DNA of 42,832 bases, taken from the NCBI GenBank assembly GCA_947383145.1, contig CANDCH010000018.1, positions 1 to 42,832 on the forward strand, in the 5' to 3' direction. Below the pieces are notes generated by a model that was not told the origin of the DNA, did no database searches, and worked only from the letters and a program-made list of their open reading frames with translations. Of this stretch, positions 1 to 42,832 are shown piece after piece. The translations under genes were made by a program, and so were the position numbers. Within the stretch, counting starts at the first letter, position 1; the number at the start of each line of letters is the position of its first letter. Source of the DNA: an uncultured bacterium. GTDB taxonomy: Bacteria; Bacillota; Clostridia; Oscillospirales; Oscillospiraceae.

Positions 1-1
1 A

Positions 2-56
2 AAGCCCAAGGCCCGCGCAGCGGGACTGGGTTTTGTCCGCGTCGGAGGGAAGCCGC
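2..56. repeat. GC-rich intergenic repeat, copy A
   Basis: This stretch matches, with few differences, the reverse complement of 33505-33559 (shared start AAGCCCAAGGCCCGCG, shared middle CTGGGTTTT, shared end GAAGCCGC). A more degenerate relative lies at 18205-18262. Bases 1-166 hold no gene that I can recognise. I found no convincing promoter for the ABC operon there. Confidence 0.6.
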
Positions 57-166
57 GCCGCCCCCCACGGCGCGCTTCAAACTTTGCACTTTCTTTACCC
101 TTCCTTTGCGATGTTTGGGCACCTGTCTGTCAAACTGAGCCTGTAAGCAAAAAAGGAGGCTTTTGT

Positions 167-1078
167 ATGGCAGTGATACAAACGGCGGGCCTGTCCAAGC
201 GCTACAAGGACAAATGGGCCGTGGATCACCTGGACCTGCGGGTGGAACAGGGGGACATCTACGGCTTCATCGGCCGCAACGGCGCTGGCAAGTCCACCAC
301 CCTGAAGCTCCTGTGCGGGCTGGCCCAGCCCACAGAAGGCGAGGCGCTGATTTTTGACAGGCCCCTCCGGGACCAGGTGGCCCGGAGGCGGGTGGGGGCC
401 CTCATCGAGCAGGCGGGGCTGTATCCCGACCAGAGCGGCCGGGAGAACCTGCGCCTGTACGCCGGCCTGCTGGGGCTGGACAGCCCGGAGCGGCAGGTGG
501 ACGAGATTCTGGAGACCGTGGGCCTGTCCCCGAAGGAGAAAAAGCCGGTGCGCCACTACTCCATGGGCATGAAGCAGCGTTTGGGCGTGGGGCTGGCTCT
601 GCTGGGCGGGCCGGACCTGCTGCTGCTGGACGAGCCCATCAACGGCCTGGACCCGGAGGGCATCCGGGAGATGCGGGAGCTGCTGCTGCGGCTCAACCGG
701 GAGCGTGGGCTCACCCTGCTCATCAGCTCCCACATCCTGGGGGAGCTGAGCAAAATCGCCACCCGGTACGGCATCATCCAGGAGGGGAAGCTGGTGGAGC
801 AGATTTCCGCCGCCGAGCTGGAGCAGAAGTGCACCGACTACCTCCACCTGCGCGCGGACCAGCCCCGGAAGGCCGCCGCCCTGCTGGAAAAGGAGTTCTG
901 CCTCCTGCACTGGGAGATGCGCCCCGAGGGAGAGATCCGCATTTACGAGAATGTGGACGCCAGGGCGGTGGGGCAGGCCCTGGCCAAGGCTGGCATCGCC
1001 GTGGAGGAGATGGGCCTGCACCGGCAGGACCTGGAGGACTATTTTCTGGAGCGAATGGGGGGTGCGGACCATGTTTAA
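167..1078 (+). CDS. ABC transporter ATP-binding protein, BcrA/lantibiotic-exporter type
   Basis: Cytoplasmic ATPase of an exporter, 303 residues. Walker A GRNGAGKST is at 36-44, the signature YSMGMKQR at 131-138, Walker B LLLLDEP at 151-157 and the switch histidine at 189. The variant signature SMGMKQR (instead of LSGGQ) is typical of ATPases paired with ABC-2 permeases for peptide antibiotics, bacitracin or lantibiotic self-protection. The start is fixed by AAAAGGAGG at 151-159. It overlaps the permease by 8 bases, so the two are translationally coupled. The substrate cannot be read from sequence; antimicrobial-peptide resistance is an inference from the family and the sensor kinase two genes on. 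Confidence 0.9.
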   Translation: MAVIQTAGLSKRYKDKWAVDHLDLRVEQGDIYGFIGRNGAGKSTTLKLLCGLAQPTEGEALIFDRPLRDQVARRRVGALIEQAGLYPDQSGRENLRLYAGLLGLDSPERQVDEILETVGLSPKEKKPVRHYSMGMKQRLGVGLALLGGPDLLLLDEPINGLDPEGIREMRELLLRLNRERGLTLLISSHILGELSKIATRYGIIQEGKLVEQISAAELEQKCTDYLHLRADQPRKAAALLEKEFCLLHWEMRPEGEIRIYENVDARAVGQALAKAGIAVEEMGLHRQDLEDYFLERMGGADHV

Positions 1079-1880
1079 CCTGCTGAAAATGGACCTGCGG
1101 CGGCTGTTCCGCAGCCGGAGCTTTTACATCATCCTGGGCGTGACGGCGGCGCTGATTACCCTGATGGTGGGCACGATATCCGCCGTCTCCGTTCAGGAAA
1201 ATCTGGACGCCCTCCAGGACACCGGCATGGTGGTGACCGACGGCTCCAGCGAAGATTTGCAGGAACATCTCCGGGGCATGACCCGGCTGGACTTCGCCCA
1301 CGAGTGCCTGGGCAGCGGATTCCTGCTCCTGCTGACCGGAATTGGAGTCACACTGTTCGTCCACAGCGATTTCTCCAGCGGTTACATCAAAAATATCTGC
1401 TTCGCCCGCCCCCGCCGGTGGGAGTATGTGCTGTCCAAGCTCCTGCTGACGGGCGTGTACAGCGGGATCGTGACGGTCCTGGGCATCCTGCTCTCCTTGG
1501 CGTCCCCCCTCCTGTTCGGGATTCGCCTGGACGCCAGCCCCATCGCGGAAATTTTGCGGTATGCCTTCTGGCTCTGGCTGCCCAGCTGGGCCTTCGGGCT
1601 GATGGGACTGGGCCTGGTGCTGCTCACCCGGGGCTCCACCCTGGGTATCATCCTGGCGGTGGTGTCCGGCGGCGGCCTGACGGCGGCCATCCTGCAAAAC
1701 CTGTGCCAGCGGTTCGGCTGGCCCGACCTATGGCAGTATCTGCTCAGCTCTGTGGTGCAGACCCAGTGCGTACCCATACCGGACGGGGGACAAATTGCCA
1801 TGATCCTTTGCTGCTCCGCCGGCTGGGCCCTGGTCTACGCCGCCGGGAGCTTGATTACCATGGAAAAACGGGATATCTGA
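1071..1880 (+). CDS. ABC-2 type permease, partner of the upstream ATPase
   Basis: Integral membrane protein of 269 residues with about six hydrophobic segments: residues 18-38, one near 80-97, and four in the C-terminal half. There is a large outside-type loop after the first segment, the layout of BcrB/lantibiotic-exporter permeases. An open frame extends upstream, but it would sit inside the ATPase gene. The ATG at 1071 gives the normal short basic N-terminus (MFNLLKMDLRRLFRSRSF). It would form the membrane channel of the exporter with the preceding ATPase. No residue shows what is transported. Confidence 0.85.
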   Translation: MFNLLKMDLRRLFRSRSFYIILGVTAALITLMVGTISAVSVQENLDALQDTGMVVTDGSSEDLQEHLRGMTRLDFAHECLGSGFLLLLTGIGVTLFVHSDFSSGYIKNICFARPRRWEYVLSKLLLTGVYSGIVTVLGILLSLASPLLFGIRLDASPIAEILRYAFWLWLPSWAFGLMGLGLVLLTRGSTLGIILAVVSGGGLTAAILQNLCQRFGWPDLWQYLLSSVVQTQCVPIPDGGQIAMILCCSAGWALVYAAGSLITMEKRDI

Positions 1881-1883
1881 GCG

Positions 1884-1912
1884 AATTTCCCCGCCCCATG
1901 GGCGGGGAAATT
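1884..1912 (+). promoter_or_regulatory. 13-bp perfect inverted repeat between permease and kinase
   Basis: AATTTCCCCGCCC, then the loop CAT, then its exact complement GGGCGGGGAAATT. It begins 4 bases after the permease stop and ends just before the kinase ribosome site (AAAGGAGG near 1917-1924). No T-run follows, so it is not a standard terminator. In the mRNA it would be a strong stem that could lower kinase translation or protect the ABC mRNA 3' end. Confidence 0.6.
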
Positions 1913-1931
1913 GACAAAAGGAGGAATTCCC

Positions 1932-2810
1932 ATGCTGCCCGCCCTGATCCTGACCCTGGCCGCCCTGGGCCTGTCCCTGACCCGCCTGCTGGCCTACCGC
2001 CGCCAGCTGGAGGACATGGCCCGGGTGCTGGAAGAGACCCCGGCGGAGAGCAATCTGCATCTGACGGTGAATATGTCCGGCACAGCGCCCCGGCGGCTGT
2101 GCCGGGCGGTGAACCGGCGCCTGGAGGAAGGGCGGCGGCTCCGGGTGGAGGCGCTGAGCAGCGAGCGGGATCTGAAGCATACCATGGCCTGCATCTCCCA
2201 TGACATCCGCACCCCCCTGGCCGGGGCCATGGGCTATCTGCAGCTGCTGGAGGGAGAGCCGGACCGGCAGGGGGAATACCTGGGCATCGTGGCAAAGCGG
2301 CTGGGGGAGCTGGAGGGACTTCTGGACGAGCTGTTTTTGTATACCCGGCTGCTCAGCGAGCCCCAGCCGCTGGAGTGCGGGAAAATGGCGGCCCTGCCGC
2401 CCCTGTGGGAGGCGCTGGCGGAATTTTATCCCCGGCTGGAGGCGGCGGGAATCGTGCCGGAGCTGCGCTTTGGCCGGGAGGATATGACGGTCCGGGCCAA
2501 CCCGGAGGCGTTGGGCCGGGTGTACCGGAACCTGATCGCCAACGCCCTGCGCCACGGCGGCGGGGGGCTGGCCGTCTCCGGGCGGGATGGAGCACTCTGC
2601 TTTTCAAACCCCCTGGGCCACGGCCCTCGGCCCGACCCGGACCGCCTGTTTGACCGCTTCTACCAGGGCAGTCCCGCCCGGGGAAAGGGCGGGGCCGGTT
2701 TGGGCCTCGCCATTGTGCGGGAGCTGATGGAACGCATGGGCGGGCAGGCCTCCGCGCGGATTGCGGACGGCGCCCTGGAAATCAGGCTGGTGTTTTCACA
2801 GGAGGCCTGA
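1932..2810 (+). CDS. Membrane sensor histidine kinase
   Basis: 292 residues. One N-terminal membrane helix (3-20) is followed by a short linker and the HisKA box with phospho-acceptor His90 (SHDIRTPLAG). The HATPase domain has an N box around Asn200/Asn204 (YRNLIANALRH) and a G box GGAGLGLAIV near 254-262. There is almost no extracellular domain, as in small intramembrane-sensing kinases that work with peptide-antibiotic ABC transporters. An in-frame TTG at 1911 lies inside the hairpin; ATG 1932 has AAAGGAGG at proper spacing and is preferred. No response regulator is encoded on either side within the window. Confidence 0.87.
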   Translation: MLPALILTLAALGLSLTRLLAYRRQLEDMARVLEETPAESNLHLTVNMSGTAPRRLCRAVNRRLEEGRRLRVEALSSERDLKHTMACISHDIRTPLAGAMGYLQLLEGEPDRQGEYLGIVAKRLGELEGLLDELFLYTRLLSEPQPLECGKMAALPPLWEALAEFYPRLEAAGIVPELRFGREDMTVRANPEALGRVYRNLIANALRHGGGGLAVSGRDGALCFSNPLGHGPRPDPDRLFDRFYQGSPARGKGGAGLGLAIVRELMERMGGQASARIADGALEIRLVFSQEA

Positions 2811-3015
2811 CGGCGCCGCTACCCCCGTGTCCAAAGATACGGGGCAGTTCTCTACTATCCGGCCCAATATTTTCTATCGCCGCCTTTATCTTCTCCCTGG
2901 CCCGTATGACCGGGCGCCTGATTGACTGCGGCCTGCAACTTGGATTTACCAAGCCCGAAGAATAGCGCCTGCTCCTCATTTCCTGCTTTCGCCACAATTC
3001 CTTTTTCACAATTTT

Positions 3016-3052
3016 ACGGCCTGTCTGGTTCATCGCCAGACAGGCCGTTTTT
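3016..3052 (+). terminator. Rho-independent terminator, rightward
   Basis: Stem ACGGCCTGTCTGG (3016-3028), loop TTCATCG, matching arm 3036-3048, then a T-run. It lies downstream of the sensor kinase. Confidence 0.8.
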
Positions 3053-3062
3053 CGACAGGCTG

Positions 3063-3089
3063 GGACGGACCAATGGTCCGTCCTTTTTT
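3063..3089 (+). terminator. Second rightward terminator in tandem
   Basis: Stem GGACGGACC, loop AAT, GGTCCGTCC, then six T. The T-run is on the plus strand only. With the preceding hairpin it shields the convergent binding-protein gene from read-through. Confidence 0.8.
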
Positions 3090-3095
3090 GCCCCG

Positions 3096-3914
3096 TCATC
3101 CGTTCTGAGACAGGTCCGTGCCGAAATATTTCAGGGACAGCTCGGTGAGCGTCCCCTCCTCCGCCATCTCCGCCAGGGCCTGGTCGATGGCCGCGCGAAG
3201 GGCGTCGCTGTCCGCCCCCTTGCGCATGGGGATGGCCACCTGGGTGGCCTCCGGGTCCAGGCAGGCGATCTTGACGGGGGCGTCCGGGTGCTGGGCTATG
3301 TAGTCGTAGTAGCTCGCCTCGGCGTTGAGGGTGGCGTCGATCCGCCCGGTGGTGAGCAGCTCGATGGTCTGGATGAAGTCGTCCACCCCGGTGACCTGTG
3401 CGCCGTATTTCTCCGCCACGCCGGCGTAGGTGCTGTGGAGGGTGTTGGCGGTCTGTTTGCCGTCCAGGTCCTCCATGGTCTGGATGGAGTCGTCGTCCGC
3501 CCGGACGATGACGGCGGTGCGGTTGTAGGCGTAGGGCACGGAGAAGTCGTACTTCTCCCGGCGGCTGTCGTCGATGTCCACGCCGTTGACGATGATATCA
3601 TACCGTCCGGCCTCCAGTCCGGCCAGAAGGCCGTTGAACTCTCCCTCCACAAAGCTCACGCTCACGCCCAGCTTGTCCGCGACGGCCTGGGCCACCTCCA
3701 CGTCGTAGCCCACCAGCCGGTCCTCCCCGTCGTGGTAGCCCCAGGGGGACCAGGTGCCCTCCAGCGCCACCACAATCTCCCCCTTGGCCTGGATGGCGGC
3801 CAGCAGGTCGCCCCCCATGTCCGTGGCCTGGGGCTTCTCCGCGGCGCAGCCCGCCAGGGCGGCCAGACACAGGGCCCCGGCGGCAAACACCGCTCCAACT
3901 CGTCTCCAATTCAT
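3096..3914 (-). CDS. Amino-acid ABC transporter substrate-binding lipoprotein
   Basis: Extracellular solute-binding protein of family 3 (polar amino acids, cystine or glutamine type), 272 residues. The signal peptide ends in a lipobox (LAGC) with lipidated Cys23. The periplasmic-binding fold is clear from GYDVEVAQAVADKLG and the downstream FVEGEFNGLLAGLEAGRYD, then DFSVPYAYN. It starts at ATG with AAGGAG 8 bases upstream (3923-3928). It is the last gene of a four-gene unit with its permease, its ATPase and a hydrolase. The specific amino acid cannot be assigned; cystine-type importers have similar proteins. Confidence 0.88.
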   Translation of the reverse strand: MNWRRVGAVFAAGALCLAALAGCAAEKPQATDMGGDLLAAIQAKGEIVVALEGTWSPWGYHDGEDRLVGYDVEVAQAVADKLGVSVSFVEGEFNGLLAGLEAGRYDIIVNGVDIDDSRREKYDFSVPYAYNRTAVIVRADDDSIQTMEDLDGKQTANTLHSTYAGVAEKYGAQVTGVDDFIQTIELLTTGRIDATLNAEASYYDYIAQHPDAPVKIACLDPEATQVAIPMRKGADSDALRAAIDQALAEMAEEGTLTELSLKYFGTDLSQNG

Positions 3915-3946
3915 GGTAAAAACTCCTTATCATTGTGATTTCAGCG

Positions 3947-4882
3947 TCAATCCATATGCTTTTCCAAAAACGCGTCCACCGCGGACCAGTACCGCTCCGG
4001 GTCCTCCCAGGAGGCCTCCCCGTGGGCCGCGCCGGGGATGGACAGCCGCTCCTTGTCCGGGCTGGCGCAGGCCTCGTACACCACGTCCAGCATCCAGTAG
4101 GGCACAAAGGTGTCCTCCTCCCCGTGGATGAACAGGATGGGCAGCTTCGTTTTCCTGAGCTGCTCCACCGCCGACGCCTCCTTAAAGCCGAATCCCGCCC
4201 GGATCTGGGCGACCAGGGAGGCGGCGTCCAGCACCGGGAAGGCGGGCAGGCCGAACATCTCCTTGAGCTGGCCCTCAAACTCGTCCCACACGGAGGAATA
4301 GCCGCAGTCCTCAATGACGCACTTCACATGGAGGGACAGGTCCGCCTCCCCGGCGGTCATCATCACCGTGGCCCCGCCCATGGAGACGCCGAACAGCACG
4401 ATCTCCGCCTGGGGGTCCTGCTCCACAATCGTATCCACCCAGGCCACGATGTCCCGCCGCTCCGGCCAGCCCATTCCGGCGTAGCGGCCCCCGCTCAGCT
4501 CGTGGGCCCGGGCGGCGGGGGCCAGGACGTTGTAACCCATCCCGTAAAAATGGGCGGCGAACCGGCCCCCGTACTGGGGGATGCTGCCGTAACCGTGGCA
4601 GATCACGGCATATTTGTGGCTCTCCCCCTCCTGGGGCAGGTAAAGGGCGTGGAGCTTCAGCCCGTCATGGCTCTCCAGCCAGCGGTCCTCGCTGCCCTCG
4701 GCGAACCACGCGCTGTCCCCCTCCAGGGTAACGGCTTCCGGGTCGCTGCGGCTGATCATACCGCCCGCCTCTGGGTCCAGGGCGAAGCGGAACAGGTAGT
4801 TTCCCGCGAAGGCCAGCCCTCCGGCTGTGAGCAGGAGCACCGCCGCCAGCGCGACGGCAATGATTTTTTTCACTTTTTTCAT
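3947..4882 (-). CDS. Membrane-anchored alpha/beta hydrolase, YqkD-like
   Basis: 311 residues. An N-terminal basic patch plus hydrophobic helix (about 7-28) would anchor it or export it. The hydrolase fold carries the nucleophile elbow GVSMGG (Ser167), likely acid Asp257 (GEEDTFV) and His287 (GAAHGE), a complete triad. The oxyanion-side segment CHGYGS is at 95-100. Length and motifs match Bacillus YqkD-type hydrolases of unknown substrate. Its start lies 14 bases after the ATPase stop and its end 32 bases before the binding-protein start, so it is embedded in the amino-acid importer operon. It might release the transported compound from an ester, amide or peptide outside the membrane; that is inference. 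Confidence 0.85.
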   Translation of the reverse strand: MKKVKKIIAVALAAVLLLTAGGLAFAGNYLFRFALDPEAGGMISRSDPEAVTLEGDSAWFAEGSEDRWLESHDGLKLHALYLPQEGESHKYAVICHGYGSIPQYGGRFAAHFYGMGYNVLAPAARAHELSGGRYAGMGWPERRDIVAWVDTIVEQDPQAEIVLFGVSMGGATVMMTAGEADLSLHVKCVIEDCGYSSVWDEFEGQLKEMFGLPAFPVLDAASLVAQIRAGFGFKEASAVEQLRKTKLPILFIHGEEDTFVPYWMLDVVYEACASPDKERLSIPGAAHGEASWEDPERYWSAVDAFLEKHMD

Positions 4883-4896
4883 CTATGTACCGCCTC

Positions 4897-5637
4897 TCAC
4901 TCCGATTGCCCGCCGGGCTGGAGAAAGGCCCGGGTGCGGGCCTCCCGGGGGCGCTCAAAGACCTCCCGGGTGGGGCCGGCCTCCACCACCGCGCCGTCCT
5001 CCATGAACACCACCTGATTGGACACGGTGCGGGCAAAGCCCAGCTCATGGGTGACCACCAGCATGGTCACGCCGTCCTCCGCCAGCCGCCGCATGACGGC
5101 CAGCACCTCCCCCGTCAGTTCCGGGTCCAGGGCGGAGGTGGGCTCGTCGAAGTAGATGATCTCCGGGTCCGCCGCCATGGCCCTGGCGATGGCCACCCGC
5201 TGCTGCTGCCCGCCGGACAGCTGGCTGGGGTAGTGGTCCATCCGGCCGGACATCCCCACCCGGTCCAGCGCCCTGCGGCCCAGCTCCACCGCCTGGGCTT
5301 TCGGCATTTTCCGGGCCACGATCAGCCCCTCCGTCACGTTTTCCAGGGCGGTTTTGTTAAGAAACAGGTTGTAGCTCTGGAACACAAAGGCGGTCTTCCT
5401 CCGCAGCCGCAAAACGTCCCGCCTGGGCACATGGCCCAGCCGGAACTCCTCTCCGTCAAAAGCGAGGGTTCCTCCGTCCGCGGTCTCCAGAAAGTTGACG
5501 CACCGCAGGAGGGTGGTCTTCCCCGAGCCGCTGGGGCCCAGGATTACCGCCACGTCCCCCCGGTTCACGGTGAGGTCCACCCCCTTGAGCACCTCCAGCG
5601 CTCCAAAGGATTTTCTGATGCCCTTTACCTCCAGCAT
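4897..5637 (-). CDS. Polar amino-acid ABC transporter ATPase, GlnQ type
   Basis: 246 residues. Walker A GPSGSGKTT is at 34-42, Q-loop Gln87 (FQSYNLF), signature LSGGQQQR at 140-147, Walker B IIYFDEP at 160-166 and D-loop SALD. All residues needed for ATP hydrolysis are present. It energises the permease encoded 3 bases upstream. Its ribosome site (GGAGGG) overlaps the permease's last codons. Family: polar amino-acid uptake (GlnQ/TcyC/ArtP). Confidence 0.92.
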   Translation of the reverse strand: MLEVKGIRKSFGALEVLKGVDLTVNRGDVAVILGPSGSGKTTLLRCVNFLETADGGTLAFDGEEFRLGHVPRRDVLRLRRKTAFVFQSYNLFLNKTALENVTEGLIVARKMPKAQAVELGRRALDRVGMSGRMDHYPSQLSGGQQQRVAIARAMAADPEIIYFDEPTSALDPELTGEVLAVMRRLAEDGVTMLVVTHELGFARTVSNQVVFMEDGAVVEAGPTREVFERPREARTRAFLQPGGQSE

Positions 5638-5640
5638 GGC

Positions 5641-6315
5641 TCAGCCCTCCTGTCTCTGGTACGCGCCCAGCCGCCGCTCCCCCACGCCCTGGAGCCAGGT
5701 GAGCGCCGTGGAGAGCAGAAGGTACACCAGCCCCACCTCGATATACAGCACCAGGGGCTCGTACACCACCGCGTTGATCTGCTCGGCGGCCCGGAACATC
5801 TCCACCACGGTGATGTTGGAGGCCAGGGAGGTGTCCTTCACCATGGCGATGAGGGAGTTGGACAAGGAGGGGAAGGCGGTGCGCATGGCCTGGGGCAGAA
5901 TGATGCGGCGCATGGTCTGTAAGTAGCTCATCCCGGCGCAGTACCCCGCCTCCAGCTGTCCGGCGGGAACGGCCTCCAGCGCCGCCCGGACGGTCTCGGC
6001 GCAGTAGGCCCCCTCGTTGAGAGAAAACACCACGACGGCGGCGGGAAAGGGGTCCAGGGTGATCCCCACCCTGGGCAGGCCGTAGAACACCACAAACAGC
6101 TGCACCAGCAGGGGGGTGCCCCGGAACACCCAGATGTAAAACCGGCACAGCTGGGTAACCGCCGGCACCCGGGCGAACTGGGCCAGCGCCGCCGCCACGG
6201 CGATGACCATGGCCAGGGAAAAGGCGATGACGGTCAGCGGGATGGTGGCCGTCAGGCCGGGTATGAGAATTTTGGGGAAGGAGTCCAGCACGATCCCCAG
6301 CAGGCGTTCGTCCAT
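5641..6315 (-). CDS. Polar amino-acid ABC transporter permease, HisM/GlnP type
   Basis: 224 residues with about five membrane helices. The EAA loop contacting the ATPase is visible (EAGYCAGMSYLQTMRRIILP). The FRGTPLLVQLF stretch is the hallmark of this permease family. Only one permease gene is present, so a homodimer is expected. It is the first gene of the operon: promoter at 6386-6414, AAAGGA ribosome site about 13 bases before the ATG. Confidence 0.92.
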   Translation of the reverse strand: MDERLLGIVLDSFPKILIPGLTATIPLTVIAFSLAMVIAVAAALAQFARVPAVTQLCRFYIWVFRGTPLLVQLFVVFYGLPRVGITLDPFPAAVVVFSLNEGAYCAETVRAALEAVPAGQLEAGYCAGMSYLQTMRRIILPQAMRTAFPSLSNSLIAMVKDTSLASNITVVEMFRAAEQINAVVYEPLVLYIEVGLVYLLLSTALTWLQGVGERRLGAYQRQEG

Positions 6316-6385
6316 GAATACAAGCCGTTCCTTTCTGAAATGTGGAGATTTCTGGGAAAATGCCTCAAAATCCTTGCGGCAATAA

Positions 6386-6414
6386 ATTCTACCATATTCC
6401 TAGGAAAAAAGCAA
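6386..6414 (-). promoter_or_regulatory. Promoter of the amino-acid importer operon
   Basis: Read on the minus strand: -35 TTGCTT (6409-6414), 17-base spacer, -10 TAGAAT (6386-6391). The -35 overlaps the T-run end of the upstream gene's terminator, so the two units are packed back to back. The leader would be about 60 bases. Confidence 0.6.
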
Positions 6415-6440
6415 GGGGCGGAGTTTGCTCCGCCCCTTGC
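6405..6440 (-). terminator. Terminator of the hydratase gene
   Basis: 13-bp perfect stem (GCAAGGGGCGGAG / CTCCGCCCCTTGC, four-base loop) followed on the minus strand by six T. It lies 13 bases after the hydratase stop codon. Confidence 0.9.
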
Positions 6441-6453
6441 CGCGCGTATTTTG

Positions 6454-8682
6454 TTATTCCGCATAGTAGTTGATGAGGCATCCGGCCAGGATAATGTCCC
6501 GCTCCTCCCTCGTCAAACCGGGCAGGGAGAGGGTCACGGACCGGGCGGAGGGACCGTCGGGCCCGCTCTGGATCAAGGTGGCGCCGATCTCCCCGCCGTC
6601 CCCCTCCAGAAGGGCGCGGATGCCGGGAATGTACAGGGAATCCCCCGGCTGGAGATTCCAGTCCTTCAAATCCTCCGCGACAAAGGGCAGCATCCCCCAG
6701 TTCACCACGTTGGAGCGGTAGCGCTTGGTGGCGTACTCCGCCGCCAGATTGGCGCAGCCCCCCAGCACCCGCTGGCAGGAGGCGGCCTGCTCCCGGGCGG
6801 AGCCGTCGCCGGGCTTGAGTGCCATGACGAAGGAGCCCAGCCCCGTGGACGCGGGGTCGGACTCGCCCAGGGCCTCCCGCACCTCGGGGGCGCCGGGATT
6901 GGTCCGGCGGAGCTTTTCCAGCGCCTGGACGGCCTTGGCCCGGGGGACGTACCCGGGGTCCTTCCGGCTCAGCGCGAACTCGGCCAGCCGCAGGGGGTTG
7001 GAACGGTAGGAGGAGGTCTCCCCGGAGGGGATGAGCTCGTCCGTGGTGGTCACCGGGTCGTAGATGGCGGCGCAGCAGGTGAGCCGCAGGTCGTCCGGCA
7101 GGGGAATCTGCTCCGGCCAGTCGGCGATGTTGGGGCCGAACACCAGCTCCGTGTCCGGCTGGGGATTGCCCACGCCGAAGTATACCCGGGACTTGTAGGC
7201 GGAATCGTCATAGCTCCACTGCTCGTCCGCCCGGTCGGCGGGCACGTCGGGAAGCTCGTCCGCCCCGGTGAGAACGCCCCCCATCCGGGCGGTGGCGGCG
7301 ATGGACCGGGCGTCCATGAGGGCCACATAGGAGATCTGCCCCTCCCCGGGCTTGGAGCCCTCCCGGTTGGGAAAGTTGCGGGTGGAGTGCCGGATGGAGA
7401 AGGCCCCGTTGGCGGGCACATCCCCGGCCCCGAAGCAGGGCCCGCAGAAGCAGGAGCGGATGGACGCCCCCGCCGCCATGAGCTGGGCGATGTATCCCTG
7501 CCTGGTCAGCTCCAGGCTGATGGGCATGGAGCCGGGGTAGCAGGACAGCCAGAACGCGCCGGAGCCGGTGGAGCAGCCCTTTAAAATCTCAGCGGCCCGC
7601 TTCAGGTTCTGGTAGGTGCCGCCGGAGCAGCCCGCGATCACCCCCTGGTCCACCATAAATTGGCCGTTGACGATTTTATGGACCAGGGAGGGGGCGTTTT
7701 TCACCCCCAGCCGCTCCGCCGCGTCCACGTCCGCCTGGTGGAGCAGGTCGGTCATGTTGGCCTTGAACTCCTTGATGGTATAGGCGTTGGAGGGGTGGAA
7801 GGGCAGGGCGATCATGGGCTCCACCTTGTCCAGCTCCACAGTGACCACGCCGTCGTAGTATGCGCCCTCCGCCGGAGACAGCTCCCGGAAGCTGTCCCCC
7901 CGGCCCAGCAGGGTCAGGGCGGCCTTGGTCTGCCCATCGGTCTGCCACACGGAGGACAGGCAGGTGGTCTCGGTGGTCATCACGTCGATGCCCGCCCGGT
8001 AGTCCATGGACAGGGAGGCCACGCCGGGGCCGAAAAACTCCAGGACGGCGTTTTTCACCGCGCCGCTCTTGAAGGTGGCGCCCACCAGGGCCAGGGCCAC
8101 GTCCTGGGGGCCCACGCCGGGCCGGGGCGCGCCGGTGAGGTAGACCGCCACAATCCGCGGATAGGCGATGTCGTAGGTTTTGCGCAGCAGCTGGCGGGCC
8201 AGCTCGGGGCCGCCCTCGCCAATGGCCATGCAGCCGTAAGCCCCGTACCGGGTGTGGGAGTCGGAGCCCAGGATCATGCCGCCGGGGGCGGCGTACCGCT
8301 CCCGCATATAGGAATGGATGACAGCCTGGTGGGCGGGGACAAACTCGCCGCCGTACTTTTTGGCGGCGGACAGGCCGAACACGTGGTCGTCCTCGTTGAT
8401 GGTCCCCCCCACGGCGCACAGGGAGTTATGGCAGTTGGTGAGCACATAGGGCAGAGGAAACGCTTTCATGCCGGAAGCCCGCGCGGTCTGGATGATGCCC
8501 ACATAGGTGATGTCGTGGGACGCCATGGCGTCGAAACGGATGGCCAGACGGCCCGGTTCGCGCGAGCTGTTGTGGGCCGCGAGGATGGCGCAGGCCATAG
8601 AGCCCTCCCTGCCCTCCCCTGCCTGGTCTGGGACAAAGCGGCCGCCCTGCCATCGGGCGGGAGTGTTTTGAATCGTAATCAT
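6454..8682 (-). CDS. ybhJ: Aconitase-family hydratase, YbhJ-like
   Basis: 742 residues, the length of E. coli YbhJ. Aconitase-superfamily features: GSDSHT at 139-144, and cysteines suited to a [4Fe-4S] cluster at Cys352 (AGCSGG) and in SCFCGPCFGAG (Cys411/413/416). The C-terminal swivel domain contains a YRSN segment. A (de)hydratase on a hydroxy- or unsaturated carboxylate is expected, but the substrate of YbhJ proteins is not established and the sequence does not give it. Single-gene unit: a sigma-70-like promoter with an overlapping inverted repeat upstream, GGGAGGA before the ATG, a strong terminator after. It lies next to the purine cluster, but with 383 bp and separate control between them. 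Confidence 0.8.
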   Translation of the reverse strand: MITIQNTPARWQGGRFVPDQAGEGREGSMACAILAAHNSSREPGRLAIRFDAMASHDITYVGIIQTARASGMKAFPLPYVLTNCHNSLCAVGGTINEDDHVFGLSAAKKYGGEFVPAHQAVIHSYMRERYAAPGGMILGSDSHTRYGAYGCMAIGEGGPELARQLLRKTYDIAYPRIVAVYLTGAPRPGVGPQDVALALVGATFKSGAVKNAVLEFFGPGVASLSMDYRAGIDVMTTETTCLSSVWQTDGQTKAALTLLGRGDSFRELSPAEGAYYDGVVTVELDKVEPMIALPFHPSNAYTIKEFKANMTDLLHQADVDAAERLGVKNAPSLVHKIVNGQFMVDQGVIAGCSGGTYQNLKRAAEILKGCSTGSGAFWLSCYPGSMPISLELTRQGYIAQLMAAGASIRSCFCGPCFGAGDVPANGAFSIRHSTRNFPNREGSKPGEGQISYVALMDARSIAATARMGGVLTGADELPDVPADRADEQWSYDDSAYKSRVYFGVGNPQPDTELVFGPNIADWPEQIPLPDDLRLTCCAAIYDPVTTTDELIPSGETSSYRSNPLRLAEFALSRKDPGYVPRAKAVQALEKLRRTNPGAPEVREALGESDPASTGLGSFVMALKPGDGSAREQAASCQRVLGGCANLAAEYATKRYRSNVVNWGMLPFVAEDLKDWNLQPGDSLYIPGIRALLEGDGGEIGATLIQSGPDGPSARSVTLSLPGLTREERDIILAGCLINYYAE

Positions 8683-8702
8683 ATTGAAATTCCTCCCGTG
8701 GA

Positions 8703-8729
8703 GCGATTTGCTTTAGTGTAGCAAATCGC
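8703..8729. promoter_or_regulatory. Probable operator, perfect 10-bp inverted repeat
   Basis: GCGATTTGCT, seven bases, AGCAAATCGC. It covers the -10 box (8715-8720) and part of the spacer of the hydratase promoter. A dimeric repressor bound here would block RNA polymerase. I found no second copy in the window, so the regulator is probably encoded elsewhere. Confidence 0.6.
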
Positions 8730-8743
8730 ATGAGAAAAAGCAA
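8715..8743 (-). promoter_or_regulatory. Promoter of the hydratase gene
   Basis: Minus strand: -35 TTGCTT (8738-8743), 17-base spacer, -10 TACACT (8715-8720). It sits 33 bases upstream of the ATG at 8682, behind the GGGAGGA ribosome site. Confidence 0.6.
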
Positions 8744-8799
8744 GGCGGCCGGTGGAATTTCCATCAGGCAAACTGCACAAGAAAATTGGGACGGACATG

Positions 8800-8968
8800 T
8801 TAAGGAAGAACTGATTAAATCGGCAAGAGCAGATTGCGAAGAAATTTTGCGCCAGAATGCGGCGCGATTTTGCAGGAATAATTGTGTTTATTTCAAGAAA
8901 TCGCAACAAAATTATGGCGCAAAATTTCCGCAAGATGCCGCAGACGCATTTAATCAGTGCTTCCTTAA
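8800..8968. repeat. MITE-like imperfect inverted repeat
   Basis: The outer arms 8800-8854 and 8915-8968 are imperfect reverse complements: both read TTAAGGAAG-ACTGATTAAAT at the outer end and AAATTTTGCGCCA at the inner end, with a diverged middle. The 60-base centre is A/T-richer than the surroundings. No transposase is encoded. An 8-bp direct repeat ACATGTTA occurs at 8795-8802 and 8995-9002, but does not sit cleanly at the element ends. The 383-bp gap between the hydratase and the MocA-like gene (8683-9065) otherwise holds only the hydratase promoter and operator. Confidence 0.65.
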
Positions 8969-9065
8969 GAATAAACGCAAAAAAGTATAACAATACATGT
9001 TATCTGTTCGTGCGAAAACCGGCGGAACAGTATTGCTCACGATAAGCGCGCTCAGCGTCATGGGG

Positions 9066-9623
9066 TTAGACGCTTGCCGCCTCATCCACATCCCACAGCT
9101 CCTCCGCCCCGCCCGTCTCCACCAGCCGCAGCCGGTCCTGGTGGAGGCGAATTACCCCGCCGCCGCCCCGGTCGCCGGCGAGGGCCAGCAGCTCCGGGAA
9201 CAGGTCCCGCGGAAACACCGCCGGGGACCCCCGCTCCCCTCGCCAGCCCAGGGAACAGACGGCGTCCGGGTGGGCGATAAAATCCGCCAGCAGCCGCTTC
9301 ACGCTCTCCCGGCGCAGCCAGGGCTGGTCGCACACACAGAACATCACGCCGTCCATATCCATCAGGGCGGACAGCCCCAGCCGGACAGAGGCGGACTGAC
9401 CCTGGGCCGCCTCTGGGTTAGGGACAGGCACATACCCCCGCTCCCCGGCCAGGGCCAGAATCTCCGGGTAACAGCTCACCACGCAGGCTTGCTCAAACAG
9501 CTCCGCCGGGACGGCCCCCAGGGCCCGCTCGATCATGGGCACGCCCTCCACCGGATGGAGCAGCTTGTTTCCCCCAAACCGCCGCCCTGCCCCGGAAGCC
9601 ATCAGCACCGCGCCGATTTTCAC
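9066..9623 (-). CDS. mocA: MocA-like molybdenum cofactor nucleotidyltransferase
   Basis: 185 residues of the NTP-transferase fold. The N-terminal nucleotide-binding loop is LMASGAGRRFGGNKLL (7-22), and CDQPWL is the metal-binding Asp motif. The family attaches CMP (or GMP) to molybdopterin for the molybdenum hydroxylases. E. coli keeps its homologue (ygfJ) in the same gene neighbourhood. It starts with GTG, overlapping the hydantoinase stop as GTGA and without a strong ribosome site, so translation is probably coupled. Last gene of the ygeX unit. It would mature the cofactor of the xanthine dehydrogenase at 19425-22016. Confidence 0.82.
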   Translation of the reverse strand: MKIGAVLMASGAGRRFGGNKLLHPVEGVPMIERALGAVPAELFEQACVVSCYPEILALAGERGYVPVPNPEAAQGQSASVRLGLSALMDMDGVMFCVCDQPWLRRESVKRLLADFIAHPDAVCSLGWRGERGSPAVFPRDLFPELLALAGDRGGGGVIRLHQDRLRLVETGGAEELWDVDEAASV

Positions 9624-11002
9624 CGCCAGAATTGGGCGGACCCCCGGCGGACAAAGCGTCCCCGGCGCTCCGCCGTCACCTGTCCGTCCTCCACGGCCGT
9701 CTCCCCGGACAGCAGGACCCGTTCCACCCGGCCCCTGGTCTCGAAGCCCTCGTAAGGGGTGTAGTCTACCGCCTGACGCTGGCCGGCGGCGGTAATGCGG
9801 CCCTTATATTCCGGGTCGAATATGACAAGATCGGCGTCGCTGCCCACCGCCAGCGCCCCCTTCCGGGGGTACATGCCGAACAGCCTGGCGGGCTGCTCGG
9901 ACAGCAGCTTCATAAATTGGTGGGCGGACATACGCCCGGACGCCACCCCCGCCGTGTACATGAGGACGGGCCGGTGCTCCACGCCGGGGATGCCGCTGGG
10001 GATTTTGGAGAAGTCCTCCCTGCCCAGCTCCTTCACGCCCCGGAAGTGGAAGGAGCAGTGGTCGGTGCCGATGGTGTCGATGATCCCGGCCTCCAGCCCC
10101 GCCCACAGGGCCTCCACATCCTCCCGCCCACGCAAGGGCGGCGAAAGGACAAATTTCGCGCCCTCAAAGCCGGGGAGACGGTACATGCCCTCGTCCAGCA
10201 GCAGGTACTGCGGGCAGGTCTCCGCGTATACCTTCTGGCCCCGCTCCCGGGCGGCCCGCACCAGCTCCAGCCCCCGTTTGGTGGACAGGTGGACAATGTT
10301 CACCGGATATCCCGCCAGCTCACCGACGGTCAGCCAGCGGTCCACAGCCTCCGCCTCCACAGCCGCCGGACGGGACAGGGGATGGGCGGCGGGCCCCAGA
10401 TTTCCCGCGGCCCTCTGGGCGGCGACGCCCGCCGCCACCAGATCGCCGTTCTCGCAGTGACAGCCCACGATGCCGCCCCGCTCCCCCACGGCCCGGACCA
10501 CCTCCAGCGCCGTGCCGTCGGACACCCGCAGGTTGTCGTAGGCGAAGTACACCTTGTAGGAGGTCACCCCCGCACGCTCCATGTCCGCCAGCTCCGCCCG
10601 AATGGCCGGATTCCAGTCCTTGATGGTCATGTGGAAGCCATAATGACAGGAGGCAATCCCGTCCGCACGACTGTGCCATGCGTCCAGAGCAGAGGCCAGG
10701 GAGGCCCCCCGCTCCGGCTCGGCAAAGTCCAGCACGGTGGTGGCGCCCCCGGCCAGCGCCGCCAGGGTGCCGGAGGCCCAATCGTCCGCCGTCTCGTTGG
10801 GCCTTCCCTTGTTCATCTCGAAGTGGGTGTGGGTGTCGATAAAGCCGGGGAACACCAGCTTTCCCGACGCGTCCAGCACCCGGCTGTCCCCCACAGAAAG
10901 GCCTGGGCCGATCTGGGCGATTTTCTCCCCCTCCACCCGCAGATCGGCCCTGATGGGACCGTCCGGGCAGATGAGAACGCCGTTTTGGATCAGGATGGAC
11001 AT
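9620..11002 (-). CDS. hyuA: Dihydropyrimidinase/hydantoinase-family amidohydrolase (HyuA/YgeZ-like)
   Basis: 460 residues. The complete binuclear zinc site is visible: His58 and His60 (DTHTH), carboxylatable Lys150 (TSYKVYF), His182 (CHC), His238 (IVHLS) and Asp314 (GTDH). Enzymes of this fold open cyclic imides and amides such as dihydrouracil, hydantoin or allantoin. In this cluster the target is expected to be a reduced or partly opened purine ring product. GGAGGAGG lies before the ATG. Upstream is carbamate kinase, across a 99-bp hairpin spacer; downstream it overlaps the MocA-like gene. E. coli has hyuA at the equivalent place. Confidence 0.9.
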   Translation of the reverse strand: MSILIQNGVLICPDGPIRADLRVEGEKIAQIGPGLSVGDSRVLDASGKLVFPGFIDTHTHFEMNKGRPNETADDWASGTLAALAGGATTVLDFAEPERGASLASALDAWHSRADGIASCHYGFHMTIKDWNPAIRAELADMERAGVTSYKVYFAYDNLRVSDGTALEVVRAVGERGGIVGCHCENGDLVAAGVAAQRAAGNLGPAAHPLSRPAAVEAEAVDRWLTVGELAGYPVNIVHLSTKRGLELVRAARERGQKVYAETCPQYLLLDEGMYRLPGFEGAKFVLSPPLRGREDVEALWAGLEAGIIDTIGTDHCSFHFRGVKELGREDFSKIPSGIPGVEHRPVLMYTAGVASGRMSAHQFMKLLSEQPARLFGMYPRKGALAVGSDADLVIFDPEYKGRITAAGQRQAVDYTPYEGFETRGRVERVLLSGETAVEDGQVTAERRGRFVRRGSAQFWR

Positions 11003-11041
11003 GATATTTCCTCCTCCCTGGGGACGCTGGAGCTTTGCCCC

Positions 11042-11097
11042 AAAGTTCTTTTTGATTCTTTTTCTTTCAAGAAAAAGAACGTCCGGCCGGCGAGGCC
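11042..11097. repeat. 56-bp hairpin repeat, copy 1
   Basis: It differs from 25279-25334 at only three of 56 positions. Its core is an 11-bp perfect stem (TTCTTTTTCTT, TC, AAGAAAAAGAA; 11056-11079), followed by CCGGCCGGCGAGGCC. It begins 4 bases after the carbamate kinase stop codon. On the minus strand it could act as a partial terminator or a processing site inside the operon. Confidence 0.75.
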
Positions 11098-11101
11098 AAC
11101 C

Positions 11102-12043
11102 CTACATACGGATAACTGTTCCCGTCTTCCCCGCCACGCCGTCCCGGGCCTTCTCCAGCAGGGTGATGAGGGCGGAGCGCCCCGGGGCGGACCGGGCGAA
11201 CTCCACCGCCGCCTGCACCTTGGGCAGCATGGAGCCGGGGGCGAAGTGGCCCTGGGCCATATACCCCTCCGCCTCCTCCGGGGTGAGGGTGTCCAGCCAT
11301 TTCTGGTTGGGCTTGCCGAAGTTGACGGCAGCCTTCTCCACGGCGGTGAGGATGATGAGGGTGTCGGCGTTGAGCTGTTGGGCCAGCACGCAGGATGCGA
11401 AGTCCTTGTCAATGACCGCCGCCGCGCCCTTCAGGTGGTGCCCCTCGGTTCGGAACACGGGGATGCCGCCGCCCCCGCAGGCCACGACGACAAGCCCGGC
11501 CTCCACCATGTCCCGGATGGACTGGATCTCCACGATGGCCTGGGGCCGGGGAGAGGCCACCACCCGCCGCCAGCCCCGCCCGGCGTCCTCGATCACCTGA
11601 TAGTCCCGCTCGGCCACCAGCTTGTCCGCTTCTTCTCGGGTCATGAAGGCCCCGATGGGCTTGGTGGGGTGGGCGAAAGCCGGGTCGGCGGGGTCCACCT
11701 CCACCTGGGTGAGCACCGTGGCCACCCCCTTCCGGATGCCCCGGTCCAGCAGCTCCTCCCGCAGGGCGTTTTGCAGATCGTAGCCGATGTAGCCCTGGCT
11801 CATGGCCACGCACACCGACAGGGGGCAGGGGATGTATTTCTCCGGCTCGGACCGGGTGAGCTCCGCCATGGCCTTCTGGATCATGCCCACCTGGGGGCCG
11901 TTGCCGTGGGAGAGGATGACCTGGTGGCCGTCCTCGATGAGGTCGGCGATGGCCTTGGCCGTCTGTTTGACGGCAACCATCTGCTCGGGGAGATTGCTGC
12001 CCAGGGCGTTGCCGCCCAGGGCGATGACGATGCGCTTTCCCAT
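11102..12043 (-). CDS. arcC: Carbamate kinase
   Basis: 313 residues. The amino-acid kinase fold is clear: IVIALGGNALG at the N-terminus, LSHGNGPQVG, ACGGGGIPV and KGAAAVIDKD (catalytic Lys/Asp region). The reaction is carbamoyl phosphate + ADP to carbamate + ATP. It is the ATP-yielding step that gives carbamoyltransferase pathways their energy. E. coli YqeA holds the same place in its cluster. The ATG at 12043 has GGAGGT upstream and gives the canonical start MGKRIVIALGG; an in-frame TTG at 12058 would overlap that ribosome site. It lies between ygeW and the hydantoinase. Confidence 0.93.
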   Translation of the reverse strand: MGKRIVIALGGNALGSNLPEQMVAVKQTAKAIADLIEDGHQVILSHGNGPQVGMIQKAMAELTRSEPEKYIPCPLSVCVAMSQGYIGYDLQNALREELLDRGIRKGVATVLTQVEVDPADPAFAHPTKPIGAFMTREEADKLVAERDYQVIEDAGRGWRRVVASPRPQAIVEIQSIRDMVEAGLVVVACGGGGIPVFRTEGHHLKGAAAVIDKDFASCVLAQQLNADTLIILTAVEKAAVNFGKPNQKWLDTLTPEEAEGYMAQGHFAPGSMLPKVQAAVEFARSAPGRSALITLLEKARDGVAGKTGTVIRM

Positions 12044-12233
12044 TGATAATACCTCCAACCAGTCGAAAATACAAGACAGGCCCGCCCTTTCCGGACGGGC
12101 CTGTGTTTGTGTTACTTTTTCTTGAAAGAAAAAGTAACCAAAAAGAACTTTTAATTCGCTACCAACTGTTCTGGTATATAAAAGTTGATGCCCGGTAACA
12201 TGAGTTTTCTTTTATTGGAAAAGAAACTTTTTC
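12044..12233. repeat. Hairpin-rich spacer between ygeW and carbamate kinase
   Basis: Two clear stems. ACAGGCCCG/CGGGCCTGT (12076-12084 with 12096-12104) is one. The other is a perfect 13-bp stem, GTTACTTTTTCTT, GA, AAGAAAAAGTAAC (12111-12138), related to the hairpins at 11056, 25292 and 42117. A weaker A/T-rich stem lies at about 12201-12226. They may trim or attenuate the long transcript after ygeW. Confidence 0.6.
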
Positions 12234-13433
12234 TTATTTTTGAAACCAACGGGCAGCATTGCGCTCTTCCAAAGCCTTCAGCGTGGCCTGGGGGTCCTTC
12301 ACCTTGGCCAGGAAAATCATGGCGGCGATGATGTAGGGCTTGAAGCTGGCCTCCTTGTACAGCGGGGTGCGGTAGCGGTCGAACACGCTGGCCTCCACCT
12401 CGCCGTCCACGCAGGACACGCCGTTGATGTCGGCGGGCAGGCAGTGCAGGTACAGGGCCTTGCCGTCCCGGGTGGCCTTCATCAGCTCCTCGGTGCAGCA
12501 CCAGTCCTTGTGCTGGGCGTTCTGGGCCAGCAGCTCCTTCTCCAGGGCCTTGATGCCGTCGGAATCGCCCTTGGCGTACAGGCCGGTGCGCTTCTCCATG
12601 GCGGCGAAGGGGGCCCAGCTCTTGGGGTAGACGATGTCCGCATCCTTAAACGCCTCGGCCATGGAGTGGGTCTTGGTGAAGGTGCCGCCGGTGGCCGCGG
12701 CGTTCTTCCTGGCCACCTCCTCCACCTCGGGCATAACCTCGTAGCCCTCGGGGTGGGCCAGCACCACGTCCATGCCGAACCGGGTCATCAGGCCGATGAC
12801 GCCCTGGGGCACGCTGAGGGGCTTGCCGTAGCTGGGGGAGTAGGCCCAGGTCATGGCGACTTTTTTGCCCTTGAGATTCTCCACGCCGCCGAACTCGTGG
12901 ATGATGTGGAGCATATCCGCCATGCACTGGGTGGGGTGGTCGATGTCGCACTGGAGGTTGACCAGGGTGGGCTTCTGCTCCAGCACGCCGTCCTTGTGGC
13001 CCTGGGTGACGGCCTCCACCACCTCCTTCTGGTAGGTGTGGCCCTTGCCGATGTACATATCGTCCCGGATGCCGATGACATCCGCCATGAAGGAGATCAT
13101 GTTGGCGGTCTCCCGGACGGTTTCGCCGTGGGCGATCTGGCTCTTGCCCTCGTCCAAGTCCTGGACCTCCAGCCCCAGCAGGTTGCAGGCGGAGGCGAAG
13201 GAGAACCGGGTGCGGGTGGAGTTGTCCCGGAACAGGGAGATGCCCAAACCGCTTTCAAAGATCTTGGTGGAGATGTTGTGCTCCCGCATGTAGCGCAGGG
13301 CGTCGGCTACGGTGAACACGGCCTCCAGCTCGTCGGCGGTCTTGTCCCAGGTGAGGAAGAAGTCGCCCTCGTACATCTCCTTGAAATTCAGGGCGTTCAG
13401 CTTATCGATATATTTTTGCAGGGTGGCGTCCAT
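12234..13433 (-). CDS. ygeW: Knotted carbamoyltransferase YgeW
   Basis: 399 residues. Carbamoyl-phosphate site STRTR at 72-76, HPTQ at 166-169 and HCLP at 330-333, the three motifs of the aspartate/ornithine carbamoyltransferase family. The length and the long central part fit the YgeW family rather than ArgF or PyrB. The physiological acceptor of YgeW is not settled. Next to carbamate kinase it would run in the catabolic direction, releasing carbamoyl phosphate from a carbamoylated ring-opening product. AAGGAG lies before the ATG. It lies between ygeY and arcC. Confidence 0.93.
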   Translation of the reverse strand: MDATLQKYIDKLNALNFKEMYEGDFFLTWDKTADELEAVFTVADALRYMREHNISTKIFESGLGISLFRDNSTRTRFSFASACNLLGLEVQDLDEGKSQIAHGETVRETANMISFMADVIGIRDDMYIGKGHTYQKEVVEAVTQGHKDGVLEQKPTLVNLQCDIDHPTQCMADMLHIIHEFGGVENLKGKKVAMTWAYSPSYGKPLSVPQGVIGLMTRFGMDVVLAHPEGYEVMPEVEEVARKNAAATGGTFTKTHSMAEAFKDADIVYPKSWAPFAAMEKRTGLYAKGDSDGIKALEKELLAQNAQHKDWCCTEELMKATRDGKALYLHCLPADINGVSCVDGEVEASVFDRYRTPLYKEASFKPYIIAAMIFLAKVKDPQATLKALEERNAARWFQK

Positions 13434-13461
13434 GATTTTATTCTCCTTTTCAAATTTTGTG

Positions 13462-13535
13462 TGTAGGGCGGGACGACTCGGCCCGCCGCATATTCATTTT
13501 TTTGAGACGGCGCGCCGGGGTCGTCGCGCCCTACA
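13462..13535. repeat. TGTAGGG-bounded inverted repeat
   Basis: Ends TGTAGGGCG...GACGAC and their near-complement GTCGTCGCGCCCTACA, arms of about 27 bases around an A/T-rich centre. It starts 5 bases past the ygeY stop. A shorter element with the same ends is at 22034-22062. Probably a REP/MITE-type repeat common in GC-rich clostridial spacers. Confidence 0.6.
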
Positions 13536-13540
13536 GGCAA

Positions 13541-14953
13541 TCATTTAATGTCGTTATCGGTTTTGCCCGCCCGGAACTGGGACACGTCGGCGGTCTTGTT
13601 CTCCTCCCTGTAGAGGCCGGGGACGGCGGCGTACAGCGCGGCGCAGCGCACCAGGTCGTCCTTCCAGGTGATCTCGTTGGGGGCGTGGGCCTGGCTCTCC
13701 GCGCCGGGGCCGAAGCCCACGCAGGGGATGCCGTACCGGCCCTGGATGGACACGCAGTTGGTGGAGAAGGTCCACTTGTCCGTCAGGGGGCGGCCGGTGC
13801 GCAGGTGCATGGCGTCCTTGGCCTGGTCCGCGTCGGCGTGGCCGATGCGCTCCTGGCCCCAAAGGGCGTGGTGGGCGTCCACCAGGGCCTGGACATGGGC
13901 CGCGCCGGCCTTGTTGATCCAGGTGGGGAAGAAGCACTCCGTCTCATAGACGGTTCCCGTCCAGGCGGGACGGTCGTACATGTACATGGAGACCTTCACG
14001 TCGTCCCCGTATTTCTTCACGCTGGGCAGCTGGCGGATTTCCTCCAGGCAGGAGTCCCAGGTCTCCCCGGCGGTCATGCGCCGGTCGATGGAAATGGAGC
14101 AGCTGTCCGCCACGGCGCAGCGGCTGGGGGAGGTGTAGAAAATCTGGCTGGTGGTGCAGGTGCCCCGGCCCAGGAACTGGGCGTCCTCATAATGCTCGGG
14201 GTTGAACGCGGGATTCAGCATCTTCACCAGGCCCTTGACGGCGTTGGAGGGGCCGTCGCCGTTTTCGTTCAGGGCCCGGACGTCCTGGAGGATGTCGGCC
14301 ATCTTGTAGATGGCGTTGTCGCCCCGGTGGGGGGCGGAGCCGTGGCAGGAAACGCCCTTCACGTCCACCCGGATTTCCATGCGGCCCCGGTGGCCCCGGT
14401 AGATGCCGCCGTCGGTGGGCTCGGTGGAGATGACAAACTCCACCTGCTCCTTGCGGATTCCGTTGGCGGGGAAGAACTTGTTGACGATGTACTGCCAGCA
14501 CATGCCGTCGCAGTCCTCCTCCTGGACGGAGCCCACCACCATGATCCGGTAGCCCTCGGGGATGAGCCCCAGGTCCTTCATGATCTTGGCCCCATACACG
14601 GCGGAGGCCATGCCGCCCTCCTGGTCGGAACCGCCCCGGCCATAGATGACGGCGTCGTCCTCCCAGCCCTCGTAGGGGTCGGCGGTCCAGTTGTCCCGGT
14701 TGCCGATGCCCACGGTGTCGATGTGGGAGTCGATGGCGATGATCTTGTCGCCCCGGCCCATCCAGCCGATGATATTGCCCAGGCCGTCCACCTCGACCTT
14801 GTCGAAGTTCAGCTTCTCCATCTCCGCCTTGATGCAGGCGACGACCTCTTTTTCCTCGCAGCTCTCGCTGGGGTGGGAGATCATGGCGCGCAGGAACGCG
14901 CTCATATCCTTGCGGTAACCTTCGGCAGCTGCTAAGATTTTTTCCTTGTCCAT
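13541..14953 (-). CDS. ygeY: M20-family metallohydrolase YgeY
   Basis: 470 residues. M20 peptidase/deacylase metal site: His77 and Asp79 (DSHIDT), Asp110 (GGSDQEGG), catalytic pair Glu145/Glu146 (VQEED), and a dimerisation lid domain with [12 protein letters not shown]. Enzymes of this family cut amide or carbamoyl bonds of small metabolites. In this cluster YgeY probably makes or processes the diaminopropionate precursor used by YgeX (inference). The ATG at 14953 has GGAGGG nine bases upstream. The open frame runs on to 14995, but earlier starts overlap that ribosome site. 48 bases separate it from ygeX. Confidence 0.9.
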
Positions 14954-15001
14954 GAGAAAACCCTCCATATTGATTGATATGTATTTTTGGCTCAATGCCG
15001 G

Positions 15002-16204
15002 TTAAATGGTGGGATATTCGCCACCCCACACAATTCTCTTGTACTTGTCCGGGTCGGTGTCCCCCTCGGTGGAGAACAGCAGCACCTTGGAGCTCCCATC
15101 CAGCCCCAGGGCCTCCCGGAGCGCTTGATACTGTTCATCCTCCATGATGGCGGAGACGGCCCCCATGCCCACGGCGCCGGACTCGCCGGAGGTCACCGCC
15201 GGGTCGCCCTTGATGGGGGCGGCCAGCATCCGCATCCCTTTCGCGGCCACCCAGTCGGGGCAGGAGAGGAAGGCGTCCGCATGGTTGCGCAGGATGTCCC
15301 AGCCGATGGTGTTGGGCTCGCCGCAGGCCAGCCCCGCCATGATGGTCTGGAGGTCGCCCCCCACCATCCTAGGCTTGCCGTCCCCGGCTTTCGCCCCCTG
15401 GTAGAGACAGTCGGCGATCTGGGCCTCCATGACGATGAACTTGGGCGGGTTATCGGGGAACCGGTTGGCAAAGTACCCCACCACCGCCCCGGCCAGGGAG
15501 CCCACGCCCGCCTGGACGAACACATGGGTGGGACGCTCTCCCAGCTGCTCCGCCGCCTCCCCGGCCATGGTGCCGTAGCCCTGCATGATCCAGGCGGGAA
15601 TCTCCTCGTAGCCCTCCCAGGCGGTGTCCTGGACCACCACGCCGTGCTCGGTCCGGGCGGCCTCCGCCGCGGCCATGCGCACGCAGTCGTCGTAGTTGAC
15701 CTCTTCGATGGCGACCTGGGCCCCCTCTTTGGCGATGTTGTCAAAGCGGCTCTTGGCGCTGCCCTTGGGCATATGGACCACGGCCTTCTGGCCCAGCCTG
15801 TTGGCCGCCCAGGCCACCCCCCGGCCGTGGTTTCCATCGGTGGCGGTAAAGAAGGTGGCCTGTCCGAACTCCTCCCTCAGCTTCTCCCCGGTGAGGTAGT
15901 TGTAGTCCACCTGGGACACGTCCCGGCCCAGCTGCTGTGCGATGTACCGCCCCATGGCGAAGGAGCCGCCCAGCACCTTGAAGGCGTTGAGACCGAAGCG
16001 GTAGCTCTCGTCCTTCACGGACAGGGAGCCCAGCCCCAGGCGGCCGGCCATGCCGGGGAGCTTCGCCAAAGGGGTGACGGCGTACTGGGGGAAGGAGCGG
16101 TGGAACGCCTGGGCCTTGGCCACGTTCTGGAGGGACATGATCTCCAGCCGCCGGTCGCCGCTGGCGGGCATGTTGTTCAGGACCCATTGGATGGGCTGGT
16201 TCAT
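15002..16204 (-). CDS. ygeX: 2,3-diaminopropionate ammonia-lyase
   Basis: 400 residues, fold-type II PLP enzyme. The PLP lysine is Lys76 (RFGLNAFKVLGG). TDGNHGRGVAW is the substrate/PLP loop and AGVGSLAG the glycine-rich phosphate loop. The reaction in E. coli YgeX is 2,3-diaminopropionate to pyruvate plus two ammonia through 2-aminoacrylate. It gives the carbon and nitrogen output of the pathway. First gene of its transcription unit: strong promoter at 16261-16288, AGGAGG about 10 bases before ATG. Confidence 0.95.
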   Translation of the reverse strand: MNQPIQWVLNNMPASGDRRLEIMSLQNVAKAQAFHRSFPQYAVTPLAKLPGMAGRLGLGSLSVKDESYRFGLNAFKVLGGSFAMGRYIAQQLGRDVSQVDYNYLTGEKLREEFGQATFFTATDGNHGRGVAWAANRLGQKAVVHMPKGSAKSRFDNIAKEGAQVAIEEVNYDDCVRMAAAEAARTEHGVVVQDTAWEGYEEIPAWIMQGYGTMAGEAAEQLGERPTHVFVQAGVGSLAGAVVGYFANRFPDNPPKFIVMEAQIADCLYQGAKAGDGKPRMVGGDLQTIMAGLACGEPNTIGWDILRNHADAFLSCPDWVAAKGMRMLAAPIKGDPAVTSGESGAVGMGAVSAIMEDEQYQALREALGLDGSSKVLLFSTEGDTDPDKYKRIVWGGEYPTI

Positions 16205-16216
16205 AAACGCATAACC

Positions 16217-16232
16217 TCCTAAATGTTATTTA
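16217..16232 (-). promoter_or_regulatory. Small hairpin beside the ygeX ribosome site
   Basis: CTAAAT, AAC, ATTTAG on the minus strand, whose second arm runs into the AGGAGG of ygeX. Weak and A/T-rich; it could modulate initiation only slightly. Confidence 0.3.
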
Positions 16233-16260
16233 GTATGGCTAACTTTTTATTTGCATCTTC

Positions 16261-16288
16261 ATCATACCACGCTCCCACCAATTGTCAA
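16261..16288 (-). promoter_or_regulatory. Strong promoter of the ygeX-ygeY-ygeW-arcC-hyuA-mocA unit
   Basis: Minus strand: consensus -35 TTGACA (16283-16288), 16-base spacer, -10 TATGAT (16261-16266) with an extended TGG ahead of it. An A/T-rich UP-like tract with TTTTTTAGATTT (16292-16303) lies upstream. The leader is about 50 bases. This is the best promoter in the window. Confidence 0.85.
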
Positions 16289-16370
16289 GCGAAATCTAAA
16301 AAAAATTTAGGCTATCATAAAAAACGTCATATTGCATAAACGGCCCCCTGTCTTTTTGCCGAAGGACACA

Positions 16371-16404
16371 AAAATACCCCGTGACCGCTGTCATGGGGTA
16401 TTTT
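16371..16404. terminator. Bidirectional terminator after the FecCD importer
   Basis: AAAATACCCC, a G/T mismatch, TGAC, loop CGCT, GTCA, GGGGTATTTT. It ends the importer unit on the minus strand, with the T-run TATTTTTG. It separates that unit from the ygeX promoter. Confidence 0.85.
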
Positions 16405-17186
16405 CAGGACTCATACTCCCAGCCCAGCGCCAGGAGGCCGTCCCGGAACTCCGCCCGGAGGCCGGGGCCGTACACCGCCCGCAGGCCCTGGGCCAGCCTT
16501 TCCTCAAAACCCGGCTCCCCCCGGCGCAGGTCCAGCAAAATCCGGCCCTGATGCAGAATCATGATCCGGGGCGCGTAGGTGTAGGCCAGCTCCGGGGCGT
16601 GGACGGCCGCCAGACAGCCAGCCCGCCGCTCCTCCACATACCGGCCCAGCCGGTGGAGGAACAAGTGCTGCCGGGACAGGTCCAGGGAGGACACCGGCTC
16701 GTCCAGCAGCAGGCACCCGGCGTCCTGCATCATGGCCCGGGCCAGGTAGGCCATCCGCTGCTCTCCGCCGCTGAGCTGGTCCATGGGACGGCCGATGAGA
16801 TGGCCGCAGTCCAAACCGCGCAAAAGCGCCTCCGCCCGGCGCAGCTCCCCCTCCCCCGGCCGGGAGAAGGCCCCCAGATAGGCGGTGGCCCCCATGGACA
16901 CAAAGTCCTCCGCCCGGTAGCGGAAGCCCCCGTCGTACCGCTGGGGGACATAGGCCAGCTGTTTGGCCCGGTCCGCCGGGGAAAGCCGGTCCAGGGACTC
17001 TCCATCCGCCGTGAGCGCGCCCCCCTGCCGGGGGAGGAAGCCCAGGATCGCCTTGAGCAGGGTGGTCTTGCCCGCCCCGTTGAGACCCAGCACCGCCGTC
17101 ACCTCGCCGGGGCGCAGGGCAAAGCTGATCCCGTCCAGCACCAGCCGCCCGCCCCGGTACACCGTCAGGTTTTCCACGTTCAGCAC
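16404..17186 (-). CDS. FecE/BtuD-type ABC importer ATPase
   Basis: 260 residues. Walker A GLNGAGKTT at 34-42, Gln82, signature LSGGEQR at 138-144, Walker B CLLLDEP at 158-164. Type II importer ATPase (iron-siderophore, B12, or molybdate MolC). The start is GTG 17186 behind a GGGGGGAG ribosome site, overlapping the permease end by seven bases. The frame stays open far upstream to about 18074, but that part is antiparallel to nothing useful and lies out of frame within the permease gene. Last gene of the ssnA-ygfK-xdh-importer unit. Confidence 0.88.
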   Translation of the reverse strand: MLNVENLTVYRGGRLVLDGISFALRPGEVTAVLGLNGAGKTTLLKAILGFLPRQGGALTADGESLDRLSPADRAKQLAYVPQRYDGGFRYRAEDFVSMGATAYLGAFSRPGEGELRRAEALLRGLDCGHLIGRPMDQLSGGEQRMAYLARAMMQDAGCLLLDEPVSSLDLSRQHLFLHRLGRYVEERRAGCLAAVHAPELAYTYAPRIMILHQGRILLDLRRGEPGFEERLAQGLRAVYGPGLRAEFRDGLLALGWEYES

Positions 17187-18172
17187 GGCCGCTCCCCCCT
17201 GTTCCGATGGATTAAGAAGCCCGCCAGACACACTGCCCCGATGAGGGAGGTGAGGATGCTGATGGGGATCTCCGAGGGCAGCAGGCTCCGGGCCAGGGTG
17301 TCCGCCAGCAGGAGCAGGGCCGCGCCGCACAGGATGGACTGAAAAAAGTTGGCCTCGAAGTCGTCCCCCAGCACCGTGCGCACCAGATGGGGCACGATGA
17401 GCCCCACCCAGGACACGATGCCGCTCACCGACACGCTGGCCGCCGTCAACACCGTGGCGCAGACCACGCAGATCAGCCGCACCGGCCCCACCGCCACCCC
17501 CAGGGAGGCGGCCTCCTCGTCCCCCAGGGTGAGCACCTTGAGGCGGTAGCGCAAAAGCACCAGAACTGCCCCGGCGGTCAGAATCAGCGGCGCGATGGCC
17601 CGCAGCTTGTCCCAGCTGGCCAGGTGGAAGCTGCCCATGAGCCAGTAGTCGATGACCGCCAGCTCCTGGGCGGGGTCGGCCATGTATTTCAGGGCCATAA
17701 TGGCGGCGTTGGCCAGCGCCCCCAGGATGATGCCTGAGATGATGAGGTTGAAGTAGCGGTTCCCCCCGATGGCCCGGGCCAGCAGCAGGGACAGGGCCAC
17801 CGCCAGCAGCCCGCCCGCGAAGGAGAACGCCTGCGACGCCGCCATGGACCCGCCGAAGAACAAAATGGCGCAGATGGCACCCACGGAGGCCCCCCCGCTC
17901 ACCCCCAGCACGTCGGGGGACACCAGGGGGTTGCGGAACAGGCCCTGGTACACGAACCCCGCCAGAGACAGCGCCGCCCCGCACAGAGCGGCGACACAGT
18001 TGCGGGCCACCCGGATGTTCCAGAATACGGTTTCCCGCATGGCGCCCGCCGCCTGTCCGGACAGGATCTCCCACAAATCAGACAGGCTCAGGGGATACCG
18101 CCCCCACAGGCAGGACAGCAGAAAGGAGGCCGCCAGCAGCAGCCACAATCCCAGCCAGGATCGTTTTCTCAT
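17180..18172 (-). CDS. FecCD/BtuC-type ABC importer permease
   Basis: 330 residues with about ten membrane helices. FecCD landmarks: QGLFRNPLVSPDVLGVSGGASVGA, the coupling helix region GDEEAASLGV, and GIVSWVGLIVPHLVR. ATG 18172 has AAAGGGGG upstream and begins MRKRSWLG; the longer frame back to 18361 has no such support. Partner of the ATPase it overlaps and of the lipoprotein upstream. The homodimeric channel would carry a metal oxyanion, metal chelate or corrinoid. Confidence 0.9.
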   Translation of the reverse strand: MRKRSWLGLWLLLAASFLLSCLWGRYPLSLSDLWEILSGQAAGAMRETVFWNIRVARNCVAALCGAALSLAGFVYQGLFRNPLVSPDVLGVSGGASVGAICAILFFGGSMAASQAFSFAGGLLAVALSLLLARAIGGNRYFNLIISGIILGALANAAIMALKYMADPAQELAVIDYWLMGSFHLASWDKLRAIAPLILTAGAVLVLLRYRLKVLTLGDEEAASLGVAVGPVRLICVVCATVLTAASVSVSGIVSWVGLIVPHLVRTVLGDDFEANFFQSILCGAALLLLADTLARSLLPSEIPISILTSLIGAVCLAGFLIHRNRGERPC

Positions 18173-18204
18173 GCCGGCGGCCCCCCTTTCGTCGAAGCAA
18201 AGTC

Positions 18205-18262
18205 CGCTCAGCTTCGTTTCCGCCTTCGGCGAAAACTGCGCCCGCTCCCTTGCTTCTCCTCT
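18205..18262. repeat. GC-rich intergenic repeat, degenerate copy C
   Basis: On the minus strand it contains GAGAAGC...AAGG, then GTTTTCGCCGA and GGAAACGAAGC, in the same order as copies at 2-56 and 33505-33559. It fills the 151-bp gap between the binding-protein and permease genes. Confidence 0.4.
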
Positions 18263-18323
18263 CCCCACGAAGCCAAAGGGCGGCTTCGCGGGGCCCCCAT
18301 TTTTTCGTGTTTCAAATTCCGCT

Positions 18324-19418
18324 CTAAACCCCAAGCTGTTCCTCCGTGACCTCCAGCCCAAAATAGGTCTGGTAGAAATCTTGGGCCTCCTTCACGTAGT
18401 CCTCCCGGCTCACCAGCTCCGGGTGGAGAATGTGGGCCATCCACAGCAGGCCCAGGATGGAGGAGGGCTGGGGGTAGTCCCACGCCTCGATCTCCGACGG
18501 GACGGTGTACAGCCTGTCCCCCTTCACCGCCCTCAGGCCTGAAAGGGCGGCGTCGTTCCGAATATCGTCCAAGCTATACTCCGCGTAGGATACGGAGAAG
18601 ATCACCTCCGGGTCCCAGGCGGCCAGCTGCTCGGCGGACACGTCCGCCCAGGCCCGGCCCTCAATGTCCTGGGAGACGCAGGTCCCCCCGGCCATCTCAA
18701 CCATCTCCCGCTGGTACATCCCGCCCGCGCAGGTGCGCAGCCAGGACGCCTCTCCCGCCAGATAGACGGCGGGTCTTTCCGCATCCTCGGTCAGGGCGGC
18801 GACCCGCTCCGCCACACTGTCATAGTACGCGGTGAGCGCTCCGGCCTTCTCCTCACAGCCGCACAGCGTCCCCAGCATGGCGATGAGCCCGTTGAACGCC
18901 TCATAGGTCTCCGGCTCCACCACCGCCGTGGGGATGCCCAGACCCGCCAGGGTCTCGGCGGCCTCCAGCTGTTTTTTTGGCAGCAGCACCAGGTCCGGCT
19001 CCAGGGCGGCGATGGCCTCGATGTTGGTCTCCTTGCCGGAGCCCACCCCGGGCAGGTCCAGGAATTCCGGCGCGCACAGCTTATACAGTTCCCGGCTTTT
19101 GGCCTTCATCTCGATGCCCACGATCTTGTCCTTCTGCCCCAGAGTGAGCAGGGAGGCGGTGACCAGATAGTAGCAGGAGACGATTTTCTCCGCCGGGGCA
19201 TCTAACGTGACCTCCCGGCCCGCCTGGTCGGCGACGGTGATGGGGCCGGATTGAGCGGGCTGTGTTTCGGCGGGCTGGGACTGGGCCGGCTCCGCAGAGG
19301 CGGGAACAGAGGGCGCGGCGGAGGGCGGGGCGCTCTCTGCCGGACCGGCGGCGCAGCCGGACAGCAGCTGAAGCAACAGAGCGGACAGCAGGATCAGGCT
19401 CAAACAGCGTTTTTTCAC
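18324..19418 (-). CDS. FecB/BtuF-family ABC importer binding lipoprotein
   Basis: 364 residues. Signal peptide with lipobox LSGC (Cys22), a Ser/Pro/Ala/Gln-rich linker (about 25-57), then a PBP-III fold beginning ITVADQAGREVTLD. SEIEAWDYPQPSS near the C-terminus is typical of clostridial FecB-like proteins. GTG start; its ribosome site AAAGG lies inside the last xdh codons, only six bases from the xdh stop, so the genes are almost certainly co-translated. Known substrates of the fold include ferric siderophores, B12, and (MolA) molybdate/tungstate. Position after a molybdenum enzyme favours a molybdate-type role, as inference. No other gene here explains an iron or B12 role. Confidence 0.85.
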   Translation of the reverse strand: MKKRCLSLILLSALLLQLLSGCAAGPAESAPPSAAPSVPASAEPAQSQPAETQPAQSGPITVADQAGREVTLDAPAEKIVSCYYLVTASLLTLGQKDKIVGIEMKAKSRELYKLCAPEFLDLPGVGSGKETNIEAIAALEPDLVLLPKKQLEAAETLAGLGIPTAVVEPETYEAFNGLIAMLGTLCGCEEKAGALTAYYDSVAERVAALTEDAERPAVYLAGEASWLRTCAGGMYQREMVEMAGGTCVSQDIEGRAWADVSAEQLAAWDPEVIFSVSYAEYSLDDIRNDAALSGLRAVKGDRLYTVPSEIEAWDYPQPSSILGLLWMAHILHPELVSREDYVKEAQDFYQTYFGLEVTEEQLGV

Positions 19419-19424
19419 GGGATA

Positions 19425-22016
19425 TCAACCTTTCTTGGGCTTTCTGTAGAAGGTGTTTTCCATGGGCAGACTGGCGCGCAGCACGTGGTCCATGGCGTAG
19501 TAGGCCCCCTGGACGGCGGGGGCGGTGGGGATGGTGGCGATCTCCCCAATGCCCTTGGCCCCGTAGGCGAAGGGGAGCAGCTCCTCCTTTTCCACATAGA
19601 TGGCGTGAATGTCGGGGATCTGGTCCGCCCGCATCAGGCCCAGGGCGCCGAATTTGGCCTGAGGCACGCAGTCCTTCAGGGGAAAGTCCTCGGTGAGGGC
19701 GTAGCCCAGCCCCATGAGCACTCCGCCCTCGATCTGCCCCTGGATGGAAGCAGGGTTGACCACCTTGCCCGAGTCGTGGGCGGCCCACACCTCCTTCACC
19801 CTGCCATCGTCATCCAGCACCGCCACGTGGGTGGCGAAGCCGTAGGCCACATGGCTCTTGGGGTTGGGCTTGTCGGAGCCCAGCTTGTCGGTGGGGTCGA
19901 AGAACTCGGCGAAAAACTCTTTGCCCTCCAGTGCGGACAAATCGCCGCTGATCTCATCCAGAGCGGTTTTCAGCTTCGCCGCCGCCATCCGCACCGCCTC
20001 GCCGGTGATGAGGGTCTGGCGGGAGCCGGAGGTGGTGCCCGAGTCGGGGGCCAGCTCGGAATTGCTGCCCATGCTGCGCATGTTCTCCAGAGAAAGCCCC
20101 GTGGCCTCCGACAGGATTTGCAAAAACACGGTGGAGCAGCCCTGGCCGATGTCGGAGGCGGCGGAGTACAGCTTGACCACGCCCCCCTCCACCACCAGCT
20201 TGCAGCGGCCCTTGTCGGGCAGGCCTACGCCTACGCCCGCGTTCTTCATGGCGCAGGCGATGCCCGCCCGGCCGGGGTTGGCCTCAAAGGCGTCCCTGAC
20301 GGCCAGCAGGGTTTCCTTCAAGGCCGTGGAACAGTCGGCGATCTGGCCGTTGGGGAGCACTTTTCCCGGCTCGATGGCGTTGCGCCAGCGAATCTCCCAG
20401 GAGGAGATGCCCACCCGCTCCGCCAGCAGGTTGATGGTGGACTCCAGGGCGAATTCGCTCTGGCACACCCCGAAGCCCCGGAAGGCCCCGGCGGGGGGAT
20501 TGTTGGTGTAGTACCCGTACCCCCGGATATCGGTGTTCTGGTAGCAATAGGGGCCAACAGAATGGGTGCAGGCCCGCTCCAGCACCGGCCCGCACAGGGA
20601 GGCGTAGGCCCCGGTGTCAAAGTAGATATCGCAGTCCAGGGCGGTGAACACCCCGTTCTCATCGCAGCCCAGGGTAAAGACGCCCTCCATGGCGTGGCGC
20701 TTGGGGTGGAAATTGATGGACTCCTGCCGGGTCAATTTGACTTTCACCGGGCGGCTGACCTTGAGGGCCGCCAGCGCCGCCAGGTGCTGCACCGACACAT
20801 CCTCCTTCCCGCCGAAGCCGCCCCCCACCAGCTTGTTCTCCACCACGATCCGCTCGGGCTCCCAGCCCAGCATAATGGCGATCTCCTTCCGGGTGTCGTA
20901 CACCCCCTGGTCGGTGGAGTACACCTTCACCCCGTTTTTGTAGGGGAAGGCCACGGCGCACTCCGGCTCCAGAAAGGCGTGCTCGGTGAAGGGGGTTTTA
21001 TAGCGCTGGGTGACCACGTATTTGGAGTTGGCCAGGGCCGTTTTCGCGTCCCCCCGGGTGACATGGCGGGACTGGCACAGGTTCCCCTGGTCGTGGACCA
21101 GGGGCGCGTTTGACCCCATCGCTTCGTGGATATTTCGCACCGGCTCCAAAGGCTCGTACTGGATTTTCACCGACGCCTTGGCCTGCTTGAGAATATATTC
21201 GCTCTCGGCGACGACGAGACAAATGGCGTCCCCCACACAGCGGGTCACGTCCCCCTTGGCGATCATCACGTCCCAGTCCTGCTGGATGTGGCCCACCTTG
21301 TTGTGGGGCACATCCTCCGCCGTCAGCACCGCCAGCACCCCCGGCAGGGCCAGGGCAGGGGCGGCGTCGATGTCCAAAATCCGGGCTCTGGGGTATTGGG
21401 ACCGAACAGCGGAGGCATATACCATGCCGTCCATGTATACGTCGTCGGGGTATTCCCCATAGCCCAGCACCTTGGGGCGCACATCGGTGCGGAAGGCCCG
21501 GTCCCCCACCCCGAACGCGTCCCCCTTTTCCAGCTCCGGGTCGATTTTGGCCTCCCCCCGGAGGATGGCCCCCGCCAGGGAGATGCCCTCGATGATCTTC
21601 TTATAGCCCGTACAGCGGCACACGTTGCCCCGGATGGCCTTCTTGATCTCCGCCTCGGTGGGGGCGGGGTTGGCGTCCAGCAGGGCCTTGCCCGCCATCA
21701 CCATGCCGGGGATGCAGAAGCCGCACTGCACCGCCCCCACCTTGCCGAAGGCATAGACAAAAGCCTCCTTCTCCGCCACGGTCAGCCCTTCCACGGTGAG
21801 GATGGTCCTGCCCGCCGCCTTTTTGGTGGTGAGGATACAGGCCCGCATGGCCCGCCCGTCCACCACGACGGTGCAGGTGCCGCAGGCCCCCTCGCTGCAT
21901 CCGTCCTTGCAGGAGGTGAGGCGCAGGTCGTCCCGGAGATAGCGCAGAAGGGGTTTGTCCTCCGCCGTCTCCCGGACCACGCCGTTGACGGTAAAGGTGT
22001 AGGTTTCACTCATCAT
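19425..22016 (-). CDS. xdh: Selenium-dependent-type xanthine dehydrogenase (Fe-S plus Mo domains)
   Basis: 863 residues in one chain. An N-terminal ferredoxin-like domain binds [2Fe-2S] through Cys40, 45, 48 and 60. A second [2Fe-2S] helical domain has Cys98, 101, 133 and 135. Then comes the molybdopterin domain, with catalytic Glu825 (GIGEIATIP) and GGGFGGKE. There is no FAD domain, as in E. coli XdhD. This family carries labile selenium on Mo rather than selenocysteine; I see no in-frame UGA. It hydroxylates (or, run backwards, reduces) purines such as xanthine, urate or hypoxanthine. ATG 22016 is preceded by GAGAGGG. The downstream importer gene starts six bases after its stop. Confidence 0.9.
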   Translation of the reverse strand: MMSETYTFTVNGVVRETAEDKPLLRYLRDDLRLTSCKDGCSEGACGTCTVVVDGRAMRACILTTKKAAGRTILTVEGLTVAEKEAFVYAFGKVGAVQCGFCIPGMVMAGKALLDANPAPTEAEIKKAIRGNVCRCTGYKKIIEGISLAGAILRGEAKIDPELEKGDAFGVGDRAFRTDVRPKVLGYGEYPDDVYMDGMVYASAVRSQYPRARILDIDAAPALALPGVLAVLTAEDVPHNKVGHIQQDWDVMIAKGDVTRCVGDAICLVVAESEYILKQAKASVKIQYEPLEPVRNIHEAMGSNAPLVHDQGNLCQSRHVTRGDAKTALANSKYVVTQRYKTPFTEHAFLEPECAVAFPYKNGVKVYSTDQGVYDTRKEIAIMLGWEPERIVVENKLVGGGFGGKEDVSVQHLAALAALKVSRPVKVKLTRQESINFHPKRHAMEGVFTLGCDENGVFTALDCDIYFDTGAYASLCGPVLERACTHSVGPYCYQNTDIRGYGYYTNNPPAGAFRGFGVCQSEFALESTINLLAERVGISSWEIRWRNAIEPGKVLPNGQIADCSTALKETLLAVRDAFEANPGRAGIACAMKNAGVGVGLPDKGRCKLVVEGGVVKLYSAASDIGQGCSTVFLQILSEATGLSLENMRSMGSNSELAPDSGTTSGSRQTLITGEAVRMAAAKLKTALDEISGDLSALEGKEFFAEFFDPTDKLGSDKPNPKSHVAYGFATHVAVLDDDGRVKEVWAAHDSGKVVNPASIQGQIEGGVLMGLGYALTEDFPLKDCVPQAKFGALGLMRADQIPDIHAIYVEKEELLPFAYGAKGIGEIATIPTAPAVQGAYYAMDHVLRASLPMENTFYRKPKKG

Positions 22017-22033
22017 ATCACCCTCTCATGGTG

Positions 22034-22062
22034 TGTAGGGGCACACGGTGTGCGCCCCTACA
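22034..22062. repeat. Short TGTAGGGG inverted repeat
   Basis: TGTAGGGGC...GCGCCCCTACA with an inner CACAC/GTGTG pair. It lies between ygfK and xdh, 18 bases before the xdh ATG in transcription order. Its ends match the element at 13462-13535. Confidence 0.55.
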
Positions 22063-22102
22063 GGGCGTCCCCCTCCCGCCGGAGGGGAACTCCCATATCA
22101 AA

Positions 22103-25096
22103 TTATCCCAGCAGATACGGGTAATTCCCGTACACCGTGCCGATCAGGCGGCGCAGGGGGTCGTACAGCCCGCAGGCGGGGTCGGACACGTCATATTCCT
22201 TGACCTCCCCGGCGAAGCGCACCAGGGTCCTGGAACCCTCCAGCCGCAGGAAGCCCTGGTTCTCGCTGTTCTCGAAGTCCTCCCGGCTCCAGAACAGGGT
22301 GAACTTGTCCCGGTAGGGAGCGCTGTCGTAGGGGCAGAACACGGCGCAGTTGCCGCACTCGTTGCACATGCCGTCCACGTGGACAATCTGCCGCTGGCGC
22401 AGCCCCTCCACACGGACGGGCACGTTGGCCCGGTTGGGGCACACCTCGGTACAGGTCTCGCACACGGTGGCGCAGCCCAGGCAGCGGATCTCCCCGCAGG
22501 AGGCGCAGTCGGTGCACACGTCGCCCCGCTTGGCCAGCGGGGCGGCGTAGTCCGGGTTCACGTTCTTGTCCGCGAAGGCGTCCACGTCGAAATCCTGGAT
22601 GGCCTTTGCGGCCCTCATGGCCCCCGCGATGGCCTCCACCACCGTACCGGGGCCGCTCTGCCCGTCGCCCGCCACGTAAACGCCCTTGACGCTGGACTCC
22701 ATCGTATCCGAGTTTACCACAGCCCGGCCCCGTCTGTCCACCTCCAGGCCGTTGGCGGTATACAGGGCGGTGTCCACCTTCTCGCCCACGGCGGCGATCA
22801 CGGCGCCGGCGGGTACTTCCACTGTTTTTCCCGTGTCCACCGGGGCGCGCCGGCCGGAGGCGTCGGGGGCGCCCAGCTCCATCACCCGACAGGTGAGGAT
22901 TCCATCCTTCACGCCCACGGGGGAGAGCAGCTCCCGGAACTCCACGCCATCGGCCACCGCCAGCTCCAGCTCCTCCTGGTCGGCGGGCATGTACCGCTTG
23001 GTGCGGCGGTACACCAAAGAAACCTTCTTCACCCCGGGGACGCGCTTGGCCGCCCGGGCGGCGTCCATGGCGGTGTTTCCGCCGCCGATGACCGCCACGT
23101 TCTCCCCCAGCTTCAGCGTCTCGGGGGCCTTCTTCGCCGCCTCCAGGAAGGAGATGACATTCATCTCCCCGCCGTACTCCAGCCCGGCGGAGCCGGGGCT
23201 CCAGGCCCCCGTGGCCAGAATGACATGGGTGTAGATATTGCGCAGAGCCCTGATGTCGTCGATGCGGGTATTCAGGCACACCTTCACCCCCATGGCCTCC
23301 ATCAGGCGTACGTCGTTGTCAACAAGCTCATGGGAGATGCGGAATTCTGGGATGACGTGGCGGACGATGCCGCCCAGGGACTCCCGGGCCTCGAACAGGG
23401 TCACGTCCACCCCGGCCCGGCCCAGGAAGAAGGCCGCCGCCATGCCCGCCGGACCGCCGCCCACTACGGCCACCCTCTTGCCGCTGACCGGATTTCCCGG
23501 TTTCAGCTTGGGCAGGAGGGAGGCGAAGCCGCCCTTTGCCGCCTTCAGCTTCTGGCCGCGGATATAAACGCTCTCGTCGTAGGCTCCGCGCATACATTTG
23601 TCCTGACAGCGGTGGGAGCAGATGGCGCCGGTGATAAAGGGCAGGGGGTTGCGCCGGGTGATGATCTCCAGCGCCTCCTCATATTTTCCGGCGTTCACCG
23701 CCATGAGATAGGCGGGGATATCCTGTTCAATGGGACACCCGGAGCGGCAGGGAGCCTGGAAGCAGTCGATGAGAGGCACCTTCTTGTCCGTCTTGCGGCT
23801 GGGAATGGGCTTGACGGGCTTGGTCCAGTGGCCGTCCGCCGGGATGGCCTCCGCCAGCGCCGCTACTCTCGCCTGGTCCACCCCCCGCCAGGGCCCATAG
23901 CCGATATCCGCCAGCAGGCCGCCGATCTGGCTCAGCCGCTGGTAGCCGCCGGGCTTCAGGATGGTGGTGGCCATGGTGACGGGCCAGATGCCCGCGTCGA
24001 ACAGGTTCCAGATGGAGGCGGCGTCCGCCCCGCCGGAGTAGGAGATGCGCAGCTTCCCGCCGAACTCGCGGGCCAGCATCCCCGCCAGGGAGAGGGACAG
24101 GGGGTACAGGGCGCGGCCGGACATGTACATCTCCTGGCTGGACAGCTCGTTTGCCGCCACATCCACCGGGAAGGTGTTGGTGATCTTCACGCCGAAGGCC
24201 AGACCCTTTTCATCGCACAGCTTCTGGAGCCGCCGGAACATGGGGATGGCGTCCGCCCACTGGAGGTCCTCCTTGAAATGGTGGTCGTCGAACACAATAT
24301 AATCATAGCCCAGGCCGTCCAGGGTGTTCCGGGCAAACTCGTAGCCCAGCAGGGTGGGGTTGCACTTGATATAGGTGTTCAGGCACTTCTCGGTGATGAG
24401 ATAGGTGGCGATGCGCTCGATCTCGTCGGGAGGGCAGCCGTGAAGGGTGGACTCGGTGATGGAGGCGGACACCTTGGGGGAGACAGATTTCACATAGTCC
24501 TCGTCCACGCGCTCAAACCGGCCCAGGCTGGCCAGGGACCAGTCCAGGCACTCCTTCCACACCTCAGAGCCGGAGGCGTCCTTCATGCCTTCGATGTATC
24601 GGTCGATCTTCTCGCTTTTGATGCCCGCCAGGTCGTAGCCCACCGACATGTTGAACACAAAACCGTCCGGGTCCCCCAGCCCCAGCTCCCTCGCCAGCAG
24701 CTTGCAGGCCCACCAGGCCTTGACGTACTCGGCATAGGCCTGGGGCACCGTCAGCTCGGTGGACCACTCGCAGTTATAGCACTCGTCCCCGGCGGTGATG
24801 CAGGGCTTGCTGACACACCTGGACAGCTCCTCGCCGTCCATGATCTGGACGGTTTTCAGCTCGAAAAACCGGGCTCCGGCGGCGTAGGCGGCGATGATGT
24901 TCTGGGCCAGCTGGGTGTGAGGTCCCGCGGCGGGACCGTAGGGGGATTCGATCCTCTCCTCAAAGATGGGCAGGGCCCTGCCGTCCTGATGGCGCGCCAG
25001 CTTGGACACGCCGAAGATACTGCCCTGGGTCTTGTACTCGGTGAGCACCCAGTCCATCAGCTGGGCGAAGGGCATGGGCCGCATGATGTCGCTCAT
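22103..25096 (-). CDS. ygfK: YgfK, multidomain flavin/iron-sulfur oxidoreductase (putative selenate reductase subunit)
   Basis: 997 residues. The N-terminal third (about 1-400) resembles a dihydroorotate/dihydropyrimidine dehydrogenase barrel. A GltD-like cysteine region follows (CFQAPCRSGCP, CSHRCQDKC, about 445-502). Next are an FAD site VAVVGGGPAGMAAA (about 542-555) and an NAD(P) site VAVIGGGNTAMDAA (about 667-680). The C-terminal ferredoxin clusters are CTDCASCGEIRC...CETCTEVCP and CNECGNCAVFCP. The plan mirrors dihydropyrimidine dehydrogenase, so reductive attack on a purine or pyrimidine-like ring with NAD(P)H is plausible. The selenate-reductase label is historical. ATG 25096 (GGAGGT eight bases upstream) is preferred over 25111. 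Confidence 0.9.
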   Translation of the reverse strand: MSDIMRPMPFAQLMDWVLTEYKTQGSIFGVSKLARHQDGRALPIFEERIESPYGPAAGPHTQLAQNIIAAYAAGARFFELKTVQIMDGEELSRCVSKPCITAGDECYNCEWSTELTVPQAYAEYVKAWWACKLLARELGLGDPDGFVFNMSVGYDLAGIKSEKIDRYIEGMKDASGSEVWKECLDWSLASLGRFERVDEDYVKSVSPKVSASITESTLHGCPPDEIERIATYLITEKCLNTYIKCNPTLLGYEFARNTLDGLGYDYIVFDDHHFKEDLQWADAIPMFRRLQKLCDEKGLAFGVKITNTFPVDVAANELSSQEMYMSGRALYPLSLSLAGMLAREFGGKLRISYSGGADAASIWNLFDAGIWPVTMATTILKPGGYQRLSQIGGLLADIGYGPWRGVDQARVAALAEAIPADGHWTKPVKPIPSRKTDKKVPLIDCFQAPCRSGCPIEQDIPAYLMAVNAGKYEEALEIITRRNPLPFITGAICSHRCQDKCMRGAYDESVYIRGQKLKAAKGGFASLLPKLKPGNPVSGKRVAVVGGGPAGMAAAFFLGRAGVDVTLFEARESLGGIVRHVIPEFRISHELVDNDVRLMEAMGVKVCLNTRIDDIRALRNIYTHVILATGAWSPGSAGLEYGGEMNVISFLEAAKKAPETLKLGENVAVIGGGNTAMDAARAAKRVPGVKKVSLVYRRTKRYMPADQEELELAVADGVEFRELLSPVGVKDGILTCRVMELGAPDASGRRAPVDTGKTVEVPAGAVIAAVGEKVDTALYTANGLEVDRRGRAVVNSDTMESSVKGVYVAGDGQSGPGTVVEAIAGAMRAAKAIQDFDVDAFADKNVNPDYAAPLAKRGDVCTDCASCGEIRCLGCATVCETCTEVCPNRANVPVRVEGLRQRQIVHVDGMCNECGNCAVFCPYDSAPYRDKFTLFWSREDFENSENQGFLRLEGSRTLVRFAGEVKEYDVSDPACGLYDPLRRLIGTVYGNYPYLLG

Positions 25097-25125
25097 TGCA
25101 ATGACCTCCATAATGATTTGACGCT

Positions 25126-25198
25126 GGGGACGCTGTCCCCAGACCCCTGCCAGGGGCTTTGCCCCTGGACTCCACCCGCTTTTTTGTAAAAAAGCGGG
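25126..25198. repeat. Array of three hairpins before ygfK
   Basis: Stems GGGGAC/GTCCCC (25126-25140), CCAGGGGC/GCCCCTGG (25150-25168), and CCCGCTTTTTT/AAAAAAGCGGG (25175-25198, 11-bp arms). With the block at 25279-25334 they fill the ssnA-ygfK spacer. The first stem begins 30 bases upstream of the ygfK ATG and would lie in its mRNA leader. Confidence 0.65.
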
Positions 25199-25278
25199 GC
25201 AAAAAACTTTTATCGCGAAACTCCGTTTCGCTTTTGCTTTTTATAAATATTTCGGAAGCAAAGCGAAGCTTTGCGCTT

Positions 25279-25334
25279 AAAATTCTTTTTGGTTCTTTTT
25301 CTTTCAAGAAAAAGAACGCCCGGCCGGCGAGGCC
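25279..25334. repeat. 56-bp hairpin repeat, copy 2
   Basis: Same block as 11042-11097 (three differences). The core is a 26-base perfect hairpin at 25292-25317. It abuts the ssnA stop codon directly. Confidence 0.75.
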
Positions 25335-26675
25335 TCAGTAGCTCCGATGGTTCAGCTCGCCCCACAGCTTTTTGGACTGCTCCAGGGTCCAGGCGTTGAT
25401 GGCGTCCTCGTCAATGCCCACGAACTCCCGATCCCTGTAGAGGACCTTCCCGTTGATAATGGTGGTGCGGCAGTTCTTGCCCATCATGCCGAACAGCATA
25501 TGGCCGTCGATGTTGTCCGCGCCGAAGGGGGTGAAGGGCTTGTAGTCCATGACGATGACGTCCGCCGCCGCGCCGGGCTCCAGCACCCCCAGGGGCTTCT
25601 GGAAGTACCGGGCGCAGATGGCGGGGTTGTTCCGGAACAGCATCCCCATGGCCTCGCACCAGCCCGCGTTGGGGTCGCAGGCGTTGTGGCGCTGCATGGG
25701 CAGCAGGACCTTCAGGGACTCCAGCATGTCGTGGGTGTAGGCGTCGGTGCCCAGGCCGATGAGGATGCCCTTCTCGAACAGCTTCAGCACCGGGGAGCAG
25801 CCCACTGCGTTGCCCATGTTGGACTCCGGGTTGTGGCACACCATGGTGTTGGTCTCTTTGATGATGTCCATCTCCGCCGGGGAGATGTGGATGCAGTGGC
25901 CCAGCATGGTCTTTTCCCCCAGAATGCCGTTGTACAGCAGGCGGTTGACGGGCCGGCAGCCGTAGTTGTTCAGGCTGTCGTACACGTCGTTCATGCCCTC
26001 GGCCACGTGGATGTGGAAGCCGGTCATGCCGTCGTTGGCCTTGACCATCTCCTCAAAGGTCCTGTCGGAGATGGTGAACAGGGCGTGGCCGCCGAACATG
26101 GCCTTGATCATGTCGCTGTTTTCCTGCTTGGCCCAGCGGGCGAAGTCGGCGTTCTCCCGGATGGACTGGGCGCATTTCTCCGCCCCGTCCCGCTCGGACA
26201 CCTCGTAGCACAGGCAGGCCCGCATCCCCAGCTCCTGGCACACGTCCTTGATGGCGAACAGGGAGCCGGGAATCTCGCCGAAGGAGGCGTGGTGGTCGAA
26301 AATGGTGGTCACGCCGTCCCGGATGCAGTCCAGCACGGTGGCGTAGGCGCAGGCCCGGGTGCCGTCCAGGGTGAGGTGGCGGTCGATGTTCCACCATTGG
26401 CCGTCCAGCACCTCAAAGAAGTTGGCGGGGCTGTAGCCGTCGATGGCCAGGCCCCGGGCCAGGCCGCTGTAGATGTGGGTGTGGACGTTGATGAGGCCGG
26501 GCATGATGACGCCGCCCCTGGCGTCCACGAACTCCGCCTCCGGGTACTTGGCCCGCATGGCCTCCAGGGCGCCGGTCTCCTTGACGGTTTCGCCGTCCAG
26601 CGCCACCGCGCCGTTTTCCAGATAGGGGTTGGTCTCGCTCCGGGTGATGAGCCTTCCGTTGCCAATGAGCAGCAT
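25335..26675 (-). CDS. ssnA: SsnA, amidohydrolase-family aminohydrolase
   Basis: 446 residues. Metal site of the guanine deaminase/atrazine chlorohydrolase type: His65 and His67 (NVHTH), His223 with Glu226 (HIHVAEG), His260 (GHCIH) and Asp311 (GTDAYTHD). SsnA proteins are annotated only as selenium-metabolism associated. The fold and cluster suggest deamination of an aminopurine (guanine-like) or hydrolysis of a ring intermediate. GGGAGGA lies seven bases before ATG. First gene of the long minus unit to 16404, divergent from the regulator. Its own promoter in 26676-26760 is not clear-cut. Confidence 0.88.
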   Translation of the reverse strand: MLLIGNGRLITRSETNPYLENGAVALDGETVKETGALEAMRAKYPEAEFVDARGGVIMPGLINVHTHIYSGLARGLAIDGYSPANFFEVLDGQWWNIDRHLTLDGTRACAYATVLDCIRDGVTTIFDHHASFGEIPGSLFAIKDVCQELGMRACLCYEVSERDGAEKCAQSIRENADFARWAKQENSDMIKAMFGGHALFTISDRTFEEMVKANDGMTGFHIHVAEGMNDVYDSLNNYGCRPVNRLLYNGILGEKTMLGHCIHISPAEMDIIKETNTMVCHNPESNMGNAVGCSPVLKLFEKGILIGLGTDAYTHDMLESLKVLLPMQRHNACDPNAGWCEAMGMLFRNNPAICARYFQKPLGVLEPGAAADVIVMDYKPFTPFGADNIDGHMLFGMMGKNCRTTIINGKVLYRDREFVGIDEDAINAWTLEQSKKLWGELNHRSY

Positions 26676-26726
26676 AGTCTTTCCTCCCGTTTATCATCAA
26701 AATAGTTTTTTGCTCAAACTTTTTTC

Positions 26727-26754
26727 TTGCAATGTGAGAATTCTGTGCTATACT
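26727..26754 (+). promoter_or_regulatory. Promoter of the YheO-type regulator
   Basis: -35 TTGCAA (26727-26732), 16-base spacer, -10 TATACT (26749-26754) with an extended TGC. The palindrome AGAATTCT (26738-26745) lies in the spacer, and CGTTAACG (26770-26777) overlaps the start region. Either could be an operator shared with the divergent ssnA unit. Confidence 0.6.
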
Positions 26755-26790
26755 AATAGATATCTTGAACGTTAACGAGGTGATTTCCAT

Positions 26791-27438
26791 TTGGACGCGT
26801 CTATGATCCAATTCCTGTTCCGGCTGGCCAAGGCCCTGGCCGCCCAGTTCGGCCCCAGCTGCGAGGTGGTCATCCACGACCTCCAGTCCAACGACCCGGA
26901 CAGCTCCATCGTGGCCATCGAGAACGGCCACGTCTCCGGTCGCAAGGTGGGGGACGGTCCCTCCCACGTGGTGCTGGAGGCGCTGAACAGCGGCGGCATC
27001 CCGGAGGACCGGCTGAGCTATCTCACCAAGATCGCCGACGGCAAGACCTTAAAGTCCACCACCGTCTACATCCGGGACGAGGGGCAGGCGCCCATCGGCA
27101 TCTTCTCCATCAACTACGACATCACCCTGATGCTGGCCATGGAGGAGAACCTGCGGCAGTTCACCGCCCCCGCCCTCCAGCAGGCGGAGCACGCCCCCGA
27201 GCCCATCGCCCAGAACGTCTCCGACCTGTTGGACGAGCTCATCGAGCAGAGCGTACGCCGGGTGGGCAAGCCGGCGGCCCTCATGACCAAGGAGGAGAAG
27301 GTGAAGGCCATCGGGTTCCTCAACGACACCGGGGCCTTTCTCATCACCAAGTCCGGGGCCAGGGTGTGCAAATACTTCGGCATCTCCAAGTATACCCTAT
27401 ACAGCTACATGGAGGAGGCCAAGGGCGGAAAGGAATAA
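26791..27438 (+). CDS. YheO-type PAS plus helix-turn-helix transcriptional regulator
   Basis: 215 residues. An N-terminal YheO-like PAS domain (about 8-115) begins FGPSCEVVIHDL. The C-terminal helix-turn-helix (about 150-210) ends with CKYFGISKYTLYSYMEEAK. The start is TTG 26791 with GAGGTG eight bases upstream; the next ATG (26803) would be too far from it. It is divergent from ssnA and the only DNA-binding protein inside the cluster, so it is the likely pathway regulator, sensing a purine or metabolite through the PAS domain (inference). E. coli instead uses a sigma-54 activator (YgeV) there. Confidence 0.87.
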   Translation: MDASMIQFLFRLAKALAAQFGPSCEVVIHDLQSNDPDSSIVAIENGHVSGRKVGDGPSHVVLEALNSGGIPEDRLSYLTKIADGKTLKSTTVYIRDEGQAPIGIFSINYDITLMLAMEENLRQFTAPALQQAEHAPEPIAQNVSDLLDELIEQSVRRVGKPAALMTKEEKVKAIGFLNDTGAFLITKSGARVCKYFGISKYTLYSYMEEAKGGKE

Positions 27439-27453
27439 AATAACGGACCTGGG

Positions 27454-27486
27454 CCGGGCCGGCGGGGACACCGGCCCGGTTTTTTT
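27454..27486 (+). terminator. Terminator of the regulator gene
   Basis: Stem CCGGGCCGG, eight-base loop, CCGGCCCGG, then seven T. It lies between convergent genes. Confidence 0.92.
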
Positions 27487-27490
27487 GCGT

Positions 27491-28828
27491 TTACGCCTGG
27501 GGTTTTACGGCCTGGTCCCAGGGCAGGAGCAGGTTCAGCAGGATGGCCGTGATGGCGGTGACCACGATGGGGGAGGAGCCGAACACGGTGTGGACCCAGG
27601 CGGGGAAGCCGGGGCCCTGGAGGGAGCCCGCCACCTGGGTGATGCCCACGCCCAGGGCCACGGACAGCCCCACCACCGCGCTGGAGCGCATGGAGAAGTG
27701 GTCCGAGGTGATCATCCGGATGCCCGTCATGGTGATGGTGGCGAACACGGAGATGGTGGCCCCGCCGATGACCGCCTGGGGGATGGTGGTGAGGAGGGCG
27801 GACAGCTTGGGCACCAGGCCCGCCACCAGCAGCACCAGGGAGGCAAAGGCGAACACCGCCTTGTTGATGACCCGGTTGACGGTGACAATGCCCACGTTCT
27901 GGCTGTAGGTGGCGGCGGGCAGGCCCCCGAACAGGGCCCCTAGAATGGACACCGCGCCCTGGGCGATGATGCCGCCGGACAGTTCCTTGTCGGTGGGCAT
28001 ACGGTCCATGCCGCCCATGGTGGTGGAGGACAGGTCGCCGATGGTCTGCACGGCGTTGATGACATACACCACCGCCAGGGAGATGCAGGCGCTGGCCTCA
28101 AATTTTACGCCGAAATGGAGGGGAGCCGCCAGCTGGAACCAGCCCGCCGGGGCCACGGCGGAGAAGTCCACCATGCCCAGGCACAGGGCCAGCACGTAGC
28201 CCACAATCATGCCCCAGAGGATGGCCCCCAACTTCAAAACCCCCTTGCCGAAGTTCTGTAGAACCACCACCACCGCCAGGGTCACCAGCGCCACCGCCCA
28301 GTTCTTCAGACCGCCGAACTCGGCGCTGCCCGCGCCGCCCGCCATGTATTTCACCGCCGTGGGATACAGGGACAGGCCGATGGTGAAGATGACGGTGCCG
28401 GTGATGAGGGGCGGGAACAGCTTCCGGATCTGCCTGACGAAGACGCCGAACAGGATGGCCACGCAGCCTCCCACAATCTCCGCGCCCAGAATGGTGGGCA
28501 GGTCGAACTGTCCGCCGATGGCCAGCAGGGTGGGCACATAGGCGAAGCTGATGCCCATGACCACCGGCAGGCCGGAGCCGACGCGGTGTTTGATGGTGTA
28601 CAGCTGGAGCAGGGTGGCCAGGGCGGTGACGATGAGGGACACCTGGATCAGCAGGGTGCGGTCTCCATCGGACAGGCCGCAGGTGTTGGCCACCATGATG
28701 GCGGGGGTGATGACCCCCACGATAGCGGCCACCACATGCTGGAGTCCCAGCGGGATGAGCTGGCCGGGAGCGGGGATGCCCTCCAAGGAGAACACAGACC
28801 CTGGGGCCTGAGCTGGCTTTTCTGTCAC
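27491..28828 (-). CDS. NCS2-family urate/xanthine permease
   Basis: 445 residues with 12-14 membrane segments, nucleobase-ascorbate transporter family. Conserved His31 (LQHVVA) in the first helix and QNVG (310-313) in the helix-10 signature. The helix-8 motif reads QTIGD (261-265), where most characterised members have Glu in place of Gln261. Family and neighbours point to urate or xanthine uptake by proton symport. It starts with GTG behind GGAGGA. Own promoter (28881-28909), so it can be expressed apart from the enzymes. It converges on the regulator gene. Confidence 0.88.
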   Translation of the reverse strand: MTEKPAQAPGSVFSLEGIPAPGQLIPLGLQHVVAAIVGVITPAIMVANTCGLSDGDRTLLIQVSLIVTALATLLQLYTIKHRVGSGLPVVMGISFAYVPTLLAIGGQFDLPTILGAEIVGGCVAILFGVFVRQIRKLFPPLITGTVIFTIGLSLYPTAVKYMAGGAGSAEFGGLKNWAVALVTLAVVVVLQNFGKGVLKLGAILWGMIVGYVLALCLGMVDFSAVAPAGWFQLAAPLHFGVKFEASACISLAVVYVINAVQTIGDLSSTTMGGMDRMPTDKELSGGIIAQGAVSILGALFGGLPAATYSQNVGIVTVNRVINKAVFAFASLVLLVAGLVPKLSALLTTIPQAVIGGATISVFATITMTGIRMITSDHFSMRSSAVVGLSVALGVGITQVAGSLQGPGFPAWVHTVFGSSPIVVTAITAILLNLLLPWDQAVKPQA

Positions 28829-28880
28829 AAGAATTCCTCCTTACTTTTTTTGAGCTATAAAAAATTTATTTCATAATTCG

Positions 28881-28909
28881 AGTATAGCCCATTTGCCTCG
28901 GAATTTCAA
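28881..28909 (-). promoter_or_regulatory. Promoter of the purine permease
   Basis: Minus strand: -35 TTGAAA (28904-28909), 17-base spacer, -10 TATACT (28881-28886). The leader is about 45 A/T-rich bases; I see no purine riboswitch in it. Confidence 0.75.
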
Positions 28910-29004
28910 GGAAGAAAACCGCGCCGGGCCGCCAAAATCCGGCCTTTGTTTTTGTATAGTTTTCACAAAAAGTTTGTCGTGCAAACAAAAAGTCAGGAAC
29001 AAGA

Positions 29005-29050
29005 ATGCCGCCGGGCCCTCCGCCCCGCAGGCGGTACGGCTCGGCGGCAT
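29005..29050 (-). terminator. Stem-loop after ridA, probable terminator
   Basis: ATGCCGCCG pairs with CGGCGGCAT around an inner CCGCC/GGCGG stem. On the minus strand a T-rich tract follows about 15 bases later. It lies 22 bases past the ridA stop. Confidence 0.5.
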
Positions 29051-29071
29051 CCAGCCTTGATGAAACGGATA

Positions 29072-29446
29072 TTATTTGACGGCCACGGCCTCAATCTCAA
29101 ACAGCGCCCCCTTGGGCAGGGCGGCCGCCTGGACGCAGGAGCGGGCGGGGGCCTCGCCGGGGAAATACTTGGCATAGATGGCGTTGATGGCGGAAAAATC
29201 GTTGATATCCGCCAGAAATACGGTGGTTTTTACCACGTCTCCACAGGTCATGCCGGCGGCGGCCAGCACAGCGGACAGGTTGTCCAGGGCTTGGGCCGCC
29301 TGGGCCTCCACACCCTGGGGCAGCTCGCCGGTGGCGGGGATCAGGCCCAGCTGGCCGGAGGTGTACAGGGTGTCCCCCGCCAGCTTGGCGTGGCAGTAGG
29401 GGCCCACGGCGGCGGGTGCGCTGGGGGCGGTGATGGTCTGGTTCAT
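29072..29446 (-). CDS. ridA: RidA family reactive intermediate deaminase
   Basis: 124 residues, full family length. Family landmarks: GPY near 15-17, YTSGQLG (28-34), the substrate-binding Arg102 in ARSCVQAAALP, and FEIEAVA at the C-terminus. RidA hydrolyses enamines/imines such as 2-aminoacrylate to keto acid and ammonia. YgeX produces exactly that intermediate, so this gene is a logical partner. ATG 29446 has GGAGGA at eight bases. Single gene with own promoter. Confidence 0.93.
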   Translation of the reverse strand: MNQTITAPSAPAAVGPYCHAKLAGDTLYTSGQLGLIPATGELPQGVEAQAAQALDNLSAVLAAAGMTCGDVVKTTVFLADINDFSAINAIYAKYFPGEAPARSCVQAAALPKGALFEIEAVAVK

Positions 29447-29477
29447 GGGAAATCCTCCTTTTAAGGTTAATACAACC

Positions 29478-29505
29478 ATTATAGCGGGAAAATCTAAAAA
29501 ATCAA
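29478..29505 (-). promoter_or_regulatory. Promoter of ridA
   Basis: Minus strand: -35 TTGATT (29500-29505), 16-base spacer, -10 TATAAT (29478-29483). The spacer contains TTTTTTAGATTT (29490-29501), also found beside the ygeX -35. Confidence 0.75.
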
Positions 29506-29509
29506 TCGT

Positions 29510-30004
29510 TGTGCTAAAATATTTTTTGGCTTCATGGCTCATCCACATAATTGACCACGCGCGGGCAAAGCGGCATAGCTCGCCCCGTTTTTCGGTGTGA
29601 CCTGGAGCGTCTTCACCTCGGACAGCCTACCAATGCAATCTGAATCTCGCTGGTCGTCTTTTCGACGTTTCCGATATTTCGCAAAGGCTGCCAGGGCGGG
29701 ACGCCGCTGGCCAACGCCGTGGGAGCAAAGGCGTCTGGCCTACAGTAATTCCCATGGGGAAACCCAGGAAAAAGACGGTGTGGCAACCGCCACACCGTCT
29801 TTTTCCAAACAATTTCAGCTTACAAGCTCCATGCCTCTTTTTCTTTTTGGGGGTTGACGCATATTTACAGGTTTGCCAACAGCTTTGATATCGGGCCGCT
29901 TTAGAAGGAACGTCTGCACTGCTCGTGTATCTGTCCTCCTATCCCCCACTCAAGGTATCTCAAGCTGGGATTTTTATCAGATTCTCTTCATTCAGAAGCG
30001 GACA
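29510..30004. other. Gap without recognisable gene
   Basis: About 500 bases. It contains one strong terminator (29767-29806). Both flanks have somewhat lower G+C than the genes, and open frames that I could not match to any family. On the minus strand around 29960-29820 a short frame ends in ...KRKRGMELVS, possibly a remnant. Confidence 0.5.
29767..29806. terminator. Bidirectional terminator with 18-bp perfect stem
   Basis: GGAAAAAGACGGTGTGGC, loop AACC, then its exact complement. A-run and T-run flanks make it work both ways. It closes the coaD-side transcripts (minus strand) before ridA. Confidence 0.9.
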
Positions 30005-30526
30005 TCATCCGTCCGCCTCAGCGTCGTACATTCGGCTTCCGCCTGAGGCGCCCGGCCGGTCGCCTCCGCCGCCCATGCCGGAGCGGAACTGATTATGTAC
30101 CTGGCGCATCTCCGCGTGGGCGGCGGCCAGCGCGTCCTCCGTCCGGCGCAGCAGGTCCGCACAGTACTCGTTGGTCTCCCGGCAGGTCTTTTTCGCCTCC
30201 TCGTCGGCGTGGGCCAGCACCTCCCGGGCCTTCTGCCGGGCCTGGGTCATCACCAGGGCCTCGCTCACCATCTGGTTCGCCTCAATCTCCGCCCGCTTTT
30301 TGATCTCCTCCGCCTCCCGCTTGGCGGCGGCCAGGTACTCGTTCCGGGCGTTGAGAATTTTCCGGGCCTCCGCCAAATCCACAGGGAGCTGCTTCTTGGC
30401 GTCCTCAATGAGATCCAACGCTTTGTCCCGCTCGATCACGCATTTATCCCCGCTGAAAGCGGCGTTTTTCGCCTCGTCAATCATATCGAACAGCATATCC
30501 AGCAGTTCGTCCACAGCCGTCGCCAT
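30005..30526 (-). CDS. Coiled-coil protein, DivIVA/ATPase-like, function unknown
   Basis: 173 residues. Long charged helices (about 50-145) have heptad-like spacing of Ala/Leu and many Glu/Lys/Arg. A glycine-rich tail (GMGGGGD) follows and there is no membrane segment. Such proteins beside coaD in clostridia are annotated loosely as ATPase or V-type ATPase subunit-like. I see no Walker motif, so that label is doubtful. The ribosome site AAGGAGA lies in the last coaD codons; the start is four bases after the coaD stop. A structural or cell-division scaffold is only a guess. Confidence 0.75.
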   Translation of the reverse strand: MATAVDELLDMLFDMIDEAKNAAFSGDKCVIERDKALDLIEDAKKQLPVDLAEARKILNARNEYLAAAKREAEEIKKRAEIEANQMVSEALVMTQARQKAREVLAHADEEAKKTCRETNEYCADLLRRTEDALAAAHAEMRQVHNQFRSGMGGGGDRPGASGGSRMYDAEADG

Positions 30527-30529
30527 GGG

Positions 30530-31045
30530 TCATCTCTCCTTTTTCGTGTGTGAAATCCGCTCCCCGCCCGCCACCTTGGCGCGCACCCGGTCAATGATCT
30601 GCCGGGGCACAAAGTCGGACAGGTCAGCCCCATACCGGGCCAGCTCCTTCACCACCGTGGAGCTGAGGAAAGCGTATTTGGGCCGCGTGTAGAGAAACAC
30701 CGTGTCCAGCTTGGGGTACAGCTTGGCGTTGAGCATGGCCATCTGAATCTCCGACTCGTAATCGGACACCGCCCGCAGCCCCTTCACCAGCACCCGGGCC
30801 CGGTTGCGCTTGGCGTACTCCGCCACCAGCTCCTGGGAGCAGTCCGTCCGCACGTTGGGCAGGTCCTCGGTCACCGCCTGGATGAGCTCCACCCGCTCCT
30901 GGGGGGAAAACAGCCCGGAGGGCTTGGCGGAATTCACGCTGACGCACACGATCAGCTCGTCGAAAATGGCGGCGGCCCGCTTGATGATGTCCAGATGGCC
31001 CAGGGTCACCGGATCGAAGCTGCCGGGATAGATGGCGCGTCTCAT
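30530..31045 (-). CDS. coaD: Phosphopantetheine adenylyltransferase
   Basis: 171 residues. The nucleotidyltransferase motif YPGSFDPVTLGHLDI (T/HxGH with His17) and the C-terminal SSTVVKELARYGADLSDFVP are diagnostic. It catalyses the penultimate step of coenzyme A synthesis: ATP plus 4'-phosphopantetheine to dephospho-CoA. ATG 31045 overlaps the rsmD stop as ATGA and has AGGAGGA upstream. The open frame extends to 31159, but inside rsmD. Confidence 0.96.
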   Translation of the reverse strand: MRRAIYPGSFDPVTLGHLDIIKRAAAIFDELIVCVSVNSAKPSGLFSPQERVELIQAVTEDLPNVRTDCSQELVAEYAKRNRARVLVKGLRAVSDYESEIQMAMLNAKLYPKLDTVFLYTRPKYAFLSSTVVKELARYGADLSDFVPRQIIDRVRAKVAGGERISHTKKER

Positions 31046-31593
31046 GGGCTCGTCCTCCTGCGGTACAGGGTGAATTTGATCTTGCCGTAGCGGTATTCCC
31101 GCCCCCGTTCGTAAGGAGCCGGAAGCTCCGGCAAATGGCGGTCCGCCGGACTTTCGCACACTATTATACCATTTCCCACCACAATGTCAATCGCCGCGAT
31201 GCGCTCCAGCGCCCGCTCCAGGTTTCCCGAGGCATAGGGCGGGTCCAGAAAAACCAGGCCGTACTTCTCCCCCGCCCGGCTGAGGAAGGCGGCGAAATCC
31301 TTGCCGTGGCAGGCGGCGCGGTCCTCGAAGCCGCAGGTCCTGAGGTTGCGCCGGACGGTGTTCAGAGCGGCGGGGGCGCTGTCCACAAAGTCGCAGAAGG
31401 ACGCTCCCCGGCTCAGCGCCTCGATGCCCAGCTGGCCCGTGCCGGCGAACAGGTCCAGCACCCGCCGTCCCTCGATGTCGAACTGGATGGCGCTGAACAG
31501 CCCCTCCTTCACCCGGCCGGTGGTGGGCCGGGTGTCCAGCCCGGGCAGCTCCTCCAAGCGCCGCCCCTTGGCAAGTCCCGTAATGACTCTCAT
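31042..31593 (-). CDS. rsmD: 16S rRNA (guanine966-N2)-methyltransferase
   Basis: 183 residues. The SAM-binding loop LDLFAGTG is at 46-53, the catalytic motif DPPY at 117-120, and RPTTGRVKEGLFS near the N-terminus is typical of RsmD. It methylates G966 of 16S rRNA during 30S assembly. Overlapping ATGA junctions with uvrC and coaD show a tight operon; the rsmD-coaD pair is common in bacteria. Confidence 0.95.
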   Translation of the reverse strand: MRVITGLAKGRRLEELPGLDTRPTTGRVKEGLFSAIQFDIEGRRVLDLFAGTGQLGIEALSRGASFCDFVDSAPAALNTVRRNLRTCGFEDRAACHGKDFAAFLSRAGEKYGLVFLDPPYASGNLERALERIAAIDIVVGNGIIVCESPADRHLPELPAPYERGREYRYGKIKFTLYRRRTSP

Positions 31594-33437
31594 GGCGTCT
31601 CATCCTTTCGCTCCTGGTTTTCCGCCGGGTGGAAGTGCCGGAACACCGCCTGGGCGGTATTATTCGGCACCACGGCGGCCAATTCCTCCAGCGAGGCCCC
31701 CTTGACGGCCTTCACGCTCTTGAACGCCTTCAAAAGCTGGGCCTTCCGGGCGGGCCCCACGCCGGGGACGCCGTCCAAAGCGGACCCCTTCAGATGCCCC
31801 GCCTGCTGCTGGCGGTGGAACTCGATGGCGAAGCGGTGGGTCTCCTCCTGGATGCGGCCCACCATGGCAAACAGGGCCTGGTTGGCCTGTATGCCGATCT
31901 CCCGGCCGTCCCCGGCCACCAGGGCGCGGGTGCGGTGGCGGCCGTCCTTTATCATGCCGTACACCGGGATGTCCCCCAGCCCCAGCTTGGCCAGCGCCTC
32001 CCAGGCCGCCTTCACCTGGCCCGCGCCGCCGTCCATCAGCAACAGGTCGGGCCTGTCCGCGAATCGTTCGTCCCCGTTCAGGTACCGCCGGAACCGGCGC
32101 TCCACAACCTGCTCCATGGAGGCGTAGTCGTCGGCGTGGGGCATATCCTTCAGCTTGAAATGGCGGTAATCCCGCTTCAGCGGCCTGCCGTCGATGTGGA
32201 CCGTCATGGAGGCCACAATATCCGAGCTGCCCGTATTGGATATGTCGAAGGCCTCGATGCGGCGGGGCGGCTCCGCCAGCCCAAGCAGCGCCCCCAGCGC
32301 CTCGGTGAGCTTGGAGCGGCGCTCCTCCGCCGTGGTGGCCCGGAGGACCTCCTCCGCGGCGTTCTCATTTGCCAGCCGCACCAGCTCCATCTTGGCCCCC
32401 CGCTGGGGGGTGAGCACCTCCACCTTCCGCCCCACCGCCTCGGTGAGCATACGGGCCAGCTCCACCCGCTCGTCGATGTCGCAGGGCAGGAGAATCTGCC
32501 GGGGAAGCTGCCCCCGCCCGCCGTAATACTGGGCCGCCAGGGTGGAAACCGTGGCCTGCTCGTCCTCCATGGGGACGGACAGCAGCTCCCAGTCCTTGGC
32601 CGCCAGCTCGCCGCCCATATAGTGGAGCACCACAAAGCAGCTCTTGGCCTCTCCCCGGTGATAGCCTACCACGTCGGTGTCCGCCAGCGACCCGGCCACC
32701 GCCTTCTGCCGCTTGCCCAGAAGCTGGATGGACCGGACGCGGTCCCGGAGCTGGGCGGCCTTCTCAAACCGCAGCTCCTCCGCCGCCAGCTCCATCTCGG
32801 CGGTGAGCTCGTCCACCACCTCGTCCAGGCGCCCCTCCAGCAGCCGCACCGCCTGGTCGATGGAGCGGCTGTACTGGGTCTGGTCCATCTCCTCCCGGCA
32901 GTAGCCGTCGCACATCCCCATGTGAAAATTGAGGCAGGGCCGCTCCTTCCCGATGTCCCTGGGGAACTTCCGGCGGCAGGCGGGCAGGCGGAGCGCCTCC
33001 CGCAGCGCGTCGATAATCCCCTGGCTGGCGAACCGGGAGCCGTAGGGCCCAAAATACCGGGCCCCGTCGTCCTCCGCCCTGGAGGCCAGGGAAAACCGGG
33101 GATACTCCCCGCCGGACAGGCGGATATAGGGGAAGCCCTTGCTGTCCTTGAGCAGAATGTTGTACCGGGGCTGGTGCCGCTTGATGAGGGCGCACTCCAG
33201 CACCAGCGCCTCAAACTCGGACTGGACCACAATGACGTCAAAGTGGTCGATCTGGCTCACCATGGCCCTGGTCTTTTCGTTGTGGCGGGACTGGTCCTGA
33301 AAATACTGGCTCACCCGGTTTTTCAGCGCCTTGGCCTTGCCCACATAGATGACCTCGCTGGCTGCGTTCTGCATGATATAAACCCCAGGCTTTAAGGGCA
33401 AAGCATGGGCCTTATCTCTCAACTCCTCGAATGTCAT
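31590..33437 (-). CDS. uvrC: Excinuclease ABC subunit C
   Basis: 615 residues. The GIY-YIG nuclease domain (PGVYIMQNAASEVIYVGKA, 17-35) makes the 3' incision. A UVR helix pair (near 200-235) binds UvrB. A central RNase H-like nuclease follows (EAFDISNTGSSDIVASM, then DLLLMDGGAGQ) for the 5' incision. The C-terminal helix-hairpin-helix is VPGVGPARKAQLLKAF. Complete nucleotide excision repair subunit. GGAG lies before the ATG; the promoter is not obvious. Confidence 0.97.
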   Translation of the reverse strand: MTFEELRDKAHALPLKPGVYIMQNAASEVIYVGKAKALKNRVSQYFQDQSRHNEKTRAMVSQIDHFDVIVVQSEFEALVLECALIKRHQPRYNILLKDSKGFPYIRLSGGEYPRFSLASRAEDDGARYFGPYGSRFASQGIIDALREALRLPACRRKFPRDIGKERPCLNFHMGMCDGYCREEMDQTQYSRSIDQAVRLLEGRLDEVVDELTAEMELAAEELRFEKAAQLRDRVRSIQLLGKRQKAVAGSLADTDVVGYHRGEAKSCFVVLHYMGGELAAKDWELLSVPMEDEQATVSTLAAQYYGGRGQLPRQILLPCDIDERVELARMLTEAVGRKVEVLTPQRGAKMELVRLANENAAEEVLRATTAEERRSKLTEALGALLGLAEPPRRIEAFDISNTGSSDIVASMTVHIDGRPLKRDYRHFKLKDMPHADDYASMEQVVERRFRRYLNGDERFADRPDLLLMDGGAGQVKAAWEALAKLGLGDIPVYGMIKDGRHRTRALVAGDGREIGIQANQALFAMVGRIQEETHRFAIEFHRQQQAGHLKGSALDGVPGVGPARKAQLLKAFKSVKAVKGASLEELAAVVPNNTAQAVFRHFHPAENQERKDETP

Positions 33438-33504
33438 TGAGGCCGCCTCCTTATACGCCTATCGCCGCGCTTCCCTGTCACGCTCCGATTGGGCGCATTA
33501 CGGG

Positions 33505-33559
33505 GCGGCTTCGCTCCGGCTCGGAGAAAACCCAGCCCCGCTTCGCGGGCCTTGGGCTT
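33505..33559. repeat. GC-rich intergenic repeat, copy B
   Basis: Its reverse complement matches bases 2-56 closely. It lies in the 222-bp gap between the HPr and uvrC genes and forms a GC-rich stem (CCCCGCTTCGCGGG). Confidence 0.65.
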
Positions 33560-33615
33560 CTCTCCTCGCTCCGTTCCATCCGCCCCTATGCGCCTGCCCT
33601 CGCGCTTCTTACAAA

Positions 33616-33641
33616 AAAAGCGCCGCATATGCGGCGCTTTT
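33616..33641 (-). terminator. Terminator of the HPr gene
   Basis: Palindrome AAAAGCGCCGCAT/ATGCGGCGCTTTT. On the minus strand it is followed by a longer T-run. It lies about 20 bases past the HPr stop. Confidence 0.88.
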
Positions 33642-33659
33642 CTCGTTCGGGTTGAGTGT

Positions 33660-33926
33660 TCACTCGGAAAACTCGGAATTAATCAGCTCCACCAGGGCGT
33701 TGACCGCAGCCTCCTCATCGGGGCCGTCGGCAATGAGGTTGATGGTCGTACCCTTCACAATGCCCAGGGACAAGACACCCAACAGGCTTTTGGCGTTCAC
33801 CCGGCGGTCGTCGTCCTTTTCCACCCAGATGGAGCTCTTGAACTCGTTGGCCTTCTGGATAAAAAACGTGGCCGGGCGGGCGTGCAGACCGACCTGGTTG
33901 TTTACCGTAGTCTCTTTCATGAACAT
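33660..33926 (-). CDS. HPr-family phosphocarrier protein
   Basis: 88 residues. The active-site His15 sits in GLHARPAT. Ser47 in NAKSLLGVLSLG is the likely HPr-kinase regulatory site. Role: phosphate relay from enzyme I to PTS sugar transporters and, when Ser is phosphorylated, carbon catabolite control in Firmicutes. No PTS gene is nearby, so it is either the general ptsH or a Crh-like paralogue. The presence of His15 argues against a Crh-like function. GGAGGG favours ATG 33926 over the in-frame ATG 33920. Own promoter and terminator. Confidence 0.92.
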   Translation of the reverse strand: MFMKETTVNNQVGLHARPATFFIQKANEFKSSIWVEKDDDRRVNAKSLLGVLSLGIVKGTTINLIADGPDEEAAVNALVELINSEFSE

Positions 33927-34011
33927 GAGCGATTCCCTCCATCAATAAAACTCGGCTCCTGGTGCATCCGGTCCGCACCGGACCTGCTCCGAATCTTTAA
34001 ATACCTCTGAT

Positions 34012-34040
34012 AGGATATCAAATTTAGCCCGCATCGTCAA
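34012..34040 (-). promoter_or_regulatory. Promoter of the HPr gene
   Basis: Minus strand: -35 TTGACG (34035-34040), 17-base spacer, -10 TATCCT (34012-34017). The 80-base leader contains GGTCCG/CGGACC hairpin arms. Confidence 0.65.
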
Positions 34041-34157
34041 GAGCATTTTCAACAAAAATCACACCGCGCCTTCATGAAAACCGCCCAGAAATCACCACCG
34101 GAGCCCGCTTTTCCAGCGCCGCCGCGGCCGGAAGGGGCGGAAACGCGGTCCGACGCG

Positions 34158-36542
34158 TCATTTCAGCGTGGCGACCGTCACCCCGTCTTCCCCTTCTCCA
34201 TAGACCCCGGGGCGGTATTCCTTCACATAGCGGCTCTTTTTCAGGTGCTCCCGCACCGCTTTCCGCAGCGCCCCGGTGCCCTTGCCGTGGATGATGGTCA
34301 CCGTCTCCAGCTTGCCCATGAGGGCGTTGTCCAGAAACAGGTCCACCGCCCCCAGGGCCTCGTCCACCATCATCCCCCGCAGGTCCAGCTCGGCCTTGGC
34401 GGCTGCCGCCCGGAAGGGCCGGGACACCGATGCGGCCCGCGCCTTGTCCCTGGCGCTCTGCTTTTTCCGGGCCGTCACGTCCTCCAGCACCCGCACCTCG
34501 CTCTGCCTGGCCTTCAGCTTTAAAATGCCCGCCTGGAGCTGGAGGGTGCCGTCCTTGTTGACCCCCACCACCTCCGCCTGGGCGCCCATTTTGATCAGCT
34601 CCACCGTGTCGCCCAGGACCGCGTCCCGTGTGGGGGGCGGAGGCGGCAGATCCTCCCTTTTCCCGCCCAGGGCGGCGTCCGCCTCGTTCAGCTTCCGGCG
34701 CAGCTCCGACCGCTGCTCGTTGTCGTCCACCCAGTCCTTCGCCTGCTCTTGACGGCGGCGCATTTCGTTCAGCTCTTTAAACGTTTGATCCGCGGCGTCC
34801 CGGGCCTGCTCAAGGATGGCGCGGGCCTCCGCCTGGGCTTTCTCAACGGCCTTTTGCCGCTCCTCCTCAAGCCGGGCCCGGTACTGCTCCGCCTGGGCGC
34901 GAGCCTCCTCCATCTCCCGGCGGAGCTGGGCGGCCTTTTCCCGCTCCTTCTCCATGGCCTGACGCTGGAGATCCAGCTGGCTGAGCACATCCTCAAAGCG
35001 CACATTCTCTGCGTCGATGCGGTCGGCGGCCTTTTGAATGATATAATCCGGCAGGCCCAGCCGCCGGGAGATGGCGAAGGCGTTGGATTTGCCGGGGATG
35101 CCGATGAGCACCCGGTAGGTGGGGGCCAGGGTCTCCACGTCGAACTCGCAGGAGGCGTTTTCCACCCCCTTGGTGGTCATGGCGTACACCTTCAGCTCGG
35201 CATAGTGGGTGGTGGCGGCCACAGCGGCGCCCATGGCCCGGGCGGACTCGATGACGGCCGCCGCCAGGGCCGCGCCCTCCACCGGGTCGGTGCCCGCCCC
35301 CAGCTCGTCGAACAAAATCAGCGTCTCGCTGTCCGCCTGCTCCAGAATGGCCACAATGTTGGTCATGTGGGAGGAGAAGGTGGACAGGGACTGGTCGATG
35401 GACTGCTCGTCGCCGATATCCGCCAGCACGGCGGAGCATACCTTCACCGCGGACCCGTCCGCCGCCGGGATGTGCAGGCCGCACTGGGCCATCAAAGTCA
35501 GCAGGCCCAGGGTTTTCAGGGTGACGGTCTTTCCGCCGGTGTTGGGGCCGGTGATCACCAGGGTGTCAAACCTTCCGCCCAGGGCCAGGTCGTTGCGCAC
35601 GGCGGTCTTGGGGTCCAGCAGGGGGTGCCGGGCCCGCTTCAGCTCGATATGGTTCCCCAGGACCGGCTCCATGGCCCCCATGGCGGAGGACAGCCTGGCC
35701 CGGGCGAAAATGCAGTCCAGCGCTACCAGGGTCTGGTAGTCGTCCTCGATGTCCGTCTTGAACCCGGCGCAGTCGGCGGACAGCTCCGCCAGAATGCGCT
35801 CGATCTCCTTCTGCTCCTTGGCCTGGAGCTCCCGCAGCTCGTTGTTGGCGTTCACCACCCCCATGGGCTCGATGAAGAAGGTGCCGCCGGAGCCGGACAC
35901 GTCGTGGACCAGGCCGGGAACGTCGTTTTTGTGCTCGCTCTTCACGGGCACCACGTAGCGGCCCCCCCGCATGGTAATGATGGCGTCCTGGAGATACTTG
36001 GACTGGTTGGAGGAGATGAGCCGGTTGAGCACATCCCGCACCTTGCCCGCCGCCGCCCGGATGTGCCGCCGGATGTCGGACAGCTCCGGGGAGGCCGCGT
36101 CGGCGATCTCGTCCTCGCCGAGGATGGAGCCGGTGATCTTGTCCTCCAGAAAGCGGTTGGCGGTGAGGCTCTCAAAATAGCCGTCCAGCACCGTTTTCAC
36201 CTCGCCGTTTCCCGCGCCGTACTCCCGGACGTTCCGGGCGCACCGCAGCACCTGGGCGATGTCCAGCAGCTCCCGGGTGTTCAGCGCGCCCCCCCGGTCC
36301 GCCCGCTGGAGGGCCGCCGCCACCGGACGGACCCCGGACAGGGACGGCGTGCCGTGCTTCACCAGCAGGTCAAAGGCGGCGGAGGTCTGCTTTTGCAGGC
36401 GGCTCACGTCGCTTTGCACGCCCAGGGGACGCAGGGCCAGACACCGCTCCCTGCCCTCCTCGGTCGCCGCCTCCTCCGCCAGCAGGGCCAGCACCCGGGG
36501 CAGCTCCAGCGTCTCTATGGATTTTTCAAATAATGGCGTCAT
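34158..36542 (-). CDS. mutS2: MutS2 endonuclease
   Basis: 794 residues. The MutS core lacks the mismatch-recognition domain. Walker A GPNTGGKT is at 332-339, followed by the dimeric ATPase motifs (DELGAGTDP). A long charged coiled coil spans about 510-640. The C-terminal Smr nuclease domain shows LDLRGMMVDEA and HGKGTGALR. MutS2 acts against recombination intermediates or on collided ribosomes in Firmicutes, not in mismatch repair. The ATG overlaps the stop of the upstream membrane-protein gene (ATGA). Confidence 0.96.
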   Translation of the reverse strand: MTPLFEKSIETLELPRVLALLAEEAATEEGRERCLALRPLGVQSDVSRLQKQTSAAFDLLVKHGTPSLSGVRPVAAALQRADRGGALNTRELLDIAQVLRCARNVREYGAGNGEVKTVLDGYFESLTANRFLEDKITGSILGEDEIADAASPELSDIRRHIRAAAGKVRDVLNRLISSNQSKYLQDAIITMRGGRYVVPVKSEHKNDVPGLVHDVSGSGGTFFIEPMGVVNANNELRELQAKEQKEIERILAELSADCAGFKTDIEDDYQTLVALDCIFARARLSSAMGAMEPVLGNHIELKRARHPLLDPKTAVRNDLALGGRFDTLVITGPNTGGKTVTLKTLGLLTLMAQCGLHIPAADGSAVKVCSAVLADIGDEQSIDQSLSTFSSHMTNIVAILEQADSETLILFDELGAGTDPVEGAALAAAVIESARAMGAAVAATTHYAELKVYAMTTKGVENASCEFDVETLAPTYRVLIGIPGKSNAFAISRRLGLPDYIIQKAADRIDAENVRFEDVLSQLDLQRQAMEKEREKAAQLRREMEEARAQAEQYRARLEEERQKAVEKAQAEARAILEQARDAADQTFKELNEMRRRQEQAKDWVDDNEQRSELRRKLNEADAALGGKREDLPPPPPTRDAVLGDTVELIKMGAQAEVVGVNKDGTLQLQAGILKLKARQSEVRVLEDVTARKKQSARDKARAASVSRPFRAAAAKAELDLRGMMVDEALGAVDLFLDNALMGKLETVTIIHGKGTGALRKAVREHLKKSRYVKEYRPGVYGEGEDGVTVATLK

Positions 36543-38056
36543 GATCGTTTCCTCGTTTTATGAAATAGTATTTGGCCCAGCGTCCACAGCCCGTCCAGCC
36601 CCACGGCGGTCAGGGGGAACGCCAGGGCGTACATCAGCAGCCGGTAGCGCACCTGGACCTCAATGAACAGGTGCACCCCGAAATAGGCCAGCGCCGCCAG
36701 CGCCAGCAGCTGGGCAGCCTCCCGGCTCCGGGCCCTGCCGCGGAGCGCGCACACGCCCCCCGCCGCGGCCAGCATAAAGCACCATACGTAGCAGCCGGAG
36801 GACGCCCGCTGGACCACGCGGACCGCCTGTTCCGCCCCGCCGGACAGGCCGGAGCGGTCCAGCGCCTGGACCACGTTTTCCGTCGCCGTCCACTCCAGCG
36901 TCTCGCAGCGGCCCCACAGCTTCTCAATCTTGTCCCATGCCAGCTTTGCCAACCGGTCCGGCGGGACGGACAGCCGCTGGGCGATCAGCGCCCGGGCCTC
37001 CGCCCTGGGGTCCCCGCCGCCGAACACCCGCTCCGCATCCCGCTTGCTGTAGCCGCCGCAGGTCTCCTCGTTCAGCCCGCACACAAACTTCCACTCCGGG
37101 CAGCTGTTGGTCAAACCGTACTCGTTCAGCCCGGACAGCCGCACCCCCTGGCCGAACCCCCACATCAGCGCGGCGTACGCCGCCGCCAGCAGGGCAAACC
37201 GGGCCAGAGCGCTCCCGGCGGCCCGCAGGCCGCCCCCCCGCTCCCGCAGCAGTTCCAGCACCAGCAGGCACAGCGCCGCCGCCAGCGCCACCGCCGCCGC
37301 GGGCCGGAAGGCGTTGCCCAGGGCCAGCGCGGCCCCCGCCGCCCCCGCCAGGGCCAGACGCCCTTTCAGTCCCGCCGCCGGGACGGTATACAGCCACAGG
37401 GCCAGCAGGAGCAGCAGGTCGGACAGGTGCTGGTTGGTGAGCACCGGCGCCAGCAGCCAGGTTCCCGGATAGAGGGTATACAGCAGCGCCGCCCCCCGGG
37501 CCCCTCCCTCGGAGGCAAACCGCCTTGCCAGACCGTATACCAGCGCCCCGGTGAGGGCGGAGGCCAGAACGTTCACCAGCTTGAAAAACAGCACGTCCGC
37601 CCCGAACAGCTCCATGGGAACCGCCATGTACGCCACAAACCAGCTCTGGTAGGGCCAGCGCACGAAATATTCCAGCGCCGTCAGGGGCACGGGCCCCTGG
37701 GCCAGCCATTGGGCGGTCTCATAGAGCATTTTAAAATCGCTGACCGGCTGGGTGTCCACCAGCACGGCAAACGCCCCCTTCAACGCCAGCGTGCCCGCAA
37801 ACAGCAGCAGCGCAAACCGCCGTCCCCGGTCCGCCCGGGCCCGACGGCACGCCAGCCCCAGCCCCGCCAGCAGCAGGCCGGGCAGCGTTATGCAGACCGC
37901 CGCCGTCCGGGGCGCGGCCTCCTCCAGCAGCGCCTTCAGGCTCACGGCCGCAATCACCGCCGCCATGAGGGCAAAGCACCCGAAGGTCAGCCCCAGCAGC
38001 AGCCGCTCCGCGAGGCCCCAGCCCCGCGCCCCGCCCAGTCCCGTTCCTTCCTTCAT
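36539..38056 (-). CDS. Membrane glycosyltransferase, GT39/ArnT-like
   Basis: About 505 residues with roughly ten hydrophobic helices and an early acidic loop motif (QPVSDFKMLYETAQWL) like the Asp-containing loop of GT39/GT-C enzymes. A long loop rich in Cys (NSCPEWKFVCGLNEETC) follows the middle helices. It would transfer a sugar from a polyprenyl-phosphate carrier to a surface acceptor; acceptor unknown. ATG 38056 has GGAG at nine bases, while the ATG at 38065 touches that site. It lies between recO and mutS2, an unusual location. Confidence 0.75.
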   Translation of the reverse strand: MKEGTGLGGARGWGLAERLLLGLTFGCFALMAAVIAAVSLKALLEEAAPRTAAVCITLPGLLLAGLGLACRRARADRGRRFALLLFAGTLALKGAFAVLVDTQPVSDFKMLYETAQWLAQGPVPLTALEYFVRWPYQSWFVAYMAVPMELFGADVLFFKLVNVLASALTGALVYGLARRFASEGGARGAALLYTLYPGTWLLAPVLTNQHLSDLLLLLALWLYTVPAAGLKGRLALAGAAGAALALGNAFRPAAAVALAAALCLLVLELLRERGGGLRAAGSALARFALLAAAYAALMWGFGQGVRLSGLNEYGLTNSCPEWKFVCGLNEETCGGYSKRDAERVFGGGDPRAEARALIAQRLSVPPDRLAKLAWDKIEKLWGRCETLEWTATENVVQALDRSGLSGGAEQAVRVVQRASSGCYVWCFMLAAAGGVCALRGRARSREAAQLLALAALAYFGVHLFIEVQVRYRLLMYALAFPLTAVGLDGLWTLGQILFHKTRKRS

Positions 38057-38086
38057 CGCATACATCTCCGATCCTGCGCGCCGGGG

Positions 38087-38842
38087 TCAGCCCTTCGGCC
38101 TCAGCTGCTTATAGAAGTCCAGCGTGCGGAACCCCCGCTCCAGCCGGGTCATCAGATATGCCTCCGACGCCTGGGACAGCCGCCGCAGCCCCTCCCCGTC
38201 CAGCCGGAAGGACAGCAGCCGCTTGCGCGGACCCCAGACAATGTGCCGCAGGGCGGCCAGCGCCGCCGTGGTCAGCGGCATGGACACCCCGTCCCCCAGC
38301 CCGTCCCGGCAGGCGGCGCAGTGCAGCGTCCCCTCCCCCAGGTGGATGCAGGGGTCCCGGGGCTGCTCCCGGCCGCACACCCCGCACCGCTCGATCTGGG
38401 GCTCGTACCCCGCCAGCGCCATGGCCCGCCACTCAAAGGCGGCCTTCACCTGCTCCAGGGGCAGGTTCAGCTTGTCCAGGGCGTGGAGGCAGTTCAGCGT
38501 CACCGCCAGCAGGCCGGGCTCCGGCTGGCCCTCCTCCGCCAGGGCCTCGGCGGCCTCCGCGAAATAGCTGGCCAGCGCCATTCGCTCCAGGCCGGCCCGG
38601 GCGCCCTCAAACAGCCGGTCGGACGCGGCCTCCTTCACCGACCACATCCCCCGGAACTCATACAGGGTGAACTCCCCCCAGGCCAGCAGCTGGCAGGAGG
38701 CGGCGATGGGGCTGTCCTTTTTCCGGCAGCCCCGGGCGGACACCGTGATTTTGCCCGCCTCCTGGGTGAGCAGGGTGAGGATCTTATCCGATTCCTTGTA
38801 ATTCACCTCGCGCAGAACGAGGCCGTTGGTGGTCAGGTGCAT
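38087..38842 (-). CDS. recO: DNA repair protein RecO
   Basis: 251 residues. N-terminal OB fold starting MHLTTNGLVLREVNYKESDKI..., then a helical domain with zinc-type cysteines Cys153, 156, 175 and 178 (CGVC...CAAC) and an extra Cys165. It loads RecA with RecR at single-strand gaps. ATG 38842 has AGGAG upstream; a frame open to 39079 is not used. Confidence 0.94.
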   Translation of the reverse strand: MHLTTNGLVLREVNYKESDKILTLLTQEAGKITVSARGCRKKDSPIAASCQLLAWGEFTLYEFRGMWSVKEAASDRLFEGARAGLERMALASYFAEAAEALAEEGQPEPGLLAVTLNCLHALDKLNLPLEQVKAAFEWRAMALAGYEPQIERCGVCGREQPRDPCIHLGEGTLHCAACRDGLGDGVSMPLTTAALAALRHIVWGPRKRLLSFRLDGEGLRRLSQASEAYLMTRLERGFRTLDFYKQLRPKG

Positions 38843-38889
38843 AACACCGCTCCTATGTACGCCCCGGCGGACCGCCGGAGCGCGGAAAT

Positions 38890-39072
38890 TCAGTAGAGCC
38901 GCTCCGGGCCTCCCGGAACGTTGCCGGAGCGGCTGGGCCGGGGCGGGGCCAGCGGGCCGGACACTTCCTCCAGCCCCGCCGGCCTGTCCGAAACGTCCGG
39001 CCCCCGGCTCATCAGCCAGGCCTCCGGCATTCCGGTGGTCCAGAACAGGTCCCAAAAAGGCTTGTGCTCCAT
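38890..39072 (-). CDS. yqzL: YqzL-like small protein between era and recO
   Basis: 60 residues. The start, MEHKPFWDLFWTTGMPEAWL, follows the YqzL pattern (aromatic-rich, F.-TG-.-.-A(Y/W)L), and the position between era and recO is the one YqzL has in Bacillus. The C-terminal half is Pro/Gly-rich and variable. ATG 39072 has GGAGGG at seven bases; the earlier ATG 39087 would overlap that site. Function unknown in the family. Confidence 0.7.
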   Translation of the reverse strand: MEHKPFWDLFWTTGMPEAWLMSRGPDVSDRPAGLEEVSGPLAPPRPSRSGNVPGGPERLY

Positions 39073-39149
39073 TCGCCATCCCTCCATGGGATTAGCATGG
39101 ACGCAGCGGCGGCGAATATGTCAGGGAAATTCTGCGTGCGTCCGGCGGC

Positions 39150-40043
39150 TCACTCCTCCGTATAGCCGAAGTTCTGGATGGCGGCGGGGTTGTCCCGCCA
39201 GTTCTCCTTCACCTTCACCCAGGTCTCCAGGTACACCTTGGCCCCCATGAAGGCCTCCATGTCCTGCCGGGCCTGGGTGCTGATTTTTTTCAGCATGGCC
39301 CCGCCCCTGCCGATGACGATGCCCTTATGGGACGCCTTTTCGCAGTATATGGTCACGTGGCAGTCGATGATACCGCCGTCCCGCTGGGAGAATTTCGTCA
39401 CCTCCACCGCCGTGCCGTGGGGGATCTCCTGGCTCAGCTCCCGCAGCAGCTTCTCCCGGACGATCTCCGCCATGATCTGCCGCTCCGGCTGGTCGGTCAC
39501 CGCCCCGTCTGGGAACAGCTGGGGCCCCTCGGGCAGCCAGCTCCCCAGCACCTCCAGCAGCTCCTCCACGCCCTCGCCGGTTTTCGCCGAGATTGGCACC
39601 ACCGCGTCCCACTCGTGGGCCGCGCCGTAGGCCGCCATAACGGAGAGCAGCTTCTCCTTCTCCACCGCGTCGATCTTGTTGATGACCAGGGCGGCGGGGG
39701 CGCCCAGCGCCTTGATGCGGGCGATGAACTCCTCCTCCGGGGCGCCGATGCGGTCCACCGGCTCCACCAGCAGCATCACCCCGTCCACGTCGGCCACCGA
39801 CTGCCGCGCCACCTTCACCATGTAGTCCCCCAGCCGGGTGCGGGCCCGGTGCAGCCCCGGCGTGTCCACAAACACGAACTGGCTGTCCCCCCGGTTGAGG
39901 ACGGCGCAGATGCGGTTCCGGGTGGTCTGGGGCTTGGGGGAGACGATGGCCACCTTCTCCCCCACCAGGGCGTTGGTCAGGGTGGACTTGCCCACGTTGG
40001 GCCGTCCGCAGATGGTGATGATGCCGCTTTTCTTGATATCCAT
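39150..40043 (-). CDS. era: GTPase Era
   Basis: 297 residues. G1 GRPNVGKS at 13-20, G3 DTPG, G4 NKID, then the C-terminal KH domain with GIVIGRGGAMLKKI. It binds 16S rRNA near its 3' end and assists 30S maturation. ATG 40043 lies behind GAGG. It is followed by yqzL-like and recO, the standard Firmicutes order. Confidence 0.96.
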   Translation of the reverse strand: MDIKKSGIITICGRPNVGKSTLTNALVGEKVAIVSPKPQTTRNRICAVLNRGDSQFVFVDTPGLHRARTRLGDYMVKVARQSVADVDGVMLLVEPVDRIGAPEEEFIARIKALGAPAALVINKIDAVEKEKLLSVMAAYGAAHEWDAVVPISAKTGEGVEELLEVLGSWLPEGPQLFPDGAVTDQPERQIMAEIVREKLLRELSQEIPHGTAVEVTKFSQRDGGIIDCHVTIYCEKASHKGIVIGRGGAMLKKISTQARQDMEAFMGAKVYLETWVKVKENWRDNPAAIQNFGYTEE

Positions 40044-40083
40044 AGGTGATCCTCAACTTTCTTGAGCATTTTAGTAAGTATGC

Positions 40084-40938
40084 TTAATTTTCCCCGTGGT
40101 AGTCCAGGTGCTCCCACTTCGCCTGCTCGTCGAAGAAATCCTCCCCTGGGGGAAACTCCTTGTAGTACACCTGGGTCAGCTCCCCGCCGATCCGGTCCTC
40201 CACCTTGATCCCGTAGAGAAACACCGTCAACTCTTCCTCGGTGAGTATCGTATCCTCCGGCTCCCACCACCACGTCTCGATCCGCCGGACGCACACCAGT
40301 TTCCCGCCCTCCCAGCGGTGAAAGGTGGTCACGCCGTCCCCAGCGCCGCTGTTCCGGGCCCAGCCGTCGATGACCTCCGTCTCCGGGTTACAGCGGGGTG
40401 AGGATATCTCAGCGTACTCCGGCACCTCCACAAACCGCTCCCTGTCCTCGTCCCAGACCCAGAGATACCAATAGTTGGGCTGGTTCCCTATGAAGTACAT
40501 ACAACTGAAATCCATGTGCCCGTCGAAATTGGCGTCCACCACCTCATGGGTTCCGAATGCCATATCCTCCACTGAAATGTCCATGGTCTGGAGGGGCGCG
40601 TCCATATCCCGCGGGTTCCAGACGGACAGCGTGGTGTGGTAGCCGCCGAACTCCGTGTCCCTGTCCTGCCCGCCCTTCTCCACCGTCACCAGCAGGGTGC
40701 CCAGCTTTCCCCCGGTGGGCACCAGGAAGGCGTCGTGGGTGTCGTCAATGGGCTGCTGTGCCAGCAGCTCTTCCGGGGTGAGCTCCCCCGGCGGGGCGCT
40801 CACCAGCCCACTAGGCAAGGAAGAGGGCTCCGTCGGTAAACTCTGCGCCGGGGACGGCTCGGGCGGAGCGCCTGTCCCCCCGCAGGCGCACAGCAGCAGC
40901 GCCAGCGCCACTGCCAGCAAAATAGTGCGTATTTTCAT
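40084..40938 (-). CDS. Lipoprotein, XAC2610/FG-GAP-like, function unknown
   Basis: 284 residues. Signal peptide with lipid Cys19 (LLLCAC), then a Pro/Ser-rich linker (about 25-50). The globular part contains a calcium-loop-like VVDANFDGHMDF and WDEDRERFVEVPEYAEISSP, as in the XAC2610-related group. ATG 40938 overlaps the ybeY stop (ATGA) with AAAGGAA upstream. It stands where other Firmicutes have dgkA or cdd between ybeY and era, so it is probably a lineage insertion. Confidence 0.78.
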   Translation of the reverse strand: MKIRTILLAVALALLLCACGGTGAPPEPSPAQSLPTEPSSLPSGLVSAPPGELTPEELLAQQPIDDTHDAFLVPTGGKLGTLLVTVEKGGQDRDTEFGGYHTTLSVWNPRDMDAPLQTMDISVEDMAFGTHEVVDANFDGHMDFSCMYFIGNQPNYWYLWVWDEDRERFVEVPEYAEISSPRCNPETEVIDGWARNSGAGDGVTTFHRWEGGKLVCVRRIETWWWEPEDTILTEEELTVFLYGIKVEDRIGGELTQVYYKEFPPGEDFFDEQAKWEHLDYHGEN

Positions 40939-41435
40939 GTAGGTTCCTTTCTTTCCAGCCCCAAACCCCTCATAATGTCCTCCTCCCGGGCGCGCATTTG
41001 GGCTTTCATCGGCCCCTCGTCCAGGTGGTCGTAGCCCAGCAGGTGCAGCGCGGAGTGAACGGCTAAGTACGCCAGCTCCCGGCGGTTGGAGTGGCCGTAT
41101 TCCCTGGCCTGGGCCTTCGCCCGTTCCAGGGAGATGCACATATCCCCCAGGGGGACCAGCCCGGTGGCCGGGTCGGCGTCCTCCTCCGACGGCTTGTCCC
41201 CCGGCCTCAGGCCGAACATGGGGAAGGACAGCACGTCGGTGGGGGCGTCCACCCCCCGCATGTCCAGGTTGACCTTGTGGATGCCCGCGTCGTTGGTCAC
41301 CAGCACATTCACCTCGCAGGGCAGGTCCACCCCCTCCGCGTCCAGGGCGGCGCGGATCACCCGGCGCAGGAAGGAGCGCAGGCCCTCGTCCACCCCCGGC
41401 ACGTCGGCGGAGATGATAATTTTGTGTTTCGCCAT
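40935..41435 (-). CDS. ybeY: Endoribonuclease YbeY
   Basis: 166 residues. The zinc motif HSALHLLGYDH (His-x3-His-x5-His) is intact, and GVDAPTDVLSFP is the conserved second region. It is an rRNA maturation and ribosome quality-control RNase. ATG 41435 shares a base with the XRE stop (TGATG); a GTG one codon earlier is also possible, but sits closer to GGAGGT. Confidence 0.95.
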   Translation of the reverse strand: MAKHKIIISADVPGVDEGLRSFLRRVIRAALDAEGVDLPCEVNVLVTNDAGIHKVNLDMRGVDAPTDVLSFPMFGLRPGDKPSEEDADPATGLVPLGDMCISLERAKAQAREYGHSNRRELAYLAVHSALHLLGYDHLDEGPMKAQMRAREEDIMRGLGLERKEPT

Positions 41436-41653
41436 CACCGGTTTACCTCCCGCCTGTCGGTGCGGCCCATGAGCCAGTCCACAGAGACATCGTAAAAATC
41501 CGCGATTTTGAGCAGAGTATCATAGTGGGTTTTGGCACCGTCCCTTTCAAGGCGCTGATAGGTTCTTACCGGCATATCCAGTTCTTTCGCCACCTTATCC
41601 TGGGTCAAGTCCAATTCGCTTCGCAATATCTTTAGTCTATCATTAAAGATCAT
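41435..41653 (-). CDS. Small XRE-family DNA-binding regulator
   Basis: 72 residues, almost entirely a lambda-repressor-like helix-turn-helix: LTQDKVAKELDMPVRTYQRLE is the recognition region (about 16-36), with DVSVDWLMGRTD at the end. GAGGTG lies before ATG. It is coupled to ybeY downstream and divergent from the small gene at 41737, whose promoter lies in the shared spacer, so it may control itself and that gene. Insertion of a regulator between phoH and ybeY is atypical. Confidence 0.85.
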   Translation of the reverse strand: MIFNDRLKILRSELDLTQDKVAKELDMPVRTYQRLERDGAKTHYDTLLKIADFYDVSVDWLMGRTDRREVNR

Positions 41654-41665
41654 CTATGTCACCTC

Positions 41666-41694
41666 TTGACTAACAACTATTGACGTGCTATAAT
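41666..41694 (+). promoter_or_regulatory. Promoter of the 60-residue ORF
   Basis: -35 TTGACT (41666-41671), 17-base spacer, consensus -10 TATAAT (41689-41694). A second TTGAC lies 14 bases on. The whole promoter is within the XRE-divergent spacer. Confidence 0.75.
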
Positions 41695-41736
41695 TTGTCG
41701 CGTAACTAATTATGATATCCGGGAGGAGCGTATAAA

Positions 41737-41919
41737 ATGGAACAAGACATCCCCGTGATTGTTGAAGCGTTATACCGCTATTTCGTCACCCAGCCCGACC
41801 CGCGATTTTGGCCGGACTATTTCAAAAAGGACCCCATTCAGGGCCACGGATTATGGTCCTTCTATCAAGGCCTGCGGCTGGGGATGCGGCTTTCAGCCGC
41901 TTGTTTAAATCAGCTATAA
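41737..41919 (+). CDS. Small hypothetical protein, 60 residues
   Basis: Not recognised. Sequence features: acidic start, a central aromatic stretch (YFVTQPDPRFWPDYFKK), then a short amphipathic end (GLRLGMRLSAACL); no clear membrane segment. A consensus promoter and GGAGGAG eight bases before ATG argue that it is real. The only plus-strand gene in the last 13 kb, divergent from the XRE regulator. Confidence 0.6.
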   Translation: MEQDIPVIVEALYRYFVTQPDPRFWPDYFKKDPIQGHGLWSFYQGLRLGMRLSAACLNQL

Positions 41920-42084
41920 CCCAAAGCCGAACGGCCCGCCCCTCAGGCGCGGCCCGTGGACCCCGCCATTTCCAGCGTCCTGACACAAGCGGCAGCACAA
42001 ACAGGGGCACACCAGCCGAAAGCCCCACGCGCCGGAAGGGTCCCCGCCAGCTTCCCGTACAGGGCGCTCCCGCAAAAGGGGGTA

Positions 42085-42146
42085 CATAGGGGCACAGCCC
42101 CTATGCGCGCTCTTTGGTTACTTTCTCTCGCGCGAGAGAAAGTAAC
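42085..42146. repeat. Two perfect hairpins downstream of phoH
   Basis: CATAGGGGC, ACA, GCCCCTATG (42085-42105), and a 30-base perfect palindrome GTTACTTTCTCTCGC plus its complement (42117-42146), related to the stem at 12111-12138. The second lies 19 bases past the phoH stop and probably ends or trims its transcript. Bases 41920-42084 hold nothing else that I recognise. Confidence 0.7.
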
Positions 42147-42164
42147 CCGCCGGAGGCGGCCCTC

Positions 42165-42832
42165 CTACTTCCGCTTGACCGCCCGCCGCTTCTCGTCGTC
42201 CTCATAGGCCTTGATGATCCGCTGGACGATGACGTGGCGCACCACATCCGCCCCGGTGAGCTGGCAGATGGAGATGTCCTCCACCCCTTTGAGCACCCGC
42301 ATGGCCTCCTTGAGGCCGGACACCTTGTCCGCCGGGAGGTCGATCTGGGTGGCGTCGCCGGTGATGACGATCTTGGAGCCGAACCCCAGCCGGGTGAGAA
42401 ACATCTTCATCTGCTCCCGGCTGGTGTTCTGGGCCTCGTCCAGAATGATGAACGAGTCGTCCAGCGTCCGGCCCCGCATATAGGCCAGGGGAGCCACCTC
42501 AATGTTCCCCCGCTCCAGGTACTTCTGATAGGTCTCCGCCCCCAGCATGTCGAACAGCGCGTCGTACAGCGGCCGCAGATAGGGGTCCACCTTGCTTTGC
42601 AGGTCCCCCGGCAGGAAGCCCAGCCGCTCCCCCGCCTCCACGGCGGGCCGGGTAAGGATGATGCGGTTGATCTGCTTCTCCCGGAAAGCGGCCACCGCCG
42701 CCGCCACCGCCAGATAGGTTTTCCCCGTGCCCGCCGGGCCCACGCCGATGGTGACGGTGCTGTTCTTGACGGCGTCCACATACTTCTGCTGGCCGATGGT
42801 CTTGGCCTTGATGGGCTTGCCCTTGGCGGTGA
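42165..42832 (-). CDS. phoH: PhoH-family ATPase (partial, 5' end beyond window)
   Basis: The visible 222 residues are the C-terminal domain: Walker [29 protein letters not shown], Walker [10 protein letters not shown] and GDATQIDLP. PhoH-like ATPases are linked to RNA metabolism and in Firmicutes are usually next to ybeY. The reading frame stays open to the last base; a GTG at 42779 is internal, not the start. Confidence 0.93.

Follow-up and report, generated by a model that had tools for sequence, protein, structure and literature searches.

An anaerobic urate-breakdown island in an Oscillospiraceae lineage that appears to have lost selD and yqeB

We analysed a 42,832-nucleotide stretch of DNA from an uncultured Oscillospiraceae bacterium (contig CANDCH010000018.1), called the window below. 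Positions 9066 to 29446 carry the complete, recently described gene set for anaerobic uric acid breakdown with all open reading frames intact, and nine NCBIfam models of the core families pass their curated cut-offs. On the minus strand, an upstream unit opens with the aminohydrolase gene ssnA (25335..26675; TIGR03314, 567 bits against a cut-off of 455), followed by ygfK (22103..25111; TIGR03315, 1331 against 835), which encodes a flavin/Fe-S reductase that by homology is a yanthine reductase. In the product of xdhAC (19425..22016; TIGR03311, 1247 against 830), by homology a urate reductase, [2Fe-2S] and molybdenum domains are fused and there is no FAD domain. A downstream unit on the same strand comprises ygeX for a 2,3-diaminopropionate ammonia-lyase (15002..16204; TIGR03528, 611 against 532), ygeY for an M20-type hydrolase (13541..14995; TIGR03526, 596 against 321), ygeW for a knotted carbamoyltransferase (12234..13433; TIGR03316, 802 against 500), an arcC-type carbamate kinase gene (11102..12058; TIGR00746, 379 against 358), hyuA of the D-hydantoinase type (9620..11002; TIGR02033, 552 against 393) and, as last gene, a mocA-type molybdopterin cytidylyltransferase (9066..9623; PF12804), which at 126 bits lies below the TIGR03310 equivalog cut-off of 186. 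The extra length of YgeY over its shorter E. coli counterpart was discarded as a special feature, most of the additional residues being common to other Clostridia in an alignment.

Divergent from ssnA lies a YheO-type regulator gene on the plus strand (26791..27438), with Pfam PAS_6 and HTH_22 domains and no NCBIfam match. It is followed on the minus strand by an NCS2 nucleobase permease (27491..28828), which passes the superfamily model TIGR00801 (330 bits, cut-off 292) and falls just short of the pbuX model (402 bits, cut-off 414), and by the Rid family detoxifying hydrolase RidA (29072..29446; TIGR00004, 156 bits against 106, scored on a longer frame to 29548). Between xdhAC and ygeX sits a FecCD-type ABC importer, all minus strand, with a substrate-binding protein (18324..19418; PF01497, Peripla_BP_2), a permease (17180..18172; PF01032, 282 bits, scored on the longer frame 17180-18361) and an ATPase (16404..17195; ABC_tran), for which no NCBIfam ABC model exceeds its cut-off among the matches listed. 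The earlier note had described these core genes as occurring together with their own regulator, permease, RidA and metal-type importer, and the family matches bear this out. Its division of the genes into two long units is plausible: a site resembling a sigma-70 promoter (TTGACA-16-TATGAT, 11/12, extended -10; 16261..16288, minus strand) lies inside the 199-base gap 5' of ygeX and is a possible start of the second unit; the pattern scan that detected it returned 8 sites of such quality in 11500-30400 against 3.2 in shuffles. A riboswitch search of the window gave no Rfam match at the gathering threshold and one weak Phe_leader match.

The importer combines a FecCD permease, an ABC ATPase and a class-2 binding protein, the components of a molybdate/tungstate importer of the MolABC kind. 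Its binding protein matches best PDB entry 4hn9, named iron complex binding protein (5e-72), and also 3psa (HI_1472, MolA; 7e-19); the best NCBIfam model for the permease is BtuC, below cut-off. In the congener G145, a related ABC system neighbours selD, yqeB and a protein resembling ModE that scores below cut-off. We also asked whether the presence of the importer signals that selenium genes have been lost. It is nearby in 2 of 6 yqeB-negative ssnA loci, the window included, versus 0 of 45 yqeB-positive ones (p 0.012), counts made by eye and post hoc on loci of unequal length, and this was too thin to retain.

Biochemical work from 2025 has assigned the enzymes of this pathway: Xdh converts urate to yanthine, YgfK and SsnA lead on to ureidomethyl-hydantoin, HyuA turns the latter into 2,3-diureidopropionate, and YgeW and YgeY, then YgeX, lead to pyruvate (PMC12507026, PMC12990295). 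The roles of YgeY, YgeW, YgfK and SsnA, previously listed as open, have thereby been settled since. The island contains SsnA, Xdh and YgfK (or, in other clusters, UacX), which mark a reductive (yanthine) urate cluster, together with HyuA, YgeW and carbamate kinase (or UacY), YgeY and YgeX, each above its cut-off. Because the core families are intact, gene content and in part gene order are conserved in relatives, and each step has published biochemistry, the island very probably codes for urate catabolism without oxygen by the reductive (yanthine) route. The earlier note had drawn a route from purine to pyruvate; a route can indeed be drawn from urate, but "purine" is too broad, as a commentary (PMC12990295) describes a pathway that seems to act on urate with high specificity.

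In the proposed scheme, urate would enter through the NCS2 permease, and XdhAC would remove its 6-oxygen to give 2,8-dioxopurine (yanthine). YgfK would then reduce the yanthine ring, SsnA would open it, and HyuA would open the hydantoin ring. YgeW with ArcC, and YgeY, would take off the two ureido groups, with ArcC recovering one ATP from carbamoyl phosphate, and YgeX would convert diaminopropionate to pyruvate and ammonia. The catalytic assignments are by homology; the assayed enzymes are those of E. coli, C. difficile and, according to PMC12990295, C. sporogenes. Among the accessory genes, RidA presumably clears aminoacrylate, the molybdenum cofactor would be provided by MocA and probably also by the FecCD importer, and regulation likely falls to the YheO-type protein divergent from ssnA; no YheO regulator tied to urate was found among the matches listed in open-access literature.

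TIGR03311 bears the name selenium-dependent xanthine dehydrogenase. In line with this, the island could encode a conventional xanthine dehydrogenase in a gene cluster for the use of xanthine and not of urate, and the similarity of the permease to PbuX would fit. In addition, E606 of E. coli XdhD, proposed to orient urate, lies in an insertion missing from the window Xdh and from 7 aligned family XdhACs, and was therefore dropped as a yanthine marker; the product choice of XdhAC is accordingly taken from family and context. However, XdhAC from C. sporogenes makes yanthine (PMC12990295), the downstream genes suit a urate route, and many ssnA genomes have a separate FAD-containing Xdh, with a strong PF00941 match in 57 of 61 family genomes that carry ssnA. 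We thus consider a xanthine function very unlikely. The FAD-subunit gene adjoins a molybdenum subunit in 16 of 17 inspected loci and an Fe-S subunit in 14 of 17, and belongs to a two- or three-subunit Xdh in all of them but one, which a contig end truncates. Its primary place is therefore in an Xdh of its own, and it was rejected as the missing partner of XdhAC, which it may nevertheless also serve; it lies in the ssnA flank in at least 16 of 80 loci. Its absence from the window's own genome was not kept as real, since two of three close relatives have it (G200 and G201, not G202). By our calculation, conversion of urate to pyruvate requires four electrons, which must therefore come from elsewhere, for example from hypoxanthine oxidation by the separate Xdh or from formate. 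The frequent presence of that Xdh suggests a redox-neutral hypoxanthine fermentation, in which oxidising hypoxanthine to urate would release four electrons and the reduction to dihydroyanthine would take up four.

We compared gene content around ssnA at 80 loci with an SsnA alignment; flanks extend up to 10 kb and many contigs end sooner, so that all counts are lower bounds. Found in the flank are ygfK (73/80), xdh (52/80), yheO (46/80), ygeY (38/80), ygeW (34/80), ygeX (32/80), ncs2 (27/80), arcC (23/80), hyuA (15/80) and rid (8/80). The comparison of gene order that had been proposed thus recovers the same gene set near ssnA, but in varying order. A strong TIGR03311 xdh is present in 58 of the 61 family genomes with ssnA versus 1 of 139 without. 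Because ssnA was not found in either near-complete sampled congener (G066, G145), and the closest SsnA in the family sample comes from a genome with only 57% MutS2 identity, the lineage probably acquired the island. The stretch that was not found in the two congeners has its right edge at 29549..30004 (loci L090-L093 compared with the window), and genes further right are syntenic with them. A mis-binned contig was rejected, as the right-flank MutS2 matched these two best among nine other genomes searched.

The window XdhAC matches TIGR03311, as a selenium-dependent molybdenum hydroxylase would, and we asked whether it is accompanied by SelD and YqeB, which serve as markers for a labile selenium cofactor. 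Neither was found in the draft assemblies of the window's own genome (G000) and three closely related genomes with the same ABC insertion (G200, G201, G202): yqeB (TIGR03309) gave no match, and selD nothing above cut-off, with weak matches of 23-36 bits. The window itself lacks yqeB and yqeC, and a search of it and of loci L116-L118 and L227 for a sulfur-inserting factor of the XdhC type found none. Across the family, yqeB occurs in 55 of 61 genomes with ssnA versus 10 of 139 without, and yqeB and selD status agree in 23 of 25 chosen genomes. XdhAC dN/dS is 0.125, 0.121 and 0.101 against L116, L117 and L118, the lowest of six island genes computed in each comparison, if barely under ssnA (0.129) against L116, and no position conserved in selenium-positive rows of the XdhAC alignment has changed lineage-wide. 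The lineage thus appears to have lost selD and yqeB while XdhAC stays under strong constraint. Absence of the two genes is no more than likely, with G000 85% complete and the completeness of G200-G202 not given.

Alternatively, the assemblies may have missed both genes, and XdhAC would be an ordinary selenium-dependent urate reductase. Both congeners carry a selD-yqeB locus, and in G200 a contig end truncates even MutS2. Yet both genes are missing from four of four separate assemblies, for which chance would be about 5e-4 if the locus were missed independently at 15% each (both assumptions), and the 97% complete G029 also lacks them and keeps XdhAC; we find an assembly gap possible but doubtful. 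Selenium could also be inserted independently of SelD and YqeB, for example as selenide via a cysteine desulfurase. The XdhAC alignment is consistent with this, as it contains no clear sign of a switch: only three sites are unique to the lineage (81, 282 and 463; 282 is Ser where 32 of 37 selenium-positive rows have Leu). The growth benefit of urate is, however, lost in C. difficile selD mutants and upon yqeB deletion (PMC11448449), and such a route seems unlikely. Given the apparent loss of both genes, we lean towards an XdhAC that works without a labile selenium ligand and uses ordinary sulfur instead. Whether the four-genome lineage runs the urate pathway with a selenium-free XdhAC, and at least one further lineage (G029), up to three, does so independently, we judge evenly balanced; rebuilding the Xdh tree without the E. 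coli row (long-branch warning) and one duplicate left the count unchanged.

The island core is a further case of an already known pathway, and what looks new is the lineage. Strict selenium dependence of urate reduction is one alternative raised by Johnstone and Self (PMC11448449), and a lineage that keeps XdhAC with its selenium machinery seemingly lost provides a natural, direct test. No selenium-free urate clusters were recognised, from titles and abstract openings, among the matches listed in open-access literature. If our reading is correct, urate reduction is not strictly selenium-dependent, selenium supply decides which gut bacteria clear urate, and "selenium-dependent xanthine dehydrogenase", the name used in databases, cannot safely be applied to some genomes. 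The pathway clears gut urate and engineering against high urate is under way (PMC12507026); a selenium-free urate reductase would then be a simpler part for probiotics.

The proposed homology to the E. coli ygeW-ygfU region is supported. E. coli K-12 b2866-b2888 shares mocA and counterparts of XdhD, YgfK, SsnA, HyuA, YgeW, carbamate kinase, YgeY and YgeX with the island, which in contrast has no YgfM-type FAD subunit (none in G000 either), YgeV, yqeB or yqeC in the window, and has a YheO-type regulator; RidA and the FecCD importer lie within the cluster or next to it. The closest solved structures to XdhAC by sequence are the aldehyde oxidoreductases 1dgj and 1sij from Desulfovibrio, which likewise run from [2Fe-2S] to molybdenum domains in one chain without a FAD domain; they differ from XdhAC in substrate and direction. 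Urate use in C. difficile also starts with molybdenum hydroxylases, but requires selD and yqeB (PMC11448449), neither of which was found in the window lineage, and UacX and UacY replace YgfK and YgeW/YqeA in C. difficile (PMC12507026). Among Oscillospiraceae ssnA-ygfK-xdh-ygeX-ygeY-ygeW clusters, that of Flavonifractor sp. An82 (L121) has gene order, divergent yheO and ncs2 in common with the island. Its genome (G208) carries yqeB, whereas none was found in the window lineage, and L121 lacks the insertion that places binding protein, permease and ATPase genes between xdh and ygeX in our island.

We compared the genes that the earlier note had named at 9066-29446 with curated models and found that all of them are present, each as an intact ORF, and that their assignments stand. 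Nine models pass their curated cut-offs (SsnA, YgfK, Xdh, YgeX, YgeY, YgeW, ArcC, HyuA-type and Rid), the permease scores over the cut-off of the NCS2 superfamily model, and MocA scores below the equivalog cut-off of its model. The regulator contains PAS_6 and HTH_22 domains, and the importer consists of a binding protein, a FecCD permease and an ATPase. With the exception of the regulator gene, all island genes are located on the minus strand. The split into two units (ssnA to the ATPase gene; ygeX to mocA) is compatible, as pattern evidence only, with the intergenic gaps and a promoter-like site at 16288-16261. Between ygeW and arcC, a strong 12-pair hairpin with a T-rich tail (12076-12104, minus strand) is enclosed by a weak Phe_leader match (12071-12156, E 0.031, below gathering) and is possibly an attenuator. 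A PRK11413 aconitase-like hydratase is found to the left of the island (6454-8682, minus strand), and no match to it is kept across the best 80 of 588 loci encoding an SsnA relative. Further left lies an ABC transporter of the polar amino acid type (3096-6315, minus strand) that has a gene for an alpha/beta hydrolase within it; the top models of the transporter, for cystine, are under cut-off.

The simplest reading is that the island, in a window with 64.8% GC and with its left end falling outside that window, was horizontally acquired. We did not find ssnA (E <= 1e-60) in either sampled congener, G066 (100% complete) or G145 (99%), whose MutS2 proteins are the closest to that of the window (83% and 82%; at most 72% for the other seven of nine genomes searched). 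Synteny with both congeners covers positions 30008-42830, with ten matched segments in each, and the window ORFs of 1-29.5 kb have no matches in the adjacent 20 kb of G066 and G145. The nearest SsnA in the family sample is that of G172 (90%), a genome whose MutS2 is merely 57% identical.

YqeB and SelD serve as markers of the labile selenium cofactor in molybdenum hydroxylases (excerpts of PMC2276186 and PMC9312934). In C. difficile, the growth benefit of urate is lost in selD mutants and in a yqeB deletion, with strict selenium dependence of urate reduction being one alternative raised by the authors (excerpts of PMC11448449). Neither gene was found over cut-off in the host draft genome (2.48 Mb in 58 contigs, 85% complete, with the window as its contig C18). 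Its nearest relatives, G200, G201 and G202 (loci L116-L118), have SsnA proteins 93-95% and MutS2 proteins 93-94% identical to those of the window, the G200 MutS2 value coming from a 200-residue fragment. In all three, the importer genes are likewise inserted between xdh and ygeX, and selD and yqeB were also not found over cut-off. Four assemblies would miss one locus by chance with a probability of ~5e-4, assuming independence and 85% completeness each (assumed for G200-G202). This four-genome lineage has apparently lost the selenium machinery, a loss that is directly testable and of which we found no earlier account among the open-access papers listed for the subject. Outside the lineage, yqeB and selD are both present in G066, G145 and G204, and yqeB occurs without selD in G203. 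Among 25 chosen genomes, selD is present in 14 of the 15 with yqeB and absent from 9 of the 10 lacking it, the mismatches being G203 and G176. The SelD genes of G022, G176 and G078 each carry one in-frame TGA and probably encode selenocysteine. A congener molybdenum hydroxylase with an adjoining FAD subunit (G066:C12:126937-129186) also has one in-frame TGA, possibly selenocysteine or a break.

The fused XdhAC of the lineage is not decaying. Its dN/dS values for the window against L116, L117 and L118 are 0.125, 0.121 and 0.101, compared with 0.18-0.21 for YgfK and 0.13-0.16 for SsnA. A first Xdh tree combined 45 hand-picked loci with the window and E. coli XdhD (47 rows), selenium-positive status being taken from yqeB alone for most rows. 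Its eight selenium-negative rows are explained by no fewer than four changes, the number also forced by well-supported branches. This tree drew a long-branch warning and was rebuilt without E. coli and one duplicate; the resulting 45-row tree still counts four changes, with G029 and G068 still on long end branches. Removal of G133 (73% complete) leaves three changes, and additional removal of G028 (6% contamination) and G068 (85% complete) leaves two, in the window lineage and in G029. No lineage-wide change was found at a position conserved among selenium-positive rows, and only three XdhAC sites are unique to the lineage, one of which (282) is Leu in 32 of 37 selenium-positive rows; a replacement of selenium is thus not readable from the sequence. 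Sulfur is the ligand in common xanthine dehydrogenases, and by analogy we infer that it takes the place of selenium here.

The importer binding protein has its top solved-structure match in 4hn9, an entry titled iron complex transport system substrate-binding protein, with weaker matches to three others and to 3psa (protein HI_1472), which we take to be the molybdate binder MolA. The highest-scoring permease model is BtuC, under cut-off. A related ABC transporter (26-42% identical) is located in congener G145 near selD, yqeB and a ModE-like protein (below cut-off). Our best guess for the putative substrate, molybdate or tungstate, has about an even chance of being correct.

Of 200 sampled family genomes, 61 contain ssnA (E <= 1e-60). 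Among these 61, a strong TIGR03311 Xdh occurs in 58, yqeB over cut-off in 55 and PF00941 (E <= 1e-30, a threshold picked after inspection of the table) in 57; the corresponding counts for the remaining 139 genomes are 1, 10 and 9. The sets were compiled by hand, and the Xdh set counts three strong fragments. We took 18 neighbourhoods of a FAD or yqeB gene from ssnA genomes, and 17 contain the FAD gene, adjoined by a Mo subunit in 16 and by an Fe-S subunit in 14. The FAD gene is also found within the ssnA flank in 16 of the best 80 of 588 loci, taken from genome contigs (68 Bacillota, 11 Actinomycetota, 1 unassigned). Many ssnA genomes therefore contain a second Xdh. The computed degrees of reduction of hypoxanthine, dihydroyanthine and pyruvate match (10 each), and a cell with both Xdh enzymes could thus ferment hypoxanthine without outside electrons; urate (6), by contrast, requires four electrons from outside. 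One genome with yqeB has a TIGR03311 Xdh over cut-off (G087:C8:42358-44898) and no ssnA at E <= 1e-60, possibly reflecting another use of this enzyme family. In Lachnospiraceae AD3010 (G207), locus L150 has the order ssnA-ygfK-ygeX-ygeY-ygeW-arcC-rid-hyuA, with xdh absent within the flanks and neither yqeB nor selD over cut-off in the genome; this cluster may use yanthine or a different Xdh.

The steps of YgeY, YgeW, YgfK and SsnA, which the earlier note had left open, have since been assigned (excerpts of PMC12507026; PMC12990295). In excerpts of Li et al. 2025, who assayed enzymes from E. coli and C. difficile, XdhD reduces urate to yanthine, YgfK and SsnA produce ureidomethyl-hydantoin, HyuA generates diureidopropionate, YgeW or UacY makes albizziin, and pyruvate is reached via YgeY and YgeX (PMC12507026). 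In C. sporogenes, the route of Liu et al. 2025 is identical with the reverse order of ureido cleavage, according to a commentary (PMC12990295). We confirm the island, and its pathway has since become known; its function in the host organism is predicted by homology. By each gene-content test run, it belongs to the reductive urate pathway, because it contains the E. coli-type set, with YgfK and with YgeW plus carbamate kinase, together with an XdhAC in which the FAD domain is absent.
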